Source: Ruminococcus sp. AM36-2AA
Lineage (GTDB): Bacteria; Bacillota; Clostridia; Lachnospirales; Lachnospiraceae
DNA length: 64,000 nucleotides
Direction of reading: 5' to 3'
NCBI RefSeq assembly: GCF_003461955.1
Contig: NZ_QTYB01000002.1
Location: 222,314-286,313, forward strand
The translations under genes and the position numbers were made by a program. Positions 1 to 64,000 of this stretch are shown piece after piece; position 1 is the stretch's first letter, and every line of letters begins with the position of its first letter. The notes under the pieces are model-generated. The model did no database searches and was not told the DNA's origin. It saw nothing but the letters and a program-made list of their open reading frames with translations.

Positions 1-242
1 GGAATAACAACGAAGAGGGATCTGCCGGAGAAAATACTGGCGCAGACCAGAAAATCAATCTGAACACCGCTGATGTATCCCAGCTTACCACTCTCACAGG
101 TGTAGGGGAGTCCAAAGCCCTGGCGATCATCGCTTACAGGGAAGAAAACGGCCCTTTTACTTCCACAGAAGACATTATGAGCGTGCCTGGTATCAAGGAA
201 GGAACCTATGAGAAGATAAAGGATAAAATAGCAATAAAGTAA
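1..242 (+). CDS. comEA: ComEA-like DNA-binding protein, 3' end only
   Basis: This is the last 79 codons of a gene that begins before the window. The visible part has a polar Asn/Glu/Gly-rich linker followed by a C-terminal helix-hairpin-helix region starting at INLNTADVSQL, with two GxG hairpins (TGVGESKA and VPGIKEG). That is the typical ComEA C-terminal domain, which in other Gram-positives binds incoming double-stranded DNA at the cell surface and hands it to the ComEC channel. A comEC gene lies about 3 kb downstream on the same strand, which supports the call. The membrane anchor lies outside the window. Other HhH proteins share this fold, but the linker plus INLNTA motif and the comEC neighbour make ComEA the best reading. 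Confidence 0.85.
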   Translation, partial: NNNEEGSAGENTGADQKINLNTADVSQLTTLTGVGESKALAIIAYREENGPFTSTEDIMSVPGIKEGTYEKIKDKIAIK

Positions 243-252
243 GGAGCGTTAA

Positions 253-942
253 ATGAGCAGGAAAGTATTGGTAGTAGATGATGAGAAACTGATTGTCAAG
301 GGACTTCGTTTCAGTCTGGAGCAGGATGGAATGGAAGTGGACTGTGCCTATGACGGAGAGGAAGCTCTGGAAAAAGCCAAGGCAGGAGAGTACGATATAA
401 TTCTTCTGGACCTGATGCTTCCAAAGATGGATGGTCTTGAGGTATGCCAGCAGATCCGTGAATTTTCCAATGTCCCGATTATCATGCTTACAGCAAAAGG
501 TGAGGATATGGATAAGATTCTGGGCCTGGAATACGGAGCAGACGATTATGTGACCAAACCGTTTAATATTCTGGAAGTCAAGGCCCGTATCAAGGCGATC
601 ATCCGCCGTGCAGGCAGCAACCAGAACAAACAGGAGAAAGCCAAGACCGTGGAAGTCGGAGAACTGAAGCTGGACTGCGAAGGACGCCGTGTATTTATTT
701 CCGGAAAAGAGATTAACCTTACAGCCAAGGAATTTGATGTGCTGGAACTTCTGGTATTCAACCCGAACAAGGTATACAGCAGAGAAAATCTTCTGAATAT
801 CGTATGGGGATATGAGTATCCGGGAGATGTCCGTACAGTAGACGTACATATCCGTCGTTTAAGAGAAAAAATTGAGGCCAATCCCAGTGAGCCGAAATAT
901 GTACACACCAAATGGGGTGTGGGCTACTATTTCCAGGCATAA
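253..942 (+). CDS. OmpR/PhoB-family response regulator
   Basis: A 229-residue two-domain response regulator. Residues 1-120 form a receiver domain with the acidic pair D9-D10, the phosphorylatable aspartate D53 in IILLDLMLP, T80 and K102. Residues about 130-229 form a winged-helix DNA-binding domain ending in the usual VRTVDVHIRRLREKIE and KYVHTKWGVGYYF segments. It sits 10 bases after comEA and 3 bases before the histidine kinase, so the pair is clearly one two-component system. Its size and C-terminal motifs resemble WalR, PhoP and MtrA regulators. The target genes cannot be read from the sequence. The start ATG has an AAGGAG ribosome site just upstream. Confidence 0.93.
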   Translation: MSRKVLVVDDEKLIVKGLRFSLEQDGMEVDCAYDGEEALEKAKAGEYDIILLDLMLPKMDGLEVCQQIREFSNVPIIMLTAKGEDMDKILGLEYGADDYVTKPFNILEVKARIKAIIRRAGSNQNKQEKAKTVEVGELKLDCEGRRVFISGKEINLTAKEFDVLELLVFNPNKVYSRENLLNIVWGYEYPGDVRTVDVHIRRLREKIEANPSEPKYVHTKWGVGYYFQA

Positions 943-945
943 GCT

Positions 946-2376
946 GTGAAGATCAAAAAAAGCGGCAAGTTTTTTAAAAGTCTCCGCTTTCGTATTCTGA
1001 TCATCCTGATCATACTGGGAATCGTACCAAGTGTCATTGTAACGGAAATGGTCATTGCCAACTATGAAGACCGTGCCATTGCCAACCGTGTGCAGAGCAT
1101 GGAAAATATCTGTGACATCATGTGCGACCTGCTTATCAAAGAGAATTATCTGAATGACTCCAGCTCGCAGACAGTAAACAGCAAGCTGGAGTTGTTGTCT
1201 AATATCTATGGAGGAAGAATTCTCATTGTAGACAGGGATTTCAGGATTATTAAGGATACCTATGGCGTGGATGAGGGAAAAACTCTGGTATCCCAGAAAG
1301 TAGTAAACTGTTTTAAAGGGGAAGATGCCTACCGTTATGATTCCGACAGCCAGAAGCTGATCCTGGCTGTTCCGGTAAAAAGCCCGGAAGTAAATCAGGT
1401 GCAGGGTGCCATGATGATTATGGCTTCTTCCAGTGAAGTGACGTCAACCATTCGGGAACTGGAACAGAAAGGAATCCTGATTATTGGAATTATTGTAGTT
1501 CTGGCCATATTCCTGGGATATATTCTTTCCACAGTACTGGTAAAACCTTTTGCCAGGGTAACAAAAGCCATCGAAGATCTGACAGACGGATATCAGAACG
1601 AAGAAATTTCCGTACCGGATTATACAGAGACAGCGCTGATTACGGATGCATTTAATAAGATGCTTTCCAGAATGAAAACCTTGGATGAATCCAGACAGGA
1701 GTTTGTATCCAACGTGTCTCATGAGCTGAAAACACCGATGACTTCCATGAAAGTTCTGGCAGATTCCCTTGTAGGACAGCAGGGAGTTCCGGAGGAACTG
1801 TATCAGGAATTCCTTTCTGATATTACAGAAGAGATCGACAGAGAGAACAAGATTATCACAGATCTTCTTTCCCTTGTAAAGATGGACAAAAAAGCGGCAG
1901 ATATGAATATTACCAATATGAATATCAATGAACTGCTGGAAAATATCCTGAAACGGCTTCGGCCGATTGCAGATCAGAGAAGCATTTCCCTGATTCTGGA
2001 TTCCTTCCGCCCGGTCAATGCAGATGTGGACGAAGTGAAGTTTACGCTTGCCATCAGCAATCTGGTGGAGAACGGAATCAAATATAACGTAGATGAAGGC
2101 TGGGTTCGTGTAACACTGGATGCGGATCACAAAGATTTCTTTGTAACCGTTGAAGATTCCGGACTTGGAATTCCTGAAGAATCTATTGAACGGATTTTTG
2201 AGCGTTTTTACCGTGTAGACAAATCCCATTCCAGGGAAATCGGAGGAACCGGTCTTGGGCTTGCCATTACCAGAAGTTCCATAGCCATGCATCATGGTAT
2301 CATAAAAGTATCCAGCAAAGAAGGAGAGGGAACCACATTTACCGTGAAGATTCCTCTGTCCTATATTCCGTCCTAG
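946..2376 (+). CDS. Membrane sensor histidine kinase (HAMP, HisKA, HATPase)
   Basis: A 476-residue sensor kinase. An N-terminal membrane segment (about 14-35) is followed by an extracytoplasmic sensor region, a second membrane segment (about 176-198), a HAMP linker, and a HisKA domain with phospho-acceptor H259 in SNVSHELKTP. The ATPase domain shows the N box (NLVENGIKYN), G1 (DSGLGIP), F box (ERFYRVDKSHSRE) and G2 (GGTGLGLAI). It starts with GTG, 3 bases after the response regulator stop, so the two are translationally linked. It is very probably the partner of the upstream regulator. A GerMN-domain protein follows after 10 bases, and the set recalls the actinobacterial MtrA-MtrB-LpqB arrangement. 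The signal sensed is unknown. Confidence 0.93.
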   Translation: MKIKKSGKFFKSLRFRILIILIILGIVPSVIVTEMVIANYEDRAIANRVQSMENICDIMCDLLIKENYLNDSSSQTVNSKLELLSNIYGGRILIVDRDFRIIKDTYGVDEGKTLVSQKVVNCFKGEDAYRYDSDSQKLILAVPVKSPEVNQVQGAMMIMASSSEVTSTIRELEQKGILIIGIIVVLAIFLGYILSTVLVKPFARVTKAIEDLTDGYQNEEISVPDYTETALITDAFNKMLSRMKTLDESRQEFVSNVSHELKTPMTSMKVLADSLVGQQGVPEELYQEFLSDITEEIDRENKIITDLLSLVKMDKKAADMNITNMNINELLENILKRLRPIADQRSISLILDSFRPVNADVDEVKFTLAISNLVENGIKYNVDEGWVRVTLDADHKDFFVTVEDSGLGIPEESIERIFERFYRVDKSHSREIGGTGLGLAITRSSIAMHHGIIKVSSKEGEGTTFTVKIPLSYIPS

Positions 2377-2386
2377 GAGGTACAGC

Positions 2387-3343
2387 ATGAAAAAAACGAT
2401 AAAGATTATCTGCGTGACTGCTGCCTGTATCTTTCTTGGGCTGATTGCCTACATCAGTTTTGCGGGAAGAAAAGAGAAAAATACAGAACAGAAGTACAGC
2501 TTTTATTATATCAACAGTGAAGAAACAAAACTGAAAGAAGAGAAGTATACACCGGAAAAAGAAACTGCAGAGGTGATGCTCCGGGATTTTTCGGAGAGCC
2601 TGAACAACCGCGAGACAAGGGAAGATGGAATTTCACTGTTTCCGGAAGACGTAAAAATTTCTTCCTATTTTATAAAGGATGGAATTCTGCGTCTGGAATT
2701 TAACGAGGCCTACAGTAAGATGTCCCGCACCAGGGAACTTCTGGTCCGTACCGGCGTGGTGAAAATCTTTATCCAGATTCCGGAAATTGATTCTGTGGAA
2801 ATTTATGTGGGCAAAAAACCTCTTACGAATTCCAAAGGAGAAGAAGTCGGAGCTATGAACAGTGACACGTTTGTAGAGTTTTCCGGATCTGACGGGGATG
2901 TATACAGTTACGATACCTTTACCCTGTATTTTACAAACAAAAACGGTGACAAACTGGTGGAAGAACAGAGAAGTGTCCGTTACAGACGGAATCTTCCAAA
3001 GGCAACCGTAGTGCTGGAACAGCTGGCAAGAGGACCTCTGGAAAAAGATCATTATCCCACCATTCCGGAGAATTCTGAGGTACTTTCTCTCACAAAAGCC
3101 AACGGAATCTGCTATGTGGATTACAACTCTGTATTTCAGGATTATGCGTTAAATGTTTCCGAGCAGATCCCGATTTATTCTGTTGTAAACACATTGATTG
3201 CGGCAACGGATGTGGATAAAGTGGAGATTTCCATTGAGGGAAACAAAGAAGTGACATTTGGCCAGAATATGCAGCTTTACAAGTTCTATGAATGGAATGA
3301 CAGTCTGCTGGCCAGCACAAAAGCCAAAAAAGAACAGAACTGA
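2387..3343 (+). CDS. Membrane-anchored protein with two GerMN domains
   Basis: A 318-residue protein with a single N-terminal hydrophobic segment (about 5-26) and an extracytoplasmic region. Two GerMN-type domains are visible, about residues 60-150 and 170-300. The second carries the typical LPKATVVLEQLARGP and ICYVDYNSVFQ segments. GerMN domains occur in the Bacillus germination/sporulation protein GerM and in actinobacterial LpqB. A possible lipobox (TAAC, C14) lies early in the hydrophobic stretch, but the hydrophobic run continues past it, so a plain membrane anchor is more likely. It follows the histidine kinase by 10 bases with an AGGAGG ribosome site. A role as accessory sensor or regulator of the kinase is an inference from that linkage. 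Confidence 0.8.
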   Translation: MKKTIKIICVTAACIFLGLIAYISFAGRKEKNTEQKYSFYYINSEETKLKEEKYTPEKETAEVMLRDFSESLNNRETREDGISLFPEDVKISSYFIKDGILRLEFNEAYSKMSRTRELLVRTGVVKIFIQIPEIDSVEIYVGKKPLTNSKGEEVGAMNSDTFVEFSGSDGDVYSYDTFTLYFTNKNGDKLVEEQRSVRYRRNLPKATVVLEQLARGPLEKDHYPTIPENSEVLSLTKANGICYVDYNSVFQDYALNVSEQIPIYSVVNTLIAATDVDKVEISIEGNKEVTFGQNMQLYKFYEWNDSLLASTKAKKEQN

Positions 3344-3379
3344 TTTTAACAAAATATCTACATAAACGGGAGAACATGT

Positions 3380-5665
3380 ATGACAAAACGGCCATTATGT
3401 TTTCTGTGTTTTCTCATGGTGCTTGGTTTAGGTATTATGAATTTTGCGGGGATTCCTCTTCTTGGGGGGAATCCCCTTCCTGTAACCGTACAGGACTGGA
3501 TCGAAGCACATCCTGGCTCTGTGATCTGCGGGGAGGTGGAGCAGTATGAAAATACAGAATTCTCCCAGTCTGTTTATCTGAAAAAAACATATCTGATTTA
3601 TCAGTCAAGAAAATTTTCCATTGAAAATGTAAGAGTATTTTTGAAAAAAGAAGAAGACCTGAAACCGGGAATGAAAATTCTGGTAAAAGGAACCTTAAAA
3701 AGAGTGGAGGAACCCTCAAATCCCGGTGGCTTTGACAGTCAGCATTACTATGCCTGCCGTCATATCTATTATTTTATGAAGAAAGCTGTGGTCCGGAAAA
3801 AAACAGAATCCTATTCCGGATACAGACAGCAGCTTTTTAAGGTAAAAGAAAAATGCAGGCAGATTCTTACGGAATCGGCAGGAGAAGACGCGCCACTTTT
3901 CTGCGCGATGGTGCTTGGGGACAAACAGGATCTGGATCCGGAAATGCGGATGCGATATCAGCTGGCCGGGATCGTCCATATCCTTGCGATCAGCGGGCTT
4001 CATATCAGCATTCTTGGAATGGGATTTTATAATCTTCTGAAAAAAATTGGCCTGGGTATCTGGCCTGCCGGGATTTTTTCACTGGGAGTGATGCTGCAGT
4101 ACGGGATCATGACCGGAGGGAGTGTTTCCACCATGCGGGCGGTGACCATGTTTCTCATTGCCATGGGCGCCAGGATCACCGGCCGGATTTATGACATGAT
4201 GAGTGCGCTTTCCGTAACAGCCATGATGATTCTTCTGGAATCACCGGCATATCTGCTGGACAGCGGTTTTCTTCTGTCTTTTGGCTGCGTTCTTGGGATC
4301 GGCGTTGCAGCGGAAAAAATCTGTGCCCTTGCAGGAGCAGAGAAAAAATGGATGAAGGCACTGGTAAGTTCCATAGCCCTTCAGCTGGTGACACTGCCTG
4401 TGATGCTGAAATTTTTTGGAGAAGTATCCCTTGCCGGATTTTTTCTGAATCTTCTGGTGCTTCCAAGTGTGGGCTTTGTGCTGATGGGAGGAATGGCGGC
4501 ACTGTTGCTTGGAATTTTCAGTATTTCTGCTGCAAAACTGGTAATTTTGCCGGCAAGGGGACTGCTGCTTTTTTATGAATATCTATGTAGCCTTGCAGGA
4601 AAATTAAGGTGGAGCACCTGGATCGGAGGGGAACCGGAAATCTGGCAGATTCTGGTATATTATGTTTTTTTGATTACAGTCCTGTTTATGGGACAGTATA
4701 TAAAAGAACCGATGAGGCGGGAACAGGAAGCGGGTATGAAATCAGAGTTATCCAGCCGGGATAAAAGAATCCCGGGAAAGATCCAAAGGAAACTCCGGAC
4801 AGTCCGGGCAGCAGCCGGCGCATTGATGATAACAGGAATTCTGATCCTCGGGTTTCATCCGGCAGGAGACCTGAAAGTGCTCTGCCTGGATGTGGGACAG
4901 GGAGATGGCATCCTTGTGGAGACCCCGGACAGACACTGTTTTCTTATTGACGGAGGAAGCAGCAGTCAGTCCGGTCTTGGAAGATACTGCCTTTTGCCAG
5001 CCCTGAAAAGTCAGGGGATTTCCTATCTGGACGGTATTTTTGTTTCCCATACAGATCAGGATCACATCAGTGGTGTGAAGGAACTTCTGGAATATATGGG
5101 AAATGGCCTGACAACGATCCGGGCAGGTTATCTGGTGCTTCCTTCCTGGGCAGAAAGGCCGGAGGCCTGGGAGGAACTCTCGGATGCGGCACAAAAAGCC
5201 GGAATAAAGATTGTGACAGGAAAAAAAGAGGATGAGCTGCATTGCGGTCCGGTGACATTTTCCATTCTGTGGCCTGAGAAAAATGCCAGGGGAAAAGATA
5301 TAAATGAGGAAGCGATGGTGATGGAACTTTCTTTTGGGGAGTTTCAGATGCTTTTTACCGGGGACATCGGGGCGGACACGGAAAAGAAACTTCTGGCATC
5401 CGGGAATCTTACAGACATTGACTGTCTGAAAGTGGGACATCATGGTTCCCGTTATTCTACCACGGAAGCGTTTCTTGAAAAAATAAAGCCGGAACTGGCG
5501 ATCATTTCCTGTTCTTCCACCAATACTTACGGACATCCGTCGCCGGAAACCGTAGAGCGTCTGGAAGCGGCCGGAAGCCAGGTGGAATATACCATGAAAA
5601 ACGGTGCCATTACTGTGGAAACCGATGGAAAAAAGCTTAAGATATATAGGTTTCGGAGGGACTGA
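3380..5665 (+). CDS. comEC: ComEC/Rec2 DNA-uptake channel protein
   Basis: A 761-residue polytopic membrane protein of normal ComEC length. An N-terminal soluble OB-like DUF4131 region (about 30-130) is followed by the hydrophobic competence domain (about 170-440) with the hallmark HILAISGLHISIL segment. The C-terminal metallo-beta-lactamase-like domain (about 495-750) has VLCLDVGQGDGILVE, HTDQDHISG starting at H557 and GHHGSR near H687. ComEC forms the inner-membrane channel for single-stranded DNA during natural transformation, and the lactamase-like domain is thought to degrade the other strand. A comEA remnant lies upstream, with the two-component system and GerMN gene between them. All domains appear intact. 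Confidence 0.93.
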   Translation: MTKRPLCFLCFLMVLGLGIMNFAGIPLLGGNPLPVTVQDWIEAHPGSVICGEVEQYENTEFSQSVYLKKTYLIYQSRKFSIENVRVFLKKEEDLKPGMKILVKGTLKRVEEPSNPGGFDSQHYYACRHIYYFMKKAVVRKKTESYSGYRQQLFKVKEKCRQILTESAGEDAPLFCAMVLGDKQDLDPEMRMRYQLAGIVHILAISGLHISILGMGFYNLLKKIGLGIWPAGIFSLGVMLQYGIMTGGSVSTMRAVTMFLIAMGARITGRIYDMMSALSVTAMMILLESPAYLLDSGFLLSFGCVLGIGVAAEKICALAGAEKKWMKALVSSIALQLVTLPVMLKFFGEVSLAGFFLNLLVLPSVGFVLMGGMAALLLGIFSISAAKLVILPARGLLLFYEYLCSLAGKLRWSTWIGGEPEIWQILVYYVFLITVLFMGQYIKEPMRREQEAGMKSELSSRDKRIPGKIQRKLRTVRAAAGALMITGILILGFHPAGDLKVLCLDVGQGDGILVETPDRHCFLIDGGSSSQSGLGRYCLLPALKSQGISYLDGIFVSHTDQDHISGVKELLEYMGNGLTTIRAGYLVLPSWAERPEAWEELSDAAQKAGIKIVTGKKEDELHCGPVTFSILWPEKNARGKDINEEAMVMELSFGEFQMLFTGDIGADTEKKLLASGNLTDIDCLKVGHHGSRYSTTEAFLEKIKPELAIISCSSTNTYGHPSPETVERLEAAGSQVEYTMKNGAITVETDGKKLKIYRFRRD

Positions 5666-5694
5666 AAAATTTTTTCAAAAACCGAAAAAAACAG

Positions 5695-5723
5695 GTGACT
5701 TTTGTACACACTTGTTGTAGAAT
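5695..5723 (+). promoter_or_regulatory. Putative sigma-A promoter for the flavoprotein gene
   Basis: A GTGACT -35 box and TAGAAT -10 box are spaced by 17 bases. They lie about 65 bases ahead of the flavoprotein start, in the only gap between comEC and that gene. This is prediction from motif match only. Confidence 0.5.
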
Positions 5724-5787
5724 AGTCAGGGTTTGTGCGAAAACGAAACATTGAAAACAGGCAACACAAGACAAGGAGTTTTTATTT

Positions 5788-7167
5788 ATGAAATATGACG
5801 TACTGATCGTAGGAGCAGGTCCTGGAGGAATCTTTGCAGCCTATGAGCTGATGAATAATGATCCGGAGAAAAAAATCGCGGTTTTTGAAGCCGGCCATCC
5901 TCTGGAAAAAAGAAAATGTCCTATTGACGGAAAGAAAGTAAAATCCTGTATCCACTGTAAAACATGTGCGATCATGAAAGGATTTGGCGGTGCAGGCGCT
6001 TTCTCCGATGGAAAATATAATATCACCAATCAGTTTGGCGGAACGCTGTATCAGCATATCGGCAAGGATACAGCCACAGAACTGATGGAATATGTAGATA
6101 AACTGAATCTGATGCATGGTGGAGAGGGAACCAAGCTTTATTCCACCACAAACAGTGAGATCCGTAAGCTCTGTCTTCAGAACGGCCTGCATCTTCTGGA
6201 TGCATCTGTCCGCCACCTGGGAACGGATATCAACTATGTAGTACTTCAGAATCTCTATGAAAAGATGAAAGCCCATGTAGATTTCTATTTTGACGCGTCC
6301 GTTGACAAAGTGGAGAAAACAGAAGACGGCTATGCAGTTGTTGTAGGTGATGAGCGTTACGAGGGAACTTACTGCATCATCTCCGCGGGACGAAGCGGAA
6401 GTAAATGGATGGAGACTGTATGTACAGATCTTAAGATCCCCACACTTTCCAACCGTGTGGATATCGGTGTCCGTGTGGAGCTTCCGGCAGAGGTGTTCAG
6501 CCGTCTGACCGATGAGCTTTACGAGAGCAAGATCGTTTACAGAACCGAGAAGTTTGAGGATATGGTCCGTACCTTCTGTATGAACCCGAGAGGTGTTGTG
6601 GTTAATGAGAACACCAATGGAATCATCACAGTAAACGGCCACAGCTATGAAGATCCTGCAAAACACACCAACAATACAAACTTTGCGCTTCTGGTATCCA
6701 AACATTTCTCAGAGCCGTTCCATGACAGCAACGGATATGGTGAGAGCATCGCAAGACTTTCCAACATGCTTGGCGGTGGTGTTATGGTACAGCGTTTCGG
6801 AGATCTGATCCGTGGAAGACGAAGCACAAAAGCACGTATTGAGGAGAGCTTCGTAACACCGACTCTTTCCGCAACACCGGGAGACTTAAGCCTTGTTATG
6901 CCGAAGCGTATCCTGGATGGAATCATCGAGATGATCTATGCTCTGGATAAGATCGCACCTGGAACAGCAGATGACGATACTCTGCTTTATGGTGTTGAGG
7001 TTAAATTCTACAACATGGAAGTTGAGATCGATGAGAATCTGGAAACCTGCCACAAAGGTCTCTTTGTTATCGGAGACTGCAGCGGTGTGACACATTCTCT
7101 TTCCCATGCATCCGCCAGCGGTATCTATGTAGCCAGATACCTGGAGCAGGAGTACTTCAGTAAATAA
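5788..7167 (+). CDS. FAD-dependent dehydrogenase, COG2509 type
   Basis: A 459-residue flavoprotein. The N-terminus has a Rossmann dinucleotide fold (VLIVGAGPGGIFAAYEL) and near the C-terminus a second FAD-contact motif (LFVIGDCSGVTHSLSHA). Between them is a cysteine-containing stretch around residues 47-63 (CPIDGK, CIHCKTCAIM) followed by GFGGAGAFSDGK, typical of the uncharacterised COG2509 FAD-dependent dehydrogenases. Family substrates are not established. Four cysteines in the CPxxGK and CxxCxxC stretch could bind a metal or be redox active, but that is inference. It appears to be a single-gene unit with its own promoter and a strong terminator. Confidence 0.82.
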   Translation: MKYDVLIVGAGPGGIFAAYELMNNDPEKKIAVFEAGHPLEKRKCPIDGKKVKSCIHCKTCAIMKGFGGAGAFSDGKYNITNQFGGTLYQHIGKDTATELMEYVDKLNLMHGGEGTKLYSTTNSEIRKLCLQNGLHLLDASVRHLGTDINYVVLQNLYEKMKAHVDFYFDASVDKVEKTEDGYAVVVGDERYEGTYCIISAGRSGSKWMETVCTDLKIPTLSNRVDIGVRVELPAEVFSRLTDELYESKIVYRTEKFEDMVRTFCMNPRGVVVNENTNGIITVNGHSYEDPAKHTNNTNFALLVSKHFSEPFHDSNGYGESIARLSNMLGGGVMVQRFGDLIRGRRSTKARIEESFVTPTLSATPGDLSLVMPKRILDGIIEMIYALDKIAPGTADDDTLLYGVEVKFYNMEVEIDENLETCHKGLFVIGDCSGVTHSLSHASASGIYVARYLEQEYFSK

Positions 7168-7171
7168 TATG

Positions 7172-7220
7172 AGCGGCCCTTTTCTGCTGTCACAGTGATG
7201 GCGGAAAGGGGCTGCTTTTA
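7172..7220 (+). terminator. Rho-independent terminator after the flavoprotein gene
   Basis: A 16-base stem (arms 7172-7187 and 7201-7216, with several G-U pairs) is followed by a short T run. It lies immediately after the flavoprotein stop codon. Confidence 0.8.
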
Positions 7221-7360
7221 TGTTGTAGGAAATCACTGTACCATAAATAAAAAACATAAATCATATGAAACCATGCATAATGTGCATGAATATTGAAAGG
7301 AGTATGTTGAAAATAACTGACAGATGCAGGGGAAGCACCATAATTCGTCCGACAGCAATC

Positions 7361-7389
7361 TTGACAATTTTGTGATTTTGTGGTAAAAG
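7361..7389 (+). promoter_or_regulatory. Putative sigma-A promoter of the cobalamin-riboswitch operon
   Basis: A perfect TTGACA -35 box and a TAAAAG -10 box are separated by 17 bases, 30-40 bases ahead of the riboswitch. The interval between the upstream terminator and this promoter (7221-7360) shows no gene. Confidence 0.65.
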
Positions 7390-7418
7390 AATAAGTAACC
7401 AGGTAAAATCGAATATGT

Positions 7419-7620
7419 ACAAATGTTATGGCAATAAGGTTGCGTCCAGTCGGATGTGCAAAAGAGAATCCGGTGAGAATCCGGAACGATACCGTCACTG
7501 TGAACGGGGAGCTGTTTTTAAATACCACTGGGAAACCGGGAAGGGAAAGCAGTGTGGAACCAAGTCAGGAGAACTGCCTTATTGTGAGATCCAGGATTCG
7601 CGGTCTACGAATCTGTATTC
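7419..7620 (+). promoter_or_regulatory. Cobalamin (B12) riboswitch
   Basis: The conserved core is readable in order: GAATCCGGTGAGAATCCGG, then CCGTCACTGTGAACGG, and finally the B12 box AGTCAGGAGAACTGCC at 7563-7578. These match the known adenosylcobalamin riboswitch core. A hairpin with a T run follows at 7680-7705, so control is probably by transcription termination when cobalamin is plentiful. The controlled operon encodes a secreted CbiK-like chelatase and an ABC importer, fitting a cobalamin or cobalt/corrinoid role. Confidence 0.9.
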
Positions 7621-7679
7621 TCAATAACAATACAGAACTTCTTTTTATGTGTATTGCGAGAGAATCGTGTGTGAGCAGG

Positions 7680-7705
7680 CGGCCGCAGAAAGCAGCCGTT
7701 TTTTT
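7680..7705 (+). terminator. Riboswitch expression-platform terminator
   Basis: A CGGCcGC / GCaGCCG stem with one mismatch and a 5-base loop is followed by eight T residues, 46 bases ahead of the chelatase start. Its place between riboswitch and gene makes it the likely ligand-controlled terminator. Confidence 0.75.
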
Positions 7706-7751
7706 GTACATATCAGTATTCTGGAAATACATGAAAAGAGGACGATAAGAA

Positions 7752-9056
7752 ATGAAAAGAAAAACAATGTTAGCTCTGATGCTCGCAGTTTCCATGACAT
7801 GCTCTATGGGTGCAGCTACAACAGCAATGGCAGCAGATGATTCCGCTACAGAAGAGAGCGCAGATGAGAGTACTGAGGCAGCTGATACCACAGAGGCTTC
7901 TGATGAAGACCAGAAAGCAGCTGACAATGTAGCAGCTCTGATCGACAAGATCTATGTTCAGGAGAGAACTGACACAACAGATGAGGACTGCAAGGCAGCC
8001 AAAGAAGCATGGGATGCTCTGACAGACGCTCAGAAAGAACTGGTAGAGGGCGAGAACGCTGATCCGGATTACTTCGGACGTGACACAGGAGACGCTTCCA
8101 AGGACGATCCGCGTAACCAGGATGAGATCGGTGAGAATGAACTTCTTGTTGTAAGCTTTGGTACTTCCTTCAATGACAGCCGTGCAGAGGATGTCAAAGG
8201 AATCGAGGATGCTCTTGCAGAAGCTTATCCGGACTGGTCTGTAAGAAGAGCATTTACAGCACAGATCATCATCAACCATGTAGAGGCAAGAGATGATGAA
8301 GTGATCGATAACATGCAGCAGGCTCTTGACCGTGCAGTAGAGAATGGTGTTAAGAATCTGGTTGTACAGCCTACCCATCTGATGCATGGTGCTGAGTACG
8401 ATGAGATGACAGAAGCGATCAATGGCTATAAAGATAAATTCGAGTCTGTAGCTATCGCAGAGCCAATGCTCGGTGAGGTTGGAGACGATGCAACTGTGAT
8501 CAATGATGACAAGAAAGCCGTTGCTCAGGCGATCACAGATGCGGCTTGCAAAGAAGCCGGATTTGACAGCATGGATGCAGCAGCTGAGGCTGGTACAGCA
8601 TTCGTATTCATGGGACATGGAACATCCCATACAGCTAACGTTACATACGATCAGATGCAGACACAGATGGAAAACCTTGGATTCAAGAACGCATTCATCG
8701 GTACTGTAGAGGGTAAGCCGGAAGATACAGCCTGCGACAAGGTTATCGAGAAGGTAAAAGAAGCAGGATACAAGAACGTTGTTCTTCGTCCGCTGATGGT
8801 TGTTGCCGGAGACCATGCAAACAACGATATGGCCGGTGATGATGAGGATTCCTGGAAGAGCCAGTTTGTAGCATCCGGAAACTTCGATAAGGTTGACTGC
8901 CAGATCGAGGGTCTTGGAAGAGTCGAAGCAGTTGAGAAGCTTTATGTAGATCATACAAAAGCAGCTATCGACTCCATCGGAAGCACAGATGAGTCCGCAG
9001 ATTCTGATGCAACAGCAGATACAGAGGCTGATTCTGCTGAGGAGTCCGCAGAATAA
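7752..9056 (+). CDS. cbiK: Secreted CbiK-like sirohydrochlorin cobaltochelatase
   Basis: A 434-residue exported protein. A signal peptide (cleavage near AMA, residue 27) is followed by an acidic linker and a chelatase domain at about residues 129-410. The domain opens with ELLVVSFGTSFNDSR and has candidate metal/tetrapyrrole histidines at H209 and H212 (PTHLMHG), H289 and H293 (GHGTSH), and H355 (AGDHANND). These are the family patterns of CbiK, which inserts Co2+ into sirohydrochlorin in the anaerobic B12 pathway. Cytoplasmic CbiK is about 265 residues, so the N-terminal acidic region (about 28-128) and the Asp/Glu/Ser-rich tail after about 410 are extra. A periplasmic CbiK is known from Desulfovibrio. 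An exported one in a Gram-positive suggests metal or tetrapyrrole handling at the surface rather than biosynthesis (inference). It is first in the riboswitch operon. Confidence 0.85.
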   Translation: MKRKTMLALMLAVSMTCSMGAATTAMAADDSATEESADESTEAADTTEASDEDQKAADNVAALIDKIYVQERTDTTDEDCKAAKEAWDALTDAQKELVEGENADPDYFGRDTGDASKDDPRNQDEIGENELLVVSFGTSFNDSRAEDVKGIEDALAEAYPDWSVRRAFTAQIIINHVEARDDEVIDNMQQALDRAVENGVKNLVVQPTHLMHGAEYDEMTEAINGYKDKFESVAIAEPMLGEVGDDATVINDDKKAVAQAITDAACKEAGFDSMDAAAEAGTAFVFMGHGTSHTANVTYDQMQTQMENLGFKNAFIGTVEGKPEDTACDKVIEKVKEAGYKNVVLRPLMVVAGDHANNDMAGDDEDSWKSQFVASGNFDKVDCQIEGLGRVEAVEKLYVDHTKAAIDSIGSTDESADSDATADTEADSAEESAE

Positions 9057-9069
9057 TAAATATGAAACG

Positions 9070-9145
9070 ATCTGAGTGAGCTCAGATACCTATAAGAAAT
9101 CCATGTAACTGCCCGGAAAGATCAGGAAGACTGTCTTCCGGGCAG
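9070..9145 (+). other. Two intercistronic hairpins
   Basis: One hairpin has arms ATCTGAG and CTCAGAT at 9070-9087. The other has 10-base arms CTGCCCGGAA and TTCCGGGCAG at 9109-9118 and 9136-9145. Neither is followed by a T run, so they look like processing or stabilising structures, or partial attenuators, between the chelatase gene and the downstream genes. Confidence 0.5.
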
Positions 9146-9177
9146 ATTGCTGTATCTATGGAAGGGAGAAGATTATT

Positions 9178-10191
9178 ATGAAAAAACGTTATGTAAACTT
9201 AATCCTTGCAATGGTAAGTGCATCAGCCATGGCCCTTGGCTCTGTGCCTGCAATGGCTGCAACAGATTCCGCAAAAACCGAATCTGCCAAAAACGATTCC
9301 AAAGAGGATGCAGAAGCTTCCAATGAGAAAGAGGCAGACGCAGCCAAGACAGATACCCTGGAAGATGGTGTTTATACAGCAGAGTTTGACACAGACAGCA
9401 GTATGTTCCATGTAAATGAGGCCAATGACAAAAAAGGAGAGCTTACGGTCAAAGATGGCAAGATGACCATCCATGTAAGCCTGGTTTCCAAGAAGATCGT
9501 AAATCTGTTTGCAGGAACTGCAGAAGATGCACAGAAGGATGGCGCCGAGATCATTGAACCTACCACAGATACAGTAAAATACAGCGACGGTTATACAGAG
9601 GAAGTTTACGGGTTTGATATCCCGGTACCTGCCATTGGTGAGGAATTTGATGTGGCACTTCTGGGAGAAAAAGGTAAATGGTATGACCATAAAGTCAGCG
9701 TCAAAGATCCTGTAAAGACAGGTGATGTGGAAGAAACAACTGATGATACAGACAAAAAAGAAGACTCCTCCGACAAGGAGAACGCAGAAAAAGCAGATGC
9801 TTCCAAAGATGAGAAAACTTCCGATGACAAGAAATCTGAGGGAAAAAAGCTGGAAGATCTGAAACTGGAAGATGGAACTTATGAGTTCGATGTAACCCTC
9901 ACAGGCGGAACCGGAAGAGCAACGGTAGAATCTCCGGCCAAAGTAGAGATCAAAGACAAAGAAGCTACAGCAACCATCATCTGGAGCAGCCCGAATTACG
10001 ATTACATGATCGTGGATGGCGAAAAATATGAGCCGGTGAACAAAGACGGAAATTCCACATTTGAGATTCCGGTGACTGTTTTTGACACAGAGATGGAAGT
10101 GACTGCAGATACTGTAGCCATGAGTACTCCTCACGAGATCGACTACACCTTGAACTTTGATTCTTCAAGCATGAAAAAGGAAGAAAAATGA
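9178..10191 (+). CDS. Secreted two-domain protein linked to a corrinoid/metal importer
   Basis: A 337-residue exported protein of unproven function. The signal peptide (cleavage near AMA, residue 27) is followed by an acidic linker and two beta-rich domains that each open with LEDG(V/T)Y. The first spans about residues 60-180 (LEDGVYTAEFDTDSSMFHV to YDHKVSVKDP). The second spans about 220-330 (LEDGTYEFDVTLTGGTGRA to TPHEIDYTLNF). A long Lys/Asp/Glu/Ser-rich linker joins them. The domain layout is reminiscent of NEAT or other metal/haem-binding surface domains, and similar proteins are often labelled iron transporter in related genomes. I could not identify a ligand. Its stop overlaps the start of the substrate-binding protein (ATGA), so it is likely a surface capture partner of the ABC importer. 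Confidence 0.7.
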   Translation: MKKRYVNLILAMVSASAMALGSVPAMAATDSAKTESAKNDSKEDAEASNEKEADAAKTDTLEDGVYTAEFDTDSSMFHVNEANDKKGELTVKDGKMTIHVSLVSKKIVNLFAGTAEDAQKDGAEIIEPTTDTVKYSDGYTEEVYGFDIPVPAIGEEFDVALLGEKGKWYDHKVSVKDPVKTGDVEETTDDTDKKEDSSDKENAEKADASKDEKTSDDKKSEGKKLEDLKLEDGTYEFDVTLTGGTGRATVESPAKVEIKDKEATATIIWSSPNYDYMIVDGEKYEPVNKDGNSTFEIPVTVFDTEMEVTADTVAMSTPHEIDYTLNFDSSSMKKEEK

Positions 10192-11333
10192 AAAAAATAA
10201 TTTCATATATATTTCTGACATTGACGCTTGTGCTGGGCTGCGCGTTTGCCGTGCAGGCCGCAGAGACAGAACATAAGCCTGCAGATATTCCGGGTCTTAC
10301 TTTTGATCACAGCATGGAACTTTCCTATGCAAAGGAATTCAATGTGGATTACTACAACGATGGCTATACACTGATCACTATCGATCAGGAAGGGCAGTTT
10401 CTTGTGGTTCCCGAGGGAAAAGAAGCGCCGGAGGGACTGGACTCTGACATTGCGGTCCTAAAACAGCCGTTAAATAACATTTATCTGGTTGCAACCTCAG
10501 CCATGGATCTTTTCCGGGCCATTGACGGGATCGACAGTATCAAACTTTCCGGAACCAAGGAAGATGGATGGTATATCCAGGAAGCCAAAGACGCCATGGA
10601 GCAGAAAAAGATGATCTATGCCGGCAAGTACAGTGCGCCGGATTATGAGCTGATTCTGAACGAAGGCTGTGACCTTGCCATTGAATCCACCATGATCCAT
10701 CACAATCCGGAAGTCCAGGAGAAACTGGAACAGTTCGGGATCCCTGTAATGGTGGAACGTTCCAGCTATGAAAGCCATCCCCTTGGAAGAACTGAGTGGA
10801 TGAAACTTTACGCAGTCCTTCTTGGAAAAGAAGATGTGGCAGAAAAAGTTTTCAAAGAGCAGACAGACAAACTGGATAACGTGCTTACAGCAGATAAAAC
10901 AGATAAGACCGTAGCGTTCTTTTATATCAACTCCGTAGGCGCGGTAAATGTAAGAAAAAGCGGCGACTATGTTTCAGAGATGATCTCCCTTGCAGGTGGA
11001 AATTACGTTCCGGAAGATACGGGAGAGAGTGACAATGCCCTTTCCACCATGAACATGCAGATGGAAGAATTCTATGCCAAGGCAAAAGATGCGGATTATA
11101 TCATCTACAACAGTACCATTGACGGAGAGCTTCAGACCATCGATGAACTTCTTTCCAAAAGCGAGCTCCTTGCGGATTTCAAGGCAGTGAAGGACGGAAA
11201 TGTCTGGTGCACAGGCAAAAACCTTTTCCAGGAGACCACAGGGCTTGGAACTATGATCGAGGATATCCATACCATGCTGACCACGGATGATGATTCCCTA
11301 GATAACCTGACTTACATGCACAAACTGAAATAA
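10188..11333 (+). CDS. BtuF/FecB-type ABC importer substrate-binding protein
   Basis: A 381-residue exported solute-binding protein of the class III (iron/B12/haem) type. The N-terminal signal has a possible lipobox-like VLGC (C18) and a standard cleavage site after VQA (about residue 25), so it may be lipid-anchored or anchored through its partner. Two alpha/beta lobes are joined by a long helix, with LAIESTMIHHNPEVQEKLEQF in the first lobe and SLAGGNYVPEDTGE in the second, typical of BtuF/FhuD relatives. It overlaps the preceding gene by 4 bases and is followed by FecCD-type permease and ATPase genes. The B12 riboswitch upstream suggests a corrinoid, cobalt or tetrapyrrole ligand. The ligand itself is inference. 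Confidence 0.82.
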   Translation: MKKIISYIFLTLTLVLGCAFAVQAAETEHKPADIPGLTFDHSMELSYAKEFNVDYYNDGYTLITIDQEGQFLVVPEGKEAPEGLDSDIAVLKQPLNNIYLVATSAMDLFRAIDGIDSIKLSGTKEDGWYIQEAKDAMEQKKMIYAGKYSAPDYELILNEGCDLAIESTMIHHNPEVQEKLEQFGIPVMVERSSYESHPLGRTEWMKLYAVLLGKEDVAEKVFKEQTDKLDNVLTADKTDKTVAFFYINSVGAVNVRKSGDYVSEMISLAGGNYVPEDTGESDNALSTMNMQMEEFYAKAKDADYIIYNSTIDGELQTIDELLSKSELLADFKAVKDGNVWCTGKNLFQETTGLGTMIEDIHTMLTTDDDSLDNLTYMHKLK

Positions 11334-11373
11334 ATGCAAATGTCCGTTTTATAATGGCTGGTGTTTTTTATTT

Positions 11374-12450
11374 ATGAACAGGAAACGGAAATCTGAAATT
11401 ACACCACAGAAGAGGAGTGTACCAGAAAAAATGAATGACAGAAAACGCGCGGTCCGATATGGGATCTCTTTTGTGATCCTTGCGGTACTTTTGATCTTTT
11501 TATTTATATGGAATGTAAATTCCGGAAGTATCCACCTCTCTGTGCAGGAGATCCTGAATATCATATTCCGGCATCAGGGAGATGAAACTTCTTATAATAT
11601 TGTCTGGGAGATCCGTCTTCCAAGAATTCTGGCAGTTATCATCCTCGGCGGAGCACTTTCTGTTTCCGGATTTCTGCTGCAGACCTTTTTTAATAACCCT
11701 ATCGCGGGACCTTTCGTGTTGGGAATTTCTTCCGGAGCCAAGCTGATTGTGGCTTTTCTGATGATCTTTCTTTTGAGCAGATCGGTATCCATCGGTTCCG
11801 GAGCCATGATCCTAGCTGCTTTTGCCGGTTCCATGATCTCCATGGGCTTTGTGCTTCTTGTGGCAAAAAAAGTCCACAACATGTCCATGCTGGTCATCAG
11901 TGGTGTTATGATCGGCTATATCTGCTCGGCCATCACGGACTTTGTGGTGACGTTTGCGGATGATTCCAACATCGTGAATCTCCACAACTGGTCACTGGGA
12001 AGTTTTTCCGGCATGACCTGGGGCAATGTACGGACTATGGCTGTGGTGGTATTTCTTACTATGGTGATTGTATTTTTTATGTCAAAACCCATCAGCGCCT
12101 ATCAGCTGGGCGAGACTTACGCACAGAATATGGGAGTCAATATCAAAGTGTTCCGGATCCTTCTGATCCTGCTTTCCAGTATTCTTTCCGCCTGTGTGAC
12201 CGCATTTGCAGGCCCGATCTCCTTTGTGGGAATCGCCGTGCCCCATATTGCAAAAAGTCTCTTAAAGACCGCAAAGCCGCTGCTTGTGATCCCGGCCTGC
12301 TTCCTGGGTGGTGCGGTGTTCTGCCTGTTCTGTGACCTGATCGCAAGAACCGTATTTGCACCGACGGAGCTGAGCATCAGTTCTGTGACGGCAGTTTTCG
12401 GAGCACCGGTAGTTATCTATATCATGATTCGCAGACAGCAGAGGATATAA
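11374..12450 (+). CDS. BtuC/FecCD-type ABC importer permease
   Basis: A permease of up to 358 residues with about nine to ten membrane segments, typical of the BtuC/FecCD family. Family signatures include LRLPRILAV-like EIRLPRILAVIILGG, QTFFNNPIAGPFVLGISSGA, and AFAGPISFVGIAVPHIAK, the last in the coupling-helix region. Two starts are possible. ATG at 11374 has no clear ribosome site. ATG at 11431, which would give 339 residues, has GAGGAG 13 bases upstream and fits family length better. It lies between the binding protein and the ATPase and completes a corrinoid/iron-type importer. Confidence 0.88.
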   Translation: MNRKRKSEITPQKRSVPEKMNDRKRAVRYGISFVILAVLLIFLFIWNVNSGSIHLSVQEILNIIFRHQGDETSYNIVWEIRLPRILAVIILGGALSVSGFLLQTFFNNPIAGPFVLGISSGAKLIVAFLMIFLLSRSVSIGSGAMILAAFAGSMISMGFVLLVAKKVHNMSMLVISGVMIGYICSAITDFVVTFADDSNIVNLHNWSLGSFSGMTWGNVRTMAVVVFLTMVIVFFMSKPISAYQLGETYAQNMGVNIKVFRILLILLSSILSACVTAFAGPISFVGIAVPHIAKSLLKTAKPLLVIPACFLGGAVFCLFCDLIARTVFAPTELSISSVTAVFGAPVVIYIMIRRQQRI

Positions 12451-12453
12451 ACG

Positions 12454-13554
12454 ATGAAATCATATTTTTTTTATACGGATCAGCTGACCGTAGGCTATGA
12501 CGGAAAACCGCTGATCAAAGAGATTAATATTCAGCTGAACAAAGGAGAGATCCTGACTCTGATCGGTCCCAACGGTGCCGGCAAATCTACCATTCTGAAG
12601 AGTATCACAAGGCAGCTTTCCCTGATTGGAGGAACTGTATATCTGGAACAGGAACAGATGAGCCGCATGACGAACAAAGAGGTTTCCAGGAAACTGGCCG
12701 TAGTGCTCACCGAGCGTATGCGTCCGGAACTTATGACCTGTGAGGATGTGGTGTCTACCGGACGTTATCCATATACCGGAACTCTCGGAATTCTTTCTGC
12801 GGAGGATAAGGAAAAAGTTAAAAATGCCATGGAGATGGTACATGCCTGGGATCTGAAAGACCGGGATTTCACAGCAATCAGTGACGGACAGCGCCAGCGG
12901 ATTCTTCTGGCGCGCGCCATCTGCCAGGAACCGGAGATTATCATCCTGGATGAACCGACATCTTTTCTGGATATCCGTCATAAACTGGAACTGCTTGCCA
13001 TTCTGAAAAAAATGGTGCTGGAAAAACAGATGACTGTGATCATGTCCCTTCATGAGCTGGATCTTGCACAGAAAATTTCTGACCAGGTGATCTGTGTTCA
13101 CGGAGATCACATCGAAAAATACGGTGCACCGGAGGAGATTTTTACCTCTGATTATATTCGAAAGCTTTATGGAATTACCCGGGGAAGTTATAACGCGGAA
13201 TTTGGCTGCGTGGAAATGGAACCGCCGGCAGGAGAACCTCGGGTGTTTGTGATCGGTGGAAACGGAAGCGGAATTCCGGTGTACCGGAAACTGCAGCGCC
13301 AGGGAATTCCTTTTGCAACGGGAGTTCTCCATACCAACGACGCAGATTATCAGGTGGCAAAAGAACTGGCCGCCAGAGTGATCACGGAGAAACCATTTGA
13401 ATGCATTTCCCAGGAGTCTTTTCAGGGAGCATTGGAAATCATGGAAAAATGCAGAGAAGTTTACTGCCCGCTGAAAGATTTCGGGACCATGAATAAAAAA
13501 AATCTGGAATTATTTAAAAAAGCAGAAAAATCCGGAAAATTAAAACAGATCTAA
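12454..13554 (+). CDS. ABC importer ATPase with a C-terminal extension
   Basis: A 366-residue ATPase. Residues 1-245 form the nucleotide-binding domain: Walker A GPNGAGKS (38-45), a variant signature ISDGQRQR (S143; the usual LSGGQ has Gly where this has Asp), Walker B IIILDEP (D166) and a switch histidine in MSLHELDLA. Residues about 255-366 form an added domain that begins with a Rossmann-like RVFVIGGNGSGIPVYRKL. BtuD/FhuC proteins are usually about 250-270 residues, so the extension is unusual. Its role is unknown, perhaps regulatory or ligand-sensing. It starts 3 bases after the permease and is the last gene before a terminator. Confidence 0.87.
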   Translation: MKSYFFYTDQLTVGYDGKPLIKEINIQLNKGEILTLIGPNGAGKSTILKSITRQLSLIGGTVYLEQEQMSRMTNKEVSRKLAVVLTERMRPELMTCEDVVSTGRYPYTGTLGILSAEDKEKVKNAMEMVHAWDLKDRDFTAISDGQRQRILLARAICQEPEIIILDEPTSFLDIRHKLELLAILKKMVLEKQMTVIMSLHELDLAQKISDQVICVHGDHIEKYGAPEEIFTSDYIRKLYGITRGSYNAEFGCVEMEPPAGEPRVFVIGGNGSGIPVYRKLQRQGIPFATGVLHTNDADYQVAKELAARVITEKPFECISQESFQGALEIMEKCREVYCPLKDFGTMNKKNLELFKKAEKSGKLKQI

Positions 13555-13560
13555 ACAGAA

Positions 13561-13585
13561 AGCCGCTGTCAAAAGCGGCTTTTTC
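13561..13585 (+). terminator. Terminator of the cobalamin-riboswitch operon
   Basis: Seven-base perfect arms AGCCGCT and AGCGGCT enclose a 6-base loop, followed by a T run. It lies a few bases after the ATPase stop. Confidence 0.9.
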
Positions 13586-13643
13586 ATATAATATAAATTA
13601 CAAATATGATCGTATCTGTGATATAATATGAACGACAAATCAT

Positions 13644-13698
13644 GAAACGGTCATGTTCATGAACACATGGTAAAGCAGAAGGTGAATGTTCGCTTTAC
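13644..13698 (+). repeat. Dispersed palindromic repeat, copy 1
   Basis: This 55-base element begins GAAACGGTC, contains the perfect palindrome TGTTCATGAACA and ends in CGCTTTAC. It is closely matched over its full length by the element at 38158-38213, and a shortened relative lies at 25479-25512. It sits in the 5' region of the DUF1002 gene, about 20 bases after a TATAAT at 13622-13627 whose -35 box is poor. Confidence 0.6.
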
Positions 13699-13759
13699 AC
13701 TGTAAAAATGTAAACAGATACAGCCAATTTATAAGAAATATATCAGGAGGGAAAGTTCA

Positions 13760-15388
13760 ATGAAAAAAAGAAATATGATCGCAGCCCTGCTTTGCAGCGC
13801 ATGCCTTGTGGCAGGAAGCGTAAATCCTGTATTTGCGGATGCAACCAAGGTTGTAACACTTGGAGCAGATCTTTCCGATGCCCAGAAGCAGACAATGATG
13901 AAATATTTTAATGTAAGTGCAGATCAGGTTCAGATTTTAACTGTTACCAACCAGGATGAGCACAATCATCTGGATAATATTGCACCACAGGAGCAGATCG
14001 GTTCCCATACATTAAGCTGTGCTTATGTAAAACCAACCCAGTCCGGAGGAATTAAAGTCCGTACTGCCAACCTTAACTGGGTAACCGGTAATATGATCGC
14101 CACTTCTCTTTCCACATCCGGTGTCAAGAACTGTGAAGTCATTGCCGCATGCCCGATGGAAGTATCCGGAACCGGTGCACTGACAGGTATTCAGATGGCC
14201 TATGAGAAAGCCAGTGGAGAGAAACTGGATGCGACCAAGACCAAACTTGCCAACCAGGAGATCGTGACAACCGGAGAGCTTGCGGATAAGGTTGGTAAAG
14301 ACCAGGCGACAACGGTAGTGAACCAGTCCAAGATGGACGTGATCCAGAACGATGTGCAGAATGCGGATGAGATCCAGAATATTGTTATCAATGTGGCGAA
14401 CCAGAATAATATTTCAGTAAGCCAGGATGACATTGATAAAATTGTTTCTCTGCTTCAGCAGATCGCTCAGCAGGGTTATAACTATGATGACGTGAAACAG
14501 ACACTGGAACAGGTAGATGCCAATACAACAGGCGCAAGTACAACTTCTGCGGCAGAGACAGAGGATTCCATGGATGAAGAGAACCCGGATGATACCGTAG
14601 ACGTGGATCAGAGTACCGAAGATGATGACGATATTATGAATAACGTAAATTCCGATGTGCTGGGAGATAATGTGATCGAAAGCTCCACAGAGGAGAACGA
14701 TCAGGAAGAAGCGCCGGCGGAGGATTCTGCAGATAGCAGTGAGACAGAAATCCCGGATGCGACCGAGGACGGAACTTACACAGAGGAAGATTCCACAGAG
14801 GATACAGCAGAGGGAACTTCAGCAGATGAAACGGGAATCCCGGAGGCAACAGAGGAGAATACGGATTCTTCTGAGGAGTCCTCTGATCAGTCAGAGACTT
14901 CAGGTGCAGAAGCGGATGCTTCCCAGATTGACACTTCCGTACTCAGCGAAGAAAATAAGACATACTACGACAAGTTTGAACTCTTTGTAAAAGGAGAGTA
15001 TGAAGGTGATGCGGATGCCCTTCTGGCAGCAACTGAGAATACGGAAGCTGTGGCAACAGTAACTCTGGACCAGCAGATAGCGAAGAGCGTTGCCGAGACT
15101 GTTGAGAAGCAGTATTATGATATCCTGAAAGACGGTACAGGATCTTATGTGGCAGACGGAACTGAGACATATCTCACACCGGAGCTGAACATGATGGATC
15201 AGAACCTCAAGAAACTTTTTGGAATTGAGATCACGGAAGAAAATTCAGATACTACAGATGAGGCTGCTGCTCTTCTTGCAGATGTAACAGAAGAAGATAA
15301 ACAGACTCTTTATAAGGAGACGATGAAATATCTTGCAGGACTTTACGGTGAGAATACCGATACTTCTGAGGAAGAGTCAGCACAGTAA
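13760..15388 (+). CDS. Secreted DUF1002 protein (YpuA-like)
   Basis: A 542-residue exported protein. A signal peptide (cleavage near VFA, residue 26) is followed by a DUF1002 domain at about residues 27-250, the family of Bacillus subtilis YpuA. Recognisable segments are TLGADLSDAQKQTMMKYF and CAYVKPTQSGGIKVRT, and GALTGIQMAYEKASG. After it comes a very acidic Ser/Thr/Glu/Asp-rich stretch (about 255-400) and a helical C-terminal region (about 400-530). YpuA-like proteins are about 290 residues, so this one carries a large extension. The function of DUF1002 is not established, and surface or envelope location follows from the signal peptide. It appears monocistronic, with a strong terminator. 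Confidence 0.82.
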   Translation: MKKRNMIAALLCSACLVAGSVNPVFADATKVVTLGADLSDAQKQTMMKYFNVSADQVQILTVTNQDEHNHLDNIAPQEQIGSHTLSCAYVKPTQSGGIKVRTANLNWVTGNMIATSLSTSGVKNCEVIAACPMEVSGTGALTGIQMAYEKASGEKLDATKTKLANQEIVTTGELADKVGKDQATTVVNQSKMDVIQNDVQNADEIQNIVINVANQNNISVSQDDIDKIVSLLQQIAQQGYNYDDVKQTLEQVDANTTGASTTSAAETEDSMDEENPDDTVDVDQSTEDDDDIMNNVNSDVLGDNVIESSTEENDQEEAPAEDSADSSETEIPDATEDGTYTEEDSTEDTAEGTSADETGIPEATEENTDSSEESSDQSETSGAEADASQIDTSVLSEENKTYYDKFELFVKGEYEGDADALLAATENTEAVATVTLDQQIAKSVAETVEKQYYDILKDGTGSYVADGTETYLTPELNMMDQNLKKLFGIEITEENSDTTDEAAALLADVTEEDKQTLYKETMKYLAGLYGENTDTSEEESAQ

Positions 15389-15429
15389 AGAGATTTTTGA
15401 ACAGTTTCCATGATCAGGAAATAAAGCCT

Positions 15430-15472
15430 GCCGCCGCAGAGACTGGAATTTCAGTTTCTGCGGCGGCTTTTT
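15430..15472 (+). terminator. Strong terminator after the DUF1002 gene
   Basis: Sixteen-base arms at 15430-15445 and 15452-15467, with one G-U pair, are followed by TTTTT. The stem is very GC-rich. Confidence 0.93.
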
Positions 15473-15610
15473 GTGTGTTTTATATGAAGGATTTGGGGAA
15501 GCACTGGAAAAATATTTTCTTCTGTGCTAAAATTGACCATAAATCGGTTTTATGGAATTCATACACTGGAAACCGTTACAGGGAAATGAGAAAGGGAAAA
15601 GGTAGAATTT

Positions 15611-16813
15611 ATGAGCCTGGCAGTAGTAACATTGAAAAAAGGCGAAGGCAGATTCCTGAAATCAGGAGGCCTCTGGGTATATGATAATGAGATCGCAACG
15701 ATCATGGGAAGCTTCGTGAACGGAGATATTGTGCTGGTCCACGATTTTGACGGTTATCCGATGGGAAGAGGGTTTATCAACACCAATTCCAAGATTGCTG
15801 TGCGTATGCTCACCAGAGATGAGCACAGAGAGATCAATGAGGACTTTTTGAGGCAACGTGTCCGTGATGCCTGGGAATACCGCAAAAAAGTCGTAGACAC
15901 CGGAAGCTGCCGCGTGATCTTCGGGGAGGCAGATTTTCTTCCTGGCCTTGTTGTGGATAAGTTTTCTGACGTGCTGGTAGTACAGTCTCTGGCACTTGGG
16001 ATCGACCGCCTTAAGGGAACGATCATTGAGGCGCTGAAGGATATTCTTGCAGAGGACGGGATCCAGATCCGGGGTGTCTATGAGAGAAGTGATGCAAAGG
16101 TCCGCCGCCAGGAAGGAATGGAACTTACCAAGGGATTTATCGGAGAAGAATTTCCGACGATCGTTCAGATTGAAGAGAATGGTGTAAAATATGAAGTGGA
16201 CATCAAGGACGGACAGAAGACCGGATTTTTCCTGGATCAGAAATACAACCGTCTGGCAATCCAGCGACTTTGCAAAAATGCGAAAGTGCTGGACTGCTTT
16301 ACACATACCGGATCATTTGCACTGAATGCGGGAATTGCAGGAGCACAGAGTGTTCTGGGTGTGGATGCATCTGAAACTGCGGTAAATCAGGCAAGACGCA
16401 ATGCAGAACTTAACGGACTGGACGGAACTGTGAAGTTTCTCTGTGAAGATGTATTTGAACTTCTCCCGGAACTTGAGGAGAAGGGAGAGAAATTTGATGT
16501 GGTGATCCTGGATCCTCCGGCATTTACGAAATCCAGAAGTTCCGTAAAAAATGCGGTAAAAGGTTATCGTGAGATCAACTTAAGAGCTATGCGTCTTGTA
16601 AAAGATGGCGGTTTTCTTGCAACCTGTTCCTGCTCTCACTTCATGACCTATGAGCTGTTTACACAGACGATCGGTCAGGCTGCGAAGAATGTACACAAGA
16701 GACTTCGCCAGGTAGAGTATCGTACACAGGCACCGGATCATCCGATCCTCTGGTCGGCAGATGAGTCCTATTATCTTAAATTCTACATTTTCCAGGTATG
16801 TAATGACCGGTAA
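15611..16813 (+). CDS. Class I SAM-dependent rRNA methyltransferase (RlmI-like)
   Basis: A 400-residue protein with an N-terminal PUA RNA-binding domain (about 1-75), a central RlmI-type region, and a C-terminal Rossmann methyltransferase domain (about 200-390). SAM-binding motif I is VLDCFTHTGSFALNAG and the catalytic-region motif is VVILDPPAF, followed by CSCSHF. This matches the RlmI/YwbD/COG1092 family, which makes 5-methylcytosine in 23S rRNA in E. coli. The exact target base in this organism is not provable from sequence. The start ATG has an AAAGGGAAAAGG-type ribosome site. It stands alone between a terminator and the zinc-ribbon gene. Confidence 0.9.
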   Translation: MSLAVVTLKKGEGRFLKSGGLWVYDNEIATIMGSFVNGDIVLVHDFDGYPMGRGFINTNSKIAVRMLTRDEHREINEDFLRQRVRDAWEYRKKVVDTGSCRVIFGEADFLPGLVVDKFSDVLVVQSLALGIDRLKGTIIEALKDILAEDGIQIRGVYERSDAKVRRQEGMELTKGFIGEEFPTIVQIEENGVKYEVDIKDGQKTGFFLDQKYNRLAIQRLCKNAKVLDCFTHTGSFALNAGIAGAQSVLGVDASETAVNQARRNAELNGLDGTVKFLCEDVFELLPELEEKGEKFDVVILDPPAFTKSRSSVKNAVKGYREINLRAMRLVKDGGFLATCSCSHFMTYELFTQTIGQAAKNVHKRLRQVEYRTQAPDHPILWSADESYYLKFYIFQVCNDR

Positions 16814-16883
16814 CAGCTTCGGCGCATTCTTTTTGAAGAGGCGGAAACAGTAATACCGGCAGTAAAAAGGAGATGCAGATTCT

Positions 16884-17297
16884 ATGAGAGACAAATTTAA
16901 CAAGTTTATGCAGGGACGCTACGGAGTGGATGAACTTTCCAGGTTTACCATGGGAGCCGCACTGGTGCTGATCATTCTGACTATGTTTATCACCATGTTC
17001 AACAGAAATCTGGGCAGTATTTTTGATTTTCTGGGAATTGCGGCGATCGTGTATGCGTATTTTCGTATTTTTTCCAGAAATATTCAGCAGCGTTATGCGG
17101 AGAACCAGAAATATCTTCAGATGACATCGAAGTTCCGGCTTCGTTTCAATAAAGAAAAAAATCTGATGAAACAAAGAAAAACGCACCATATTTACAGTTG
17201 CCCGGGCTGTGGACAGAAGGTCCGTATTCCCAGGGGGAAAGGCAAGATAGAGATCGAATGTCCGAAATGCCACACGAAATTCGTAAAGAGGAGCTGA
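16884..17297 (+). CDS. Small membrane protein with C-terminal zinc ribbon
   Basis: A 137-residue protein with two adjacent hydrophobic segments (about 22-40 and 47-62), a basic linker, and a C-terminal zinc ribbon made of CPGCGQ and CPKCHTKF (two CxxC pairs). No characterised homologue is recognised. It is followed after 1 base by the DUF5685 gene, which overlaps the J-domain gene, so the three form one operon. The membrane anchor and metal ribbon suggest a scaffold or nucleic-acid/protein-binding role, which is inference only. The ribosome site is AAAAGGAG. Confidence 0.75.
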   Translation: MRDKFNKFMQGRYGVDELSRFTMGAALVLIILTMFITMFNRNLGSIFDFLGIAAIVYAYFRIFSRNIQQRYAENQKYLQMTSKFRLRFNKEKNLMKQRKTHHIYSCPGCGQKVRIPRGKGKIEIECPKCHTKFVKRS

Positions 17298-17298
17298 A

Positions 17299-18147
17299 AT
17301 GTTCGGATATGTGACAGTTAATAAACCGGAGATCAAATTTAAAGATTTTGATATGTACCGTTCTTTTTACTGCGGACTTTGCAGAGAACTGAGGGAAAGA
17401 TATGGCATACCAGGACAGATCTCACTGACTTATGATATGACCTTTGTGGTCCTTCTGCTGAGTGGAGTATATGAACCACCTACACAGAAGGGAACTTCAA
17501 GGTGTGCGGTCCATCCTCTGAAACCACAGCCTGTGCGCCGGAATGCAATTACGGAATACTGTGCGGATATGAATGTGATCCTTTCATATTATAAATGCAT
17601 GGATGACTGGCAGGATGAGCATAAACCTTTGCGTTACGCATACGCCAGACTTCTTAAGACCGGCGGAGAGAAACATATGGCTCATTATCCGGAGAAGATC
17701 CGCAGGATAAAGGAAGCTCTTATGGAACTTTCCAGTCTGGAAAAACAGGGAGAAACCGATGTGGACCGTGTTGCCGGGTGTTCCGGAAGGATCATGGAGG
17801 AGGTCTTTGCGTTCCGTAAGGATGTGTGGGAATCTTCACTGCGGCGGATGGGATTTTATCTCGGGAAGTTTATTTATATCCTGGATGCTTATGACGATGT
17901 GGAAAAAGATGCAGAAAACGGAAATTACAATCCGTTCCTTAAAAAATATAAGATGGAAGGGTTCGAGGAAGAGATACGCCGGATGCTTACAATGATGCTG
18001 GCAGAAAGCTGCAGGGAATTTGAAAGAATGCCCGTGATCCGATATGGTGATATCCTTCGAAATATTTTATATTCCGGCGTCTGGTGCCGCTTCACAGCCA
18101 TCGGACAGAAACGCAGGGAAGAACGGGAGAAAGAAAAGAAATGTTAG
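17299..18147 (+). CDS. DUF5685-family helical protein with an Asp-rich motif
   Basis: A 282-residue, mostly helical protein of the DUF5685 type. It opens with [11 protein letters not shown] and FYCGLCREL, and has [12 protein letters not shown] (about 47-59) and a characteristic [17 protein letters not shown] (about 197-213). The last motif contains DDxxxD next to an NP, recalling the aspartate-rich metal sites of helical prenyl/terpene synthase folds. That resemblance is a pattern impression, not proof. The only recognised context is the module itself: a zinc-ribbon membrane protein upstream and a J-domain protein overlapping its 3' end by 7 bases. Function is unknown. Confidence 0.75.
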
Positions 18148-18791
18148 ATCCATACAGTGTGCTGGGAGTTCCCAGAAACGCATCTGATGATGAAATAAAG
18201 AAGGCATACCGGAAGCTCAGCCGAAAATATCATCCGGATGCCAATATCAATAATCCGAATAAAGATCAGGCAGAAGAGAAATTCAAGGAAGTACAGCAGG
18301 CGTACGAACAGATCATGAAAGAGCGGGAGTATGGCGGAAGTGCTTCGGGAAATGGGTATGGCAGCTATGGAAATTACGGCGGTTTTGGCGGCTATGGAAG
18401 TGCAGGTTCCAGTACCTATCAGGATGAAGAGAGCATGCGAAGACGTGCTGCTTCCAATTATGTGCAGAGCGGCCATTATCAGGAGGCTATGAATGTCCTG
18501 AATTCTCTTGGCCAGAAAAATGGCGAGTGGTATTATCTGGCTGCCATGGCCAATATGGGACTTGGCAATAATGTGACGGCTCTGGATCAGATCCGGGAAG
18601 CAGTCCGACAGGAGCCTGATAATGTGCAGTACCGCATGATCCTTCAGAGAATGGAGGGCGGCGGTGGCTGGTACCAGCAGCAACAGGATCCTTTTGGAGG
18701 AATGCCGACAGCAGGTGGAGATATGTGTGATGCCTGCTGCCGGACTATGGCCTGTGCCATGTGCTGGCCGGGTGGTATTTTCTGCTGCTGA
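18141..18791 (+). CDS. J-domain protein with TPR-like region and Cys-rich tail
   Basis: A 216-residue protein. Residues 1-62 are a J domain with HPD at 31-33, expected to stimulate a DnaK ATPase. A Gly/Tyr/Ser-rich linker (about 63-95) leads to a helical, TPR-like region (about 98-175), then a Gln/Gly stretch and a tail with seven cysteines (CDACC, CAMC, FCC). It lacks the DnaJ zinc finger and substrate-binding domains, so it is a specialised co-chaperone. The ATG at 18141 is chosen because it starts directly with the J domain and overlaps the DUF5685 stop by 7 bases. The Cys tail could bind metal or membranes (inference). Confidence 0.85.
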
Positions 18792-18973
18792 TGCGGAGGA
18801 TAACTATCCGTTTTGAGTATGTTTGTAAGGCGGATCCTGCAGATCCGTTTTGCGATAGATAGGGCAGAACATGTTTGTAAGTCAAACCGCGAAGTGGCTG
18901 CGCTCATGAGCGTGCAGCGGAGCAGAATGTTTTGCATCAATGTATCTGCCGGGAAAAAGAGGAGGAAATCGTT
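18792..18973 (+). repeat. Palindrome-rich intergenic region ahead of ddh
   Basis: No gene is seen. The stretch holds a GCGGATCCTGCAGATCCGT dyad at about 18833-18851 and an almost perfect palindrome GCTGCGCTCATGAGCG at 18897-18912, followed by TGCAGCGGAGC. The CTCATGAG core and GCGGA words recall the dispersed repeat at 13644 and 38158, but the match is partial. A GGAGGA ribosome site at 18961 serves ddh. Confidence 0.4.
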
Positions 18974-19960
18974 ATGAGTATAAGAATTGGTATCTTAGGT
19001 TATGGAAATCTTGGACGCGGTGTAGAGTGCGCGATCAAACACAATCCGGATACAGAGCTGGTTGCAGTATTTACCAGACGTGACCCGGAAACAGTAAAGA
19101 TCCTTACAGAGACTGCTAAAGTTTATTCTGTAAACGACGCAGAGAAGCTGAAAGATGAGATCGATGTCCTGATCATCTGCGGAGGAAGTGCTACAGATCT
19201 TCCTGTTCAGACACCGGAATATGTGAAATACTTCAATGTTGTGGACAGCTTTGATACACATAAGAGAATTCCAGAGCATTTCGCAAATGTTGACAAGGCA
19301 GCAACGGAAACTGGTCATGTAGGAATCATCTCTGTAGGCTGGGATCCGGGAATGTTCTCACTGAACCGTATGTACGCAAATGCCATCCTTACAAACGGAA
19401 ACGATTATACATTCTGGGGTAAAGGTGTCAGCCAGGGACACTCTGATGCAGTCCGCCGTATCAAAGGCGTAAAAGACGCAAAACAGTACACAATCCCTGT
19501 AGAGGCAGCACTTGAGGCAGTAAGAAACGGAGAAAATCCAGAGCTTACCACACGTCAGAAACATACAAGAGAGTGCTTCGTAGTTGCTGAGGAAGGTGCT
19601 GATCTTGCGCGTATCGAAGAAGAGATCAAGACTATGCCGAACTACTTTGATGAGTATGATACAACGGTACACTTTATTTCACAGGAAGAACTTAACCGTG
19701 ACCACAGCGGAATCCCACATGGTGGTTTTGTGATCCGCAGCGGAAAAACAGGATGGAATGATGAGAACAGCCATGTGATCGAGTACAGCCTGAAACTGGA
19801 TTCCAATCCGGAGTTCACATCTTCCGTTATTGTTGCTTATGCAAGAGCTGCATATCGCATGAACCAGGAAGGACAGAAGGGATGCAAAACTGTATTTGAT
19901 GTTGCACCGGCATATTTAAGTGCACTTGACGGAGCAGAACTTCGCAAAAAATTCCTGTAG
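18974..19960 (+). CDS. ddh: meso-Diaminopimelate D-dehydrogenase
   Basis: A 328-residue NADPH-dependent enzyme making meso-2,6-diaminopimelate from tetrahydrodipicolinate in one step for peptidoglycan and lysine. The N-terminal Rossmann motif GILGYGNLGRGVE is followed by FTRRDPE for the NADPH phosphate, SVGWDPGMFSLNRMYA, and a conserved WGKGVSQGHSDAVRRIKGV segment that shapes the active site. Length matches the family (about 320-330). The start at 18974 is preferred because GGAGGA lies 8 bases upstream and the protein begins directly with the Rossmann strand. It is a single gene with a terminator downstream. It implies meso-DAP peptidoglycan. Confidence 0.95.
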   Translation: MSIRIGILGYGNLGRGVECAIKHNPDTELVAVFTRRDPETVKILTETAKVYSVNDAEKLKDEIDVLIICGGSATDLPVQTPEYVKYFNVVDSFDTHKRIPEHFANVDKAATETGHVGIISVGWDPGMFSLNRMYANAILTNGNDYTFWGKGVSQGHSDAVRRIKGVKDAKQYTIPVEAALEAVRNGENPELTTRQKHTRECFVVAEEGADLARIEEEIKTMPNYFDEYDTTVHFISQEELNRDHSGIPHGGFVIRSGKTGWNDENSHVIEYSLKLDSNPEFTSSVIVAYARAAYRMNQEGQKGCKTVFDVAPAYLSALDGAELRKKFL

Positions 19961-20012
19961 GAAATTCTCTGTAACAGAGTTGTTACAGGAAGTAACATTT
20001 TTTATTAATATC

Positions 20013-20061
20013 AGATCCCCGGAATATTCAGCGCATATACCTGATGATCCGGGGATTTTTT
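20013..20061 (+). terminator. Terminator after ddh
   Basis: An ATCCCCGGA / TCCGGGGAT hairpin is followed by TTTTTT. A smaller hairpin CTGTAAC / GTTACAG precedes it directly after the ddh stop. The rest of the 360-base gap holds the promoter of the next gene. Confidence 0.85.
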
Positions 20062-20157
20062 ATGCTGATGAAGGTGCCTGCACAGGAAGAAGAATCCTGG
20101 AATCGGGATTTTTCCTGTGCGGAAAAGGAGATTGGAGAGGGAAAAAACGGGAAAGAG

Positions 20158-20186
20158 TTGACGGGAGATAAAGAATGGTATATAAT
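20158..20186 (+). promoter_or_regulatory. Sigma-A-like promoter of the wall-repeat hydrolase
   Basis: TTGACG and a perfect TATAAT are separated by 17 bases. The gene starts 134 bases downstream, so its mRNA has a long leader with no recognised structure. Confidence 0.75.
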
Positions 20187-20320
20187 ATGGACGTAAATTT
20201 GTAACAGAATTGTAATGAATTGCACGTTTTATTTACCGCTCACAGGATGGGCAGTGCAGACAACGATCAGCCGGACTTCATAAATAGTAAATATCAATTA
20301 TCTATCAAAGGAAGGTATGT

Positions 20321-21832
20321 ATGCGAAAATTAAGCAAAAAATGGAAACTTTGGGGACTTTTTTTGATCTTGATGTTTTTTGCAGCCGGAGCGACTGTACA
20401 CACAACTGTAACGGATGTACAGGCGGCAACCAAGAATGGTTTTAAAACAGAAGGCGGGAAGTCCTATTACTACAAAAATGGAAAGAAAGTAAAAGGTTGG
20501 CTTACTCTGAACAGAAAGAAGTATTACTTCAATGCCTCTACAGGAGTTCAGGTAAAAGGCTGGGCAAAGGACAGCAAGGGTAAACGCTACTTCTATAATG
20601 CCAATGGAGCTAAGGGCTATATGGCAACAGGCTGGCTGACAGACAGCAAGAAGAATACCCGTTACTTTAATCCGTCTACCGGTTATATGACAACCAAGTG
20701 GGCAACCATCAGCAATAAGAAATATTATTTCTACAGCGGCAATGGTGTTGCAGCCAAGAGTACGTTTCTTACAGATTCCAAGAACGTGACCAGATATTTT
20801 ACAAGCAAATGCTTTATGGCCACCGGCTGGGCAACAACATCGACAGCGAAGAAACGCTATTTTGACCCGAGCACAGGTGCTATGTATACAGGCTTCAGGA
20901 AGATTGGAAGCTATACATATTATTTCTATAAATCAAAGAAGTCCAAAGGCATTATGGCCACCGGATGGGTGTCCAATATTACCAGCGGAGTGAAATACTA
21001 TTTTGACCCGTCTACCGGTGTTATGGCTACAGGAACCAAGACCATTGACGGAGTGCAGTACACATTCAGCAGTTCCGGAGTTCTTCAGTCCAGCGGCAGC
21101 AATCCGAATACAACAACTCCTTCAAGTTCCAGGACGATCAAAAATTTCCTGGCCAATGCCCTGAAACCGGTAGGACAGACGCTTTATGTATGGGGCGGTG
21201 GACATAACTGGTCAGATGCAACCAGAAAAGGTGTAAGCTCCAAGTGGAAACAGTGGTATGATAATAATTCAAGTTCTTATAACTACAGAAACTATATGGA
21301 CCTCAGTGAATCTACAGAACAGAAGGGCCTTGACTGTTCCGGTTATGTAGGATGGTCTGTATACCAGATCATGCAGAGTAAATCAGGTGGAGTGAATTAT
21401 ACAACTGTTTCCGGAGATATCGGTTCCCTGTATTCTGGCAGGGGAATGGGAAGGGTCATTTCCCAGTCAACGCTGTCAAGTTCAAACTGGAAACTTTATC
21501 CTGGAGATATCGGATATAACGATGGACATACATGGATGGTTCTTGGTCAGTGCGCAGATAAGAGTGTTGTGATTCTGCACTGTACGCCGAATGCAGGCGT
21601 TCAGATTTCCGGAACACCGACACCTAACGGAACTTACGGAAGCCAGGCGATCAAGCTTGCAGAAACCTATATGGCAAAATATCCGGGCGTATCCAAATAT
21701 GATTACCATGAGTCCAGCGGTAATTACATCCGTAATGGAGCATATTTCAGATGGAACAGAAGCACACTTTCTGATCCGGATGGATACCTGAAGAAGACTG
21801 CAAATCAGATTCTTGCAGATCTGTTCAATTAA
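20321..21832 (+). CDS. Secreted hydrolase: cell-wall-binding repeats plus NlpC/P60-like domain
   Basis: A 503-residue exported protein. A signal peptide (about 1-36) is followed by about nine to ten aromatic Gly/Trp/Tyr repeats (about 40-255), for example GWLTLNRKKYYFN and MATGWLTDSKKNTRYFNPS. These are of the choline-binding / glucan-binding wall-repeat type. After a Ser/Thr/Pro linker comes an NlpC/P60-like cysteine peptidase domain (about 275-490) with the catalytic cysteine in GLDCSGYVGW and histidine in DGHTWMVLG. Such enzymes cut peptide bonds in peptidoglycan. The catalytic domain is larger than a minimal NlpC/P60 unit because of an insertion after YVWGGGHNW. It is the first of two adjacent secreted wall hydrolases with separate promoters. 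Confidence 0.87.
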   Translation: MRKLSKKWKLWGLFLILMFFAAGATVHTTVTDVQAATKNGFKTEGGKSYYYKNGKKVKGWLTLNRKKYYFNASTGVQVKGWAKDSKGKRYFYNANGAKGYMATGWLTDSKKNTRYFNPSTGYMTTKWATISNKKYYFYSGNGVAAKSTFLTDSKNVTRYFTSKCFMATGWATTSTAKKRYFDPSTGAMYTGFRKIGSYTYYFYKSKKSKGIMATGWVSNITSGVKYYFDPSTGVMATGTKTIDGVQYTFSSSGVLQSSGSNPNTTTPSSSRTIKNFLANALKPVGQTLYVWGGGHNWSDATRKGVSSKWKQWYDNNSSSYNYRNYMDLSESTEQKGLDCSGYVGWSVYQIMQSKSGGVNYTTVSGDIGSLYSGRGMGRVISQSTLSSSNWKLYPGDIGYNDGHTWMVLGQCADKSVVILHCTPNAGVQISGTPTPNGTYGSQAIKLAETYMAKYPGVSKYDYHESSGNYIRNGAYFRWNRSTLSDPDGYLKKTANQILADLFN

Positions 21833-21880
21833 AAACAGGCTGCAACAGAAATATCAAAAAATTTTATTGAATCAACAAAA

Positions 21881-21916
21881 AGGGAGAACCGAAAATGCAA
21901 GGTTCTCTCTTTTTTA
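21881..21916 (+). terminator. Terminator after the wall-repeat hydrolase
   Basis: Arms GGGAGAACC and GGTTCTCTC enclose a 10-base loop, followed by TTTTTT. Confidence 0.9.
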
Positions 21917-21971
21917 ATGTCAAAATAATTAATAAATGTTACAAAGTTTTAAACTAATTGATAGAAAAACC

Positions 21972-22000
21972 TTGCAATCCAAATAACACTGTGTTAATAT
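21972..22000 (+). promoter_or_regulatory. Putative promoter of the coiled-coil NlpC/P60 gene
   Basis: TTGCAA and TAATAT are separated by 17 bases, 145 bases ahead of the gene. The leader is A-rich with no recognised structure. Motif match is moderate. Confidence 0.45.
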
Positions 22001-22145
22001 ATAAAAAGATTGGAACAAGATATTGCAGAAATATTACATGAACTGCTGAGAATGAAATAACAGCAGAGACAAGTAAACAAACGACAGACACAGAGAACTG
22101 TCGGATAAATCAGAATTCAGAATCAGATTGCGAGGGTGAACAGTC

Positions 22146-23627
22146 ATGAAGAAAAGAATATTATGTCTGACACTGGCGCTCATCATCAGCGGAGCACAGG
22201 TAGTCAGCGTAAGCGCAACAAGAGAAGATGAGGCAGCACTTCAGCAGGAAATGGATGCAACCAATGAACAGCTGAATGCGACTTATTCCAGATTGGATGA
22301 TCTTTCCGCACAGAAATCACAGATTGAAGGCGAAATTTCCACTCTTGATGCCAATCTTGTAAACGTGATGGTTTCAATCCAGACACTGGAGGGAGACATC
22401 TCTAATAAAGAAGCTGATATTGCTTCTACCCAGACGAACCTTGAGAAGGCTAAGAATGCCAAGACCAAGCAGTATGAGGCAATGAAGAAGCGTATTCAGT
22501 ATCTCTATGAGAAAGGTGGAGATGATGCATGGTTCCAGATGATGCTTAATGCAGAGAACCTGTCAGATCTTCTCACGAAAGCTGAGTACACACAGAAGAC
22601 ATATGAACAGGACAGAAAGAGCCTTGAGAAGTATTCCAATACCATTCAGCAGGTTGCCAACCTGGAAGCTCAGTATACACAGGAGAAGGCAGAACTTGAG
22701 GGAATGAAGCAGGAGTACGAGGCTGAGTCACAGAATCTGCAGGTACAGCTGGATGAGAAGCGTGCCACATCTGCGGATTATGACAATGAGATCGCTTATG
22801 CACAGCAGCAGGCTACAGACTATGCGAACCTTCTTGCAGAGCAGACAGCAGAGCTTCAGAGATTAGAGGCTGAGCGTATTGCAGCAGAGGAAGAGGCAAG
22901 ACGTCAGGCCGAGGCTGAAGCAGCAGCGAGAGCACAGGCTGAGGCAGAAGAGGAAGCAAGACGCCAGGCAGAGCAGGAAGCACAGCAGGATGAGGCGGAC
23001 GAGAGCGAAGACGTACAGTACGATGAGGACGGCGACGTGATTGAGAATACAGATGAGGATACTGCAGAGGATGACACCGAGCATGTGGATGAAGATGCAG
23101 ACAATGGTGAAAATGATGATGCGCAGTATGATGAAGATGGCAATGTGATCGAAGATGACGCGTCCGGGGATACTGAGAATACAGAGGATAATGCAGACGC
23201 AGATTACGATAACAGCACAGATGCATCCGAAGAAGGTGCAGAGGACACATCCTCAGACAGTGACAGTTCTTCTTACAGCAGCGGTTCAGGATCTTCTGTT
23301 GTGAATTATGCCACACAGTTTGTAGGAAATCCTTACGTATGGGGCGGAACAAGCCTTACCAATGGTGCAGACTGCTCCGGTTTTGTACAGAGTGTATATG
23401 CCAATTTTGGCGTAAGCCTTCCGAGAACTTCCTATGAGCAGCAGAATGCAGGTACTGAGGTATCTTATGCAGATGCCCAGCCAGGAGATCTGATCTGCTA
23501 TGGTGGACATGTGGCTATTTACATGGGCAATGGACAGATCGTACATGCATCGAACTCTCAGGACGGGATCAAGATCAGCAATGATGCTACATACAGAACA
23601 ATTGTATCTGTAAGACGTCTTGTATAA
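22146..23627 (+). CDS. Secreted coiled-coil NlpC/P60 peptidoglycan hydrolase
   Basis: A 493-residue exported protein of PcsB/CwlO-like design. A signal peptide (cleavage near VSA, about 26) is followed by a long coiled coil (about 30-285) rich in Gln, Glu, Ala and Lys, with an EEEARRQAEAEAAARAQ run near its end. Next comes a very acidic segment (about 285-375) holding two copies of QYDEDG(D/N)VIE, and a C-terminal NlpC/P60 domain (about 380-493). That domain has VWGGTSLTNGADCSGFV with the catalytic cysteine, GGHVAIYMGNG with the histidine, and IVHAS. In relatives the coiled coil is controlled by FtsEX at the septum or wall. No ftsEX lies nearby. It has its own promoter and terminator. Confidence 0.9.
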   Translation: MKKRILCLTLALIISGAQVVSVSATREDEAALQQEMDATNEQLNATYSRLDDLSAQKSQIEGEISTLDANLVNVMVSIQTLEGDISNKEADIASTQTNLEKAKNAKTKQYEAMKKRIQYLYEKGGDDAWFQMMLNAENLSDLLTKAEYTQKTYEQDRKSLEKYSNTIQQVANLEAQYTQEKAELEGMKQEYEAESQNLQVQLDEKRATSADYDNEIAYAQQQATDYANLLAEQTAELQRLEAERIAAEEEARRQAEAEAAARAQAEAEEEARRQAEQEAQQDEADESEDVQYDEDGDVIENTDEDTAEDDTEHVDEDADNGENDDAQYDEDGNVIEDDASGDTENTEDNADADYDNSTDASEEGAEDTSSDSDSSSYSSGSGSSVVNYATQFVGNPYVWGGTSLTNGADCSGFVQSVYANFGVSLPRTSYEQQNAGTEVSYADAQPGDLICYGGHVAIYMGNGQIVHASNSQDGIKISNDATYRTIVSVRRLV

Positions 23628-23658
23628 TAAGAACGTACAACAGAAAATAAAAATACAG

Positions 23659-23689
23659 CAGCCCGACAGCAGTTTGTCGGGCTGTTTTT
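23659..23689 (+). terminator. Terminator after the coiled-coil hydrolase
   Basis: Ten-base arms CAGCCCGACA-like and TGTCGGGCTG enclose a 6-base loop, followed by TTTTT. Confidence 0.92.
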
Positions 23690-23775
23690 GACGTCGAAAA
23701 AAATACTGAAAACCCATGGAACGGAGTGAACAGCAACAAAACATGCTCATAAATATATAAATATTAAAAATAGTA

Positions 23776-23804
23776 TTGACATATAATTAACAGGATGTTA
23801 TTAT
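23776..23804 (+). promoter_or_regulatory. Promoter of the second cobalamin-riboswitch transcript
   Basis: A perfect TTGACA and TATTAT are separated by 17 bases. A TATAAT three bases further is an alternative -10 with a 20-base spacer. The riboswitch begins about 30 bases downstream. Confidence 0.7.
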
Positions 23805-23835
23805 AATATCAGTATAATTCCATATTGAACATAGC

Positions 23836-24020
23836 AAGTGCTGAGGGCATCTGACAGTCATGGATTATCAGAAGCCAGCAGAAAAGGGAATCAGGTGAGA
23901 AACCTGAGCGATCCGGTCACTGTAACGGAGGAGCGAATCTCAGAATCCATTGTACCTATGTATGAGAAGGAGAGAGGAGCCATGATCCCGGAGCCAGGAA
24001 ACCTGCTTGTTATGGCGAGG
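23836..24020 (+). promoter_or_regulatory. Second cobalamin (B12) riboswitch
   Basis: The conserved core reads GGGAATCAGGTGAGAAACCT, then GATCCGGTCACTGTAACGG, then the B12 box AGCCAGGAAACCTGC at 23992-24006. A hairpin with T run follows at 24079-24110. The first gene downstream on this strand is a small Cys-rich protein at 24291, so that gene is the likely target. The box matches the consensus better than the riboswitch at 7.4 kb does. Confidence 0.92.
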
Positions 24021-24078
24021 TTAAACTTCCGTGTAAAGTGTAACAACCATTTCAGGGACTCCGCACCCCTGGGACGTT

Positions 24079-24110
24079 GTCTACTTTTTTACGAGAGTAG
24101 GCATTTTTTT
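24079..24110 (+). terminator. Riboswitch-linked terminator
   Basis: Arms GTCTACT and AGTAGGC (one G-U pair) enclose a 10-base loop, followed by seven T residues after one A. A weaker second hairpin, GGGGT / ACCTC at 24220-24238 followed by seven T residues, lies between it and the gene. The 180 bases in between hold no gene. Confidence 0.72.
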
Positions 24111-24290
24111 ATGGAATGCGCCTGTTCATATGAATTATACATGATTAAATGGCAGGCGATACTACTCCGGATACATTCGTTCCCTCCGCGCACTCATGAA
24201 CGGATTATATTTCTACCCCGGGGTGGGATCGCTACCTCTTTTTTTACGGAAAAATTAAGAGAGTGCATGATCCGGGAGGAGATAAGAACC

Positions 24291-24596
24291 ATGGAGAAAC
24301 CATATTGGGAGGGAAAAGAATATTCCTATTTCAGCCACAAAAAATGCGAGTATTTTCCATGCCATAAAGGAGCAGATCCGGAAAATTTTAACTGCCTGTT
24401 CTGTTATTGTCCGCTGTATGCACTGGGAGATAAATGCGGTGGTAATTTTCATTTTACGGAAAGCGGAATCAAGGACTGCACTGCGTGTAAACTTCCTCAC
24501 AGAAGAGAGAATTATGGATATATCACAGGAAAATATCAGGAACTTGCGGATATGATAAGAAAGCAGAGAGAGAATTCTCAGGCAGATGAGAAATGA
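24291..24596 (+). CDS. Cysteine-rich small-domain protein under B12 riboswitch control
   Basis: A 101-residue cytoplasmic protein. Residues 1-75 hold seven cysteines in the pattern KCEYFPCHKG, NCLFCYCPLYALGDKCGG and KDCTACKLPHR, which I recognise as the Cysteine-rich small domain family (PF04071 type), a presumed metal-binding domain. Relatives are often near or fused to cobalamin biosynthesis or salvage genes. The start at 24291 is chosen because GGGAGGAG lies 9-10 bases upstream and the conserved domain starts at once; longer in-frame starts would run into the riboswitch. The riboswitch strengthens a role in cobalt or corrinoid handling, but the reaction is unknown. Confidence 0.85.
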   Translation: MEKPYWEGKEYSYFSHKKCEYFPCHKGADPENFNCLFCYCPLYALGDKCGGNFHFTESGIKDCTACKLPHRRENYGYITGKYQELADMIRKQRENSQADEK

Positions 24597-24630
24597 TAAT
24601 AAAGAAAATATAATATAACCCGAAATAATA

Positions 24631-24676
24631 AGCTAGCTCGGACACATGGTAAAATGTGTCTGAGCTGGCTTTTTTG
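24631..24676 (+). terminator. Terminator after the Cys-rich gene
   Basis: Long arms AGCTAGCTCGGACACAT and ATGTGTCTGAGCTGGCT (G-U pairs included) enclose a short loop, followed by TTTTTT. Confidence 0.9.
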
Positions 24677-24745
24677 GTTGTGAGTCAAACATGAATGTGT
24701 ATTCGGATACATTTTATGTATATTCGATCTTACTGTTTTACCAGA

Positions 24746-25459
24746 TCATCTGGTCTGCAGAAATACCTTCAATCTTGGAAGCTGATTGTTCAGAATCAGC
24801 TGTTCCGGGAACATGGCCTGATGAACAAATTCAGCAGCACAGGTAAAATCACCGATGTGTTCCGGACCGTGACTGTCACTGGAGAGCAGCAGCGGCAGAT
24901 GATATTTGCGGCAGCAGCGGAGAATCTCATAACAGTTTTCTCTGGTATCACCACGGTAGCCATATGGAGCCAGGGAAGCTTCGTTAATTTCAAAGATTGT
25001 TCCGGTTTCTCTGGCAGTTCGGGCAAGAACATCATAATTTACCGGATAATGGGTGTTGTCGCTGTGACCGAGGATTTTGACACAGGGATTCTTCATGACA
25101 TTGACAAAAGCTTCTGTGTTCTCGTCTCTGGTACCGGGACGGTAGTTCCAGGTATGCATGCTTGCGATGGCATAATCAAGTTTACATAATAATTCCTGAT
25201 CCAGATCTACAGTTCCCTTCCGGTCCAGAATATTCAGTTCGATTCCGTAGAGCAGATCTACTCCGAAATGTTTTTTCGGAGAATAGGTAAGGCTCCGGAA
25301 ATAGGAAGAAGTTCCGGCAGCCAGAGTTCCGGGACCGTGGTCTGTGATTCCGAGAAGCCGGAGGCCCTTCCCTGCGGCTGCCCGGGCCATATTGGTGATG
25401 GTGCATTCCGTGCCGTGGCCGCTGGCGATGGAATGTGTATGCATATCAGAAAGATACAT
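24746..25459 (-). CDS. PHP-domain phosphoesterase (YcdX-like)
   Basis: A 237-residue single-domain PHP hydrolase. The metal-binding motifs are in order: DMHTHSIASGHG at the N-terminus, ITDHGPG, GIELNI, ASMHTW, ILGHSDN and SSDSHGPEHIG at the C-terminal end. This is the full set for a trinuclear metal site, as in E. coli YcdX, a phosphatase of unknown physiological substrate. It is the only - strand gene in its area, with an AGAGGTG ribosome site, and is divergent from the microcompartment operon. There is no sign that it is part of that pathway. Confidence 0.88.
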   Translation of the reverse strand: MYLSDMHTHSIASGHGTECTITNMARAAAGKGLRLLGITDHGPGTLAAGTSSYFRSLTYSPKKHFGVDLLYGIELNILDRKGTVDLDQELLCKLDYAIASMHTWNYRPGTRDENTEAFVNVMKNPCVKILGHSDNTHYPVNYDVLARTARETGTIFEINEASLAPYGYRGDTRENCYEILRCCRKYHLPLLLSSDSHGPEHIGDFTCAAEFVHQAMFPEQLILNNQLPRLKVFLQTR

Positions 25460-25478
25460 AAATTTACACCTCTTTTAC

Positions 25479-25512
25479 TGTTCATGAACATGTGACGGAA
25501 TATCCGCTTGAC
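25479..25512 (+). repeat. Dispersed palindromic repeat, short copy
   Basis: TGTTCATGAACATGTG is followed by ACGGAATATCCGCTTGAC. The palindrome and the CGGA-N-TCCGCTT hairpin match the longer copies at 13644-13698 and 38158-38213, with the middle part missing. It lies in the 5' region of the PHP gene. Confidence 0.55.
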
Positions 25513-25572
25513 TAAAGGAATTTCTATATAAATCCAAGTATGGCAGAGCAGAAAAGCAAAGTCAATAGAGAA

Positions 25573-25607
25573 AAACATAAAAATACAAAAAACAAATAAA
25601 ATCAACA
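25573..25607 (+). promoter_or_regulatory. A/C-rich operator-like array upstream of the GRE operon
   Basis: Repeated ACA/ACAA words separated by A runs (ACATAAAAATACAAAAAACA, then AATAAAATCAACA) lie about 55 bases ahead of the -35 box. The array resembles the one at 29178-29240 ahead of the second microcompartment promoter. DeoR-family regulators often bind tandem A/C-rich or T/G-rich words such as TGTTT and AAACA, and a DeoR gene is encoded in this locus. Operator function is inference. Confidence 0.5.
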
Positions 25608-25660
25608 GGGTGCAACCGATAAAAACCACAAAAACAGCTAGAAACACATGTTGGATTTCG

Positions 25661-25689
25661 TTGACATCGAAGTGGGGGTAAGGTATAAT
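25661..25689 (+). promoter_or_regulatory. Consensus sigma-A promoter of the GRE-activase operon
   Basis: A perfect TTGACA and a perfect TATAAT are separated by 17 bases, the best promoter match in the window. The start codon lies about 95 bases downstream. Such strength would need repression in the absence of substrate. Confidence 0.85.
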
Positions 25690-25783
25690 GAAATTACATG
25701 AGCACATAGCCGGACAGGAGCGGTTCTGGAAGCGTGGAGGCAGACAGATCACCAGAAACAACCGGTTATGAGAAAGGAGAATC

Positions 25784-28309
25784 ATGGAGAAATTTCATAT
25801 AGCAGATATCCCGAAAACAGACAGGATCACACATCTTGTGGATAATCTTTATGCCAAGATGCCGGTGATCGAATCTGCCAGAGCGAAACTGGTCACAGAG
25901 TCCTACAAGGAAACTGAAGACGAGCCGATCATCACACGCAGAGCGAAGGCTTTTGCCCATATCCTGCATAACATTCCGATCATCATCCGTGATGAGGAAC
26001 TGATCGTCGGAAGCAGCACCCTGGCACCAAGAGGATGTCAGACATTCCCGGAGTATTCTTTCCAGTGGCTGGAGGATGAACTGGATACGGTGGCTACCAG
26101 AACTGCTGATCCATTTTATATTTCGGAGGAGACCAAGGCGGATCTTCGGGAGGTACATAAATACTGGAAGGGTAAGACTACCAGCGAGCTTGCGACTTCC
26201 TATATGGCTCCGGAAGCGATCCTTGCCATTGACCACAACATTTTTACACCGGGAAATTATTTCTACAATGGTGTAGGACATGTAACGGTTAAATATGAGG
26301 AAGTTCTGGCAATTGGTTATGAGGGTATCATTGCCAAAGCACAGAAAGAACTGGATGAAAGTAATGTGGGAGATGGTGATTATGCGAAGAAGTCACGTTT
26401 CCTGGAAGCAGTGATCTTAAGCTGCCAGGCTGTTATTGATTATGCGCATCGTTATGCAGAGCTTGCAGAGCAGATGGCATATCAGTGTCAGGATCCGACC
26501 AGAAAACAGGAACTTCTCCAGATTGCGTCCAACTGTACACGTGTGCCGGAGAAAGGTGCCCGTAATTTCTATGAAGCCTGCCAGTCTTTCTGGTTCGTAC
26601 AGCAGCTGATCCAGATGGAGAGCAGCGGACATTCCATTTCACCGGGACGTTTTGACCAGTACATGTATCCGTATTACAAGAGTGATATGGAGGCAGGTAA
26701 TCTTACCAGAGAGTTTGCTCAGGAACTGATGGACTGTATCTGGGTAAAATTAAACGATCTGAACAAATGCCGTGATGCTGCATCAGCAGAAGGTTTTGCA
26801 GGCTACAGCCTTTTCCAGAACCTGATCGCAGGCGGCCAGAATAAAGACGGTGAGGATGTGACCAACGATCTTTCCTTTATGTGTATTCAGGCATCCATGC
26901 ATGTGCATCTTCCGGCACCGTCTCTTTCTGTAAGAGTATGGAACGGATCTCCACATGAATTCCTGATCAAAGCTGCAGAGCTTACAAGAACAGGAATCGG
27001 ACTTCCGGCTTATTATAATGATGAGGTTATCATTCCGGCGCTGCAGAACAGAGGACTTTCTCTTGCAGATGCCAGGGAATATAACATCATTGGATGCGTA
27101 GAACCGCAGAAAGCCGGTAAGACAGACGGCTGGCATGATGCGGCATTCTTCAATATGTGCCGCCCGCTGGAGATGGTTTTCTCCAATGGTATGGATAAAG
27201 GAGTCCAGATCGGTGTCAGGACAGGCGATGTCACAGAGATGAAGACCTTTGATGAGTTTTATGACGCATATAAGAAACAGATGGAATATTTTATTTCCCT
27301 GCTTGTAAATGCAGACAATGCCATTGACGTGGCACATGCTGAGAGGTGTCCGCTTCCATTCCTTTCCTGTATGGTGGATGACTGCATGAAACGTGGTAAA
27401 TCCGTTCAGGAGGGAGGCGCTGTTTATAACTTTACCGGCCCTCAGGGATTTGGTATTGCAAACATGGCAGATTCTCTGTATGCGATCCGTAAACTTGTTT
27501 ATGAAGAAAAGAAAGTTACCATGGAAGAGATGAAGGAAGCTCTGGCATGGAACTATGGCAAGGGTATTGATGCACAGTCTGCAGCAGATATTACTACAAT
27601 TGTAATGCAGAAGCTTCAGGAAAATGGCATCGGTGTAAATGAGCAGACAGCCAAGGCTGTTATGACAGCAGCGCTTGGAGCAGAACCATCTCCGGAGAAA
27701 AAGGCAAGATTTGAAGAAATCCACAAACTGATCGATGAAGTTCCGAAATACGGAAACGATATTCCGGATGTGGATTATTTTGCAAGAGATGTTGCCTATA
27801 CTTACACAAAACCACTTCAGAAATACAAAAACCCGAGAGGCGGACATTATCAGGCCGGACTTTATCCGGTATCTGCAAATGTTCCCCTTGGCGGACAGAC
27901 CGGTGCTACACCGGATGGCCGTTATGCACATACACCAGTTGCAGATGGTGTTTCTCCGTCAGCAGGCAAGGATGTGAAGGGCCCGACAGCAGCAGCAACT
28001 TCCGTATCCCGTCTGGATCACTTTATCGTATCCAACGGAACACTGTTCAATCAGAAATTCCATCCGTCTGCACTTGCAGGAAGAGAGGGCCTGGAGAAAT
28101 TTGTAGCACTGATCCGTGGATACTTTGATCAGAAGGGTATGCACATGCAGTTCAATGTTGTCGACAGAGAGACACTTCTGGATGCTCAGAAACATCCGGA
28201 GAAATACAAACATCTGGTTGTACGTGTTGCCGGATACAGTGCACTGTTCACTACGCTTTCCAGATCTCTGCAGGATGATATCATCCGAAGAACAGAGCAG
28301 GGATTTTAA
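25784..28309 (+). CDS. Glycyl radical B12-independent 1,2-propanediol dehydratase
   Basis: An 841-residue glycyl radical enzyme that dehydrates (S)-1,2-propanediol to propionaldehyde without cobalamin. The radical site is G817 in RVAGYSALF and the catalytic cysteine is C438 in IIGCVEPQ, with E440 and D452. H166 and H283 fit the substrate-contact histidines known from glycerol and propanediol dehydratases of this family. Full length and intact. The choice of propanediol over glycerol, choline or other substrates follows from the fuculose-phosphate-type aldolase, PduP-like dehydrogenase and shell genes next door, so it is context-based. No clear encapsulation peptide is seen at either end. The activase follows 40 bases later. 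Confidence 0.9.
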   Translation: MEKFHIADIPKTDRITHLVDNLYAKMPVIESARAKLVTESYKETEDEPIITRRAKAFAHILHNIPIIIRDEELIVGSSTLAPRGCQTFPEYSFQWLEDELDTVATRTADPFYISEETKADLREVHKYWKGKTTSELATSYMAPEAILAIDHNIFTPGNYFYNGVGHVTVKYEEVLAIGYEGIIAKAQKELDESNVGDGDYAKKSRFLEAVILSCQAVIDYAHRYAELAEQMAYQCQDPTRKQELLQIASNCTRVPEKGARNFYEACQSFWFVQQLIQMESSGHSISPGRFDQYMYPYYKSDMEAGNLTREFAQELMDCIWVKLNDLNKCRDAASAEGFAGYSLFQNLIAGGQNKDGEDVTNDLSFMCIQASMHVHLPAPSLSVRVWNGSPHEFLIKAAELTRTGIGLPAYYNDEVIIPALQNRGLSLADAREYNIIGCVEPQKAGKTDGWHDAAFFNMCRPLEMVFSNGMDKGVQIGVRTGDVTEMKTFDEFYDAYKKQMEYFISLLVNADNAIDVAHAERCPLPFLSCMVDDCMKRGKSVQEGGAVYNFTGPQGFGIANMADSLYAIRKLVYEEKKVTMEEMKEALAWNYGKGIDAQSAADITTIVMQKLQENGIGVNEQTAKAVMTAALGAEPSPEKKARFEEIHKLIDEVPKYGNDIPDVDYFARDVAYTYTKPLQKYKNPRGGHYQAGLYPVSANVPLGGQTGATPDGRYAHTPVADGVSPSAGKDVKGPTAAATSVSRLDHFIVSNGTLFNQKFHPSALAGREGLEKFVALIRGYFDQKGMHMQFNVVDRETLLDAQKHPEKYKHLVVRVAGYSALFTTLSRSLQDDIIRRTEQGF

Positions 28310-28349
28310 CCGGGGACGCGCAGCAGACGCAAGGAATTAAGAGGTAATT

Positions 28350-29141
28350 ATGGACTATTTGGATACAAAGGGCAGGATCTTTGATATTCAGAAATATTCA
28401 GTACACGATGGTCCGGGTATCCGTACCATCGTGTTCCTGAAAGGATGTGTTCTTCGCTGCCGCTGGTGCTGCAATCCGGAATCACAGGAGTACCGGATCC
28501 AGAACATGAAAGTTCTGGGTGAGGACAAGGTGATCGGCCGTGATGTGACAGTTCGCGAGATGATCGAGGAAGTGGAGAAAGACCGCGCATATTATTATCG
28601 CTCCGGAGGAGGAATTACCCTTTCCGGTGGTGAATGTATGTGTCAGGCGGATTTTTCCAGAGATCTTCTCCGTGCGGCAAAAGAACGTGGTATTAATACC
28701 GCAATAGAGAGCATGGCATGTGCTCCCTGGGAAAAGATCGAACAGGTTCTTCCTTACCTGGATGTATATCTGATGGATATCAAACATATGAACCAGGAAA
28801 AACATAAGGAGTTTACAGGAAGGGCTAACGGACTGATGCTGGAAAATGCAAGGAAAGTTGCGCTCTACGGAAAAACCAGACTGGTGATCCGTGTTCCGGT
28901 TATTCCGACATTCAATGATTCTGTGGAAGAGATCCAGGCGATCGCCAGATTTGCAGCATCCCTTCCGGGCGTAAACAAAATTCATCTTCTTCCCTACCAC
29001 AGACTGGGACAGGATAAATATGAAGGACTTGGACGCCCTTATTTAATGGAAGGAATTCTTCCGCCGACAGCAGAACATATGCAGATGTTAAAGAACGCGG
29101 TGCATGCGGTATGCGGTCTGGACTGTCAGATTGGCGGCTGA
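28350..29141 (+). CDS. Glycyl radical enzyme activase (radical SAM), compact form
   Basis: A 263-residue radical SAM enzyme that installs the glycyl radical on the upstream dehydratase. The iron-sulphur motif is CVLRCRWC (C33, C37, C40), preceded by YSVHDGPGIRTIVFLKG and followed by CNPESQ. Many activases of this group have a two-cluster ferredoxin insert with eight cysteines right after CNPE. It is absent here, which gives the short length. The glycine-rich SAM motif reads SGGECMCQ, where SGGEP is usual, so proline is replaced by cysteine. LLPYHRLGQDKYEGLG near the C-terminus is typical of the family. It is the second gene of the first microcompartment operon. Confidence 0.92.
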   Translation: MDYLDTKGRIFDIQKYSVHDGPGIRTIVFLKGCVLRCRWCCNPESQEYRIQNMKVLGEDKVIGRDVTVREMIEEVEKDRAYYYRSGGGITLSGGECMCQADFSRDLLRAAKERGINTAIESMACAPWEKIEQVLPYLDVYLMDIKHMNQEKHKEFTGRANGLMLENARKVALYGKTRLVIRVPVIPTFNDSVEEIQAIARFAASLPGVNKIHLLPYHRLGQDKYEGLGRPYLMEGILPPTAEHMQMLKNAVHAVCGLDCQIGG

Positions 29142-29177
29142 GAAACACGGGATTAAAGAGAAAAGATCCTCTGCAAA

Positions 29178-29240
29178 CATACAACATAAAAAACAATAAA
29201 AACAACATAACAAACAACAAGAAACCAACACAAAACAACG
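29178..29240 (+). promoter_or_regulatory. A/C-rich operator-like array upstream of the aldolase operon
   Basis: An almost pure A/C stretch carries about ten ACAA or AACA words (for example ACATAAAAAACAATAAAAAC, later AACAAACAACAAG and ACACAAAACAACG). It ends about 8 bases before the -35 box. It shares ACATAAAAA and ACAA-AAA spacing with the array at 25573-25607. Both sit ahead of microcompartment promoters, so they are candidate operators for the DeoR regulator at 37377. Confidence 0.55.
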
Positions 29241-29248
29241 GATTGCCC

Positions 29249-29277
29249 TTGACTTATTTTGTGGTATGGAGTAAAAT
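29249..29277 (+). promoter_or_regulatory. Sigma-A-like promoter of the main microcompartment operon
   Basis: TTGACT and TAAAAT are separated by 17 bases, 50 bases ahead of the aldolase start. It directly follows the A/C-rich array. Confidence 0.75.
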
Positions 29278-29327
29278 GTTTTCAGAAACAAAATAGTGCA
29301 ATCCAATGCTCAAGGAGGAAATTAAGC

Positions 29328-30215
29328 ATGGTAAACGAGTTTGAAATCAAAAAACAGCTTTGTGACATCGGTAAGAGAATTTACAACCGTAACATGGTTG
29401 CAGCTAACGACGGAAACTTTTCTGTTAAAGTAGCTGAGAATGAATATCTTTGCACACCAACAGGTGTATCTAAAGGATTCATGACACCAGAGTTCATCTG
29501 TAAAGTAGATGGTAAAGGTAATGTAATCCAGGCTAACCCGGGATTCAAACCATCATCTGAGATCAAGATGCACATGAGAGTATATGAGAAGAGACCGGAC
29601 GTAGGATCTGTTGTACATGCTCATCCGATCTATGCAACATCTTTCGCAATCGCAGGTATTCCGCTTACACAGCCGATCATGCCGGAGGCAGTTATCGCTC
29701 TTGGATGCGTTCCGATCGCTGAGTATGGTACACCTTCCACAATGGAGATTCCGGACAACCTTGAGAAATACCTTCCATACTTTGATGCAGTACTTCTTGA
29801 GAACCACGGAGCACTTACATGGAGCACAGACCTTAACGCTGCATACATGAAGATGGAGTCTGTAGAGTTCTACGCACAGCTTCTGTATCAGACCAAGCTC
29901 CTTGGCGGACCGAAGGAATTCGACAAAGAGAACATCGAGAAACTCTATGCGATCCGTCGTAAATTTGGTATGCCTGGTAAACATCCGGCAAGCCTCTGCC
30001 TGAACAAAGACGGCAAGAACTGCCATAACTGCGGTGGTGCATGCCACAGTGAGGACTACAAACAGTTCCCGGGATATCAGTATGATTTCGTTGGAAAAGA
30101 CTGCGGAACAAGCGCTACTGATCCTCAGGGTGAGGCTCCGGCTGCTGCAAACAACGATGCAGAACTCGTTGCTCAGATCACAAAACAGGTTATGGCTCAG
30201 CTTGGCCTGAAATAA
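29328..30215 (+). CDS. Class II aldolase (L-fuculose-1-phosphate type) with C-terminal cargo peptide
   Basis: A 295-residue zinc aldolase that should cleave L-fuculose-1-phosphate (or rhamnulose-1-phosphate) to dihydroxyacetone phosphate and L-lactaldehyde. The class II domain (1-215) shows NRNMVAANDGNFSVK, SSEIKMHMRVY, the zinc histidines in VVHAHPIYATSFA and the distal LLENHGAL. A Cys-rich stretch (CLNKDGKNCHNCGGACHS) follows, then a linker and a C-terminal amphipathic helix DAELVAQITKQVMAQLGLK, which looks like an encapsulation peptide. The ATG at 29328 follows AAGGAGGA, whereas the longer in-frame start lies in the promoter. The fusion suggests that lactaldehyde is made inside or at the shell. 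Confidence 0.9.
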   Translation: MVNEFEIKKQLCDIGKRIYNRNMVAANDGNFSVKVAENEYLCTPTGVSKGFMTPEFICKVDGKGNVIQANPGFKPSSEIKMHMRVYEKRPDVGSVVHAHPIYATSFAIAGIPLTQPIMPEAVIALGCVPIAEYGTPSTMEIPDNLEKYLPYFDAVLLENHGALTWSTDLNAAYMKMESVEFYAQLLYQTKLLGGPKEFDKENIEKLYAIRRKFGMPGKHPASLCLNKDGKNCHNCGGACHSEDYKQFPGYQYDFVGKDCGTSATDPQGEAPAAANNDAELVAQITKQVMAQLGLK

Positions 30216-30247
30216 TTTTTTGACGGAATATTAAGGAGGACAATCTC

Positions 30248-31636
30248 ATGCCAATAAGTGAGAATATGGTACAGGAAATTGTACAGGAAGTTATGGCAAA
30301 GATGCAGATTGCAGATGCTCCGGCCGGAAAACATGGTGTTTTCAAGGATATGAATGATGCTATCGAGGCAGCCAAAAAGGCTCAGCAGGTAGTTAAGACA
30401 ATGTCTATGGACCAGAGAGAGAAGATCATCACCTGCATCCGCAAGAAGATCAAAGAGAATGCGGAAGTACTGGCACGTATGGGTGTTGAGGAAACTGGTA
30501 TGGGTAATGTAGGAGATAAGATCCTCAAACATCACCTGGTAGCAGATAAGACTCCTGGTACCGAAGACATCACAACAACTGCATGGTCCGGAGACAGAGG
30601 ACTGACTCTGATCGAGATGGGACCGTTTGGCGTGATCGGTGCGATCACACCATGTACAAACCCGAGTGAAACAGTTCTCTGTAACACAATGGGCATGCTG
30701 GCAGGTGGAAATACAGTCGTATTCAACCCGCATCCGGCAGCAGTGAAAACTTCTATTTATGCAATCAATCTTCTGAACGAGGCTTCCTTGGAATCAGGCG
30801 GCCCGGACAATATTGCTGTCACAGTTGAGAAACCAACTCTTGAGACAAGCAATATCATGATGAAACATAAAGATATCCATCTGATCGCAGCAACAGGAGG
30901 CCCTGGTGTTGTAACAGCGGTTCTTTCCTCCGGTAAGAGAGGAATCGGTGCAGGAGCAGGTAACCCGCCGGCACTGGTTGATGATACTGCTGATATCCGT
31001 AAGGCAGCAAGGGATATCGTAAACGGGTGTACATTCGATAATAACCTTCCATGTATCGCAGAGAAGGAAGTTGTTGCAGTATCTTCCGTAGTTGATGAGT
31101 TAATGCACTACATGCTTACAGAGAATGACTGCTACCTTGCATCCAAGGAAGAGCAGGACAAACTTGTTGAGACTGTACTTGCAGGCGGCAAGCTGAACCG
31201 TAAATGTGTAGGACGTGATGCGAAGACCCTTCTTTCCATGATCGGAGTTCAGGCACCGGCCAATACCCGCTGCATCATCTTCGAGGGACCGAAGGAACAT
31301 CCGCTTATCACAACAGAGCTTATGATGCCAATCCTCGGAATCGTAAGAGCAAAGGATTTCGACGATGCTGTAGAGCAGGCTGTATGGCTTGAGCATGGCA
31401 ACCGTCATTCCGCACATATTCATTCCAAGAATATCGATAACATTACAAAATATGCGAAAGCAATCGATACCGCGATCCTTGTAAAGAACGGCCCGTCCTA
31501 TTCCGCACTTGGATTCGGAGGAGAAGGTTTCTGTACATTTACCATCGCAAGCCGTACAGGTGAGGGACTTACAAGCGCAAGCACATTCACAAAGAGAAGA
31601 CGCTGCGTAATGACAGACAGCCTTTGCATTCGTTGA
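30248..31636 (+). CDS. pduP: CoA-acylating propionaldehyde dehydrogenase (PduP-like)
   Basis: A 462-residue aldehyde dehydrogenase converting propionaldehyde, NAD+ and CoA to propionyl-CoA. The first 20 residues (ENMVQEIVQEVMAKMQI) form an amphipathic encapsulation helix followed by a short linker, as in PduP. The ALDH fold has the NAD-binding region with TGGPGVVTAVLSSGK and the catalytic cysteine C269 in NNLPCIAEKE. Length matches PduP. It lies 32 bases after the aldolase and 18 before the alcohol dehydrogenase. In GRM-type compartments this enzyme supplies NADH for alcohol formation and passes propionyl-CoA to PduL. Confidence 0.93.
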   Translation: MPISENMVQEIVQEVMAKMQIADAPAGKHGVFKDMNDAIEAAKKAQQVVKTMSMDQREKIITCIRKKIKENAEVLARMGVEETGMGNVGDKILKHHLVADKTPGTEDITTTAWSGDRGLTLIEMGPFGVIGAITPCTNPSETVLCNTMGMLAGGNTVVFNPHPAAVKTSIYAINLLNEASLESGGPDNIAVTVEKPTLETSNIMMKHKDIHLIAATGGPGVVTAVLSSGKRGIGAGAGNPPALVDDTADIRKAARDIVNGCTFDNNLPCIAEKEVVAVSSVVDELMHYMLTENDCYLASKEEQDKLVETVLAGGKLNRKCVGRDAKTLLSMIGVQAPANTRCIIFEGPKEHPLITTELMMPILGIVRAKDFDDAVEQAVWLEHGNRHSAHIHSKNIDNITKYAKAIDTAILVKNGPSYSALGFGGEGFCTFTIASRTGEGLTSASTFTKRRRCVMTDSLCIR

Positions 31637-31654
31637 TCAGGAGGAACATAAATC

Positions 31655-32887
31655 ATGGATATGAACAATGTAAATATCGAAGAAATCGTTAAACAGGTTC
31701 TCTCCGGCATGACAGGAAACGCTCCGGCAGCAGCTGCTGCACCAAGCACTCCGGCTGCTCCGGCAGGAAACACAATTCCGAAAAAAGCAAGAGTAGCAAT
31801 GATGACAGAGAAGAAACATTTTGAGCTTCAGGAGTATGATCTTCCGGAAGTTGGCGACGACGACATCCTTGTTAAAGTTGAGGGATGCGGTGTCTGTGGA
31901 ACAGATGCTCATGAGTACAAAAATGACCCGTTCGGTCTTATCCCGGTAGTTCTCGGACATGAGGGAACCGGCGAGATCGTAAAAATGGGTAAAAATGTTA
32001 AAGTTGATACAGCTGGTAAACCGGTTAAAGTCGGTGACAAGATCGTTACCTGCATGATCTTCAAGGATGATCCTGAAATCACAATGTTCGACCTCAACAA
32101 GAAGAACGTAGGCGGCGCTGACGTATACGGACTTCTTCCGGACGATGATGTTAAATTCAACGGATGGTTCGCTGATTACATCTTCATCAGAGGCGGAAGC
32201 TTCGGTTCCACATTCTTCAATGTAAGTGACCTTGACCTTGATTCCCGTATCCTCATCGAGCCATGTGCAGTACTTGTACACGCAGTAGAGAGAGCAAAAA
32301 CAACAGGAATCCTGAAATTCAACAGCAGAGTTGTTGTTCAGGGCTGCGGACCGATCGGTCTTATCTGCATCGCTGTTCTTCATACAATGGGCGTTCATAA
32401 CATCTGCGCAGTAGACGGAAACGAGCAGCGTCTTGAGTTTGCCAAGAGAATGGGCGCAACTACAACTGTAAACTTTATGAACTTCAAGGGTGTTGAGGCA
32501 CTTACTGAGGCTGTGAAAGAGGCTCAGGGCGGACATCTTGCAGATTTCGCTTTCCAGTGTACTGGAAATCCTCATGCTCATTCCAATATCTACAAATTCA
32601 TCCGCAACGGCGGCGGCCTCTGCGAGCTTGGATTCTTCATCAACGGTGGAGATGCAACCATCAACCCGCATTTCGACCTCTGCTCCAAAGAGATCAACCT
32701 TGTTGGTTCCTGGGTATACAACCTCAGAGATTATGCAACAACATTTGATTTCCTTAAGAGAGCAAAAGCAATCGGACTTCCAATGTCTGAGCTGATCACT
32801 GACAAGTATCCGCTGGAAGAGATCAACGAGGCACTTGAGAAGAACCTGTCAATGACAGGTCTTAAGATCGCGGTTGTTAACAAATAA
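31655..32887 (+). CDS. Zn-dependent alcohol dehydrogenase with N-terminal cargo peptide
   Basis: A 410-residue medium-chain dehydrogenase. Residues 1-20 (NNVNIEEIVKQVLSGMTG) form an encapsulation-type amphipathic helix, followed by an Ala/Pro linker (about 21-42). The catalytic domain has GCGVCGTDAHEY and VVLGHEGTGEIV for the catalytic zinc, and the Rossmann motif VVQGCGPIGLICIA. The GroES-like domain lacks the obvious four-cysteine structural zinc lobe of liver ADH. It probably reduces propionaldehyde to 1-propanol, or lactaldehyde to propanediol, recycling NADH in the shell. Which aldehyde is preferred cannot be read from sequence. It is part of the main operon. Confidence 0.88.
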   Translation: MDMNNVNIEEIVKQVLSGMTGNAPAAAAAPSTPAAPAGNTIPKKARVAMMTEKKHFELQEYDLPEVGDDDILVKVEGCGVCGTDAHEYKNDPFGLIPVVLGHEGTGEIVKMGKNVKVDTAGKPVKVGDKIVTCMIFKDDPEITMFDLNKKNVGGADVYGLLPDDDVKFNGWFADYIFIRGGSFGSTFFNVSDLDLDSRILIEPCAVLVHAVERAKTTGILKFNSRVVVQGCGPIGLICIAVLHTMGVHNICAVDGNEQRLEFAKRMGATTTVNFMNFKGVEALTEAVKEAQGGHLADFAFQCTGNPHAHSNIYKFIRNGGGLCELGFFINGGDATINPHFDLCSKEINLVGSWVYNLRDYATTFDFLKRAKAIGLPMSELITDKYPLEEINEALEKNLSMTGLKIAVVNK

Positions 32888-32911
32888 CCTTAACGGGAAA
32901 GGAGAAGCAAC

Positions 32912-33226
32912 ATGGCAGAAGCTGTAGGAATTCTGGAGGTCTTCGGACTTGCGACAGCCTTTGTGGCAGCTGACGCCGGGTGCAAGGCTGCAAATGTCCA
33001 CCTGGAGGTATTCGATAAGAATAAACCGGCGAATGCGGACAGCCTGCCAGTACCGCTTCTTGTCTGCATCAAGTACCGCGGAAGCGTGTCAGATGTCACG
33101 GCAGCGGTAGAAGCCGGCATGAAAGTCGCAGAGAGCATGACAGGTGTGGTACAGCATTACATAATCCCCAACCCGGAACCAGGTACACAGAAAATGCTGA
33201 AGATCAGCGCCCTGGATAAAGATTAA
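32912..33226 (+). CDS. Hexameric microcompartment shell protein (BMC-H), divergent
   Basis: A 104-residue single BMC domain, starting AVGILEVFGLATAFVAAD and containing VPLLVCIKYRGSVSDVTAAV and YIIPNPEPGTQ. The insertion between the second and third strands (FDKNKPANADSLP) is longer than in PduA. It probably forms hexamers in the shell facets. It is the first of four single-domain shell genes and the most different from the two near-identical ones downstream. A predicted internal promoter lies just after it. Confidence 0.88.
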   Translation: MAEAVGILEVFGLATAFVAADAGCKAANVHLEVFDKNKPANADSLPVPLLVCIKYRGSVSDVTAAVEAGMKVAESMTGVVQHYIIPNPEPGTQKMLKISALDKD

Positions 33227-33244
33227 GCGGATTCCGAAGTTTAC

Positions 33245-33273
33245 TTTACAAAAGTGGCGGAATCATATATGAT
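33245..33273 (+). promoter_or_regulatory. Putative internal promoter ahead of the major shell gene
   Basis: TTTACA and TATGAT (each five of six consensus bases) are separated by 17 bases, in the 85-base gap before the 33312 shell gene. A short GATTCCG / CGGAATC inverted repeat spans the same place. Confidence 0.6.
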
Positions 33274-33311
33274 AAAATTGTAACGAAGATAAGATTCAGG
33301 AGGATAGAATC

Positions 33312-33587
33312 ATGGCACAGGAAGCATTAGGAATGGTTGAGACAAGAGGCCTCACAGCTGCAATCGAGGCAGCAGATGCAATGACAAAAGCAGCTGAGGT
33401 TGCGCTTGTAGGAACAGAGAAGATCGGTTCCGGTCTTGTAACTGTTATGGTTCGTGGAGACGTAGGCGCTGTAAAAGCAGCAGTAGAGAGCGGAAGCGCA
33501 GCAGCATCCAGACTTGGAGAGCTCGTAGCTACACACGTGATCCCGAGACCTCATACAGATGTAGAAAAAATTCTTCCGAAGCTCTAA
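33312..33587 (+). CDS. Hexameric shell protein (PduA-like BMC-H), copy 1
   Basis: A 91-residue canonical [24 protein letters not shown], the [22 protein letters not shown] core and [15 protein letters not shown]. The pore loop motif KIGSG corresponds to the small polar pore of PduA-type shells. It is nearly identical to the protein at 34045-34323, with six substitutions in about 91 residues, so it is a recent duplicate. It has its own AGGAGG ribosome site and a predicted promoter, which fits an abundant shell component. Confidence 0.95.
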
Positions 33588-33630
33588 TTCAGGCTTTGAG
33601 AGGAACAGAAATTAATTAAGGAGTTCGCTC

Positions 33631-33972
33631 ATGGGAAAATCATATGGATTTATAGAAATCACAGGTGTGGTTGCGGCGATCAATGCCCTGGACATCATGT
33701 GCAAAACGGCAGACGTTGAGCTGGCGTCATGGGAGCGTAAGCTGGGCGGACGACTGGTGACCCTGATCGTACAAGGCGATGTATCAGCAGTTACAGCAGC
33801 TGTCAATGCGGCAGTAGAGCAGGCAATCAAGAAACCTGCCAGTTATGCGGTAATTGCCAATCCTCACGAGGAAATCGTCAAACTGGTTGAGCTGAGTGCA
33901 AGCCGGTGGAAAAAGAAACAGCAAGAGAATCCGGAAACAGCACTGGAAAGCAAAAACAGCAGCGAAAAATAA
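33631..33972 (+). CDS. Hexameric shell protein (BMC-H) with basic/acidic tail
   Basis: A 113-residue BMC-H protein, YGFIEITGVVAAINALDIM at the start and GGRLVTLIVQGDVSAVTAAV in the core. The pore loop reads KLGGR, so it differs in charge from the KIGSG copies on either side. After the BMC domain there is a polar Lys/Gln/Glu/Ser tail of about 25 residues. It lies between the two near-identical shell genes. It may give the shell a second pore type. Confidence 0.9.
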   Translation: MGKSYGFIEITGVVAAINALDIMCKTADVELASWERKLGGRLVTLIVQGDVSAVTAAVNAAVEQAIKKPASYAVIANPHEEIVKLVELSASRWKKKQQENPETALESKNSSEK

Positions 33973-34044
33973 ACTGCTGCACCAAAAAAGTCAGAAGTAA
34001 ACAGAACAAATAAAGCATTAGCAATCCATAAGGAGGATATAATC

Positions 34045-34323
34045 ATGACACAGGAAGCATTAGGAATGGTTGAGACAAGAGGACTTACAGCAGCTATCGA
34101 GGCAGCTGACCAGATGTGCAAGGCAGCTAACGTTGCACTTGTAGGAACAGAGAAGATCGGTTCCGGTCTTGTAACTGTTATGGTTCGTGGAGATGTAGGA
34201 GCAGTTAAATCTGCAGTAGAGAGCGGAAGCGCAGCAGCATCCAGACTTGGAGAGCTTGTAGCTACACACGTAATCCCGAGACCTCATACAGATGTTGAGA
34301 AAATCCTTCCGGTTCTTAAATAA
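34045..34323 (+). CDS. Hexameric shell protein (PduA-like BMC-H), copy 2
   Basis: A 92-residue BMC-H almost identical to the 33312 protein. The differences are A2T, A23Q, T25C, E29N, an Ala to Ser change after VK, and the last residues. The pore loop KIGSG and the C-terminal [12 protein letters not shown] are the same. An AAGGAGG ribosome site precedes it. It is followed by a terminator-like hairpin, so it can end a shell-only transcript started at the internal promoter. Confidence 0.95.
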
Positions 34324-34346
34324 TTTCAACTGATTCTTACTGATAC

Positions 34347-34388
34347 GCACCGGCCGAAGGGCCATTAAGGCTTCTGGCCGGTGCTTTT
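34347..34388 (+). terminator. Intra-operon terminator or attenuator before pduL
   Basis: GCACCGGCC and GGCCGGTGC arms (extended by GAAG / CTTC) are followed by TTTT, just after the second shell copy. The following genes belong to the same pathway, so read-through is expected and this may lower their expression relative to the shell genes. Confidence 0.75.
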
Positions 34389-34428
34389 CAGTTTTCAGTT
34401 ATGAGACCGAAAGAAAGCAGGTGTACTC

Positions 34429-35073
34429 TTGGAAACGAATAATATTGAAATGATCACAAAAATGGTGATCGATGCGATCAACAAAAACGAAGACAAGGGC
34501 AATGGTTTTGTTGTACCTATCGGAGTTTCCGCAAGACATATTCACCTGACACAGGAGCATGTGGAGGCACTGTTCGGAGAAGGCTATCAGCTTACCAAGA
34601 AAAAAGATCTGATGGGCGGACAGTTTGCATCCAATGAAACAGTTACCATCGTAGGACTGAAGCTCCGTGCGATCGAGAATGTAAGAATCCTCGGACCTGT
34701 CCGCAGCAAATCTCAGGTTGAGGTTTCCGCAACAGATGCGATCAAGCTGGGAATGAAGGTTCCGGTACGTATGTCCGGTGACCTTGCCGGAAGCGCGCCG
34801 ATCGCCATTGTCGGACCGAAAGGTGCTATTTATCTGAAAGAGGGATGTATTGTGGCCATGCGTCACATTCATATGGCTCCGAAGGATGCCCAGGCTGCGG
34901 GTGTACATGATGGTGATATTGTTTCTGTTAAAGCGGACAATGAGCGCGGAACAATCTTTAATCAGGTTAAGATCCGTGTAGATGACAGCTTTACACTGGA
35001 AATGCATATTGATACAGATGAAGCAAATGCAGCAAGAATTGCCACAGGCAATACAGTTACCATAATCAAATAA
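34429..35073 (+). CDS. pduL: Phosphate propanoyltransferase PduL
   Basis: A 214-residue PduL-type phosphotransacylase that turns propionyl-CoA and phosphate into propionyl-phosphate, recycling CoA in the compartment. The zinc-site motifs are VSARHIHLTQEH near residue 33 and AMRHIHMAPKDA near residue 145. The start is read as TTG at 34429. It keeps the N-terminal helix NNIEMITKMVIDAINKN, which resembles an encapsulation peptide known from PduL, and AGGTG lies just upstream. The next ATG (34450) would lose most of it. It is unrelated to Pta, and no propionate kinase is seen in the window. Confidence 0.94.
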   Translation: METNNIEMITKMVIDAINKNEDKGNGFVVPIGVSARHIHLTQEHVEALFGEGYQLTKKKDLMGGQFASNETVTIVGLKLRAIENVRILGPVRSKSQVEVSATDAIKLGMKVPVRMSGDLAGSAPIAIVGPKGAIYLKEGCIVAMRHIHMAPKDAQAAGVHDGDIVSVKADNERGTIFNQVKIRVDDSFTLEMHIDTDEANAARIATGNTVTIIK

Positions 35074-35085
35074 TATTCCTCCTTT

Positions 35086-35110
35086 GGGGATGCCACTTTC
35101 TGGCATCCCT
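35086..35110 (+). other. Intercistronic hairpin after pduL
   Basis: GGGATGCCA and TGGCATCCC arms form a perfect 9-base stem with a 5-base loop and no T run. It may be an mRNA stabiliser or processing site between pduL and the vertex gene. Confidence 0.55.
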
Positions 35111-35142
35111 AACAGAGGATATGGAGAAAAACGGAGGCTCAT

Positions 35143-35409
35143 ATGATCGTAGGCAAAGTAGTTGGAAGCATTGTTTCCACACGAAAAAGTGAAAAACTGA
35201 TAGGAAATAAATTCATGATTGTAGAGCCGGTGCATCATATGAAAGCCGAGCACAGCCAGATTGTTGCCATCGATATCATCGGTGCGGGAATCGGCGAGTA
35301 TGTATTGGTGGCACAAGGAAGCGCAGCAAGAATAGGCTGCGGCGTAGAAACAGCACCGGTAGATGCCGCAATCGTCGGAATCGTAGATGACGGTGCAGGA
35401 TTGGAGTAA
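35143..35409 (+). CDS. Pentameric vertex shell protein (EutN/CcmL, BMC-P)
   Basis: An 88-residue EutN/CcmL-family protein that caps the vertices of the icosahedral shell as a pentamer. It begins MIVGKVVGSIVSTRK, has IVAIDIIGAGIGEYVLVAQG and ends in VDAAIVGIVDDG, all typical. It follows the intercistronic hairpin and is 4 bases ahead of the PduS-like gene. It is the only BMC-P gene in the window. Confidence 0.95.
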   Translation: MIVGKVVGSIVSTRKSEKLIGNKFMIVEPVHHMKAEHSQIVAIDIIGAGIGEYVLVAQGSAARIGCGVETAPVDAAIVGIVDDGAGLE

Positions 35410-35413
35410 CGCC

Positions 35414-36742
35414 ATGGATATCAAAGAATTACAGAAAATTATGCAGGAGAATGGTGTTGTCGGAGCAGGTGGTGCAGGTTTCCCTACATACATGAAACTG
35501 ACAGACAAAGCGGATACCATTCTTATGAACTGTGCAGAGTGCGAACCATTACTGAAACTTCACAGACAGTTGTTGGAAAAGCACGCATATGAGATCATGA
35601 AAACATTCGATATGGTTGCGGAGACGGTAGGAGCTTCCCAGGCCATCATCGGAATCAAAAAATCTTATGTACAGACAATCAATGCCTTAAATCAGCATAT
35701 CGAAGAATTCCCAAGGGTTAAGATCCATCTTCTGGATGAGGTTTATCCGATGGGTGATGAGGTTGTTCTTATTTATGAGGCAACCGGACGCGTGGTACGG
35801 CCAGGAGGACTGCCTATTGAGCAGGGAGTAGCCGTATTCAATGTAGAGACACTTTACAATGTATATCGCGCGGTAGAAGAACACAAACCGGTCACAAGCA
35901 AATATGTTTCCGTTGTTGCAGAGGTTGAGAACCCTGTTACAGTGAAAGTTCCGTTAGGATGTACACTGGAAGAGGTTGTTGCCCAGGCAGGCGGAACAAC
36001 TGTGAAAGATCCAGTATATTTCGTAGGCGGCCCGATGATGGGACGTATCGGAAATGGTTCTGATCCGGTTACCAAAACAACGAACGCAATCCTGGTTCTT
36101 CCAAAGGACCATGTTATTGTCATGAAGAAGCAGCGGACTTCTTCCATAGATTTAAAGAGAGCAGCATCCATCTGCTGCCACTGCCACACATGTACAGATC
36201 TTTGCCCGAGACATAATCTGGGACATCCGATCGATCCGGCAATGTTCATGATGGCAGCATCAAACCAGGATTTCAGAAATGTAAATCCTTATATCAATTC
36301 TGCATTCTGCAGCTCCTGTGGTGTCTGCGAGATGTATGCGTGTCCGCAGAGCCTGGCTCCGAGAACACTGCTTGCAGATATGAAAGGCGGACTTCGTAAA
36401 GCCGGAATCAGACCACCTCAGGGTGTTCAGCCGAAACCGGTACAGGAGTCAAGAGAATACCGCAAGGTTCCTGAGGAGCGCCTGATGGCACGTCTGGGAC
36501 TTACCAGATATGACAAGGATGCACCGCTTCAGGAAGAGCTTGTAAATGTATCCAAGGTAAAAGTTCTCTTAAGCCAGCATATTGGTGCACCGGCACAGGC
36601 AATCGTAAATGTAGGCGATATGGTAACAGAAGGTCAGATGATCGCACAGCCTGCACAGGGATTAAGTGTCGGAATCCATGCAACGATCAGCGGAAAAGTT
36701 ACAGAAGTAACAGACCGCCATGTTGTAATTGCAAGAAATTAG
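35414..36742 (+). CDS. pduS: PduS/RnfC-like iron-sulphur flavoprotein
   Basis: A 442-residue electron carrier related to PduS and RnfC. The N-terminal region has GAGGAGFPTYMKL (nucleotide/flavin-binding loop) and NCAECEPLL. A SLBB-like domain sits around 170-205. Two ferredoxin clusters are formed by CCHCHTCTDLCP and CSSCGVCEMYACP. The C-terminus resembles the RnfC barrel-sandwich fold. In B12-type compartments PduS feeds electrons to cobalamin reduction; in a glycyl-radical system its partner is unclear. It may instead move electrons through the PduT-like shell protein encoded next. The ATG at 35414 is preferred (GGAG 7 bases upstream). Confidence 0.92.
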   Translation: MDIKELQKIMQENGVVGAGGAGFPTYMKLTDKADTILMNCAECEPLLKLHRQLLEKHAYEIMKTFDMVAETVGASQAIIGIKKSYVQTINALNQHIEEFPRVKIHLLDEVYPMGDEVVLIYEATGRVVRPGGLPIEQGVAVFNVETLYNVYRAVEEHKPVTSKYVSVVAEVENPVTVKVPLGCTLEEVVAQAGGTTVKDPVYFVGGPMMGRIGNGSDPVTKTTNAILVLPKDHVIVMKKQRTSSIDLKRAASICCHCHTCTDLCPRHNLGHPIDPAMFMMAASNQDFRNVNPYINSAFCSSCGVCEMYACPQSLAPRTLLADMKGGLRKAGIRPPQGVQPKPVQESREYRKVPEERLMARLGLTRYDKDAPLQEELVNVSKVKVLLSQHIGAPAQAIVNVGDMVTEGQMIAQPAQGLSVGIHATISGKVTEVTDRHVVIARN

Positions 36743-36758
36743 AAAGGACGTGCACAAA

Positions 36759-37307
36759 ATGAGTAGAGCAATCGGAATGATTGAGTTTAAAACCACACCA
36801 GCTGGTATCACTGCAGCAGATGCCATGGTTAAGACATCTGAAGTAGAGATCGTGGAGGCGCAGACAGTATGTCCGGGAAAATATATTGCAATTATCACCG
36901 GAGATTTAAGCGCAGTGAAAGCTGCTGTAGACACAGCAGTAACAACATACGAGGATAAATGTATTGACAGTTTTGTACTGGGCAATCCGCATGAGTCCAT
37001 TTTCCCGGCAATCTACGGAACCACACAGGTTGAGGAGATCAGTGCCCTGGGAATCCTGGAGACCTATGATGCGGCATCCATCATCGAAGCAGCAGATCAG
37101 GCTGCAAAGACAGCAATCGTTGATCTGATCGAGCTTCGTATCGCGAAGGGTATGTGCGGTAAATCCTACATGCTTCTTACAGGTGAGGTTTCTGCAGTAG
37201 AGGCTTCCATTGAAAGAGCAAAAGAGCTGGTAGCTGAAAAAGGAATGTATATGGATTCCTCAGTGATCGCTCATCCGGACAAGAGAATGATCGATACGAT
37301 CCTTTAA
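36759..37307 (+). CDS. pduT: Trimeric double-BMC shell protein with pore cysteine (PduT-like)
   Basis: A 182-residue protein with two tandem BMC domains (about 1-90 and 95-180), forming trimers that look like hexamers. The first domain reads AIGMIEFKTTPAGITAADAM with C38 in TVCPGK, the same position and context as the cysteine that ligates the central iron-sulphur cluster in PduT. The second reads ALGILETYDAASIIEAADQ and carries MCGKSY. An electron conduit across the shell to the neighbouring PduS-like protein is the likely role, by analogy with PduT. Start at 36759 directly precedes the BMC domain. Confidence 0.93.
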   Translation: MSRAIGMIEFKTTPAGITAADAMVKTSEVEIVEAQTVCPGKYIAIITGDLSAVKAAVDTAVTTYEDKCIDSFVLGNPHESIFPAIYGTTQVEEISALGILETYDAASIIEAADQAAKTAIVDLIELRIAKGMCGKSYMLLTGEVSAVEASIERAKELVAEKGMYMDSSVIAHPDKRMIDTIL

Positions 37308-37322
37308 TATTTGTCTATGAGA

Positions 37323-37351
37323 TCGGGATATCCTTTCAGAGGATATCCCGA
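37323..37351 (+). other. Strong intercistronic hairpin before the DeoR gene
   Basis: Twelve-base perfect arms TCGGGATATCCT and AGGATATCCCGA enclose a 5-base loop, with no T run. It may stabilise the upstream shell mRNA or limit read-through into the regulator. Confidence 0.65.
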
Positions 37352-37376
37352 ATGACATCCGAAAAGGAGGCATTTT

Positions 37377-38141
37377 ATGCTAGCGTTGGAAAGAAGAAAT
37401 CTGATTCTCGAAAAATTACAGGCAGAGAAAAGGGTTGTTGTAAGTGAACTAAGCCAGCTTTACAGTGTCTCAGAAGAAACCATCCGCCGTGATCTGGACA
37501 AGCTGGAAAAAGAAGGACTTGCCACAAAGAGTTATGGCGGTGCGGTGATCAACGAAGATGTCGGTATTGATTTACCATTTAATATTCGTAAAAACCAGAA
37601 TGTACAGGGAAAGCAGAAAATGGCGGAGATTGCTGCTTCCATGGTGAATGACGGAGATCATATTTTTCTGGATGCCAGCACAACGGCAGTTTTTGTGGCC
37701 AAGGCACTGAAAGAAAAAGAACGTCTCACCGTTGTCACCAATTCCATGGAGATCCTTCTGGAGCTCTCTGATGTATCCGGATGGAATATTATTTCCACCG
37801 GCGGAGTGATGAAGGAGGGGTATCTTGCCTTTCTTGGTGCCAGAACCGAAGAAGTGATCCGTTCTTACTATGTGGACAAGGTTATTTTTTCCTGTAAGGC
37901 ATTAAACGAGGATATGGGGATCATGGAATCCAAAGAAGCCTTTGGAACAACAAAAAAGGCCATGATCAATTCCGGAAAGATGCGTATTCTGGTGGTAGAC
38001 AGCACGAAATTTGATCAGACTGCTTTTTCCGTGGCAGGACAGCTGCGGGATATCGAGACGATCATCACAGACAAAAAACCGTCTGAAAAGTGGCTGGATC
38101 ATTTTAACAGGCATAAGATCGAATGCATCTACCCGAAATAG
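37377..38141 (+). CDS. DeoR-family repressor of the microcompartment locus
   Basis: A 254-residue DeoR regulator. The N-terminal winged helix has the family signature VVVSELSQLYSVSEETIRRDLDKLEKEGL, and the C-terminal sugar-phosphate isomerase-like sensor domain has DGDHIFLDASTT, TVVTNS and STGGV. DeoR proteins usually repress sugar operons and respond to phosphorylated sugars, so fuculose- or rhamnulose-1-phosphate is a plausible inducer. Its likely targets are the two promoters at 25661 and 29249, each with an A/C-rich array. It lies 69 bases after the pduT-like gene, with an AAAAGGAGG ribosome site. Confidence 0.93.
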   Translation: MLALERRNLILEKLQAEKRVVVSELSQLYSVSEETIRRDLDKLEKEGLATKSYGGAVINEDVGIDLPFNIRKNQNVQGKQKMAEIAASMVNDGDHIFLDASTTAVFVAKALKEKERLTVVTNSMEILLELSDVSGWNIISTGGVMKEGYLAFLGARTEEVIRSYYVDKVIFSCKALNEDMGIMESKEAFGTTKKAMINSGKMRILVVDSTKFDQTAFSVAGQLRDIETIITDKKPSEKWLDHFNRHKIECIYPK

Positions 38142-38157
38142 ATTGAACATATATCGT

Positions 38158-38213
38158 GAAACGATCGTGTTCATGAGCATGCAGTGTATGCGGAATGCGG
38201 AGATCCGCTTTAC
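38158..38213 (+). repeat. Dispersed palindromic repeat, copy 2
   Basis: A 56-base element running from GAAACGATCGTG to CGCTTTAC, with TGTTCATGAGCA at the position of the TGTTCATGAACA palindrome in copy 1 (13644-13698). Its right half forms a GCGGAGATCCGC hairpin. It lies between the DeoR and iron-alcohol-dehydrogenase genes. Confidence 0.6.
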
Positions 38214-38277
38214 TTTATCCGAACACAGGCAGAAAAAAGAGAACTGTGTTTCGGTATGACGAGAGGGAGCAGTTTCT

Positions 38278-39429
38278 ATGAATACATTTGAAATGAAAAC
38301 AGCCATCCATTTTGGAGCTGATGCCCTGGGAAGACTGAAAGATATTCCATACAAAAGAGTCCTTGTTGTCACAGATCCGTTTGTTGTAAAAAGCGGAATG
38401 ATCGATATGATCACAAAACCGCTTCAGGCAGGTGGAAAAGAATTTGATATTTTCTGTGATGTTGTTCCGGATGCTCCGGTTGGAAAAATTGCCGAAGGAG
38501 TCAAAAAATTCCTTCAGTATCAGCCGGAAGCGATCGTTGCAGTAGGCGGTGGCTCTGCCATCGACTCCTCCAAGGCAATCCGTGAGTTTGCCCTGAAGAT
38601 CAACAATTACGGAAAGGTTGGACTGGTTGCCATTCCTACAACAAGTGGTACAGGTTCCGAGGTTACTTCTTTTGCAGTTGTAAATGATACAGAGGCACAT
38701 GTGAAATATCCGCTGATCTCAGACAGCCTGACAGCTGATGAGGCGATCCTGGATGCTGAACTTGTACGCAGTGTTCCACCTGCGATCACAGCAGATACAG
38801 GTATGGATGTTCTGACTCATGCCATTGAGTCTTATGTCAGCATCAATCACAATGAGTTTACTTCTGCACTTGCAGAGAAATCCATTGAGATCTGTGGTGT
38901 ATATCTTTACCGTGCATATGTTGATGGTAATGATATGCATGCAAGACAGAAAATGCATGTAGCATCCTGTCTGGCAGGACTTTCCTTCAATGCAGCAGGT
39001 CTTGGAATTACTCACAGTATGGCTCATCAGCTGGGTGCTATTTTCCATATTCCTCACGGAAGAGCTAATGCGATGTTACTGCCGCATATTGTTGAATATA
39101 ATGCAAATATCAACAAACGCAGCAGAAGTCAGAAGGAATATCTTCCGGCAGTAAAGAGATATTCCAATATTGCACATCTTCTTGGACTGAGCAATTATAA
39201 CGAAGTTATGAGCGTAAGATCTCTTGTAAACTGGATCCAGTTTATGCAGAAAGAGATGAATATCCCGCTTACCATCGAAGAGATGAAGACGATCACACCG
39301 GATGCTTATTTTGCGGCGGTTGATAAGATGGCGGATATGGCACTTGCGGATGCCTGCACAGCGGCAAATCCGCGTGTACCGAAGAAAGAGGATATTGTAA
39401 AAATCTACACGAAGTTGTGGTCTTTTTAA
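38278..39429 (+). CDS. Iron-containing alcohol dehydrogenase (FucO/PduQ-like)
   Basis: A 383-residue group III alcohol dehydrogenase. Visible motifs are the NAD-binding GGGSAIDSSKAI, IPTTSGTGSEVTSFAV, an iron aspartate in DTGMDVLTHAIESYVS, and iron histidines in THSMAHQLGAIFHIPHG. Likely reactions are reduction of L-lactaldehyde to 1,2-propanediol (FucO role) or of propionaldehyde to propanol (PduQ role). The pathway needs a lactaldehyde reductase and already has a cargo-tagged Zn-enzyme. This one has no evident encapsulation peptide, so the lactaldehyde step is a fair guess. It lies 136 bases after the DeoR gene. Confidence 0.9.
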   Translation: MNTFEMKTAIHFGADALGRLKDIPYKRVLVVTDPFVVKSGMIDMITKPLQAGGKEFDIFCDVVPDAPVGKIAEGVKKFLQYQPEAIVAVGGGSAIDSSKAIREFALKINNYGKVGLVAIPTTSGTGSEVTSFAVVNDTEAHVKYPLISDSLTADEAILDAELVRSVPPAITADTGMDVLTHAIESYVSINHNEFTSALAEKSIEICGVYLYRAYVDGNDMHARQKMHVASCLAGLSFNAAGLGITHSMAHQLGAIFHIPHGRANAMLLPHIVEYNANINKRSRSQKEYLPAVKRYSNIAHLLGLSNYNEVMSVRSLVNWIQFMQKEMNIPLTIEEMKTITPDAYFAAVDKMADMALADACTAANPRVPKKEDIVKIYTKLWSF

Positions 39430-39450
39430 AAGACTGAAGAAAAACCGCAA

Positions 39451-39498
39451 AGGGGCCGCAAAGCCGCGGCCCCTCTGCACACCCCTCGGGCTTTTTTT
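39451..39498 (+). terminator. Terminator region after the Fe-alcohol dehydrogenase
   Basis: AGGGGCCGC and GCGGCCCCT form a strong 9-base hairpin at 39451-39474. A run of seven T residues lies about 16 bases further on, so the geometry is not canonical, but the region looks like an end of transcription. Confidence 0.55.
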
Positions 39499-39772
39499 AG
39501 AGTGCTTGACTGTGGCGGGCGGAAGGTTATTGACTTGTGCCTGTATGCTGCGGTTGTTCCGGGTTGAACGTTGTGCCGATGGGGCGCCGTGGGCGCCTTG
39601 GATGTGTGACGTTTTGGCGGGGGCTGGCGCGTTTGTGAACGCCGCGCCTGGTTTGCCGGGATGATTGTGGAGTGTGGTACGTATATGTGTAATGCGTAGC
39701 ATTTCGAGGATTGTAAAATTGGTCTGATATGGGTTGGGTTATTTATCAGGAGTTTCTGGGAGGTTGAGCTGG
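39475..39772 (+). other. A-poor, G/T-rich gap before pduO, no gene seen
   Basis: The stretch is visibly G- and T-rich and poor in A on this strand, unlike the A-rich gaps elsewhere in the window. Open frames in it are antisense and Arg/Pro/Ser-rich, with no family pattern. The bias fades in the first few hundred bases of the pduO gene. A GGGAGG ribosome site ends it. It may be a remnant or insertion scar. Confidence 0.4.
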
Positions 39773-40972
39773 ATGGAGGTTTATACCGGGTATGGTGATA
39801 AGGGGATGACGGATCTTTCCCATACGAAGAATGTTTCAAAGTCGGATGATCGGATTTGTCTGATGGGGTCAGTTGAGGAGCTGATGAGTCATATTGGGCT
39901 TGTGCGGGTTCTGGTTGATGATGTGGATGTTGTCCGGATGCTGGAGAAGATCTCGGAGACTTTGAAGAAGATCATAGATGGGGTTTCTGATCCTTATAAT
40001 CGGGAATTTAAGGTCAGCGAAGACCGGACGGAGCTTTTGGAGGAAGAGATTGGCCGGATGAAAGAAATTTTTTCCGGGGAGAAACTTCCAATCCTGCCGG
40101 GGGACTCCAGAGTTGCGGCTGAGATTGATGTGACAAGAGCTGTGGCGCGGAGAGCTGAGAGAGAGCTTGCGCTTGTCAGCGTGAAGTTCGGATCGGATAC
40201 CGGAGCCAAGAAATATATGAACCGGCTGTCAGATTATTTTTATGTGCTGGCAAGGTATGTGGATGTTGCGAAGATCAAAGAGAAGAAGGCAGAAGCTGCT
40301 GAAAGTGTTCAAGGTGCTGTGAGATCAGAAAATGCCGGGACAGAAATAGTTGAAAATACTGCAAATGTTGCGACGAATGCATCAGTGGCGAATGCAGGGG
40401 GACAGGATCCACAGCTGGCGCAGAAAAATGATGTACAGGCTTTTAATGTGCAAGATAAGACTGTGACAACAACAGCAGGAGGAAATACAGCGATGGCACA
40501 GAATGATAGTATGGCAGCAAATACAGCGATGATCCAGGAAGTGCTGAAGCGTATGGGAATCCAGGGACGTATCACACTGGATTCTGCCAAACGTCTCATC
40601 GAGAAGATTGAGCAGGAAGCCCTCAGAAGAAACAAGCCTTCCGTAATTGCGGTATGCACCCCGGACGGAAATCCGGTTGCGGTTCATGTGATGGACGGAT
40701 CTTTTCTTGTAAGTTTCGATATGGCCGTAAAAAAGGCCTATACATCTGTTGCTGTGAAGATGTCCACCATGGAGCTTTCCAGACTGACACAGCCGGGTCA
40801 GACATTTTATGGCCTTGGAAAAATGAGCGATAATATCGTGATATTCGGAGGCGGTGTACCGCTGAAAGTCGGCGATACCATTATCGGCGGTCTTGGTATC
40901 AGCGGTGGTACCGGAGAAGAGGATAACAGCCTTGCAGAATATGGACTGCAGGTACTGAAAGAAGTGCTGTGA
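39773..40972 (+). CDS. pduO: PduO-type cobalamin adenosyltransferase fused to HbpS/GlcG domain
   Basis: A 399-residue fusion. The N-terminal domain (about 1-165) is a PduO-type ATP:cob(I)alamin adenosyltransferase, with YTGYGDKGMTDL, ARRAEREL and YMNRLSDYFYVLARY. The usual VDEL(N) motif reads VEELMS, so the aspartate that pairs with the arginine is Glu. A long Ala/Asn/Gln-rich linker (about 175-265) contains an amphipathic helix (NTAMIQEVLKRMGIQG) that resembles an encapsulation peptide. The C-terminal domain (about 270-399) is HbpS/GlcG-like (haem or cobalamin binding), with AVCTPDGNPVAVHVMDG and GGGVPLKVGDTIIGGLGISGG. It is odd next to a B12-independent dehydratase. It ends the microcompartment locus. 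Confidence 0.9.
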   Translation: MEVYTGYGDKGMTDLSHTKNVSKSDDRICLMGSVEELMSHIGLVRVLVDDVDVVRMLEKISETLKKIIDGVSDPYNREFKVSEDRTELLEEEIGRMKEIFSGEKLPILPGDSRVAAEIDVTRAVARRAERELALVSVKFGSDTGAKKYMNRLSDYFYVLARYVDVAKIKEKKAEAAESVQGAVRSENAGTEIVENTANVATNASVANAGGQDPQLAQKNDVQAFNVQDKTVTTTAGGNTAMAQNDSMAANTAMIQEVLKRMGIQGRITLDSAKRLIEKIEQEALRRNKPSVIAVCTPDGNPVAVHVMDGSFLVSFDMAVKKAYTSVAVKMSTMELSRLTQPGQTFYGLGKMSDNIVIFGGGVPLKVGDTIIGGLGISGGTGEEDNSLAEYGLQVLKEVL

Positions 40973-41012
40973 GATACAGAAAAGAAAAATCTATATACTT
41001 ATAAATCGTAAA

Positions 41013-41047
41013 AAATCTGTAAAGACAGAGAGTCTTTGCAGATTTTT
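41013..41047. terminator. Bidirectional terminator between pduO and the Ig-like gene
   Basis: AAATCTGTAAAGAC and GTCTTTGCAGATTT arms are flanked by an A run before and a T run after, so it can act on both strands. Confidence 0.88.
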
Positions 41048-41061
41048 TTATGCCAGGTCAG

Positions 41062-41097
41062 GCGGATATTCGGGTCAAGCGGATATTCGCAATCCGC
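41062..41097 (+). repeat. Direct repeat GCGGATATTCG x2 with hairpin
   Basis: GCGGATATTCG occurs at 41062-41072 and 41079-41089. The second copy continues into AATCCGC to form a small hairpin. The GCGGA/TCCGCTT words also occur in the dispersed repeat family. Confidence 0.45.
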
Positions 41098-41158
41098 TTC
41101 GCTACTTGCTCTACACCAAATAACGGGTGATATTCTGGTAAATGGGAAGAGGACTGGC

Positions 41159-41881
41159 CTATTTCCAGCTGAGTTTCAGGCACTTGACGGAAATATCACT
41201 TTTTTCCGGAGCCTGGACCATATTCTGGATAAAATAGGTTTTCGTCATGGATTTTCCGGGCTTCAGATTCAGAGTCAGATTTCTGGTCCAGTACATCTGA
41301 TCGTAGATACCGAAGCCTGTGGTAATTCGGATTTTTGCTGTTGTGATTGTTTTCGCGGAAGTATTGGTAAACTTCAGGGTGTAATAGGTTTTCATGTTAT
41401 TCGGGCCATATTTGATACCGACAACACTGGTTTTCAGATTTTTGACAGTAGGTTTGGCAGCCAGTTTAGATACAGTAATGGTGATCCTGCGGCTGACGCC
41501 GTTTAATTTTGCGGTGACAACGGCAGTTCCTGCTTTTTTTGGGACCAGATAGCTTCCGGAAACTGCCAGAACAGATGGTCTGCTGGATTTTGCGCTTTTG
41601 ATACTCAGGCTGGTGCCGCCCTTCAGAGTGATAAGGGAACGCATGGTAACTTTGTGACCGACCCACAGAGTGGTTTTGGAAGAACGGAAAGTTGCAGTTG
41701 CTTTTTTCGCAGCGGATGCTTTTGCGGCAGAGCTGTAAGATACTGCTTTCGAACAGAGTGCAGGTTTTGTGGTCATGGTTTCAACCTGGGCGTGTACATC
41801 GCTGGGAATCTGAAACATGACGGCTGCAAAGAGCAGCAGGGAAAGAAGTACTTTCACAGTTTTTATTTTTCTTTTACACAT
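41159..41881 (-). CDS. Secreted protein with bacterial Ig-like (BIG2) domain
   Basis: A 240-residue exported protein of unknown function. A signal peptide (cleavage near VHA, about 31) is followed by a Lys/Ala/Ser-rich stretch and an Ig-like domain of the BIG2 kind (about 68-138: LWVGHKVTMRSLITLKGG, SSRPSVLAVSGSYLVPKKAG, TAVVTAKLNG). A second beta-rich region (about 140-240) includes YYTLKFTNTSAKTITTAKI. No catalytic motif is seen. The ribosome site AAAGGAGG is clear. It probably acts at the surface in adhesion or wall binding, an inference from domain type. It shares a bidirectional terminator with pduO. Confidence 0.72.
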   Translation of the reverse strand: MCKRKIKTVKVLLSLLLFAAVMFQIPSDVHAQVETMTTKPALCSKAVSYSSAAKASAAKKATATFRSSKTTLWVGHKVTMRSLITLKGGTSLSIKSAKSSRPSVLAVSGSYLVPKKAGTAVVTAKLNGVSRRITITVSKLAAKPTVKNLKTSVVGIKYGPNNMKTYYTLKFTNTSAKTITTAKIRITTGFGIYDQMYWTRNLTLNLKPGKSMTKTYFIQNMVQAPEKSDISVKCLKLSWK

Positions 41882-41993
41882 GGCAAAACCTCCTTTTGCA
41901 TATTCCGGACAGAGCCGGAGTGCCAGACTTTTTCTCTTATATCATTATAACAGGAGGTGCAGGAAAGGTTACTTTGTGATTTTTTTGTATCAA

Positions 41994-42023
41994 TTGGTAA
42001 TTTATCCGGAAATATGTTAGAAT
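41994..42023 (+). promoter_or_regulatory. Putative promoter of recQ
   Basis: TTGGTA and TAGAAT are separated by 18 bases, about 95 bases ahead of the recQ start. A GTGTAAAGTTACAC palindrome (42051-42064) and a GCGGA / TCCGC hairpin lie in the leader. Confidence 0.45.
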
Positions 42024-42117
42024 AAAACATTCGGAAAACAGCAGTTATCTGGTGTAAAGTTACACAGTGAATGCGGATACTTTTGTCCGCTTTGTGAAGA
42101 AAGGATCATGTCGATCT

Positions 42118-43947
42118 ATGACGAAACAGGAAATTTTAAAGACCCACTTCGGGTATGATACTTTCAGAGAAGGGCAGGAGGCGGTGATCGATGCGCTTCT
42201 TGCAGAAAAAGATGTCCTGGCGGTAATGCCTACCGGGGCAGGAAAATCGATCTGTTATCAGGTACCGGCCCTGATGATGAAGGGAATCACCCTGGTGATC
42301 TCGCCGCTGATCTCACTTATGAAAGATCAGGTGCGGAGCCTGAACCAGGCAGGAATTTCAGCGGCATACCTAAACAGCTCCCTGACACAGGGACAGTATT
42401 TTACAGCTTTGCGTTACGCAAAAGCAGGACGTTACCCTATTATCTATGTGGCACCTGAGCGGCTTACCACCGATGCATTTCTGGATTTTGCTCAGAGTGC
42501 GGATATTTCCATGATCGCAGTGGATGAGGCACACTGTGTTTCCCAGTGGGGACAGGACTTCAGACCAAGTTATCTGAAGATCGCGGAGTTTGTGGCACAG
42601 CTTCCAAAGCGTCCGGTGATCAGCGCCTTTACAGCTACGGCAACCAAAGAGGTAAGAGAAGATATCGCGAGGCTTCTGGGGCTTCGGGATCCTTTTTGCA
42701 CCACGACAGGATTCGACAGGGAGAATCTGTACTTTGCGGTAAAAACGCCGAAAGATAAATACAAGGAAGTACACGACTACATACTGGAGCATCCGGATGA
42801 CAGCGGGATCATCTACTGTCTGACCAGAAAACTGGTGGAGGAGGTCTGCGGAAAACTGATCCGGGACGGTATCACTGCCACCAGATATCATGCAGGGCTC
42901 TCTGATGAGGAACGCCGGAACAACCAGGATGATTTTATCTATGACCGCTGTCATGTGATGGTAGCTACCAATGCATTTGGAATGGGAATCGACAAGTCTG
43001 ATGTTCGGTACGTCATTCATTATAATATGCCAAAGAACATGGAGGGCTATTATCAGGAAGCTGGACGTGCAGGCCGTGACGGAGATCCTGCAGAATGTAT
43101 TCTTCTCTACAGTGGGAAAGATGTGGTCACCAACCAGTATCTCATTGAGAGAGGGCAGGATAACCAGGAGCTGGATGCGGCAACCTGGCGTCTGGTGCGG
43201 GAACGGGATCAGGAGAGGCTGAAGCAGATGACTTTTTACTGTTTTACCCATGACTGCCTGCGTGAGTATATCCTGAAATATTTTGGCGAATACGGAAAAA
43301 GTTACTGTGGAAACTGTTTGAACTGCCAGACTGAGTTTGAGGAGCAGGATGTGACCCGGGAAGCCAGGGCCATGGTCCGGTGCGTGGAAAGCAGCGGGCA
43401 GAGATACGGTGTGAATGTGATACTGGATACTCTGCGTGGCGCATCCACGGCCAAGATCCGGCAGTACGATATGGATGGAAATCCGGAGTATGGAGCCTGT
43501 GCAAAGATCCCGGCGCACCGGCTGCGTCAGATCCTTAATTATCTGGTACTGCGGGAATATCTGCATCTGACCGATGACGGATATACCATTGTGAAACTCA
43601 CCGCTTCTTCGAAATCGCTTCTGGAGGAGGATCATACCCTCACAATGAAAATGCCGAAAGAGCAGGAAACGAAGAAAAAAGAGAAACGGAGCAGGCTTCC
43701 CAAATCTGCGGTTGGTGAACTGTCTGAAGAGGATGAGCCACTTTTCCAGAAACTCCGCACGCTTCGTCTGGAGATCGCCAGAGAGGAAAAAATTCCTCCG
43801 TATATGGTCTTTTCCGACAAAACCCTCATCCATATGTGTATTCTGAAACCTGGAAGTGAGGAGGAAATGCTGAATGTGACAGGAGTCGGCAGGCACAAGT
43901 ACGAAAAATACGGAAAAAGGTTTATCGATGCGGTGCAAAATCTGTAA
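42118..43947 (+). CDS. recQ: ATP-dependent DNA helicase RecQ
   Basis: A 609-residue 3'-5' DNA helicase. N-terminal helicase core: FREGQEAVIDALLA, Walker A MPTGAGKSICYQ, VDEAHCVSQWGQDFRPSY (DEAH box plus RecQ aromatic loop), SAFTATAT. Second core domain: IIYCLTRKLVEEVC, ATNAFGMGIDKSDVRYVIHYNMP and QEAGRAGRDG. The RQC zinc site has CGNCLNC around residue 396-402. A C-terminal HRDC domain occupies about the last 75 residues. All three modules are intact. It works in recombination repair and fork restart. The ATG at 42118 begins the usual TKQEILKTHFGY N-terminus; the upstream in-frame ATG at 42070 would add 17 unlikely residues. Confidence 0.95.
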   Translation: MTKQEILKTHFGYDTFREGQEAVIDALLAEKDVLAVMPTGAGKSICYQVPALMMKGITLVISPLISLMKDQVRSLNQAGISAAYLNSSLTQGQYFTALRYAKAGRYPIIYVAPERLTTDAFLDFAQSADISMIAVDEAHCVSQWGQDFRPSYLKIAEFVAQLPKRPVISAFTATATKEVREDIARLLGLRDPFCTTTGFDRENLYFAVKTPKDKYKEVHDYILEHPDDSGIIYCLTRKLVEEVCGKLIRDGITATRYHAGLSDEERRNNQDDFIYDRCHVMVATNAFGMGIDKSDVRYVIHYNMPKNMEGYYQEAGRAGRDGDPAECILLYSGKDVVTNQYLIERGQDNQELDAATWRLVRERDQERLKQMTFYCFTHDCLREYILKYFGEYGKSYCGNCLNCQTEFEEQDVTREARAMVRCVESSGQRYGVNVILDTLRGASTAKIRQYDMDGNPEYGACAKIPAHRLRQILNYLVLREYLHLTDDGYTIVKLTASSKSLLEEDHTLTMKMPKEQETKKKEKRSRLPKSAVGELSEEDEPLFQKLRTLRLEIAREEKIPPYMVFSDKTLIHMCILKPGSEEEMLNVTGVGRHKYEKYGKRFIDAVQNL

Positions 43948-43998
43948 GAAAGAGACATTTGCCGTCGTAAAATGAAGAGCGAAATGTTCTGAAATTTC

Positions 43999-44027
43999 TT
44001 GCATTTTAAAGAGGCATTTGTTAGAAT
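43999..44027 (+). promoter_or_regulatory. Sigma-A-like promoter with no gene downstream
   Basis: TTGCAT and TAGAAT are separated by 17 bases. No open reading frame with a ribosome site follows for more than 500 bases on this strand. It would drive the structured region at 44034-44320. Confidence 0.6.
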
Positions 44028-44033
44028 AAGACA

Positions 44034-44320
44034 AGCAGGAAACGTCCGGCGGCCGTGGAGCAGCCGGATTGTTTTTTCCTGAGACATTTTTTCTGCTGCA
44101 CGTTCAGGTGCGGTGTATAGGCATTTCGCAAGCAGAGTTCTATGCAGCCGTGGAATCCCTTCGAGTAGATGGACCGACCGTATGAGATATCCGTTGGTCA
44201 GAAGCAAGCAGTGAGGTGGATGATCGTATCCGCTTTTCATGAAGACATAATCTGGTGCTGGTCATGGAGTGAACAGTGATCAGGATCTTACACGATCTGC
44301 GTCGGCTTTTTTCATGCAGA
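44034..44320 (+). ncRNA. Candidate structured non-coding RNA, family not recognised
   Basis: The region follows a promoter and lacks coding signals. It holds several stems: TCCGGC / GCCGGA at 44051-44074 followed by a T run, TGTATAG / CTATGCA at about 44115-44147, GACCGAC / GTTGGTC at about 44172-44199, and GTGGAT / ATCCGC at about 44217-44234 followed by TTTT. It ends near CGTCGGCTTTTTT at about 44308. It does not match 6S, SRP, RNase P, tmRNA or riboswitch cores that I know. The first hairpin could itself be a terminator, which would make a very short RNA. The remaining gap to 44513 shows nothing clear. Confidence 0.35.
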
Positions 44321-44513
44321 AAATCTGCCCTGCCGGCTTTTTCTCATACGGAAGAGGAGCGTGTATTCAGAAAAGACATGAACATAGCCCGTCTGTGAAA
44401 CGGGAATCCGTTCCGGCATGACAGTTCTTTGCCAGGCCGAAAAAGCTGTGTTTACATACAGACAGCAGATGCAAAGGAGAAATCACAGAAATAATAAAAC
44501 AGCTTAATTTCTG

Positions 44514-44555
44514 AAAAAGCAGGATATCCACCATATGTGTGAAATCCTGCTTTTT
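44514..44555. terminator. Bidirectional terminator downstream of the AraC gene
   Basis: AAAAAGCAGGAT and ATCCTGCTTTTT arms enclose an 18-base loop. A and T runs on the two sides let it act on both strands; on the - strand it directly follows the AraC-family gene. Confidence 0.85.
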
Positions 44556-44564
44556 GTCATAATT

Positions 44565-45413
44565 TCAGCGTCGCTTATATTTACCGGGGGTGATCCCCTT
44601 GTACTTTTTGAATGTGCGGATAAAATAGCTCAGGTCATTGAACCCGTTCCGGTATGCGATCTCTGTGATGGAGTCATCGGTGGTGGCCAGCTGGCAGCAG
44701 GCCTGTTCGATCCGCTGGCGGTTGAGATAATCCATAGGGGTCTGGTGGGTCATCTCGGAAAAGAACCGGCAGAAATACTTGGGAGACATGGAGACCGAAG
44801 CGGAAAGCTCCTGCAGGGTAATAGGGTTTGCATAGTTCTTTTCGATAAATTCCACCACCTGCTTCAGCTGGACGATACGTTTGTAATCACGTCTGGTTTT
44901 CCGCAGACTTTCCAGGTAGTAATGATTACCAAAAACCAATCCGAAAAAGTGGTAAAATTGTCCAAACACAACCAGCTCGTATCCTGGTTTCTTCTGCCAG
45001 AAAGAATCAAAAAGAGAGTTTACCGATCTCTGGATGTCCGGATGTTTTTCAGTAAAATGATGATAGATCAGAAGTTCCTGGTGGCTGATCTTCTGCATAT
45101 ATTCAGTACAGACGGAATTAAATTTCAGAAACATGTTCATGTCAAAAACAATGCACTGATAGATACAATCATGAGGAATTCCGGAATGCAGAACTCCGCT
45201 GTTGACAAAAATCACATCTCCGGCTTTGGCTGTAAAACTTTTTTCGTCTAAAGTGACGGTAAGTGTGCCCTGGAGTATCCGCATGATTTCACATTCCACA
45301 TGCCAGTGGTAGGACATGACATAGCGGGGATGCGTACTGTCAATATGGTGAAACTCAAAAGGAAATTCGTAGGTTCCCCGAAGCCTGTCTTCATTTCTTC
45401 CAAGATCGTGCAA
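44565..45413 (-). CDS. AraC-family transcriptional regulator, probable fucose activator
   Basis: A 282-residue regulator. The N-terminal cupin sensor domain (about 15-110) has SYHWHVECEIMRILQG and AGDVIFVNSGVLHSG. The C-terminal AraC DNA-binding domain (about 180-282) has two helix-turn-helix units, ITLQELSASVSMSPKYFCRFF and ITEIAYRNGFNDLSYFIRTFKKYKGITPGKYK. It is divergently transcribed from L-fucose isomerase with about 200 bases between them. That arrangement suggests control of fucI by fucose or a related sugar (inference). The start is read as TTG at 45413, with AGAAGGG 9 bases upstream, because no in-frame ATG lies nearby. Confidence 0.9.
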   Translation of the reverse strand: MHDLGRNEDRLRGTYEFPFEFHHIDSTHPRYVMSYHWHVECEIMRILQGTLTVTLDEKSFTAKAGDVIFVNSGVLHSGIPHDCIYQCIVFDMNMFLKFNSVCTEYMQKISHQELLIYHHFTEKHPDIQRSVNSLFDSFWQKKPGYELVVFGQFYHFFGLVFGNHYYLESLRKTRRDYKRIVQLKQVVEFIEKNYANPITLQELSASVSMSPKYFCRFFSEMTHQTPMDYLNRQRIEQACCQLATTDDSITEIAYRNGFNDLSYFIRTFKKYKGITPGKYKRR

Positions 45414-45553
45414 AATAAAACCCTTCTTTCATAAATTTTATAGATTTTTTAGGAACTTATATAAAAAAGTGAATATTGTACTGCTTTTTGCTATTATAAC
45501 ACAAGTAATTTACAAGATGCAATCGTATAATAAAAACATAGTTCGGACAGGAG

Positions 45554-45585
45554 TTGTCAGAACCTGAAAAAATGTAAGTTATAAT
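45554..45585 (+). promoter_or_regulatory. Probable fucI promoter with weak -35 spacing
   Basis: A perfect TATAAT lies at 45580-45585, 32 bases ahead of fucI. The best -35 is TTGTCA at 45554-45559, giving a long 20-base spacer. A poor -35 is common at AraC-activated promoters. GTTCGGACA at 45541-45549 recurs at 47510-47518 ahead of the aldo/keto reductase gene, near another TATAAT. Confidence 0.45.
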
Positions 45586-45617
45586 AGTGAATATAAATCT
45601 AGGAGGTAATTGTTACT

Positions 45618-47414
45618 ATGGCAAAGAGCAGATTAGTAGGCAGCTATCCGGTTATCGGTATCAGACCAACCATCGACGGACGTAGAGGAGCTCTTGATGT
45701 AAGAGGATCTCTGGAAGACCAGACCATGAACATGGCGAAATCCGCAGCAAAACTTTTCGAGGAGAACCTGAAATATTCAAACGGTGAGCCTGTAAAAGTT
45801 GTTATCGCTGATACAACTATCGGACGTGTTGGTGAGAGCGCTGCATGTGCTGATAAATTCCGTAAAGAGGGTGTAGATATCACTCTTACTGTTACACCAT
45901 GCTGGTGCTACGGAGCTGAGACAATGGATATGGATCCACAGACAATCAAGGCTGTATGGGGATTCAACGGAACAGAGAGACCTGGTGCTGTATATCTGGC
46001 ATCCGTTCTTGCTACACATGCACAGAAGGGCCTTCCGGCATTCGGTATCTACGGACATGACGTTCAGGAAGCTGACGACACATCCATTCCGGAAGACGTT
46101 AAAGAGAAACTGTTAAGATTCGGCCGTGCAGCAGTTGCAGCTGCATCCATGAGAGGTAAATCCTACCTGCAGATCGGTTCTGTAACAATGGGTATCGGCG
46201 GATCTATCATCGATTCTGATTTCATCGAGTCCTATCTCGGAATGAGAGTTGAGTCTGTTGATGAGGTAGAGATCATCCGTCGTATGACCGAGGGTATCTA
46301 CGATCACGAAGAGTTTGAGAAAGCTCTCAAATGGGCAAAAGAGACCTGCAAGATCGGCTGGGACAAGAACCCGGAAGAGCTTCAGTTCTCACCGGAGAAG
46401 AAAGAGGAGCAGTTCGAGTTTGTTGTTAAGATGGCAGTTATCATCAAAGAGCTGATGAACGGCTGTGACAAACTTGATCCGAAATTCTCTGAGGAAGCAA
46501 TCGGACACAATGCTCTTGCAGCTGGATTCCAGGGCCAGAGACAGTGGACAGACTTCTATCCAAACGGTGACTTTGCAGAGGCTATGCTGAACACTTCCTT
46601 CGACTGGAATGGCGCTCGTGAGCCGTACATCCTTGCTACAGAGAACGATGTTCTTAACGGACTTGGAATGATGTTCATGAAACTCCTTACAGGACGTGCA
46701 CAGATCTTCGCTGATGTTCGTACATACTGGAGCCCGGAGGCAGTTAAGAAAGCAACAGGATATGACCTTGAGGGTGTTGCCAAAGAAGCTGGCGGATTCC
46801 TTCATCTGATCAACTCCGGTGCTGCTTGCCTGGATGCTAACGGACAGGCTAAAGATGCTGATGGCAACCCAGTTATGAAACAGTGGTGGGATGTTACAGA
46901 AGAAGACCAGAAAGCAATCATGGATCATACAGAGTGGTGTATGGCCGACAACGGATACTTCCGTGGAGGCGGATACTCCAGCCGTTATGAGACACGTGCT
47001 CAGATGCCTGCAACAATGATCCGTCTGAACCTTGTAAAAGGTCTTGGACCGGTTCTTCAGATCGCAGAGGGATGGACAGTAGAGCTTCCGGAAGAGGTAT
47101 CTGACAAACTTTGGAAACGTACAGACTACACATGGCCATGTACATGGTTTGCTCCAAGATGTGATGGTAAAGAGGGACCGTTCAAGACAGCTTACGATGT
47201 AATGAACAACTGGGGTGCTAACCACGGTGCAATCTCCTATGGACACATCGGTGCTGACCTGATCACAATGTGCTCTATGCTGAGAATCCCGGTATCCATG
47301 CACAACGTTCCTGAGAAAGACATCTATCGTCCGGCAGCTTGGAATGCATTCGGTATGGATAAAGAGGGTGCAGACTTCCGTGCTTGCAAGAACTACGGAC
47401 CACTCTACAAATAA
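45618..47414 (+). CDS. fucI: L-fucose isomerase
   Basis: A 598-residue enzyme interconverting L-fucose and L-fuculose, the first step of fucose use. It matches FucI over its length (E. coli FucI is 591 residues), starting with [20 protein letters not shown] and containing [49 protein letters not shown] and the C-terminal [20 protein letters not shown], the last with a likely metal histidine. Manganese-dependent in relatives. It is preceded by AGGAGG and followed by a terminator, so it is monocistronic here. It feeds the microcompartment pathway. The kinase between FucI and the aldolase is not in the window. Confidence 0.96.
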
Positions 47415-47443
47415 ATCATACGGTTAAGATAACAGATATCATA

Positions 47444-47476
47444 TCCTCCGGCATATATATGCCGGGGGATTTTTTA
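47444..47476 (+). terminator. Terminator after fucI
   Basis: TCCTCCGGCAT and ATGCCGGGGGA arms enclose a 4-base loop, followed by TTTTTT. Confidence 0.92.
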
Positions 47477-47571
47477 TGTTATAATGTCCATAGATGCGGG
47501 AAACATACTGTTCGGACACAGGGAAAAAGTTATAATAGAAACAGATATAACGAATATGGGAGGTTACTGAA

Positions 47572-48612
47572 ATGAAATATATACAGCTGAATGATACAGA
47601 TCTGAATGTCAGCCGCATCTGCCTCGGAACAGCAGGATTTGGAGATAAAACAGATCAGGAAAAAAGTTTCGAAATCCTGGATGATTTTGTACGGGCAGGT
47701 GGAAATTTTATTGATACAGCCAATGTATACTGCAAGTGGCTGGAAGGACACGGAAACTGCAGTGAGCAGATCATAGGCAGATGGCTGAAAGCGCGGGGAG
47801 CCAGGGGGAAAGTGATCGTAGCTACCAAGGGCGCACATTATTCTTTTGAAAATCCGGGCCGTAGCAGAGTGAACCGGGAGGATATCCGTGCAGATCTGGA
47901 TGAGAGCTTAAGGACTCTGGGAACAGAGGTGATCGATTTTTACTGGCTTCACAGAGATGATCCGGAAAAACCGGTGGAAGAGATCGTGGATATCCTGGAA
48001 GAAATGCAGAAAGAAGGCAGAATCCGATATTTCGGATTTTCCAATTACAGAACAGACAGACTGAAAGCGTTGGAACAGTGCCTGAAAGAACGGAAAAAAA
48101 GCGGCGTTACGGCAGTATCCAATCAGTGGAGCCTGGCAGGAATCAATCCGGGTGGAAATACCAATCCGGACCCTACACTTGTGGAGTTTTCCCGGGAGGA
48201 ATACAGGTGGCACTGTGAGACAGGTGCGGCTTCCATTCCGTTTTCATCCACGGCAATGGGATTTTTCTCAAAACTTCAGAAAATGGGAGTTCCATATACG
48301 GATGAAGAGGTGGATGCATCCTGGATGCAGGAGAAAGAGTCACAGATTGCAGATCTTTCAGAAAGCATGAAGAAATCCTACTGGAATGAAACGAATCTTC
48401 GAACCTATCAGAAATTGTTAAAACTTCAGAAAGAAACAGGGGACAGCCTGCAGTCTTTGTCCCTGGCATATTTTTTCCATCAGCCGTTCCAGACAGTGCC
48501 GGTAACCGGTGTCAGCAGTCCGATACAGCTGAAAGATGTTCTTGCTGCCTGCGATATTGATCTTGAACCGGAGTTGTTTGGAGGCTGGGTGACAGCTGGA
48601 GGTGGTCTATGA
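47572..48612 (+). CDS. Aldo/keto reductase
   Basis: A 346-residue NADPH-type aldo/keto reductase (TIM barrel). The catalytic set is visible: aspartate and tyrosine in NFIDTANVY, lysine in VIVATKGAH and histidine in DFYWLHRDDP. A conserved FGFSNY follows and the coenzyme-binding C-terminal region reads VPVTGVSSPIQLKDV. The substrate is unknown; reduction of lactaldehyde or another sugar-derived aldehyde is possible given fucI next door, but nothing proves it. Its stop overlaps the start of sbcD by 4 bases, so it is co-transcribed with DNA-repair genes. A TATAAT at 47531-47536 may be its -10 box. Confidence 0.88.
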   Translation: MKYIQLNDTDLNVSRICLGTAGFGDKTDQEKSFEILDDFVRAGGNFIDTANVYCKWLEGHGNCSEQIIGRWLKARGARGKVIVATKGAHYSFENPGRSRVNREDIRADLDESLRTLGTEVIDFYWLHRDDPEKPVEEIVDILEEMQKEGRIRYFGFSNYRTDRLKALEQCLKERKKSGVTAVSNQWSLAGINPGGNTNPDPTLVEFSREEYRWHCETGAASIPFSSTAMGFFSKLQKMGVPYTDEEVDASWMQEKESQIADLSESMKKSYWNETNLRTYQKLLKLQKETGDSLQSLSLAYFFHQPFQTVPVTGVSSPIQLKDVLAACDIDLEPELFGGWVTAGGGL

Positions 48613-49751
48613 AACTGATCCATTTATCGGATCTTCATCTTGGAAAGCGGGTAAATGAGTTTTCCATGGTGGAAGATCAGAAATATATCTTAAATGAAAT
48701 CCTGAAGATCATTGATCAGGAATCACCGGATGGAATCCTTCTTGCAGGGGACCTTTATGACAGACCCGTTCCATCTGCGGAGGCAGTGCAGCTTTTTGAT
48801 AGTTTTCTTACCAGACTTGCGCAGCGAAAGATTCCCGTTTTTGCTATCAGTGGAAATCATGACAGTGCAGAGAGAATCGCTTTTGGATCTCATATTATGA
48901 GTGACAGTGGAATATGTATGTCACCGGTATACGATGGAAAAACAGCAAAGTACTGTTTAAAGGACAGTTATGGAGAAGTGTGGATTCATCTTCTGCCATT
49001 TATCCGTCCTGCAACGGTCCGACATGCACTGGAAGGGGAAGAAGACGTGGAAGATATCCGCACCTATCAGGAGGCGGTGCTGGCAGCGGTTAAGCATATG
49101 GAAATTGACAGAAGTCAGAGAAATGTACTGCTTGCCCATCAGTTTGTGGTTGGTGCAATGCAATGTGATTCTGAGGAAATTTCTGTGGGAGGAATCGACC
49201 AGATCGAGGCAGAAGTATTTCGGGATTTTGACTATGTAGCACTGGGACATATCCACAGTCCGCAGAATGTGGGAAGTCCGAAGATCCGATACTGCGGGAC
49301 ACCGCTGAAATATTCGTTTTCCGAGGCAGGCCAGCAGAAATCCGTGACGGTTGTGGAACTTGGAGAAAAAGGAAGCCCTGATGTACGTGAGATCCCTCTG
49401 ACGCCGCTGCGTGATATGCGAAAACTGAAAGGTACTTATATGGAGCTGACTTCACAGTCCAATTATAAGGACACAAATACGGATGATTATGTGCAGATCA
49501 CATTGACAGATGAGGAAGATATCGTGGACGGAATGCAGAAACTTCGTACCATTTATCCAAACCTTATGCGTCTGGATTATGATAACCGCCGTACACGTGA
49601 GAACCAGGAAATTGCCGGCACAGAGAGAACCACACAGAAATCAGAGATGGAATATTTCGAGGAATTTTTTGAGCTGCAGAACAATCAGCCGATGAATGAA
49701 GAGCAGCGGAAGTTTTCCGAAGAACTGATACGGAAGCTTCAGGAGGTGTAA
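48609..49751 (+). CDS. sbcD: Exonuclease subunit SbcD
   Basis: A 380-residue calcineurin-like nuclease subunit of the SbcCD complex, which opens hairpins and trims blocked DNA ends. The metallophosphoesterase motifs are in order: HLSDLHLGKR, LLAGDLYDRP, ISGNHDSAERIAFG, VLLAHQFVVGA and VALGHIHSPQNVG. The C-terminal region (about 270-380) is the SbcC-binding part. It overlaps the aldo/keto reductase stop by 4 bases and lies 1 base before sbcC. Confidence 0.95.
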   Translation: MKLIHLSDLHLGKRVNEFSMVEDQKYILNEILKIIDQESPDGILLAGDLYDRPVPSAEAVQLFDSFLTRLAQRKIPVFAISGNHDSAERIAFGSHIMSDSGICMSPVYDGKTAKYCLKDSYGEVWIHLLPFIRPATVRHALEGEEDVEDIRTYQEAVLAAVKHMEIDRSQRNVLLAHQFVVGAMQCDSEEISVGGIDQIEAEVFRDFDYVALGHIHSPQNVGSPKIRYCGTPLKYSFSEAGQQKSVTVVELGEKGSPDVREIPLTPLRDMRKLKGTYMELTSQSNYKDTNTDDYVQITLTDEEDIVDGMQKLRTIYPNLMRLDYDNRRTRENQEIAGTERTTQKSEMEYFEEFFELQNNQPMNEEQRKFSEELIRKLQEV

Positions 49752-49752
49752 A

Positions 49753-52650
49753 ATGAGACCGGAAAAACTGACTATCAGCGCCTTCGGGCCCTATGCAGAT
49801 AAAACAGAAATTGATTTTTCAAAACTTGGAGAAGGCGGACTTTATCTGATCACCGGGGACACCGGGGCAGGGAAAACCACGATCTTTGATGCGATCACCT
49901 TTGCACTGTACGGAAGAGCCAGTGGAGAAGTACGGGAATCTGCCATGTTCCGCAGCAAGTATGCAAAAGATTCCGCAGAAACATTTGTGGAACTTGTTTT
50001 TTCCTACCAGGGAAAAACTTATCAGGTGCGTCGGAGTCCGGAATATATGGCTCCGAAAAAAAGAGGCACAGGACTGACTTTACGAAAAGCAGAAGCACAG
50101 CTTATTTATCCGGATGAACGTCAGCCAGTGACAAAAGCAAAAGATGTGACTGCGGCGGTGGAGCAGCTTCTGGGACTGAGTTACGACCAGTTCACACAGA
50201 TAGCGATGATCGCTCAGGGGGATTTTCAGAAATTATTGCTGGCAGGAACGGTACAGCGTGGCGAGATCTTCCGTCAGATTTTTCACACAGGGCTTTACCA
50301 GCAGATCCAGATGAGACTCCGGGATGCGGCTATTTCCCGATATAAAGATTACGATGAAATGCGCCGGAGTATCGCACAGTATCTGGATGGAGTGAGGTTT
50401 CAGACGGATGCAGGAACAGAAGCGGAGGAATTTTTAAGGCTCAGGAAATCGAAATTTGAAGGAAAGCTGGAACGGAGTCTTGAGCTCCTGAAGCTGTTTA
50501 TTGACAGAGGAGAACGCCGGGAAAATGAACTTCGGAAACAGGAAGAGGAAGTGGACCGGGAAATCCTGACAATGGAAAAAATGCTGAATCTTTCCGCACA
50601 GAAACGAGGCCTGGAACAAAAAAGAAAGCTTGCCCGAGAACAGCTTGAGAAACTTCTTCCGGAACTTAAGAAAGCATCGGAAGAGGCGGAAAAATATAAA
50701 GATGCAGATCAGAGATGTGAGAAACTGGGACTTCTGATCCGGGAAAAACAGGAAAAGCTGAAGAAATACCAGGAGCTGGAGCAGCTGCAGAAAGAACGAA
50801 TAGAGATTGAACGGCAGCTGGAAAACTGTAAGGTACAGCAGAAAAAGATCATCCGGCAGGAAGAACAGCAGCAGAAAGAAATGGAACAGCTGAAAACGGA
50901 ACGGGAACAGCTGGGAAATTCTGAGCTGGATTTGCAGAAAGCGCTCACAGAAAAAGAAAAACAGACGCGGAGAAAGAAAGAACTGAACGGACTTATCGCT
51001 GAGATCCGGAGATTTCAAGGCCTTTATGATAAAACCAAAGAGCAGCAGAAAAAGTATCAGTCTGCTTGCAGAGATGCACAGCAGCAGAGAGAATATTATC
51101 AGCAGATATTCCATATTTTTCTGGATGCGCAGGCAGGCCTTCTGGCCCGGGAGCTTAAGGATGAAGTGCCCTGTCCTGTGTGTGGGTCCCTGAGTCATCC
51201 AAATCCCAGAATGCTTTCCAGAGAACAGACAGTTGATCAGAAAACACTGGATAACGAGAAACGTAAGCTGGACAAAATGGAAAAGGATTCTGTAGATCAA
51301 AGCCTGAAAGCAGGAAGTTTAAAGGAACAGAGCAATGCATCCTGGAGGCAGATCGTAGCCAGTGCAGAAGAGCTTCTGGAAGAGTTTCAGGAATTTCATA
51401 AGAAAAATAAAAGCGGGAACGGACAGACAGAGGATTTTATGACTGTGTGGAAACAGCTGACTTCTATGGTAAAAAGGGCACAGGAACAGTGCGAGGATCT
51501 TCTGGCGGAAAGTGAAAAAGAAATCCGGAAAGCCCAGGAAAATACAAAAAGAAAGAAAACAGTGGAAAAGTCCCTGGAGCGTCTTGAAAAGGAAAAAGAG
51601 GAGCTGCTTGAAAAAAAGAATTTCTTTGACAGAGAGCAGGCCGGCCTGAGGATGAAAGCATCCGAGAATCAGAAACAGCAGCAAAATATGGCAGACGAGA
51701 TACGTCTTGTTGTGGAAGAACAGTCCGGTAAAACGGACAGTATAACCCAGGACACCTGGGAAGCCGGTAAAGAAAATCTGGAAAAAGAGATCAGGGAAAG
51801 ACAGCAGGAGTACAGAAGCCTGAAGGAAAACAGCAGAAAGGCGCGAGAAACACTGCAGGGATTTCAGGCAGAAAAAGAAAGGATAGCTTCCTCCATAGAG
51901 ACTTTTGAAGTGCAGCAAAAAGAGATCGGAGAAATTCCGGAAGCGGAGATCAGAGAACAGCGCGCACAGGCTTCTGAGCGGAAAAAAGATCTCGCAGAAA
52001 AAAGAAAAGAGCTCTTTTCCATTCAGAAAGGAAACCAGGATGTTTTTCAGAAAGTGCAGAAGCGCCGGGAGGAAATGACAACAGCGGAAAAGGAATATGC
52101 ATGGATCAGGAATCTTTCTGATACAGCCAACGGAAAACTGAACGGAAAGGCAAAGATCGAGCTGGAGACTTATATCCAGATGGCATATTTTGACCGGATC
52201 CTGCGCAGAGCCAACCTCCGTCTTATGACGATGAGCAGCGGGCAGTATGAGCTGAAACGCCAGGAACAGAGTAAAAACCAGAAAGAAAAAGCAGGTCTTG
52301 ACCTGAATGTTATCGACCATTATAACGGAACAGAACGAAGTGTAAAGACATTGTCCGGTGGAGAATCTTTCCAGGCTTCTCTGTCCCTTGCACTGGGGCT
52401 TTCTGATGAGATCCAGGCATCAGCAGGGGGAATCCGGCTGGACTCCATGTTTGTGGATGAGGGATTCGGTTCTCTGGATGAAGAATCACTGGAACAGGCG
52501 CTGAAAGCGCTGGCAGGACTTGCAGACGGAAAACGTCTGGTGGGAATTATTTCCCATGTTTCCGAACTGAAAGAACGCATTGATAATAAGATCATTGTCA
52601 CAAAACAGTGTAACGGAGAAAATATGGGAAGCAGTATCCGAATACAGTAA
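49753..52650 (+). CDS. sbcC: Exonuclease subunit SbcC (Rad50-like ATPase)
   Basis: A 965-residue SMC-like ATPase. Walker A is GDTGAGKTTIFDA (35-42 for the P-loop). Long Glu/Lys/Gln-rich coiled coils flank a zinc hook with C474 and C477 in CPVCGSLSHPN. The C-terminal half of the ATPase has the signature TLSGGESFQASLSLALGLSDE and Walker B in SMFVDEGFGSLDEESLEQAL. The protein bridges and tethers DNA ends with SbcD. It is intact and full length, directly after sbcD, and a terminator follows. Confidence 0.95.
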   Translation: MRPEKLTISAFGPYADKTEIDFSKLGEGGLYLITGDTGAGKTTIFDAITFALYGRASGEVRESAMFRSKYAKDSAETFVELVFSYQGKTYQVRRSPEYMAPKKRGTGLTLRKAEAQLIYPDERQPVTKAKDVTAAVEQLLGLSYDQFTQIAMIAQGDFQKLLLAGTVQRGEIFRQIFHTGLYQQIQMRLRDAAISRYKDYDEMRRSIAQYLDGVRFQTDAGTEAEEFLRLRKSKFEGKLERSLELLKLFIDRGERRENELRKQEEEVDREILTMEKMLNLSAQKRGLEQKRKLAREQLEKLLPELKKASEEAEKYKDADQRCEKLGLLIREKQEKLKKYQELEQLQKERIEIERQLENCKVQQKKIIRQEEQQQKEMEQLKTEREQLGNSELDLQKALTEKEKQTRRKKELNGLIAEIRRFQGLYDKTKEQQKKYQSACRDAQQQREYYQQIFHIFLDAQAGLLARELKDEVPCPVCGSLSHPNPRMLSREQTVDQKTLDNEKRKLDKMEKDSVDQSLKAGSLKEQSNASWRQIVASAEELLEEFQEFHKKNKSGNGQTEDFMTVWKQLTSMVKRAQEQCEDLLAESEKEIRKAQENTKRKKTVEKSLERLEKEKEELLEKKNFFDREQAGLRMKASENQKQQQNMADEIRLVVEEQSGKTDSITQDTWEAGKENLEKEIRERQQEYRSLKENSRKARETLQGFQAEKERIASSIETFEVQQKEIGEIPEAEIREQRAQASERKKDLAEKRKELFSIQKGNQDVFQKVQKRREEMTTAEKEYAWIRNLSDTANGKLNGKAKIELETYIQMAYFDRILRRANLRLMTMSSGQYELKRQEQSKNQKEKAGLDLNVIDHYNGTERSVKTLSGGESFQASLSLALGLSDEIQASAGGIRLDSMFVDEGFGSLDEESLEQALKALAGLADGKRLVGIISHVSELKERIDNKIIVTKQCNGENMGSSIRIQ

Positions 52651-52680
52651 CTGCAGAAACAAGATAAGAAAGAAGATAAA

Positions 52681-52726
52681 AAAAGCTCTGACCGGGATAA
52701 TGTGTATCGTCCCGGTCGGAGCTTTT
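52681..52726. terminator. Bidirectional terminator between sbcC and the DUF1846 gene
   Basis: AAAAGCTCTGACCGGGAT and the matching CCCGGTCGGAGCTTTT form a long stem between convergent genes. Confidence 0.9.
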
Positions 52727-52761
52727 GACGTATATCTGGTCAGATCGATGATATCCAAAGA

Positions 52762-54246
52762 TCAGTCTTTCTGATATTTTTTCTTCTGTTCAGCCTTGGC
52801 TTCGCAGGTAAGCTCAATGCCAAGTTTACGGAAGCTGATCACATCCACATCAGAGAGCATTACGGAAGTATGGGCCTGGCAGCCACGGAGATTCGGGATC
52901 TGCTCCAGGGCAAGGCGTGCGGCATCACTGGTTGCGGCACTCATGGACAGGGCGATCAGGATCTCATCAATGTGAAGACGTGGGTTTTTGCTTCCGAGAT
53001 ATTTGGTCTTCAGCTGCTGGATCGGATGGATGGCATCAGGAGAGATCACATGCTGCTCATGGTCAACTCCAGCCAGTTCTTTCAGGGCATTCAGAAGGAG
53101 AGCTGCAGATGCACCGAGAAGATCGGAAGTTTTTCCACATACGATTCTGCCGTCCGGAAGTTCCATTGCTGCAGCAGGGCCATTGGTTTCTTTCTCTTTT
53201 TTGAGGGCAGCAGGTACAACCTTTCGGTCTGTGATCTCTGCGTGAGCCTGCTGAAGGAGCAGTTCGATCTTGCGTACTTCATTCTCTGTACCGGAACCGG
53301 AAACCAGAGCGTCCATGCTCTTGTAATAGCGGCGGATGATCTCCTGACGGGAAGCTTCCTGGCATACTTCATCATCAATGATACAGTTGCCTGCCATGTT
53401 AACACCCATATCTGTCGGAGATTTGTACGGGCAGCTGCCCATGATCTTCTCAAACATAGCCTGTACAACAGGGAAAACCTCTACATCACGGTTATAGTTA
53501 ACAGTAGTCTTGCCGTAAGCTTCCAGATGGAACGGATCGATCATGTTGACATCATTCAGATCTGCAGTGGCAGCTTCATAAGCAAGGTTTACCGGATGTT
53601 TCAGCGGGAGGTTCCAGATCGGGAAGGTCTCGAATTTTGCATAGCCGGCTTTTACGCCACGTTTATATTCATGATAGAGCTGAGAAAGGCAGGTTGCCAT
53701 CTTTCCGCTTCCAGGTCCTGGTGCTGTGATGACAACGAGAGGTCTGGTAGTTTCGATATAATCATTCTTTCCGTAGCCTTCATCACTTACAATAAAGGAG
53801 GTGTTGCTTGGATATCCCGGGATCAGGTAAAGCTTGTAAACACGGATTCCCAGCTTCTCCAGACGTTTCTTGAAGAGATCGGCACTTTCCTGGCCGGAGT
53901 ACTGCGTGATGCATACACTTCCTACATACAGGCCACGGCTTGTAAACTCATCCATAAGACGGAGCACGTCTTCGTCATAGGTAATGCCAAGGTCGCCGCG
54001 CACTTTATTCTTGTCAATGTCATTGGCACTGATAACAATAACGATCTCCGCCTGATCAGAAAGCTGCATCAGCATGCGGAGTTTGCTGTCCGGTTCAAAA
54101 CCCGGAAGAACACGGGATGCATGGTAGTCGTCAAACAGTTTGCCGCCGAATTCAAGATAAAGTTTGTTGCCGAACTGACCGATCCTTTCACGGATATGTT
54201 CTGACTGCATTTTCAGATATTTGTCATTATCAAAACCTATTTTCAT
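52762..54246 (-). CDS. DUF1846 domain protein
   Basis: A 494-residue protein of the DUF1846 family, common in Firmicutes and of unknown function. It starts KIGFDNDKYLKMQSEHIRERI and has LYLEFGGKLFDDYHASRVLPGF, ITAPGPGSGKMATCLSQLYHE, YEAATADLNDVNMIDPFHL and PTDMGVNMAGNCIIDD. The GPGSGKMATC segment looks like a phosphate-binding loop, so ATP or nucleotide binding is possible. Full length, with an AGAGGAGAGG ribosome site upstream. It is monocistronic and convergent with sbcC. Confidence 0.93.
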   Translation of the reverse strand: MKIGFDNDKYLKMQSEHIRERIGQFGNKLYLEFGGKLFDDYHASRVLPGFEPDSKLRMLMQLSDQAEIVIVISANDIDKNKVRGDLGITYDEDVLRLMDEFTSRGLYVGSVCITQYSGQESADLFKKRLEKLGIRVYKLYLIPGYPSNTSFIVSDEGYGKNDYIETTRPLVVITAPGPGSGKMATCLSQLYHEYKRGVKAGYAKFETFPIWNLPLKHPVNLAYEAATADLNDVNMIDPFHLEAYGKTTVNYNRDVEVFPVVQAMFEKIMGSCPYKSPTDMGVNMAGNCIIDDEVCQEASRQEIIRRYYKSMDALVSGSGTENEVRKIELLLQQAHAEITDRKVVPAALKKEKETNGPAAAMELPDGRIVCGKTSDLLGASAALLLNALKELAGVDHEQHVISPDAIHPIQQLKTKYLGSKNPRLHIDEILIALSMSAATSDAARLALEQIPNLRGCQAHTSVMLSDVDVISFRKLGIELTCEAKAEQKKKYQKD

Positions 54247-54365
54247 TTGTCTGATTTCCTCTCCTCTTTAATTTTCCAAATCACTGGGAACAGTATACTA
54301 CAATTTAATGTTCACTGGCAATATCCCATGAGGTGTTTTTTACAGGTATTTTTACAATCTCACGG

Positions 54366-54394
54366 TTGATTTATACGGTTTTTCTCTTTATAAT
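54366..54394 (+). promoter_or_regulatory. Sigma-A-like promoter of ftsH
   Basis: TTGATT and a perfect TATAAT are separated by 17 bases, 26 bases ahead of the ftsH start. No CIRCE-type heat-shock operator is seen. Confidence 0.78.
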
Positions 54395-54420
54395 AAAGAA
54401 ATGACAAGAGGAGGAAAAAA

Positions 54421-56556
54421 ATGAATAATCAACTGAATAATGATCAGGACGGGAAGCGACCTGATAACAAAGATCCCAGGCAGGGGTCAGGTAAGAATCA
54501 TCAGTCGATTCTGGCTTTTCTGATATGCCTCCTGGTCACACTGGTGTGTTTTGCGTTGTTTACCAACATGCTGAAGGATAACAGCAGTGAGATCTCCTAT
54601 GATAAATTTATCGATATGGTGGATAAGGACCAGGTTAAGGAAGTAACGATCCAGTCCAATACATTGACGATCGTACCCAAGAAGCAGAATTCCAAGTACG
54701 AGGATATGAGCTATTACACGACGAAGACTGAGGACAGCACAGCGCTGACTAAGCGGCTGGAAGGCAGGGGAATCAAGTTTGAGACAGATCCGCCGGATGC
54801 GTTTGGCGAGTTCATTGCGATGATCTTAAGCGTGGTTCTTCCGACACTGCTTCTTTTTGGTCTTCTGATGTTCTCCATGCGGCGCATGAATAAAGGCGGC
54901 GGGATCATGGGTATGGGCGTTGGCAAGAGTAAAGCCAAGGCTTATGTGCAGAAAGAGACGGGAGTTACCTTTAAGGATGTGGCCGGTCAGGATGAAGCCA
55001 AGGAATCTCTGCAGGAAGTTGTGGATTTCCTTCATAACCCCGGAAAATACACAGCCATCGGAGCCAAACTGCCGAAAGGTGCCCTTCTTGTAGGCCCTCC
55101 AGGAACCGGTAAGACACTGCTTGCAAAGGCAGTTGCCGGTGAGGCACAGGTGCCGTTCTTCTCCCTTTCCGGATCGGAGTTTGTGGAGATGTTTGTAGGT
55201 GTGGGGGCATCCCGTGTCCGTGACCTTTTTGAGGAAGCCAAGAAGAATGCACCGTGTATCGTATTTATTGATGAGATCGATGCCATCGGTAAGAGCCGTG
55301 ATTCCCGCTATGGCGGCGGAAATGATGAGCGTGAGCAGACACTGAACCAGCTCCTTGCGGAGATGGACGGTTTTGACACTTCCAAGGGTCTTCTGATCCT
55401 TGCTGCTACCAACAGACCGGAAGTTCTTGATCCGGCGCTTCTCCGCCCGGGACGTTTTGACAGACGTGTGATCGTTGACAGGCCGGATCTTAAGGGGCGT
55501 GTGGATATCCTGAAGGTACATGCCAAGAATGTGCTTCTGGATGAGACAGTTGACTTTGAGGCAATTGCCCTTGCAACTTCCGGTGCGGTAGGTTCGGATC
55601 TTGCCAATATGATCAATGAAGCTGCGATCCTTGCGGTCAAGAAGGGACGTAAGGCAGTCTGCCAGAAAGATCTGGAGGAGTCCGTAGAGGTAGTTCTTGT
55701 TGGTAAAGAGAAGAAAGACCGTATCTTAAGCAAGCAGGAACGCAGGATCGTATCTTATCACGAGGTCGGCCATGCGCTGGTAAATGCTCTTCAGAAAGAT
55801 GCGGAGCCTGTACAGAAGATCACCATTGTACCCCGCACCATGGGAGCACTTGGTTACGTTATGCAGGTACCTGAGGAAGAAAAATATCTCAATACCAAGA
55901 AAGAGCTGGAAGCTATGCTGGTAGGCTATCTTGGCGGACGTGCCGCAGAGGAGATCGTATTTGATACAGTTACCACGGGTGCTGCCAATGATATTGAGCA
56001 GGCTACCAAGGTGGCCAGAGCCATGATCACACAGTACGGTATGTCTGAGAAATTCGGACTGATGGGACTGGCAACACAGGAAGATCAGTACTTAAGCGGA
56101 AGAGCAGTCTTAAACTGTGGCGATGATACCGCAACAGAGATCGACCATGAAGTTATGAAACTTCTCCATCATTCTTATGAGGAGGCCAAGAGGATTCTTG
56201 GAAGCCACAGAAAAGAGATGGATAAGATCGCGGAATATCTCATTCGTAAGGAAACCATCACCGGCAAGGAATTTATGAAGATCCTCCGTGCGGTGCAGCA
56301 GGGAATGGACATCCCGGAGAATCTGGATGATCTGGTCCTTTCCGAAGATGAAAAAGAAGTGTCCAATAAACAGGACACTGTGAAAAATGCGGAAGATGTC
56401 ACAACAGTGGAAACAGAAGCAGCCAAGCTCAGACCTGAGATGTCAGGGCAGAACCTGACAGAGGTTCCACAGACACCGGAGAAAACAGAAGAAACTGTTC
56501 AGGCGACAGATACCGATCATACAGAAACAGAAGAAAAGCCGGGATCACAGGCATAA
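54421..56556 (+). CDS. ftsH: ATP-dependent zinc metalloprotease FtsH
   Basis: A 711-residue membrane AAA+ protease for quality control of membrane and short-lived proteins. Two membrane segments (about 30-48 and 120-140) flank an external domain. The AAA module has Walker A GPPGTGKT (225-232), Walker [12 protein letters not shown] and the pore and SRH region ([37 protein letters not shown]). The zinc protease site is HEVGH (H447, E448, H451). A Thr/Glu-rich tail of about 75 residues follows the protease domain. Strong AGAGGAGG ribosome site. Confidence 0.97.
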
Positions 56557-56569
56557 AACAGATCATCGG

Positions 56570-56595
56570 AAAACCGGGAGAAATCCCGGTTTTCT
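56570..56595 (+). terminator. Terminator after ftsH
   Basis: AAAACCGGGA and TCCCGGTTTT perfect 10-base arms enclose a 4-base loop, then CTTATT. Confidence 0.85.
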
Positions 56596-56627
56596 TATTA
56601 CCGTAATGGTAAAACAGGAGAATAATT

Positions 56628-58475
56628 ATGTTCATAATCGAGGAAGAATTAAAAAAACTTCCGGCAAAACCGGGAGTTTACATCATGCATGGTGAGAAAG
56701 ATGAGATCATCTATGTGGGAAAAGCCATCAGCCTGAAAAACCGTGTGCGCCAGTATTTCCAGAGCAGCCGTAACAAAGGGGCGAAGATTGAAAGAATGGT
56801 TACGCACATAACCAGGTTTGAGTACATTATTACGGACTCTGAGCTGGAAGCTCTTGTGCTGGAGTGTAATCTGATCAAAGAGCACCGTCCCAAATATAAT
56901 ACTATGCTCAAGGATGATAAGAGTTATCCATTTATCAAGGTGACTGTCAATGAACCATACCCGAGAGTACTTTTTGCCAGAAGAATGAAAAAAGATAAGG
57001 CCAGATATTTTGGACCTTATACCAGCGGCGGGGCGGTAAAAGATGTGATCGAGCTGGTGCGGAAACTGTATCAGGTACGTTCCTGCAATCGTAATCTTCC
57101 AAGAGATACGGGAAAGGACCGCCCCTGCCTGTACTATCATATGAAGCAGTGCAAGGCACCCTGTCAGGGCTATATCAGTCAGGAAGAATACAGGAAAAAC
57201 ATCAATAAAGTGATCAAATTTCTGAACGGAGATTTTCAGGATACGATCAGTGAACTGATGGAAAAAATGCAGAAAGCTTCAGAGGAAATGCGCTATGAGG
57301 ATGCCATGGAATACCGTGACCTGATCCGCAGTATCGAAAAGATCGGGGAACGCCAGAAGATCACGGGCTACGGACAGGAGGACCGTGACATCATTGCAGT
57401 GGCCATGGATGAGAGCGAAGACCTCCGTGACCAGGATGCCGTTGTGCAGGTGTTTTTTATCCGGGATGGCAAGCTGATCGGCAGGGATCATTTTTATCTC
57501 CGGGTGGCAAAAGGTGATACAAAATCTCAGGTTCTTTCCAGTTTCCTGAAACAGTTTTACGCAGGTACTCCGTTTATCCCCTCTGAGATCATGCTTCAGA
57601 GTGAGATCGAGGATGCGGAAATTATCGAAGAGTGGCTGACAACAAGGCGGAAGCAGAAAGTGCATATCCGTGTTCCAAAGAAAGGTACCAAGGAAAAACT
57701 GGTGGAGCTTGCGCTGGAAAATGCCCGTATGGTTCTCTCAAAGGACAGAGAGAGGATTAAAAGAGAAGAAGGCCGTACGATCGGTGCTGTTCACGAAGTG
57801 GAGGAATGGCTGGGCCTGAAAAATGTGGTGCGGATGGAAGCTTACGATATTTCCAACATCAGTGGTTTTGAGTCAGTAGGTTCCATGGTCGTTTACGAAA
57901 AAGGCCGTCCGAAGCGCAGTGATTACCGCAAGTTCAAGATCAAATGGGTGCAGGGACCGAACGATTATGCCAGTATGGAAGAGGTATTAACCCGAAGATT
58001 TACCCATGAGAGTAACGGAGAATTTGACAGTTTTGCAAGACTGCCGGATCTGATATTGATGGATGGTGGAAGAGGTCAGGTGAATATTGCATTGAAAGTG
58101 CTGAATGATCTGGGAATCCGTATTCCGGTCTGCGGTATGGTGAAGGATGATCATCACAGGACCAGAGGTCTGTATTTTAATAATGTGGAAATTCCCATTG
58201 ATACATCCAGTGAAGGTTTCCGTCTGATCACCAGGATACAGGATGAAGCACACCGCTTTGCCATTGAGTACCATCGTTCTCTCAGAAGTAAGGAACAGGT
58301 CCATTCCATTCTGGATGATATTCCCGGAATCGGTGACACCAGGAGGAAAGCACTTCTCCGTAAATTCAAATCTGTGGAAAACATCCGTGATGCTTCGGAA
58401 GAAGAACTTGCACAGACAGAGAGCATGAACGCGGGAAGCGCCCGTCAGGTCTATGAATTTTTTCATAAATCCTGA
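56628..58475 (+). CDS. uvrC: UvrABC excinuclease subunit C
   Basis: A 615-residue nucleotide-excision-repair nuclease that cuts on both sides of a lesion. An N-terminal GIY-YIG domain ([42 protein letters not shown]) is followed by a Cys-bearing region ([13 protein letters not shown]), a UVR domain (about 200-235), an RNase H-like endonuclease domain ([23 protein letters not shown]), and a C-terminal helix-hairpin-helix pair ([20 protein letters not shown]). All parts are intact. It lies alone between ftsH and hprK. No other uvr gene is in the window. Confidence 0.97.
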
Positions 58476-58482
58476 TGCTGCA

Positions 58483-58511
58483 TTGCAGTTTCAACCGTGA
58501 TTGTGTATAAT
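58483..58511 (+). promoter_or_regulatory. Sigma-A-like promoter of hprK
   Basis: TTGCAG and a perfect TATAAT are separated by 17 bases. Transcription would begin near 58518, leaving a leader of about 100 bases before hprK. Confidence 0.75.
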
Positions 58512-58524
58512 TAAGGATAAGATG

Positions 58525-58586
58525 TCTCACGCTCTGGTACAGCGGATATCAAGTAACCGCCATGTACTGATAAAACGGCGGTGAGA
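58525..58586 (+). promoter_or_regulatory. Switch-like structured leader of hprK
   Basis: TCTCAC (58525-58530) pairs with GTGAGA (58581-58586) and encloses a GTACAGCGG / CCGC-ca-TGTAC stem (58537-58545 with 58557-58567). ACCGCC at 58556-58561 can instead pair with GGCGGT at 58577-58582, which would break both other stems. Two exclusive folds suggest a regulatory leader. No riboswitch class is recognised. Confidence 0.4.
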
Positions 58587-58618
58587 ATGCAAACTTTCAG
58601 CGAAAAGGAGAAAAAAGT

Positions 58619-59566
58619 ATGAAGGGTGTACAGTTGACAAAGATGGTACAGGAACTGGAGCTTAACAATCTGACTCCGGAAATCGACCTGTCAGGCATCG
58701 TGATCAAGACTGCGGAGATCAACAGACCTGCGCTTCAGCTTACCGGATATCTGGAGCATTTTGCGAATGAGCGTGTACAGATCATTGGATATGTAGAGTA
58801 TACGTATCTGATGCAGCTCAATGAAGAAGAGAGACGTTTTAAATATGAGCGTTTTATCTCCAGCAAGATTCCATGTGTTATTTTCAGTACCATGACCCGT
58901 CCGTCTCAGGACATGATCGATCTGGCTGTTAAATATAATGTTCCGACATTCGTGACAGAAAGAACAACTTCCAGCTTCATGGCAGAGATCATCCGCTGGC
59001 TTGGTGTACAGCTTGCACCGTGTATTTCCATTCATGGTGTACTGGTGGATGTTTATGGCGAGGGAATTCTGATCACAGGTGAGAGCGGTATCGGTAAGAG
59101 CGAGGCTGCTCTGGAGCTGATCAAGCGAGGCCATCGTCTTGTCAGTGATGATGTTGTCGAGATCCGTAAGGTCAGTGATGTGACACTGGTAGGTTCTGCA
59201 CCGGATATCACACGTCATTTTATCGAACTTCGAGGCATCGGTATCATCGATGTAAAAACACTGTTTGGTGTCGAGAGTGTTAAGGATACCCAGTCGATCG
59301 ATCTTGTTATCAAGCTTGAGGAGTGGGACAGAGATAAGGAATACGACCGTCTGGGACTTCATGAGGAATATACAGAGTATCTTGGAAACAAGGTTGTATG
59401 CCATTCTCTTCCGATCCGTCCGGGACGTAACCTGGCGATCATCGTTGAGGCTGCCGCTGTCAACCACAGACAGAAGAAGATGGGATACAATGCGGCAGAG
59501 GCACTGTACAAGCGTGTTCAGGCGAACCTTGCCAAGAAGAGAGAGAATCCAGACGACGAAGAGTAA
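58619..59566 (+). CDS. hprK: HPr kinase/phosphorylase
   Basis: A 315-residue bifunctional enzyme that phosphorylates or dephosphorylates HPr at its regulatory serine, the switch for carbon catabolite repression in Firmicutes. The N-terminal domain (1-130) leads to the catalytic domain with H139 (SIHGVLVDVYG), Walker A GESGIGKS (154-161), the DD pair in LVSDDVVEI and the signature ELRGIGIIDVKTLFGV. GRNLAIIVEAAA is the C-terminal family motif. It lies 13 bases before the glucokinase gene, so sugar phosphorylation and repression are co-expressed. The start follows AAAAGGAG. Confidence 0.97.
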   Translation: MKGVQLTKMVQELELNNLTPEIDLSGIVIKTAEINRPALQLTGYLEHFANERVQIIGYVEYTYLMQLNEEERRFKYERFISSKIPCVIFSTMTRPSQDMIDLAVKYNVPTFVTERTTSSFMAEIIRWLGVQLAPCISIHGVLVDVYGEGILITGESGIGKSEAALELIKRGHRLVSDDVVEIRKVSDVTLVGSAPDITRHFIELRGIGIIDVKTLFGVESVKDTQSIDLVIKLEEWDRDKEYDRLGLHEEYTEYLGNKVVCHSLPIRPGRNLAIIVEAAAVNHRQKKMGYNAAEALYKRVQANLAKKRENPDDEE

Positions 59567-59579
59567 GAGAGGATAGGAA

Positions 59580-60515
59580 ATGGGAACATATTGTTTTGGA
59601 ATTGATGTAGGTGGAACAACTGTAAAATGCGGACTTTTCCGCACAGACGGAACTCTTGTTGAGAAATGGGAGATTCCGACCCGCAAGGAGAATAACGGAG
59701 ATCAGATCCTTCCGGATGTGGCAGCAGCTGTAAATGCCAAGATCGAAGAGAAAGGCATTTCCAAAGACGACGTAGAAGGTGTTGGAATCGGCGTTCCTGG
59801 ACCGGTAAACTCCAAAGGTGAGGTAGATCGGGCGGTAAACCTTTACTGGGGTTACAAGAATGTTGCAGGAGAAATGGAGGAACTGACAGGACTTCATGCA
59901 AAAGCTGGCAATGATGCCAATGTGGCTGCTCTTGGCGAAGCGTGGAAAGGCGCGGCAGCAGGTTCCTCCGATGTGATCATGGTTACACTGGGAACGGGTG
60001 TTGGCGGTGGAATCATTGTTGATGGTAAGATCGTAACAGGCCATCACGGCGCTGGCGGAGAGATCGGACATGCCAATGTGGATCATCACGAGACAGAATC
60101 CTGCAACTGTGGAAACAGGGGCTGTCTGGAGCAGTTTGCCTCCGCAACCGGAATTGTACGTATGGCAAAAAAAGAGCTTGCAGCTTCCGAAGAGAAAAGT
60201 GTGCTCAGAGATATGGAGAATATTTCCGCAAAAGCAGTTCTGGATGCATTCAAGGAGAATGATCCGGTAGCAGTTGCAACCATGGAAAAAGTTGGAGAGC
60301 AGCTTGGCGGTGCCCTTGCGATCATTTCCTGTGTGACAGATCCGGAAACCATCGTTATCGGCGGTGGCGTTTCCAAAGCGGGCCAGCCGCTTGTTGACTG
60401 TATTCAGAAATATTACAGAAAGTATGCATTTGCATCCTGTAAAGATACACAGATCGTGATCGCAACCTTGGGAAATGATGCCGGAATTTACGGCGCAGCC
60501 AAGATGGTGCTCTGA
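59580..60515 (+). CDS. glcK: ROK-family glucokinase
   Basis: A 311-residue ROK sugar kinase making glucose-6-phosphate. The ATP loop is FGIDVGGTTVKCGLF, the sugar-binding and catalytic region includes GIGVPGPVNSKGEV, the ROK signature and the conserved GHANVDHHETESCNCGNRGCLEQ with its zinc cysteines and catalytic-region histidine. VTLGTGVGGGIIVDG is the adenosine motif. Length is typical of Firmicute GlcK. It is the second gene of the hprK operon. A bidirectional terminator follows. Confidence 0.94.
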   Translation: MGTYCFGIDVGGTTVKCGLFRTDGTLVEKWEIPTRKENNGDQILPDVAAAVNAKIEEKGISKDDVEGVGIGVPGPVNSKGEVDRAVNLYWGYKNVAGEMEELTGLHAKAGNDANVAALGEAWKGAAAGSSDVIMVTLGTGVGGGIIVDGKIVTGHHGAGGEIGHANVDHHETESCNCGNRGCLEQFASATGIVRMAKKELAASEEKSVLRDMENISAKAVLDAFKENDPVAVATMEKVGEQLGGALAIISCVTDPETIVIGGGVSKAGQPLVDCIQKYYRKYAFASCKDTQIVIATLGNDAGIYGAAKMVL

Positions 60516-60531
60516 TCAGAAAAATAAGATA

Positions 60532-60569
60532 AAAAAAGTGGATTCCCATATTCGGGAGTCCACTTTTTT
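60532..60569. terminator. Bidirectional terminator between glcK and the PBP gene
   Basis: AAAAAAGTGGATTCCC and GGGAGTCCACTTTTTT arms lie between convergent genes. Confidence 0.93.
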
Positions 60570-60585
60570 ACGTTATAATGATTGA

Positions 60586-63279
60586 TCAATAGTATTCTAC
60601 AGGATCGCCATCGCTGCCAGTATCATCTCCGGTGTCTCCACCGTCATCATCGCCGGTGTTATCGCCGCTGCCGTCATCACCGCCTGTGTTGTCACCACCG
60701 GAATTATCACCGGTGTTATCGGTGTTGTCACCACCGGAATTATCACCGGTATTATCGGTATTGTCGCCACCGGAATTATCACCGGTATTATCGGTACTGT
60801 CACCGCCGGCAGTACTGTCAGTTCCGTCCGGTGCAGCAGTCGGAATAGCGGCAGCGGCGGAATCTGTGTCTGCATCAGTGTCTTCACTGTAACTGTAATC
60901 ATTTTCACTGTAATCACTGCTTCCGTAGAAGTGCTTGTCACAGTATTCTGTTGGAAGACTGGAAATATCAAAATATTCTGTTATGGTCGGACAACCGGCA
61001 CGAGGGAGAAGTCCTGTCTCTGAGCAGACGCTGGCTTTTTCCACACTGGAAGGCATATCGAAATCTTTGTCATCCAGGCCTTCATGGATACGGTTCATAA
61101 CTTTTTTCCAGAGATTCTTGTGGAAATTACGGGCATCCTCAGGGATTTTCTCGTTGTTGTCATAACCGGACCATACAGCACATGTGTAGTATGGTGTGTA
61201 ACCAACGAACCAGAGGTCATTATAATCTTCGGTAGTACCTGTTTTTCCTGCAACAGTCATATTATCAAGCTGGCAGGCAGTACCGGTACCCTTCTTTACA
61301 ACATCCTCCATAGCGCTGGTAAGCAGGTAAGCGGTGCTGTCTTTGATCACAGATCTGGAAACAGAAGTGTTTTCGATCAGGACATTTCCGTCATGGTCAA
61401 GGATCTGTGTATAGTAAATTGGTTTAATATAATTTCCGCCATTGGCGATCGCTGCATATGCGGCACAGAGTTCAACATTTTTGACACCATTGGTAATTCC
61501 GCCAAGTGCTGTTGCCAGATTGGCATCACTCCATATATTTCCGTTGGCATCTTTATCTGCCTCAGTTCCATGTGCCAGAGTTGTAAATCCGAAATCATCC
61601 AGATATTTAAGACCAAGAGCAGGAGTAACCTGTTCCAGGCATTTGACTGCAACAACATTGATGGAATTCTGGATTGCCTTACGGATCGTGGTCTCGCCGC
61701 CATAGCTTCGTGTGGCATTGTTAACCGGAGAGCCGTCCGGATATTCATATGGTTCATCCATAAATGTGGTAGCCAGTGTATCACCTTTTTCGTTCAGAGC
61801 CGGAGCATAGGTGGATACAATCTTAAAGGTAGAACCAGGCTGTCTGGTTGTATCTGTGGCACGGTTCAGTGTCAGGCTGGCTGTTTTTTCACCACGGCCA
61901 CCGATCAGGGCTTTTACATAACCGGTATGCTGATCGATGACAGACATGGAAGACTGCGGTTGTGGTGCAAAGTTTACGCGCTCGGAAACCACGGTACTTC
62001 CGTCAGCCAGGATGCTGGCCTTGTACTGATCAACATACTGCTGGCCTTCTTCCGGAGAATCGAAGAGAAGATCGAATTCCGGATCCTGATCACGGAAATA
62101 GAGCTGCAGCATTTCCTTGCTGTAATTTTTCTGGTTTCCGTCTGCATCCTGAACGGTCAGTGCGTAGTCCAGCTCATACTGTACATCAGCCGGATAATTA
62201 TCCGGATCCGCGTACTCTTCATCCAGGATCTTCTGAATACTGGAATCCAGGGTTGTCATGATCTTCAGACCGCCACTGTAGAGAAGATTGGTTGCCTGAG
62301 TTTTGGTGTAACCTTTGATATTCATAAGGTCGCTGATGACCTGATTGGTAACCTCGTCTTCAAAGTATGTGTAAACGGTGCTTTCTTCTTCTGTATTTTC
62401 CATCTGTGCAGCCTGAATACGGGTATAAACATCATCGTTCAGTGCTTCGTTATATTCATCCTGTGAGATATAGTTCTGATCTAGCATGTGATCCAGAACT
62501 TCCTTACGTCTCTTGGAATTTGCTTTCGGGTTGGTGATCGGATTGAATTTGGTAGGATTCTGAGTGATACCTGCAAGGGTTGCACATTCAGAAAGATTCA
62601 GATCCCATACATCTTTATTGAAATATTTCTTGGAAGCTGCCTGTACGCCGTAGGAACCTGCACCAAGGTTGATGGTATTCAGGTAATTTTCGAGAATTAC
62701 AGATTTATCGTATTTCTTTTCAACCTGTACAGCCAGGTACTGCTCCTGAAACTTACGTGTGAAACGTTCCAGCTGTGTGGACTCGTTGGTCCAGTCTGTG
62801 AAAACATTATTCTTCAGAAGCTGCTGTGTGATGGTACTGGCACCCTCGGAAAAATTACCGGTGGTGATCGCCTTCATTCCGGCACGTGCGATACCCCGGA
62901 CATCAATACCGTTATGTTCATAAAAACGTTCATCCTCAATGGCTACCACTGCATGCTGCAGACTGACCGGGATCTGGTCCAGAGAGACCGGAAGACGGTT
63001 GGATGTAGGTGCTGAAAGCTGTCGGATCTGTGTTCCCTGGTCATCATACAGGAAGGTTGCATATCCGAGAGGTGAAATATCCACATCGTTGACATCAGGT
63101 GCACCGGCGATCACGCCCCGGAAGGAGCCGATACCAAGGCAGATAACCATGACGCAGACCGCAATCAGAGCTGTAAATAAAACCCGGATAAACGAAACAT
63201 GTGCTCTTTTTTCCAGCATGGAAGTACGGGAGATCAGAGCGTTCCGCTTCTTGGAAGTGGATCTTTTTCCGTAGTTCAT
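60586..63279 (-). CDS. Class A penicillin-binding protein (PBP1A-like)
   Basis: An 897-residue bifunctional peptidoglycan synthase. A basic cytoplasmic tail and a membrane segment (about 30-58) precede the glycosyltransferase domain, with the catalytic glutamate E115 in VVAIEDERFYEHNGID and STITQQLLKN. The transpeptidase domain has the active-site serine in RQPGSTFKIV, SIN in AIQNSINVVA, and KTGTTE. The extracellular C-terminus ends in a Gly/Asn/Asp/Thr-rich tail with a 12-residue repeat. AAAGGAGG precedes the start. It builds glycan strands and cross-links stem peptides. The tail is low complexity and probably spans the wall. Confidence 0.95.
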   Translation of the reverse strand: MNYGKRSTSKKRNALISRTSMLEKRAHVSFIRVLFTALIAVCVMVICLGIGSFRGVIAGAPDVNDVDISPLGYATFLYDDQGTQIRQLSAPTSNRLPVSLDQIPVSLQHAVVAIEDERFYEHNGIDVRGIARAGMKAITTGNFSEGASTITQQLLKNNVFTDWTNESTQLERFTRKFQEQYLAVQVEKKYDKSVILENYLNTINLGAGSYGVQAASKKYFNKDVWDLNLSECATLAGITQNPTKFNPITNPKANSKRRKEVLDHMLDQNYISQDEYNEALNDDVYTRIQAAQMENTEEESTVYTYFEDEVTNQVISDLMNIKGYTKTQATNLLYSGGLKIMTTLDSSIQKILDEEYADPDNYPADVQYELDYALTVQDADGNQKNYSKEMLQLYFRDQDPEFDLLFDSPEEGQQYVDQYKASILADGSTVVSERVNFAPQPQSSMSVIDQHTGYVKALIGGRGEKTASLTLNRATDTTRQPGSTFKIVSTYAPALNEKGDTLATTFMDEPYEYPDGSPVNNATRSYGGETTIRKAIQNSINVVAVKCLEQVTPALGLKYLDDFGFTTLAHGTEADKDANGNIWSDANLATALGGITNGVKNVELCAAYAAIANGGNYIKPIYYTQILDHDGNVLIENTSVSRSVIKDSTAYLLTSAMEDVVKKGTGTACQLDNMTVAGKTGTTEDYNDLWFVGYTPYYTCAVWSGYDNNEKIPEDARNFHKNLWKKVMNRIHEGLDDKDFDMPSSVEKASVCSETGLLPRAGCPTITEYFDISSLPTEYCDKHFYGSSDYSENDYSYSEDTDADTDSAAAAIPTAAPDGTDSTAGGDSTDNTGDNSGGDNTDNTGDNSGGDNTDNTGDNSGGDNTGGDDGSGDNTGDDDGGDTGDDTGSDGDPVEYY
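60691..60798 (+). repeat. Three 36-base tandem repeats in the PBP tail
   Basis: Three 36-base units (60691-60726, 60727-60762, 60763-60798) differ by a few bases. Each encodes a 12-residue NTGDNSGGDNTD-type unit in the PBP C-terminus. The number of units could vary between strains by slippage. Confidence 0.9.
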
Positions 63280-63373
63280 GTTATTCCTCCTTTATAATCC
63301 GTTTCATTATAGCAAATATAGAATGTTAAATAAACCCTTAAAAAAAATTTCACAATTCATGATATCTTATACA

Positions 63374-63402
63374 TTGTGCAATGGAGATAATTATTATACA
63401 AT
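63374..63402 (+). promoter_or_regulatory. Putative promoter of the YigZ-family gene
   Basis: TTGTGC and TACAAT are separated by 17 bases, about 120 bases ahead of the gene. The -35 match is weak. Confidence 0.4.
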
Positions 63403-63524
63403 AAAGAAAACTCTGCAGAAAACAGAGAGAACATCAGATGAGGAAATTCCCGCGGACAAGATAGCAGAAGCGGAATCTGATGTGGCAATATCTGGAAATG
63501 TGATAGACAACGGAGGCGTAAACC

Positions 63525-64000
63525 ATGCTGGAACATTATAAAACCATATACGAAGGCGGCGAAGGCGAACTTGTGGAAAAGAAATCCCGTTTTATCGCAA
63601 CGGTCCGTCCTGTGGAAACCGAAGAAGAGGCCCTTGCTTTTATTGAAGAAATGAAAAAGAAATACTGGGATGCCCGTCATAACTGCTATGTATATTCCGT
63701 AGGGATGAACCGGGAGGCCACACGCTGCAGTGATGACGGAGAACCATCCGGAACAGCAGGAAGACCCATGCTGGATGTGCTTCTGGGCGCCGGGATCTAT
63801 AATGCAGCCATCGTGGTGACCAGATATTTTGGTGGTGTTCTTCTTGGAACCGGAGGACTTGTACGTGCCTACTCAGGAGCTGTCCAGGCCGGACTTGCAG
63901 CAAGTACCGTGATCGAGAAACATCATGGGATATCGCTTCAGGTGACGACCGATTATACAGGAATCGGTAAGATCCAGTATATTGCGGGAGAAAGAAGCCT
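63525..64000 (+). CDS. yigZ: YigZ/IMPACT-family protein, 3' end outside window
   Basis: The first 158 residues of a UPF0029/YigZ family protein. The IMPACT domain is clear: EKKSRFIATVRPV, YWDARHNCYVYSVG, CSDDGEPSGTAGRPMLDVL and VVTRYFGGVLLGTGGLVRAY. The ATG at 63525 follows CGGAGGC. The domain is linked to translation regulation in eukaryotic IMPACT proteins; the bacterial role is not established. The coding region runs off the end of the window. Confidence 0.93.
   Translation, partial: MLEHYKTIYEGGEGELVEKKSRFIATVRPVETEEEALAFIEEMKKKYWDARHNCYVYSVGMNREATRCSDDGEPSGTAGRPMLDVLLGAGIYNAAIVVTRYFGGVLLGTGGLVRAYSGAVQAGLAASTVIEKHHGISLQVTTDYTGIGKIQYIAGERS

Follow-up and report, generated by a model that had tools for sequence, protein, structure and literature searches.

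A GRM5-type glycyl radical microcompartment locus in a gut Blautia carries a fused PduO with replaced adenosyltransferase residues

Introduction

Glycyl radical microcompartment loci of the GRM5 type have already been described, together with their aldolase, DeoR, PduS and DUF336 genes (PMC4207490). In C. phytofermentans, the GRM5 locus is induced by fucose and rhamnose, and cultures on these sugars produce propanol and propionate (PMC3557285). The dehydratases of GRM3, GRM4 and GRM5 carry a unique insert of ~60 residues that is predicted to direct encapsulation (review, PMC6325248). The occurrence of PduO and DUF336 genes in B12-free compartments was left unexplained, and these genes were regarded as relics or, more likely, as co-opted (Axen 2014, PMC4207490). 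Two DUF336 proteins have been characterized: PduOC of Salmonella is heme-binding and required for growing effectively on propanediol (PMC4923194), and EfgA binds formaldehyde, and because of the aldehyde its authors suggest a possible overlap with PduO (PMC8153426). Links between B12-dependent enzymes and such compartments have also been noted, including one PDU/GRM fusion (PMC4207490), a single B12-dependent enzyme located next to a fucose/rhamnose compartment, with PduCD co-located in 6 of 13 genomes (PMC6620236), and the listing of B. obeum among pdu carriers (PMC11414229).

Here we describe a GRM5-type locus in a stretch of 64,000 nucleotides, hereafter the window. Since GRM5 has been published, the compartment in itself is ordinary. 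PduO, in a B12-independent locus, is out of place, and no earlier report of the PduO pattern described below was recognised by title or abstract in the open-licence literature.

Gene content and comparison with known GRM5 loci

Gene content confirmed the assignment of the locus to a GRM5-type glycyl radical microcompartment in a gut Blautia. The window PduO is reported to be 100% identical to a protein that a public source assigns to Blautia massiliensis. For the glycyl radical enzyme (GRE), identity to that of B. schinkii (L001) is 97%. Curated families and Pfam recovered every gene in the list of the first-pass annotation at its given position (Table 1): GRE, activase, aldolase, PduP, PduL, PduS, PduT, four BMC-H, one BMC-P, the zinc and iron alcohol dehydrogenases (Zn-ADH and Fe-ADH), DeoR and PduO. 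The GRE residues C438, E440, D452 and G817 were also correctly assigned.

Like the GRM5 loci of C. phytofermentans and Roseburia inulinivorans, the window locus encodes GRE and activase, a class II aldolase, PduP, Zn-ADH, shell proteins, PduS and DeoR (PMC3557285, PMC4207490, PMC6325248). PduS and PduT both have the Fe-S cysteine motifs expected of GRM5, and a DeoR regulator and a DUF336 protein are present. The proposed reading as a GRM5 locus for deoxy-sugars is thus supported: the published description agrees in the type of GRE, the aldolase, the cysteine motifs of PduS/PduT and the genes present. The window differs from these two GRM5 loci in that its fused PduO lies outside the shell operon and has an altered adenosyltransferase (ATR) domain. 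A PduU-like gene is present in C. phytofermentans and missing from the window, and a PduV-like gene is absent from both.

The first-pass annotation had called the locus complete, which is too strong, since it is without EutS/PduU-like and EutP/PduV-like genes that most relatives have. Of 81 sequences, made up of the window and 80 loci (several of them incomplete), 55 matched the first gene and 53 the second by similarity, and the window gave no match to either. In the three loci that were read (L004, L013, L054), the activase gene is followed by the EutS/PduU-like shell gene and the EutP/PduV-like gene. Among the ten nearest loci, only L004 has the pair, and L003 and L007 end before the aldolase.

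The aldolase matches NCBIfam fuculose-phosphate aldolase models, all under the equivalog cut-off. Its start is most likely ATG 29328 rather than TTG 29259, which falls inside the aldolase promoter. The C-terminal tail of the aldolase and the N-terminal helices of PduP and Zn-ADH resemble encapsulation peptides and may act as such. The hydrophobic moment was unusual for the N-termini of Zn-ADH and PduL (5 and 17 of 500 shuffles as high, respectively) and ordinary for the PduO inter-domain helix (111 of 500) and the GRE insert (263 of 500).

An L-fucose isomerase gene lies ~5 kb downstream of the locus. This enzyme is encoded in all nine relatives and near the locus in five of them (G001, G002, G003, G004, G006). 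Rhamnulokinase scored over the cut-off in 9/9 relatives, and neither fuculokinase nor rhamnulokinase was identified among the window ORFs scanned.

Table 1 Positions of the genes and control elements of the locus within the window
Feature	Position	Strand	Evidence or remarks
Box AAAACCACA of dehydratase operon	25622-25630	+	
Promoter-like site TTGACA-17-TATAAT, dehydratase operon	25661-25689	+	12/12 consensus
Glycyl radical 1,2-propanediol dehydratase (GRE), 841 aa	25784..28309	+	PF02901+PF01228; C438/E440/D452/G817
GRE activating enzyme (radical SAM)	28350..29141	+	TIGR02494 296 bits, cut-off 174
Box AAAACAACA of aldolase/shell operon	29199	+	
Box AAACCAACA of aldolase/shell operon	29222	+	
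Promoter-like site TTGACT-17-TAAAAT, aldolase/shell operon	29249-29277	+	
Class II aldolase (fuculose/rhamnulose phosphate), 295 aa	29328..30215	+	PF00596 165 bits
PduP-type aldehyde dehydrogenase	30248..31636	+	NF011927 660 bits, cut-off 403
Zinc alcohol dehydrogenase (propanol dehydrogenase or lactaldehyde reductase)	31655..32887	+	PF00107, PF08240
BMC-H shell protein 1	32912..33226	+	PF00936 72 bits
BMC-H shell protein 2	33312..33587	+	PF00936 104 bits
BMC-H shell protein 3	33631..33972	+	PF00936 78 bits
BMC-H shell protein 4	34045..34323	+	PF00936 106 bits
PduL phosphate propanoyltransferase	34429..35073	+	NF011652 267 bits, cut-off 209; PF06130
BMC-P pentamer (EutN/CcmL)	35143..35409	+	PF03319 102 bits
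PduS-type flavin/Fe-S oxidoreductase, two tetracysteine motifs	35387..36742	+	PF01512, PF10531, PF13534, PF13375
PduT-type BMC-T, CPGKY motif	36729..37307	+	Two PF00936 stretches
DeoR-family regulator	37377..38141	+	AgaR/GlpR/SrlR-type matches under equivalog cut-offs
Iron alcohol dehydrogenase	38278..39429	+	NCBIfam Fe-ADH matches under equivalog cut-offs
Spacer, 343 bp, where L084/L085 have PduCDEGH	39430..39772	.	GC-rich stem 39446-39479, terminator-like flag on minus strand
Fused PduO: ATR domain (G6, E35, P106 = F112 position) + linker + DUF336/HbpS-like	39773..40972	+	PF01923 130 bits, PF03928 116 bits
L-fucose isomerase, separate unit, same pathway	45618..47414	+	PF07881, PF07882, PF02952

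The glycyl radical dehydratase

The best solved relative of the GRE was 5i2a, the diol dehydratase from Roseburia (1342 bits over residues 6-840), followed by the glycerol dehydratase 1r8w (1051 bits), 9rco, which is named only 'Glycyl radical protein' (1033 bits), and the best choline lyase chain (585 bits). The GRE exceeded the cut-off of the general family TIGR01774 (827 vs 678) and stayed below those of the specific models for choline lyase (604 vs 1050), 4-hydroxyproline dehydratase (HypD; 630 vs 1100) and sulfopropanediol dehydratase (706 vs 1000). The scores place the GRE and its activase in the propanediol type, a classification made from scores rather than a tree. A dehydratase of choline or glycerol type had been named beforehand as evidence against the deoxy-sugar reading, and these scores and curated cut-offs did not point to either. 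Furthermore, an insert at residues ~590-642 aligns with 5i2a and falls in a gap in 1r8w and 9rco, and it matches the ~60-residue insert proposed as an encapsulation peptide.

Upstream boxes of the two operons

The two predicted operons (GRE-activase; aldolase to PduT) have upstream boxes in common. Box counts and promoter-like sites at 25661-25689 and 29249-29277 bear out the earlier description of two operons with matched control elements. This arrangement of separately promoted operons differs from that of C. phytofermentans, for which one long operon has been reported.

The box motif A[AG]A[AC]C[AC]ACA was counted in 260-bp upstream stretches and in 50 shuffles. Upstream of GRE, 74 boxes occurred in 46 of 78 sequences (shuffles: mean 3.5, maximum 8), and upstream of the aldolase, 71 occurred in 37 of 63 (mean 3.8, maximum 8); the motif was picked after aligning the window with the 10 loci nearest to it, so those sequences are partly circular in these counts. 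Both upstreams carried boxes in 22 of the 60 sequences having both stretches. Among control genes, sequences with a box were nearly absent (activase 0/79, PduP 0/64, Zn-ADH 0/64, BMC-H1 0/64, PduL 0/52, PduS 1/55, DeoR 0/22, Fe-ADH 0/5). The boxes are probably bound by the DeoR protein of the locus. A different candidate operator, the palindrome TGTTCATGAACA, occurs exactly at 13654 and 25479 of the window, and a third, mismatched copy precedes Fe-ADH; it was rejected as it is absent from the 420 bp before GRE in all 10 nearest loci.

Taken together, the promoter scan gave no excess over shuffles (17 vs 23.2), and thus the case for the promoters is their recurrence in relatives. The pattern was found upstream of GRE in 48 of 81 sequences, including 8 of the 10 nearest loci, and upstream of the aldolase in 26 of 66, some of these 66 stretches being wrongly sliced.

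The B12-dependent module in relatives

In L084 and L085, PduC, PduD, PduE, PduG and PduH lie between Fe-ADH and PduO (families confirmed for L085), and the PduO homologue occupies the place downstream of Fe-ADH that corresponds to its place in the window. Compared with the B12-dependent PDU modules of L084, L085 and L098, the window has no PduCDEGH, and residues D35 and F112 of its PduO are replaced. No relic of PduCDEGH was found in the spacer between Fe-ADH and PduO. This gap measures 235-343 bp in L081, L082 and the window, 30 bp in L083 and 26 bp in L086.

The arrangement of the module varies among relatives. PduCDEGH and PduO adjoin the shell operon in L084, L085, L092 and L098, and L098 has the shell operon, DeoR, PduCDEGH-PduO and GRE-activase all in one row. 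The order PduCDEGH-PduO-GRE-activase occurs in L067 (same genome as L090), L074 and L093, and in L024 GRE and PduC are ~7 kb apart. PduC was found within the flanks (up to 10 kb) of 3 of 80 loci. Among 299 family genomes, 58 had GRE (three at only 55-57% identity), 19 had PduC and 12 had both, on the same contig in 3. Fused PduO was found in 15 family genomes, with PduC within ~6 kb in nine; a contig edge hides one, and five gave no PduC match.

Two genomes, G127 and G273 (listed completeness 84% and 99%), have the shell operon and PduCDEGH-ATR on the same contig and gave no GRE match at E 1e-250, with up to three candidates scored per genome. In the window, GRE-activase stands between the PHP gene and the aldolase; the corresponding interval is ~500 bp in G127 and ~1 kb in G273.

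Residue replacement in the fused PduO

The PduO start was corrected to ATG 39773 from TTG 39734. ATR numbering follows L. reuteri PduO and was set from chains 3gai (A) and 3gah (H), presumably both F112 mutants of that protein, at the F112 position. In PduO, D35 forms an intersubunit salt bridge with R128, and F112 is required for the four-coordinate cobalt intermediate. The window ATR passes its family profile (TIGR00636, 121 vs 108 bits) and retains GD-x-G, R128, R132, E135 and N156; D35 is replaced by E and F112 by P. A structure model of PduO, built on an 8-row alignment with a mean pLDDT of 51.6, was too weak to confirm the fold, and a near-match search for PduO on plasmids gave no match.

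Both residues are near-invariant across the class, which makes the state of the window PduO unusual: D35 was found in 50/50 and F112 in 48/50 rows of a class-wide ATR set (45 genomes; five rows weak at 26-36 bits). K6 is not diagnostic because G stands there in 4 of these 50 rows. Module-linked ATRs had D35 in 22/22 and F112 in 21/22, with W in the remaining one. Among seven fused PduOs taken as being without PduC (window, L081, L082, L086, L089, L096, L101), F112 was replaced in six (P, P, P, M, N, E) and D35 by E in five; the three window-clade rows count as one event, and for the genome of the window the lack of PduC is deduced from the window sequence together with G001 and G002. L089, L096 and L101, which belong to these seven, lie on contigs other than those with the GRE/GRM5 genes of their genomes. 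L101 (G070), without PduC, retains all residues including D35 and F112, and L083, with PduC elsewhere in its genome, has E35 and F112.

G001 and G002 encode a separate BtuR/CobA-type enzyme. A BtuR-type enzyme was present in the five tested genomes with a fused PduO that had lost F112 and absent from the single one that kept F112 (G070), a small and post hoc comparison. The rule that absence of PduC with a BtuR-type enzyme leads to residue loss failed out of sample, where 12/12 rows, all single-domain ATRs and three of them weak, kept D35 and F112. Absence of PduC alone is therefore no predictor.

Selection and phylogeny of the ATR domain

For the pairs window-L081 and window-L082, dN/dS was 0.083 and 0.087 in the ATR domain and 0.022 and 0.021 in DUF336. 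Module-linked pairs gave ATR/DUF336 values of 0.051/0.038 (L090-L093) and 0.075/0.073 (L084-L085, dS >1.4). The ATR/DUF336 ratio of dN was 2.6-3.5 in the window clade and 1.1-1.3 in these two close module-linked pairs; it rose to 2.0-2.5 among module-linked pairs that are further apart (L092-L094, L084-L092 and L084-L094) and was 0.8 in L083-L084. These values hint that selection on the window-clade ATR domain may be somewhat weaker than before, a hint that the 2.0-2.5 of the distant module-linked pairs tempers. The ATR dN/dS values lie well under 1 and show clear purifying selection, so mere decay does not account for the domain; this speaks for a role that has either changed or been kept. 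The adenosyltransferase half of PduO looks altered, and the DUF336 half appears well conserved.

The ATR tree needs five changes of PduC state, and well-supported branches demand three of these. Fisher values computed on these rows disregard kinship and were set aside. L085 and L084, which are module-linked, diverge below the members that have no module at this position, and two further module-linked rows, L092 and L094, fall outside. Support was 99/98 for the seven-row clade and 89/85, 80/0 and 84/52 for its inner forks, with a midpoint root only. The branches of L089 and L096 are long, and the window-clade stem has 0.80 changes per column.

The DUF336 domain

The window PduO shares with Salmonella PduO/PduOC (5cx7) the two-domain layout and the HbpS-like C-terminal domain. 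Unlike PduOC, its DUF336 lacks histidine throughout residues 1-26; the heme ligand His18 (PMC4923194) would be expected in this part, an estimated placement rather than an aligned one. Alignment with EfgA (6bws) showed low overall similarity and equivalents of K57, S114 and D121, residues with roles described in PMC8153426. It should be noted that these residues are largely conserved across the family and hence not specific to EfgA likeness. Given the EfgA residue equivalents and the missing early histidine, an aldehyde-related role of the window DUF336 is preferred, with low confidence.

Proposed pathway and origin of the locus

We consider it probable that the window encodes a GRM5 compartment from which the B12 module PduCDEGH was deleted, with PduO kept in altered form, probably as a carrier of DUF336. 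The aldolase would cleave fuculose- or rhamnulose-1-phosphate to DHAP and lactaldehyde, and an alcohol dehydrogenase would reduce the latter to 1,2-propanediol. This diol would be turned into propanal by the glycyl radical enzyme once the activase has switched it on; from propanal, PduP/PduL and an alcohol dehydrogenase would form propionyl phosphate and propanol, with PduS/PduT moving electrons. The ancestral locus would also have had a B12-dependent diol dehydratase module (PduCDEGH-PduO) after Fe-ADH. Deletion of PduCDEGH in the window lineage would have left PduO, whose ATR domain would have lost residues that full activity probably requires. PduO would now be kept for another reason, most likely because it carries DUF336, which may handle aldehyde or redox chemistry in the compartment.

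Alternatively, PduO might be a working corrinoid adenosyltransferase for other B12 enzymes, its substitutions merely tuning it. The strong purifying selection on the ATR domain, the retained motif residues (GD-x-G, R128, R132, E135, N156) and riboswitch-preceded genes in the window that look like B12 uptake genes speak for such an enzyme. However, D35 and F112 are replaced together, and the relatives G001 and G002 have a separate BtuR/CobA-type enzyme, which makes this unlikely. The dual loci could also have arisen when PduCDEGH entered a GRM5 locus in which PduO was already present, and the window would then show the ancestral state. The clean Fe-ADH-PduO joints of L083 and L086 and the weak support for the inner forks that favour loss fit this view, which is nevertheless somewhat less probable still, given the placement of the module-linked loci in the ATR tree and the proximity of PduC to fused PduO in 9/15 family genomes.

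Two further alternatives concern the chemistry rather than the history. Ravcheev (2019, PMC6620236) argued for fucose/rhamnose compartments that, since co-location of PduCD is limited to the 6/13 genomes mentioned above, they run a lactaldehyde-to-lactate branch (PVM scenario), which would make the dehydratase secondary. In the window, however, GRE and activase belong to the locus and have control boxes in common with the shell operon, and the C. phytofermentans products (PMC3557285) are propanol and propionate, so we regard this scenario as improbable here. A preference of the dehydratase for glycerol over 1,2-propanediol, suggested by the rank of glycerol dehydratase as second-best solved relative (1051 bits), is very improbable in view of the 1342-bit score against the diol dehydratase from Roseburia and of the insert reported for GRM3-5 enzymes (PMC6325248).

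Beyond deletion of the module in the window lineage, a broader reading can be put forward tentatively, at somewhat less than even chance: the Lachnospiraceae compartment may be a chassis for either radical dehydratase, in which PduO persists after loss of the B12 module in a non-adenosylating form with DUF336 as aldehyde/redox handler. If true, it would answer the puzzle stated above of why PduO/DUF336 genes are kept in B12-independent compartments. Close Blautia relatives may also differ in the B12 dependence of their fucose/rhamnose fermentation, which may matter for gut ecology. The open PduO/DUF336 question is testable because the relatives form a natural series of loci that have or lack the B12 module. 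The proposed chassis would have three states: the glycyl radical enzyme only (window), both enzymes (L098; L004/L084; L005/L085), and the B12-dependent enzyme only, with no GRE-activase found (G127, G273).

Silent divergence and gene content in relatives

Silent divergence between the window and L081, the corresponding locus of relative G001, was uneven across the microcompartment locus. PduL and PduS, at 34429-36742 within the shell operon, showed nearly no silent differences (dS 0.00 and 0.01), whereas dS reached 0.20 for Fe-ADH, 0.27 for DeoR, and 0.42-0.46 for PduO. This disparity suggests that the shell operon was exchanged between species by recent recombination.

Other gene combinations occurred among relatives. 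Genomes G127 (loci L111 and L092) and G273 (L112 and L113) carried deoxy-sugar shell operons with a B12-dependent dehydratase, and searches of both for the glycyl radical dehydratase (GRE) returned no match. Fused PduO and GRE were located on different contigs in L096 (G261) and L101 (G070), and no PduC match was found in these two genomes.

Genes upstream of the dehydratase

Features upstream of GRE in the window
Feature	Position	Context
Cobalamin riboswitch	7420-7595	
CbiK-type chelatase and FecCD-type ABC transporter with binding protein	7752-13554	After the riboswitch
Second cobalamin riboswitch and small cysteine-rich protein gene (PF04071)	23822-24596	Gene downstream of riboswitch
PHP-domain gene	24746-25459	Divergent to GRE

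The PHP-domain gene was likewise divergent to GRE in many GRM5 relatives, and it also occurred where GRE is missing. The riboswitch-preceded chelatase and transporter genes probably function in corrinoid uptake. The PF04071 gene likely starts at 24111; the ORF listed from 23838 reads across the second riboswitch.
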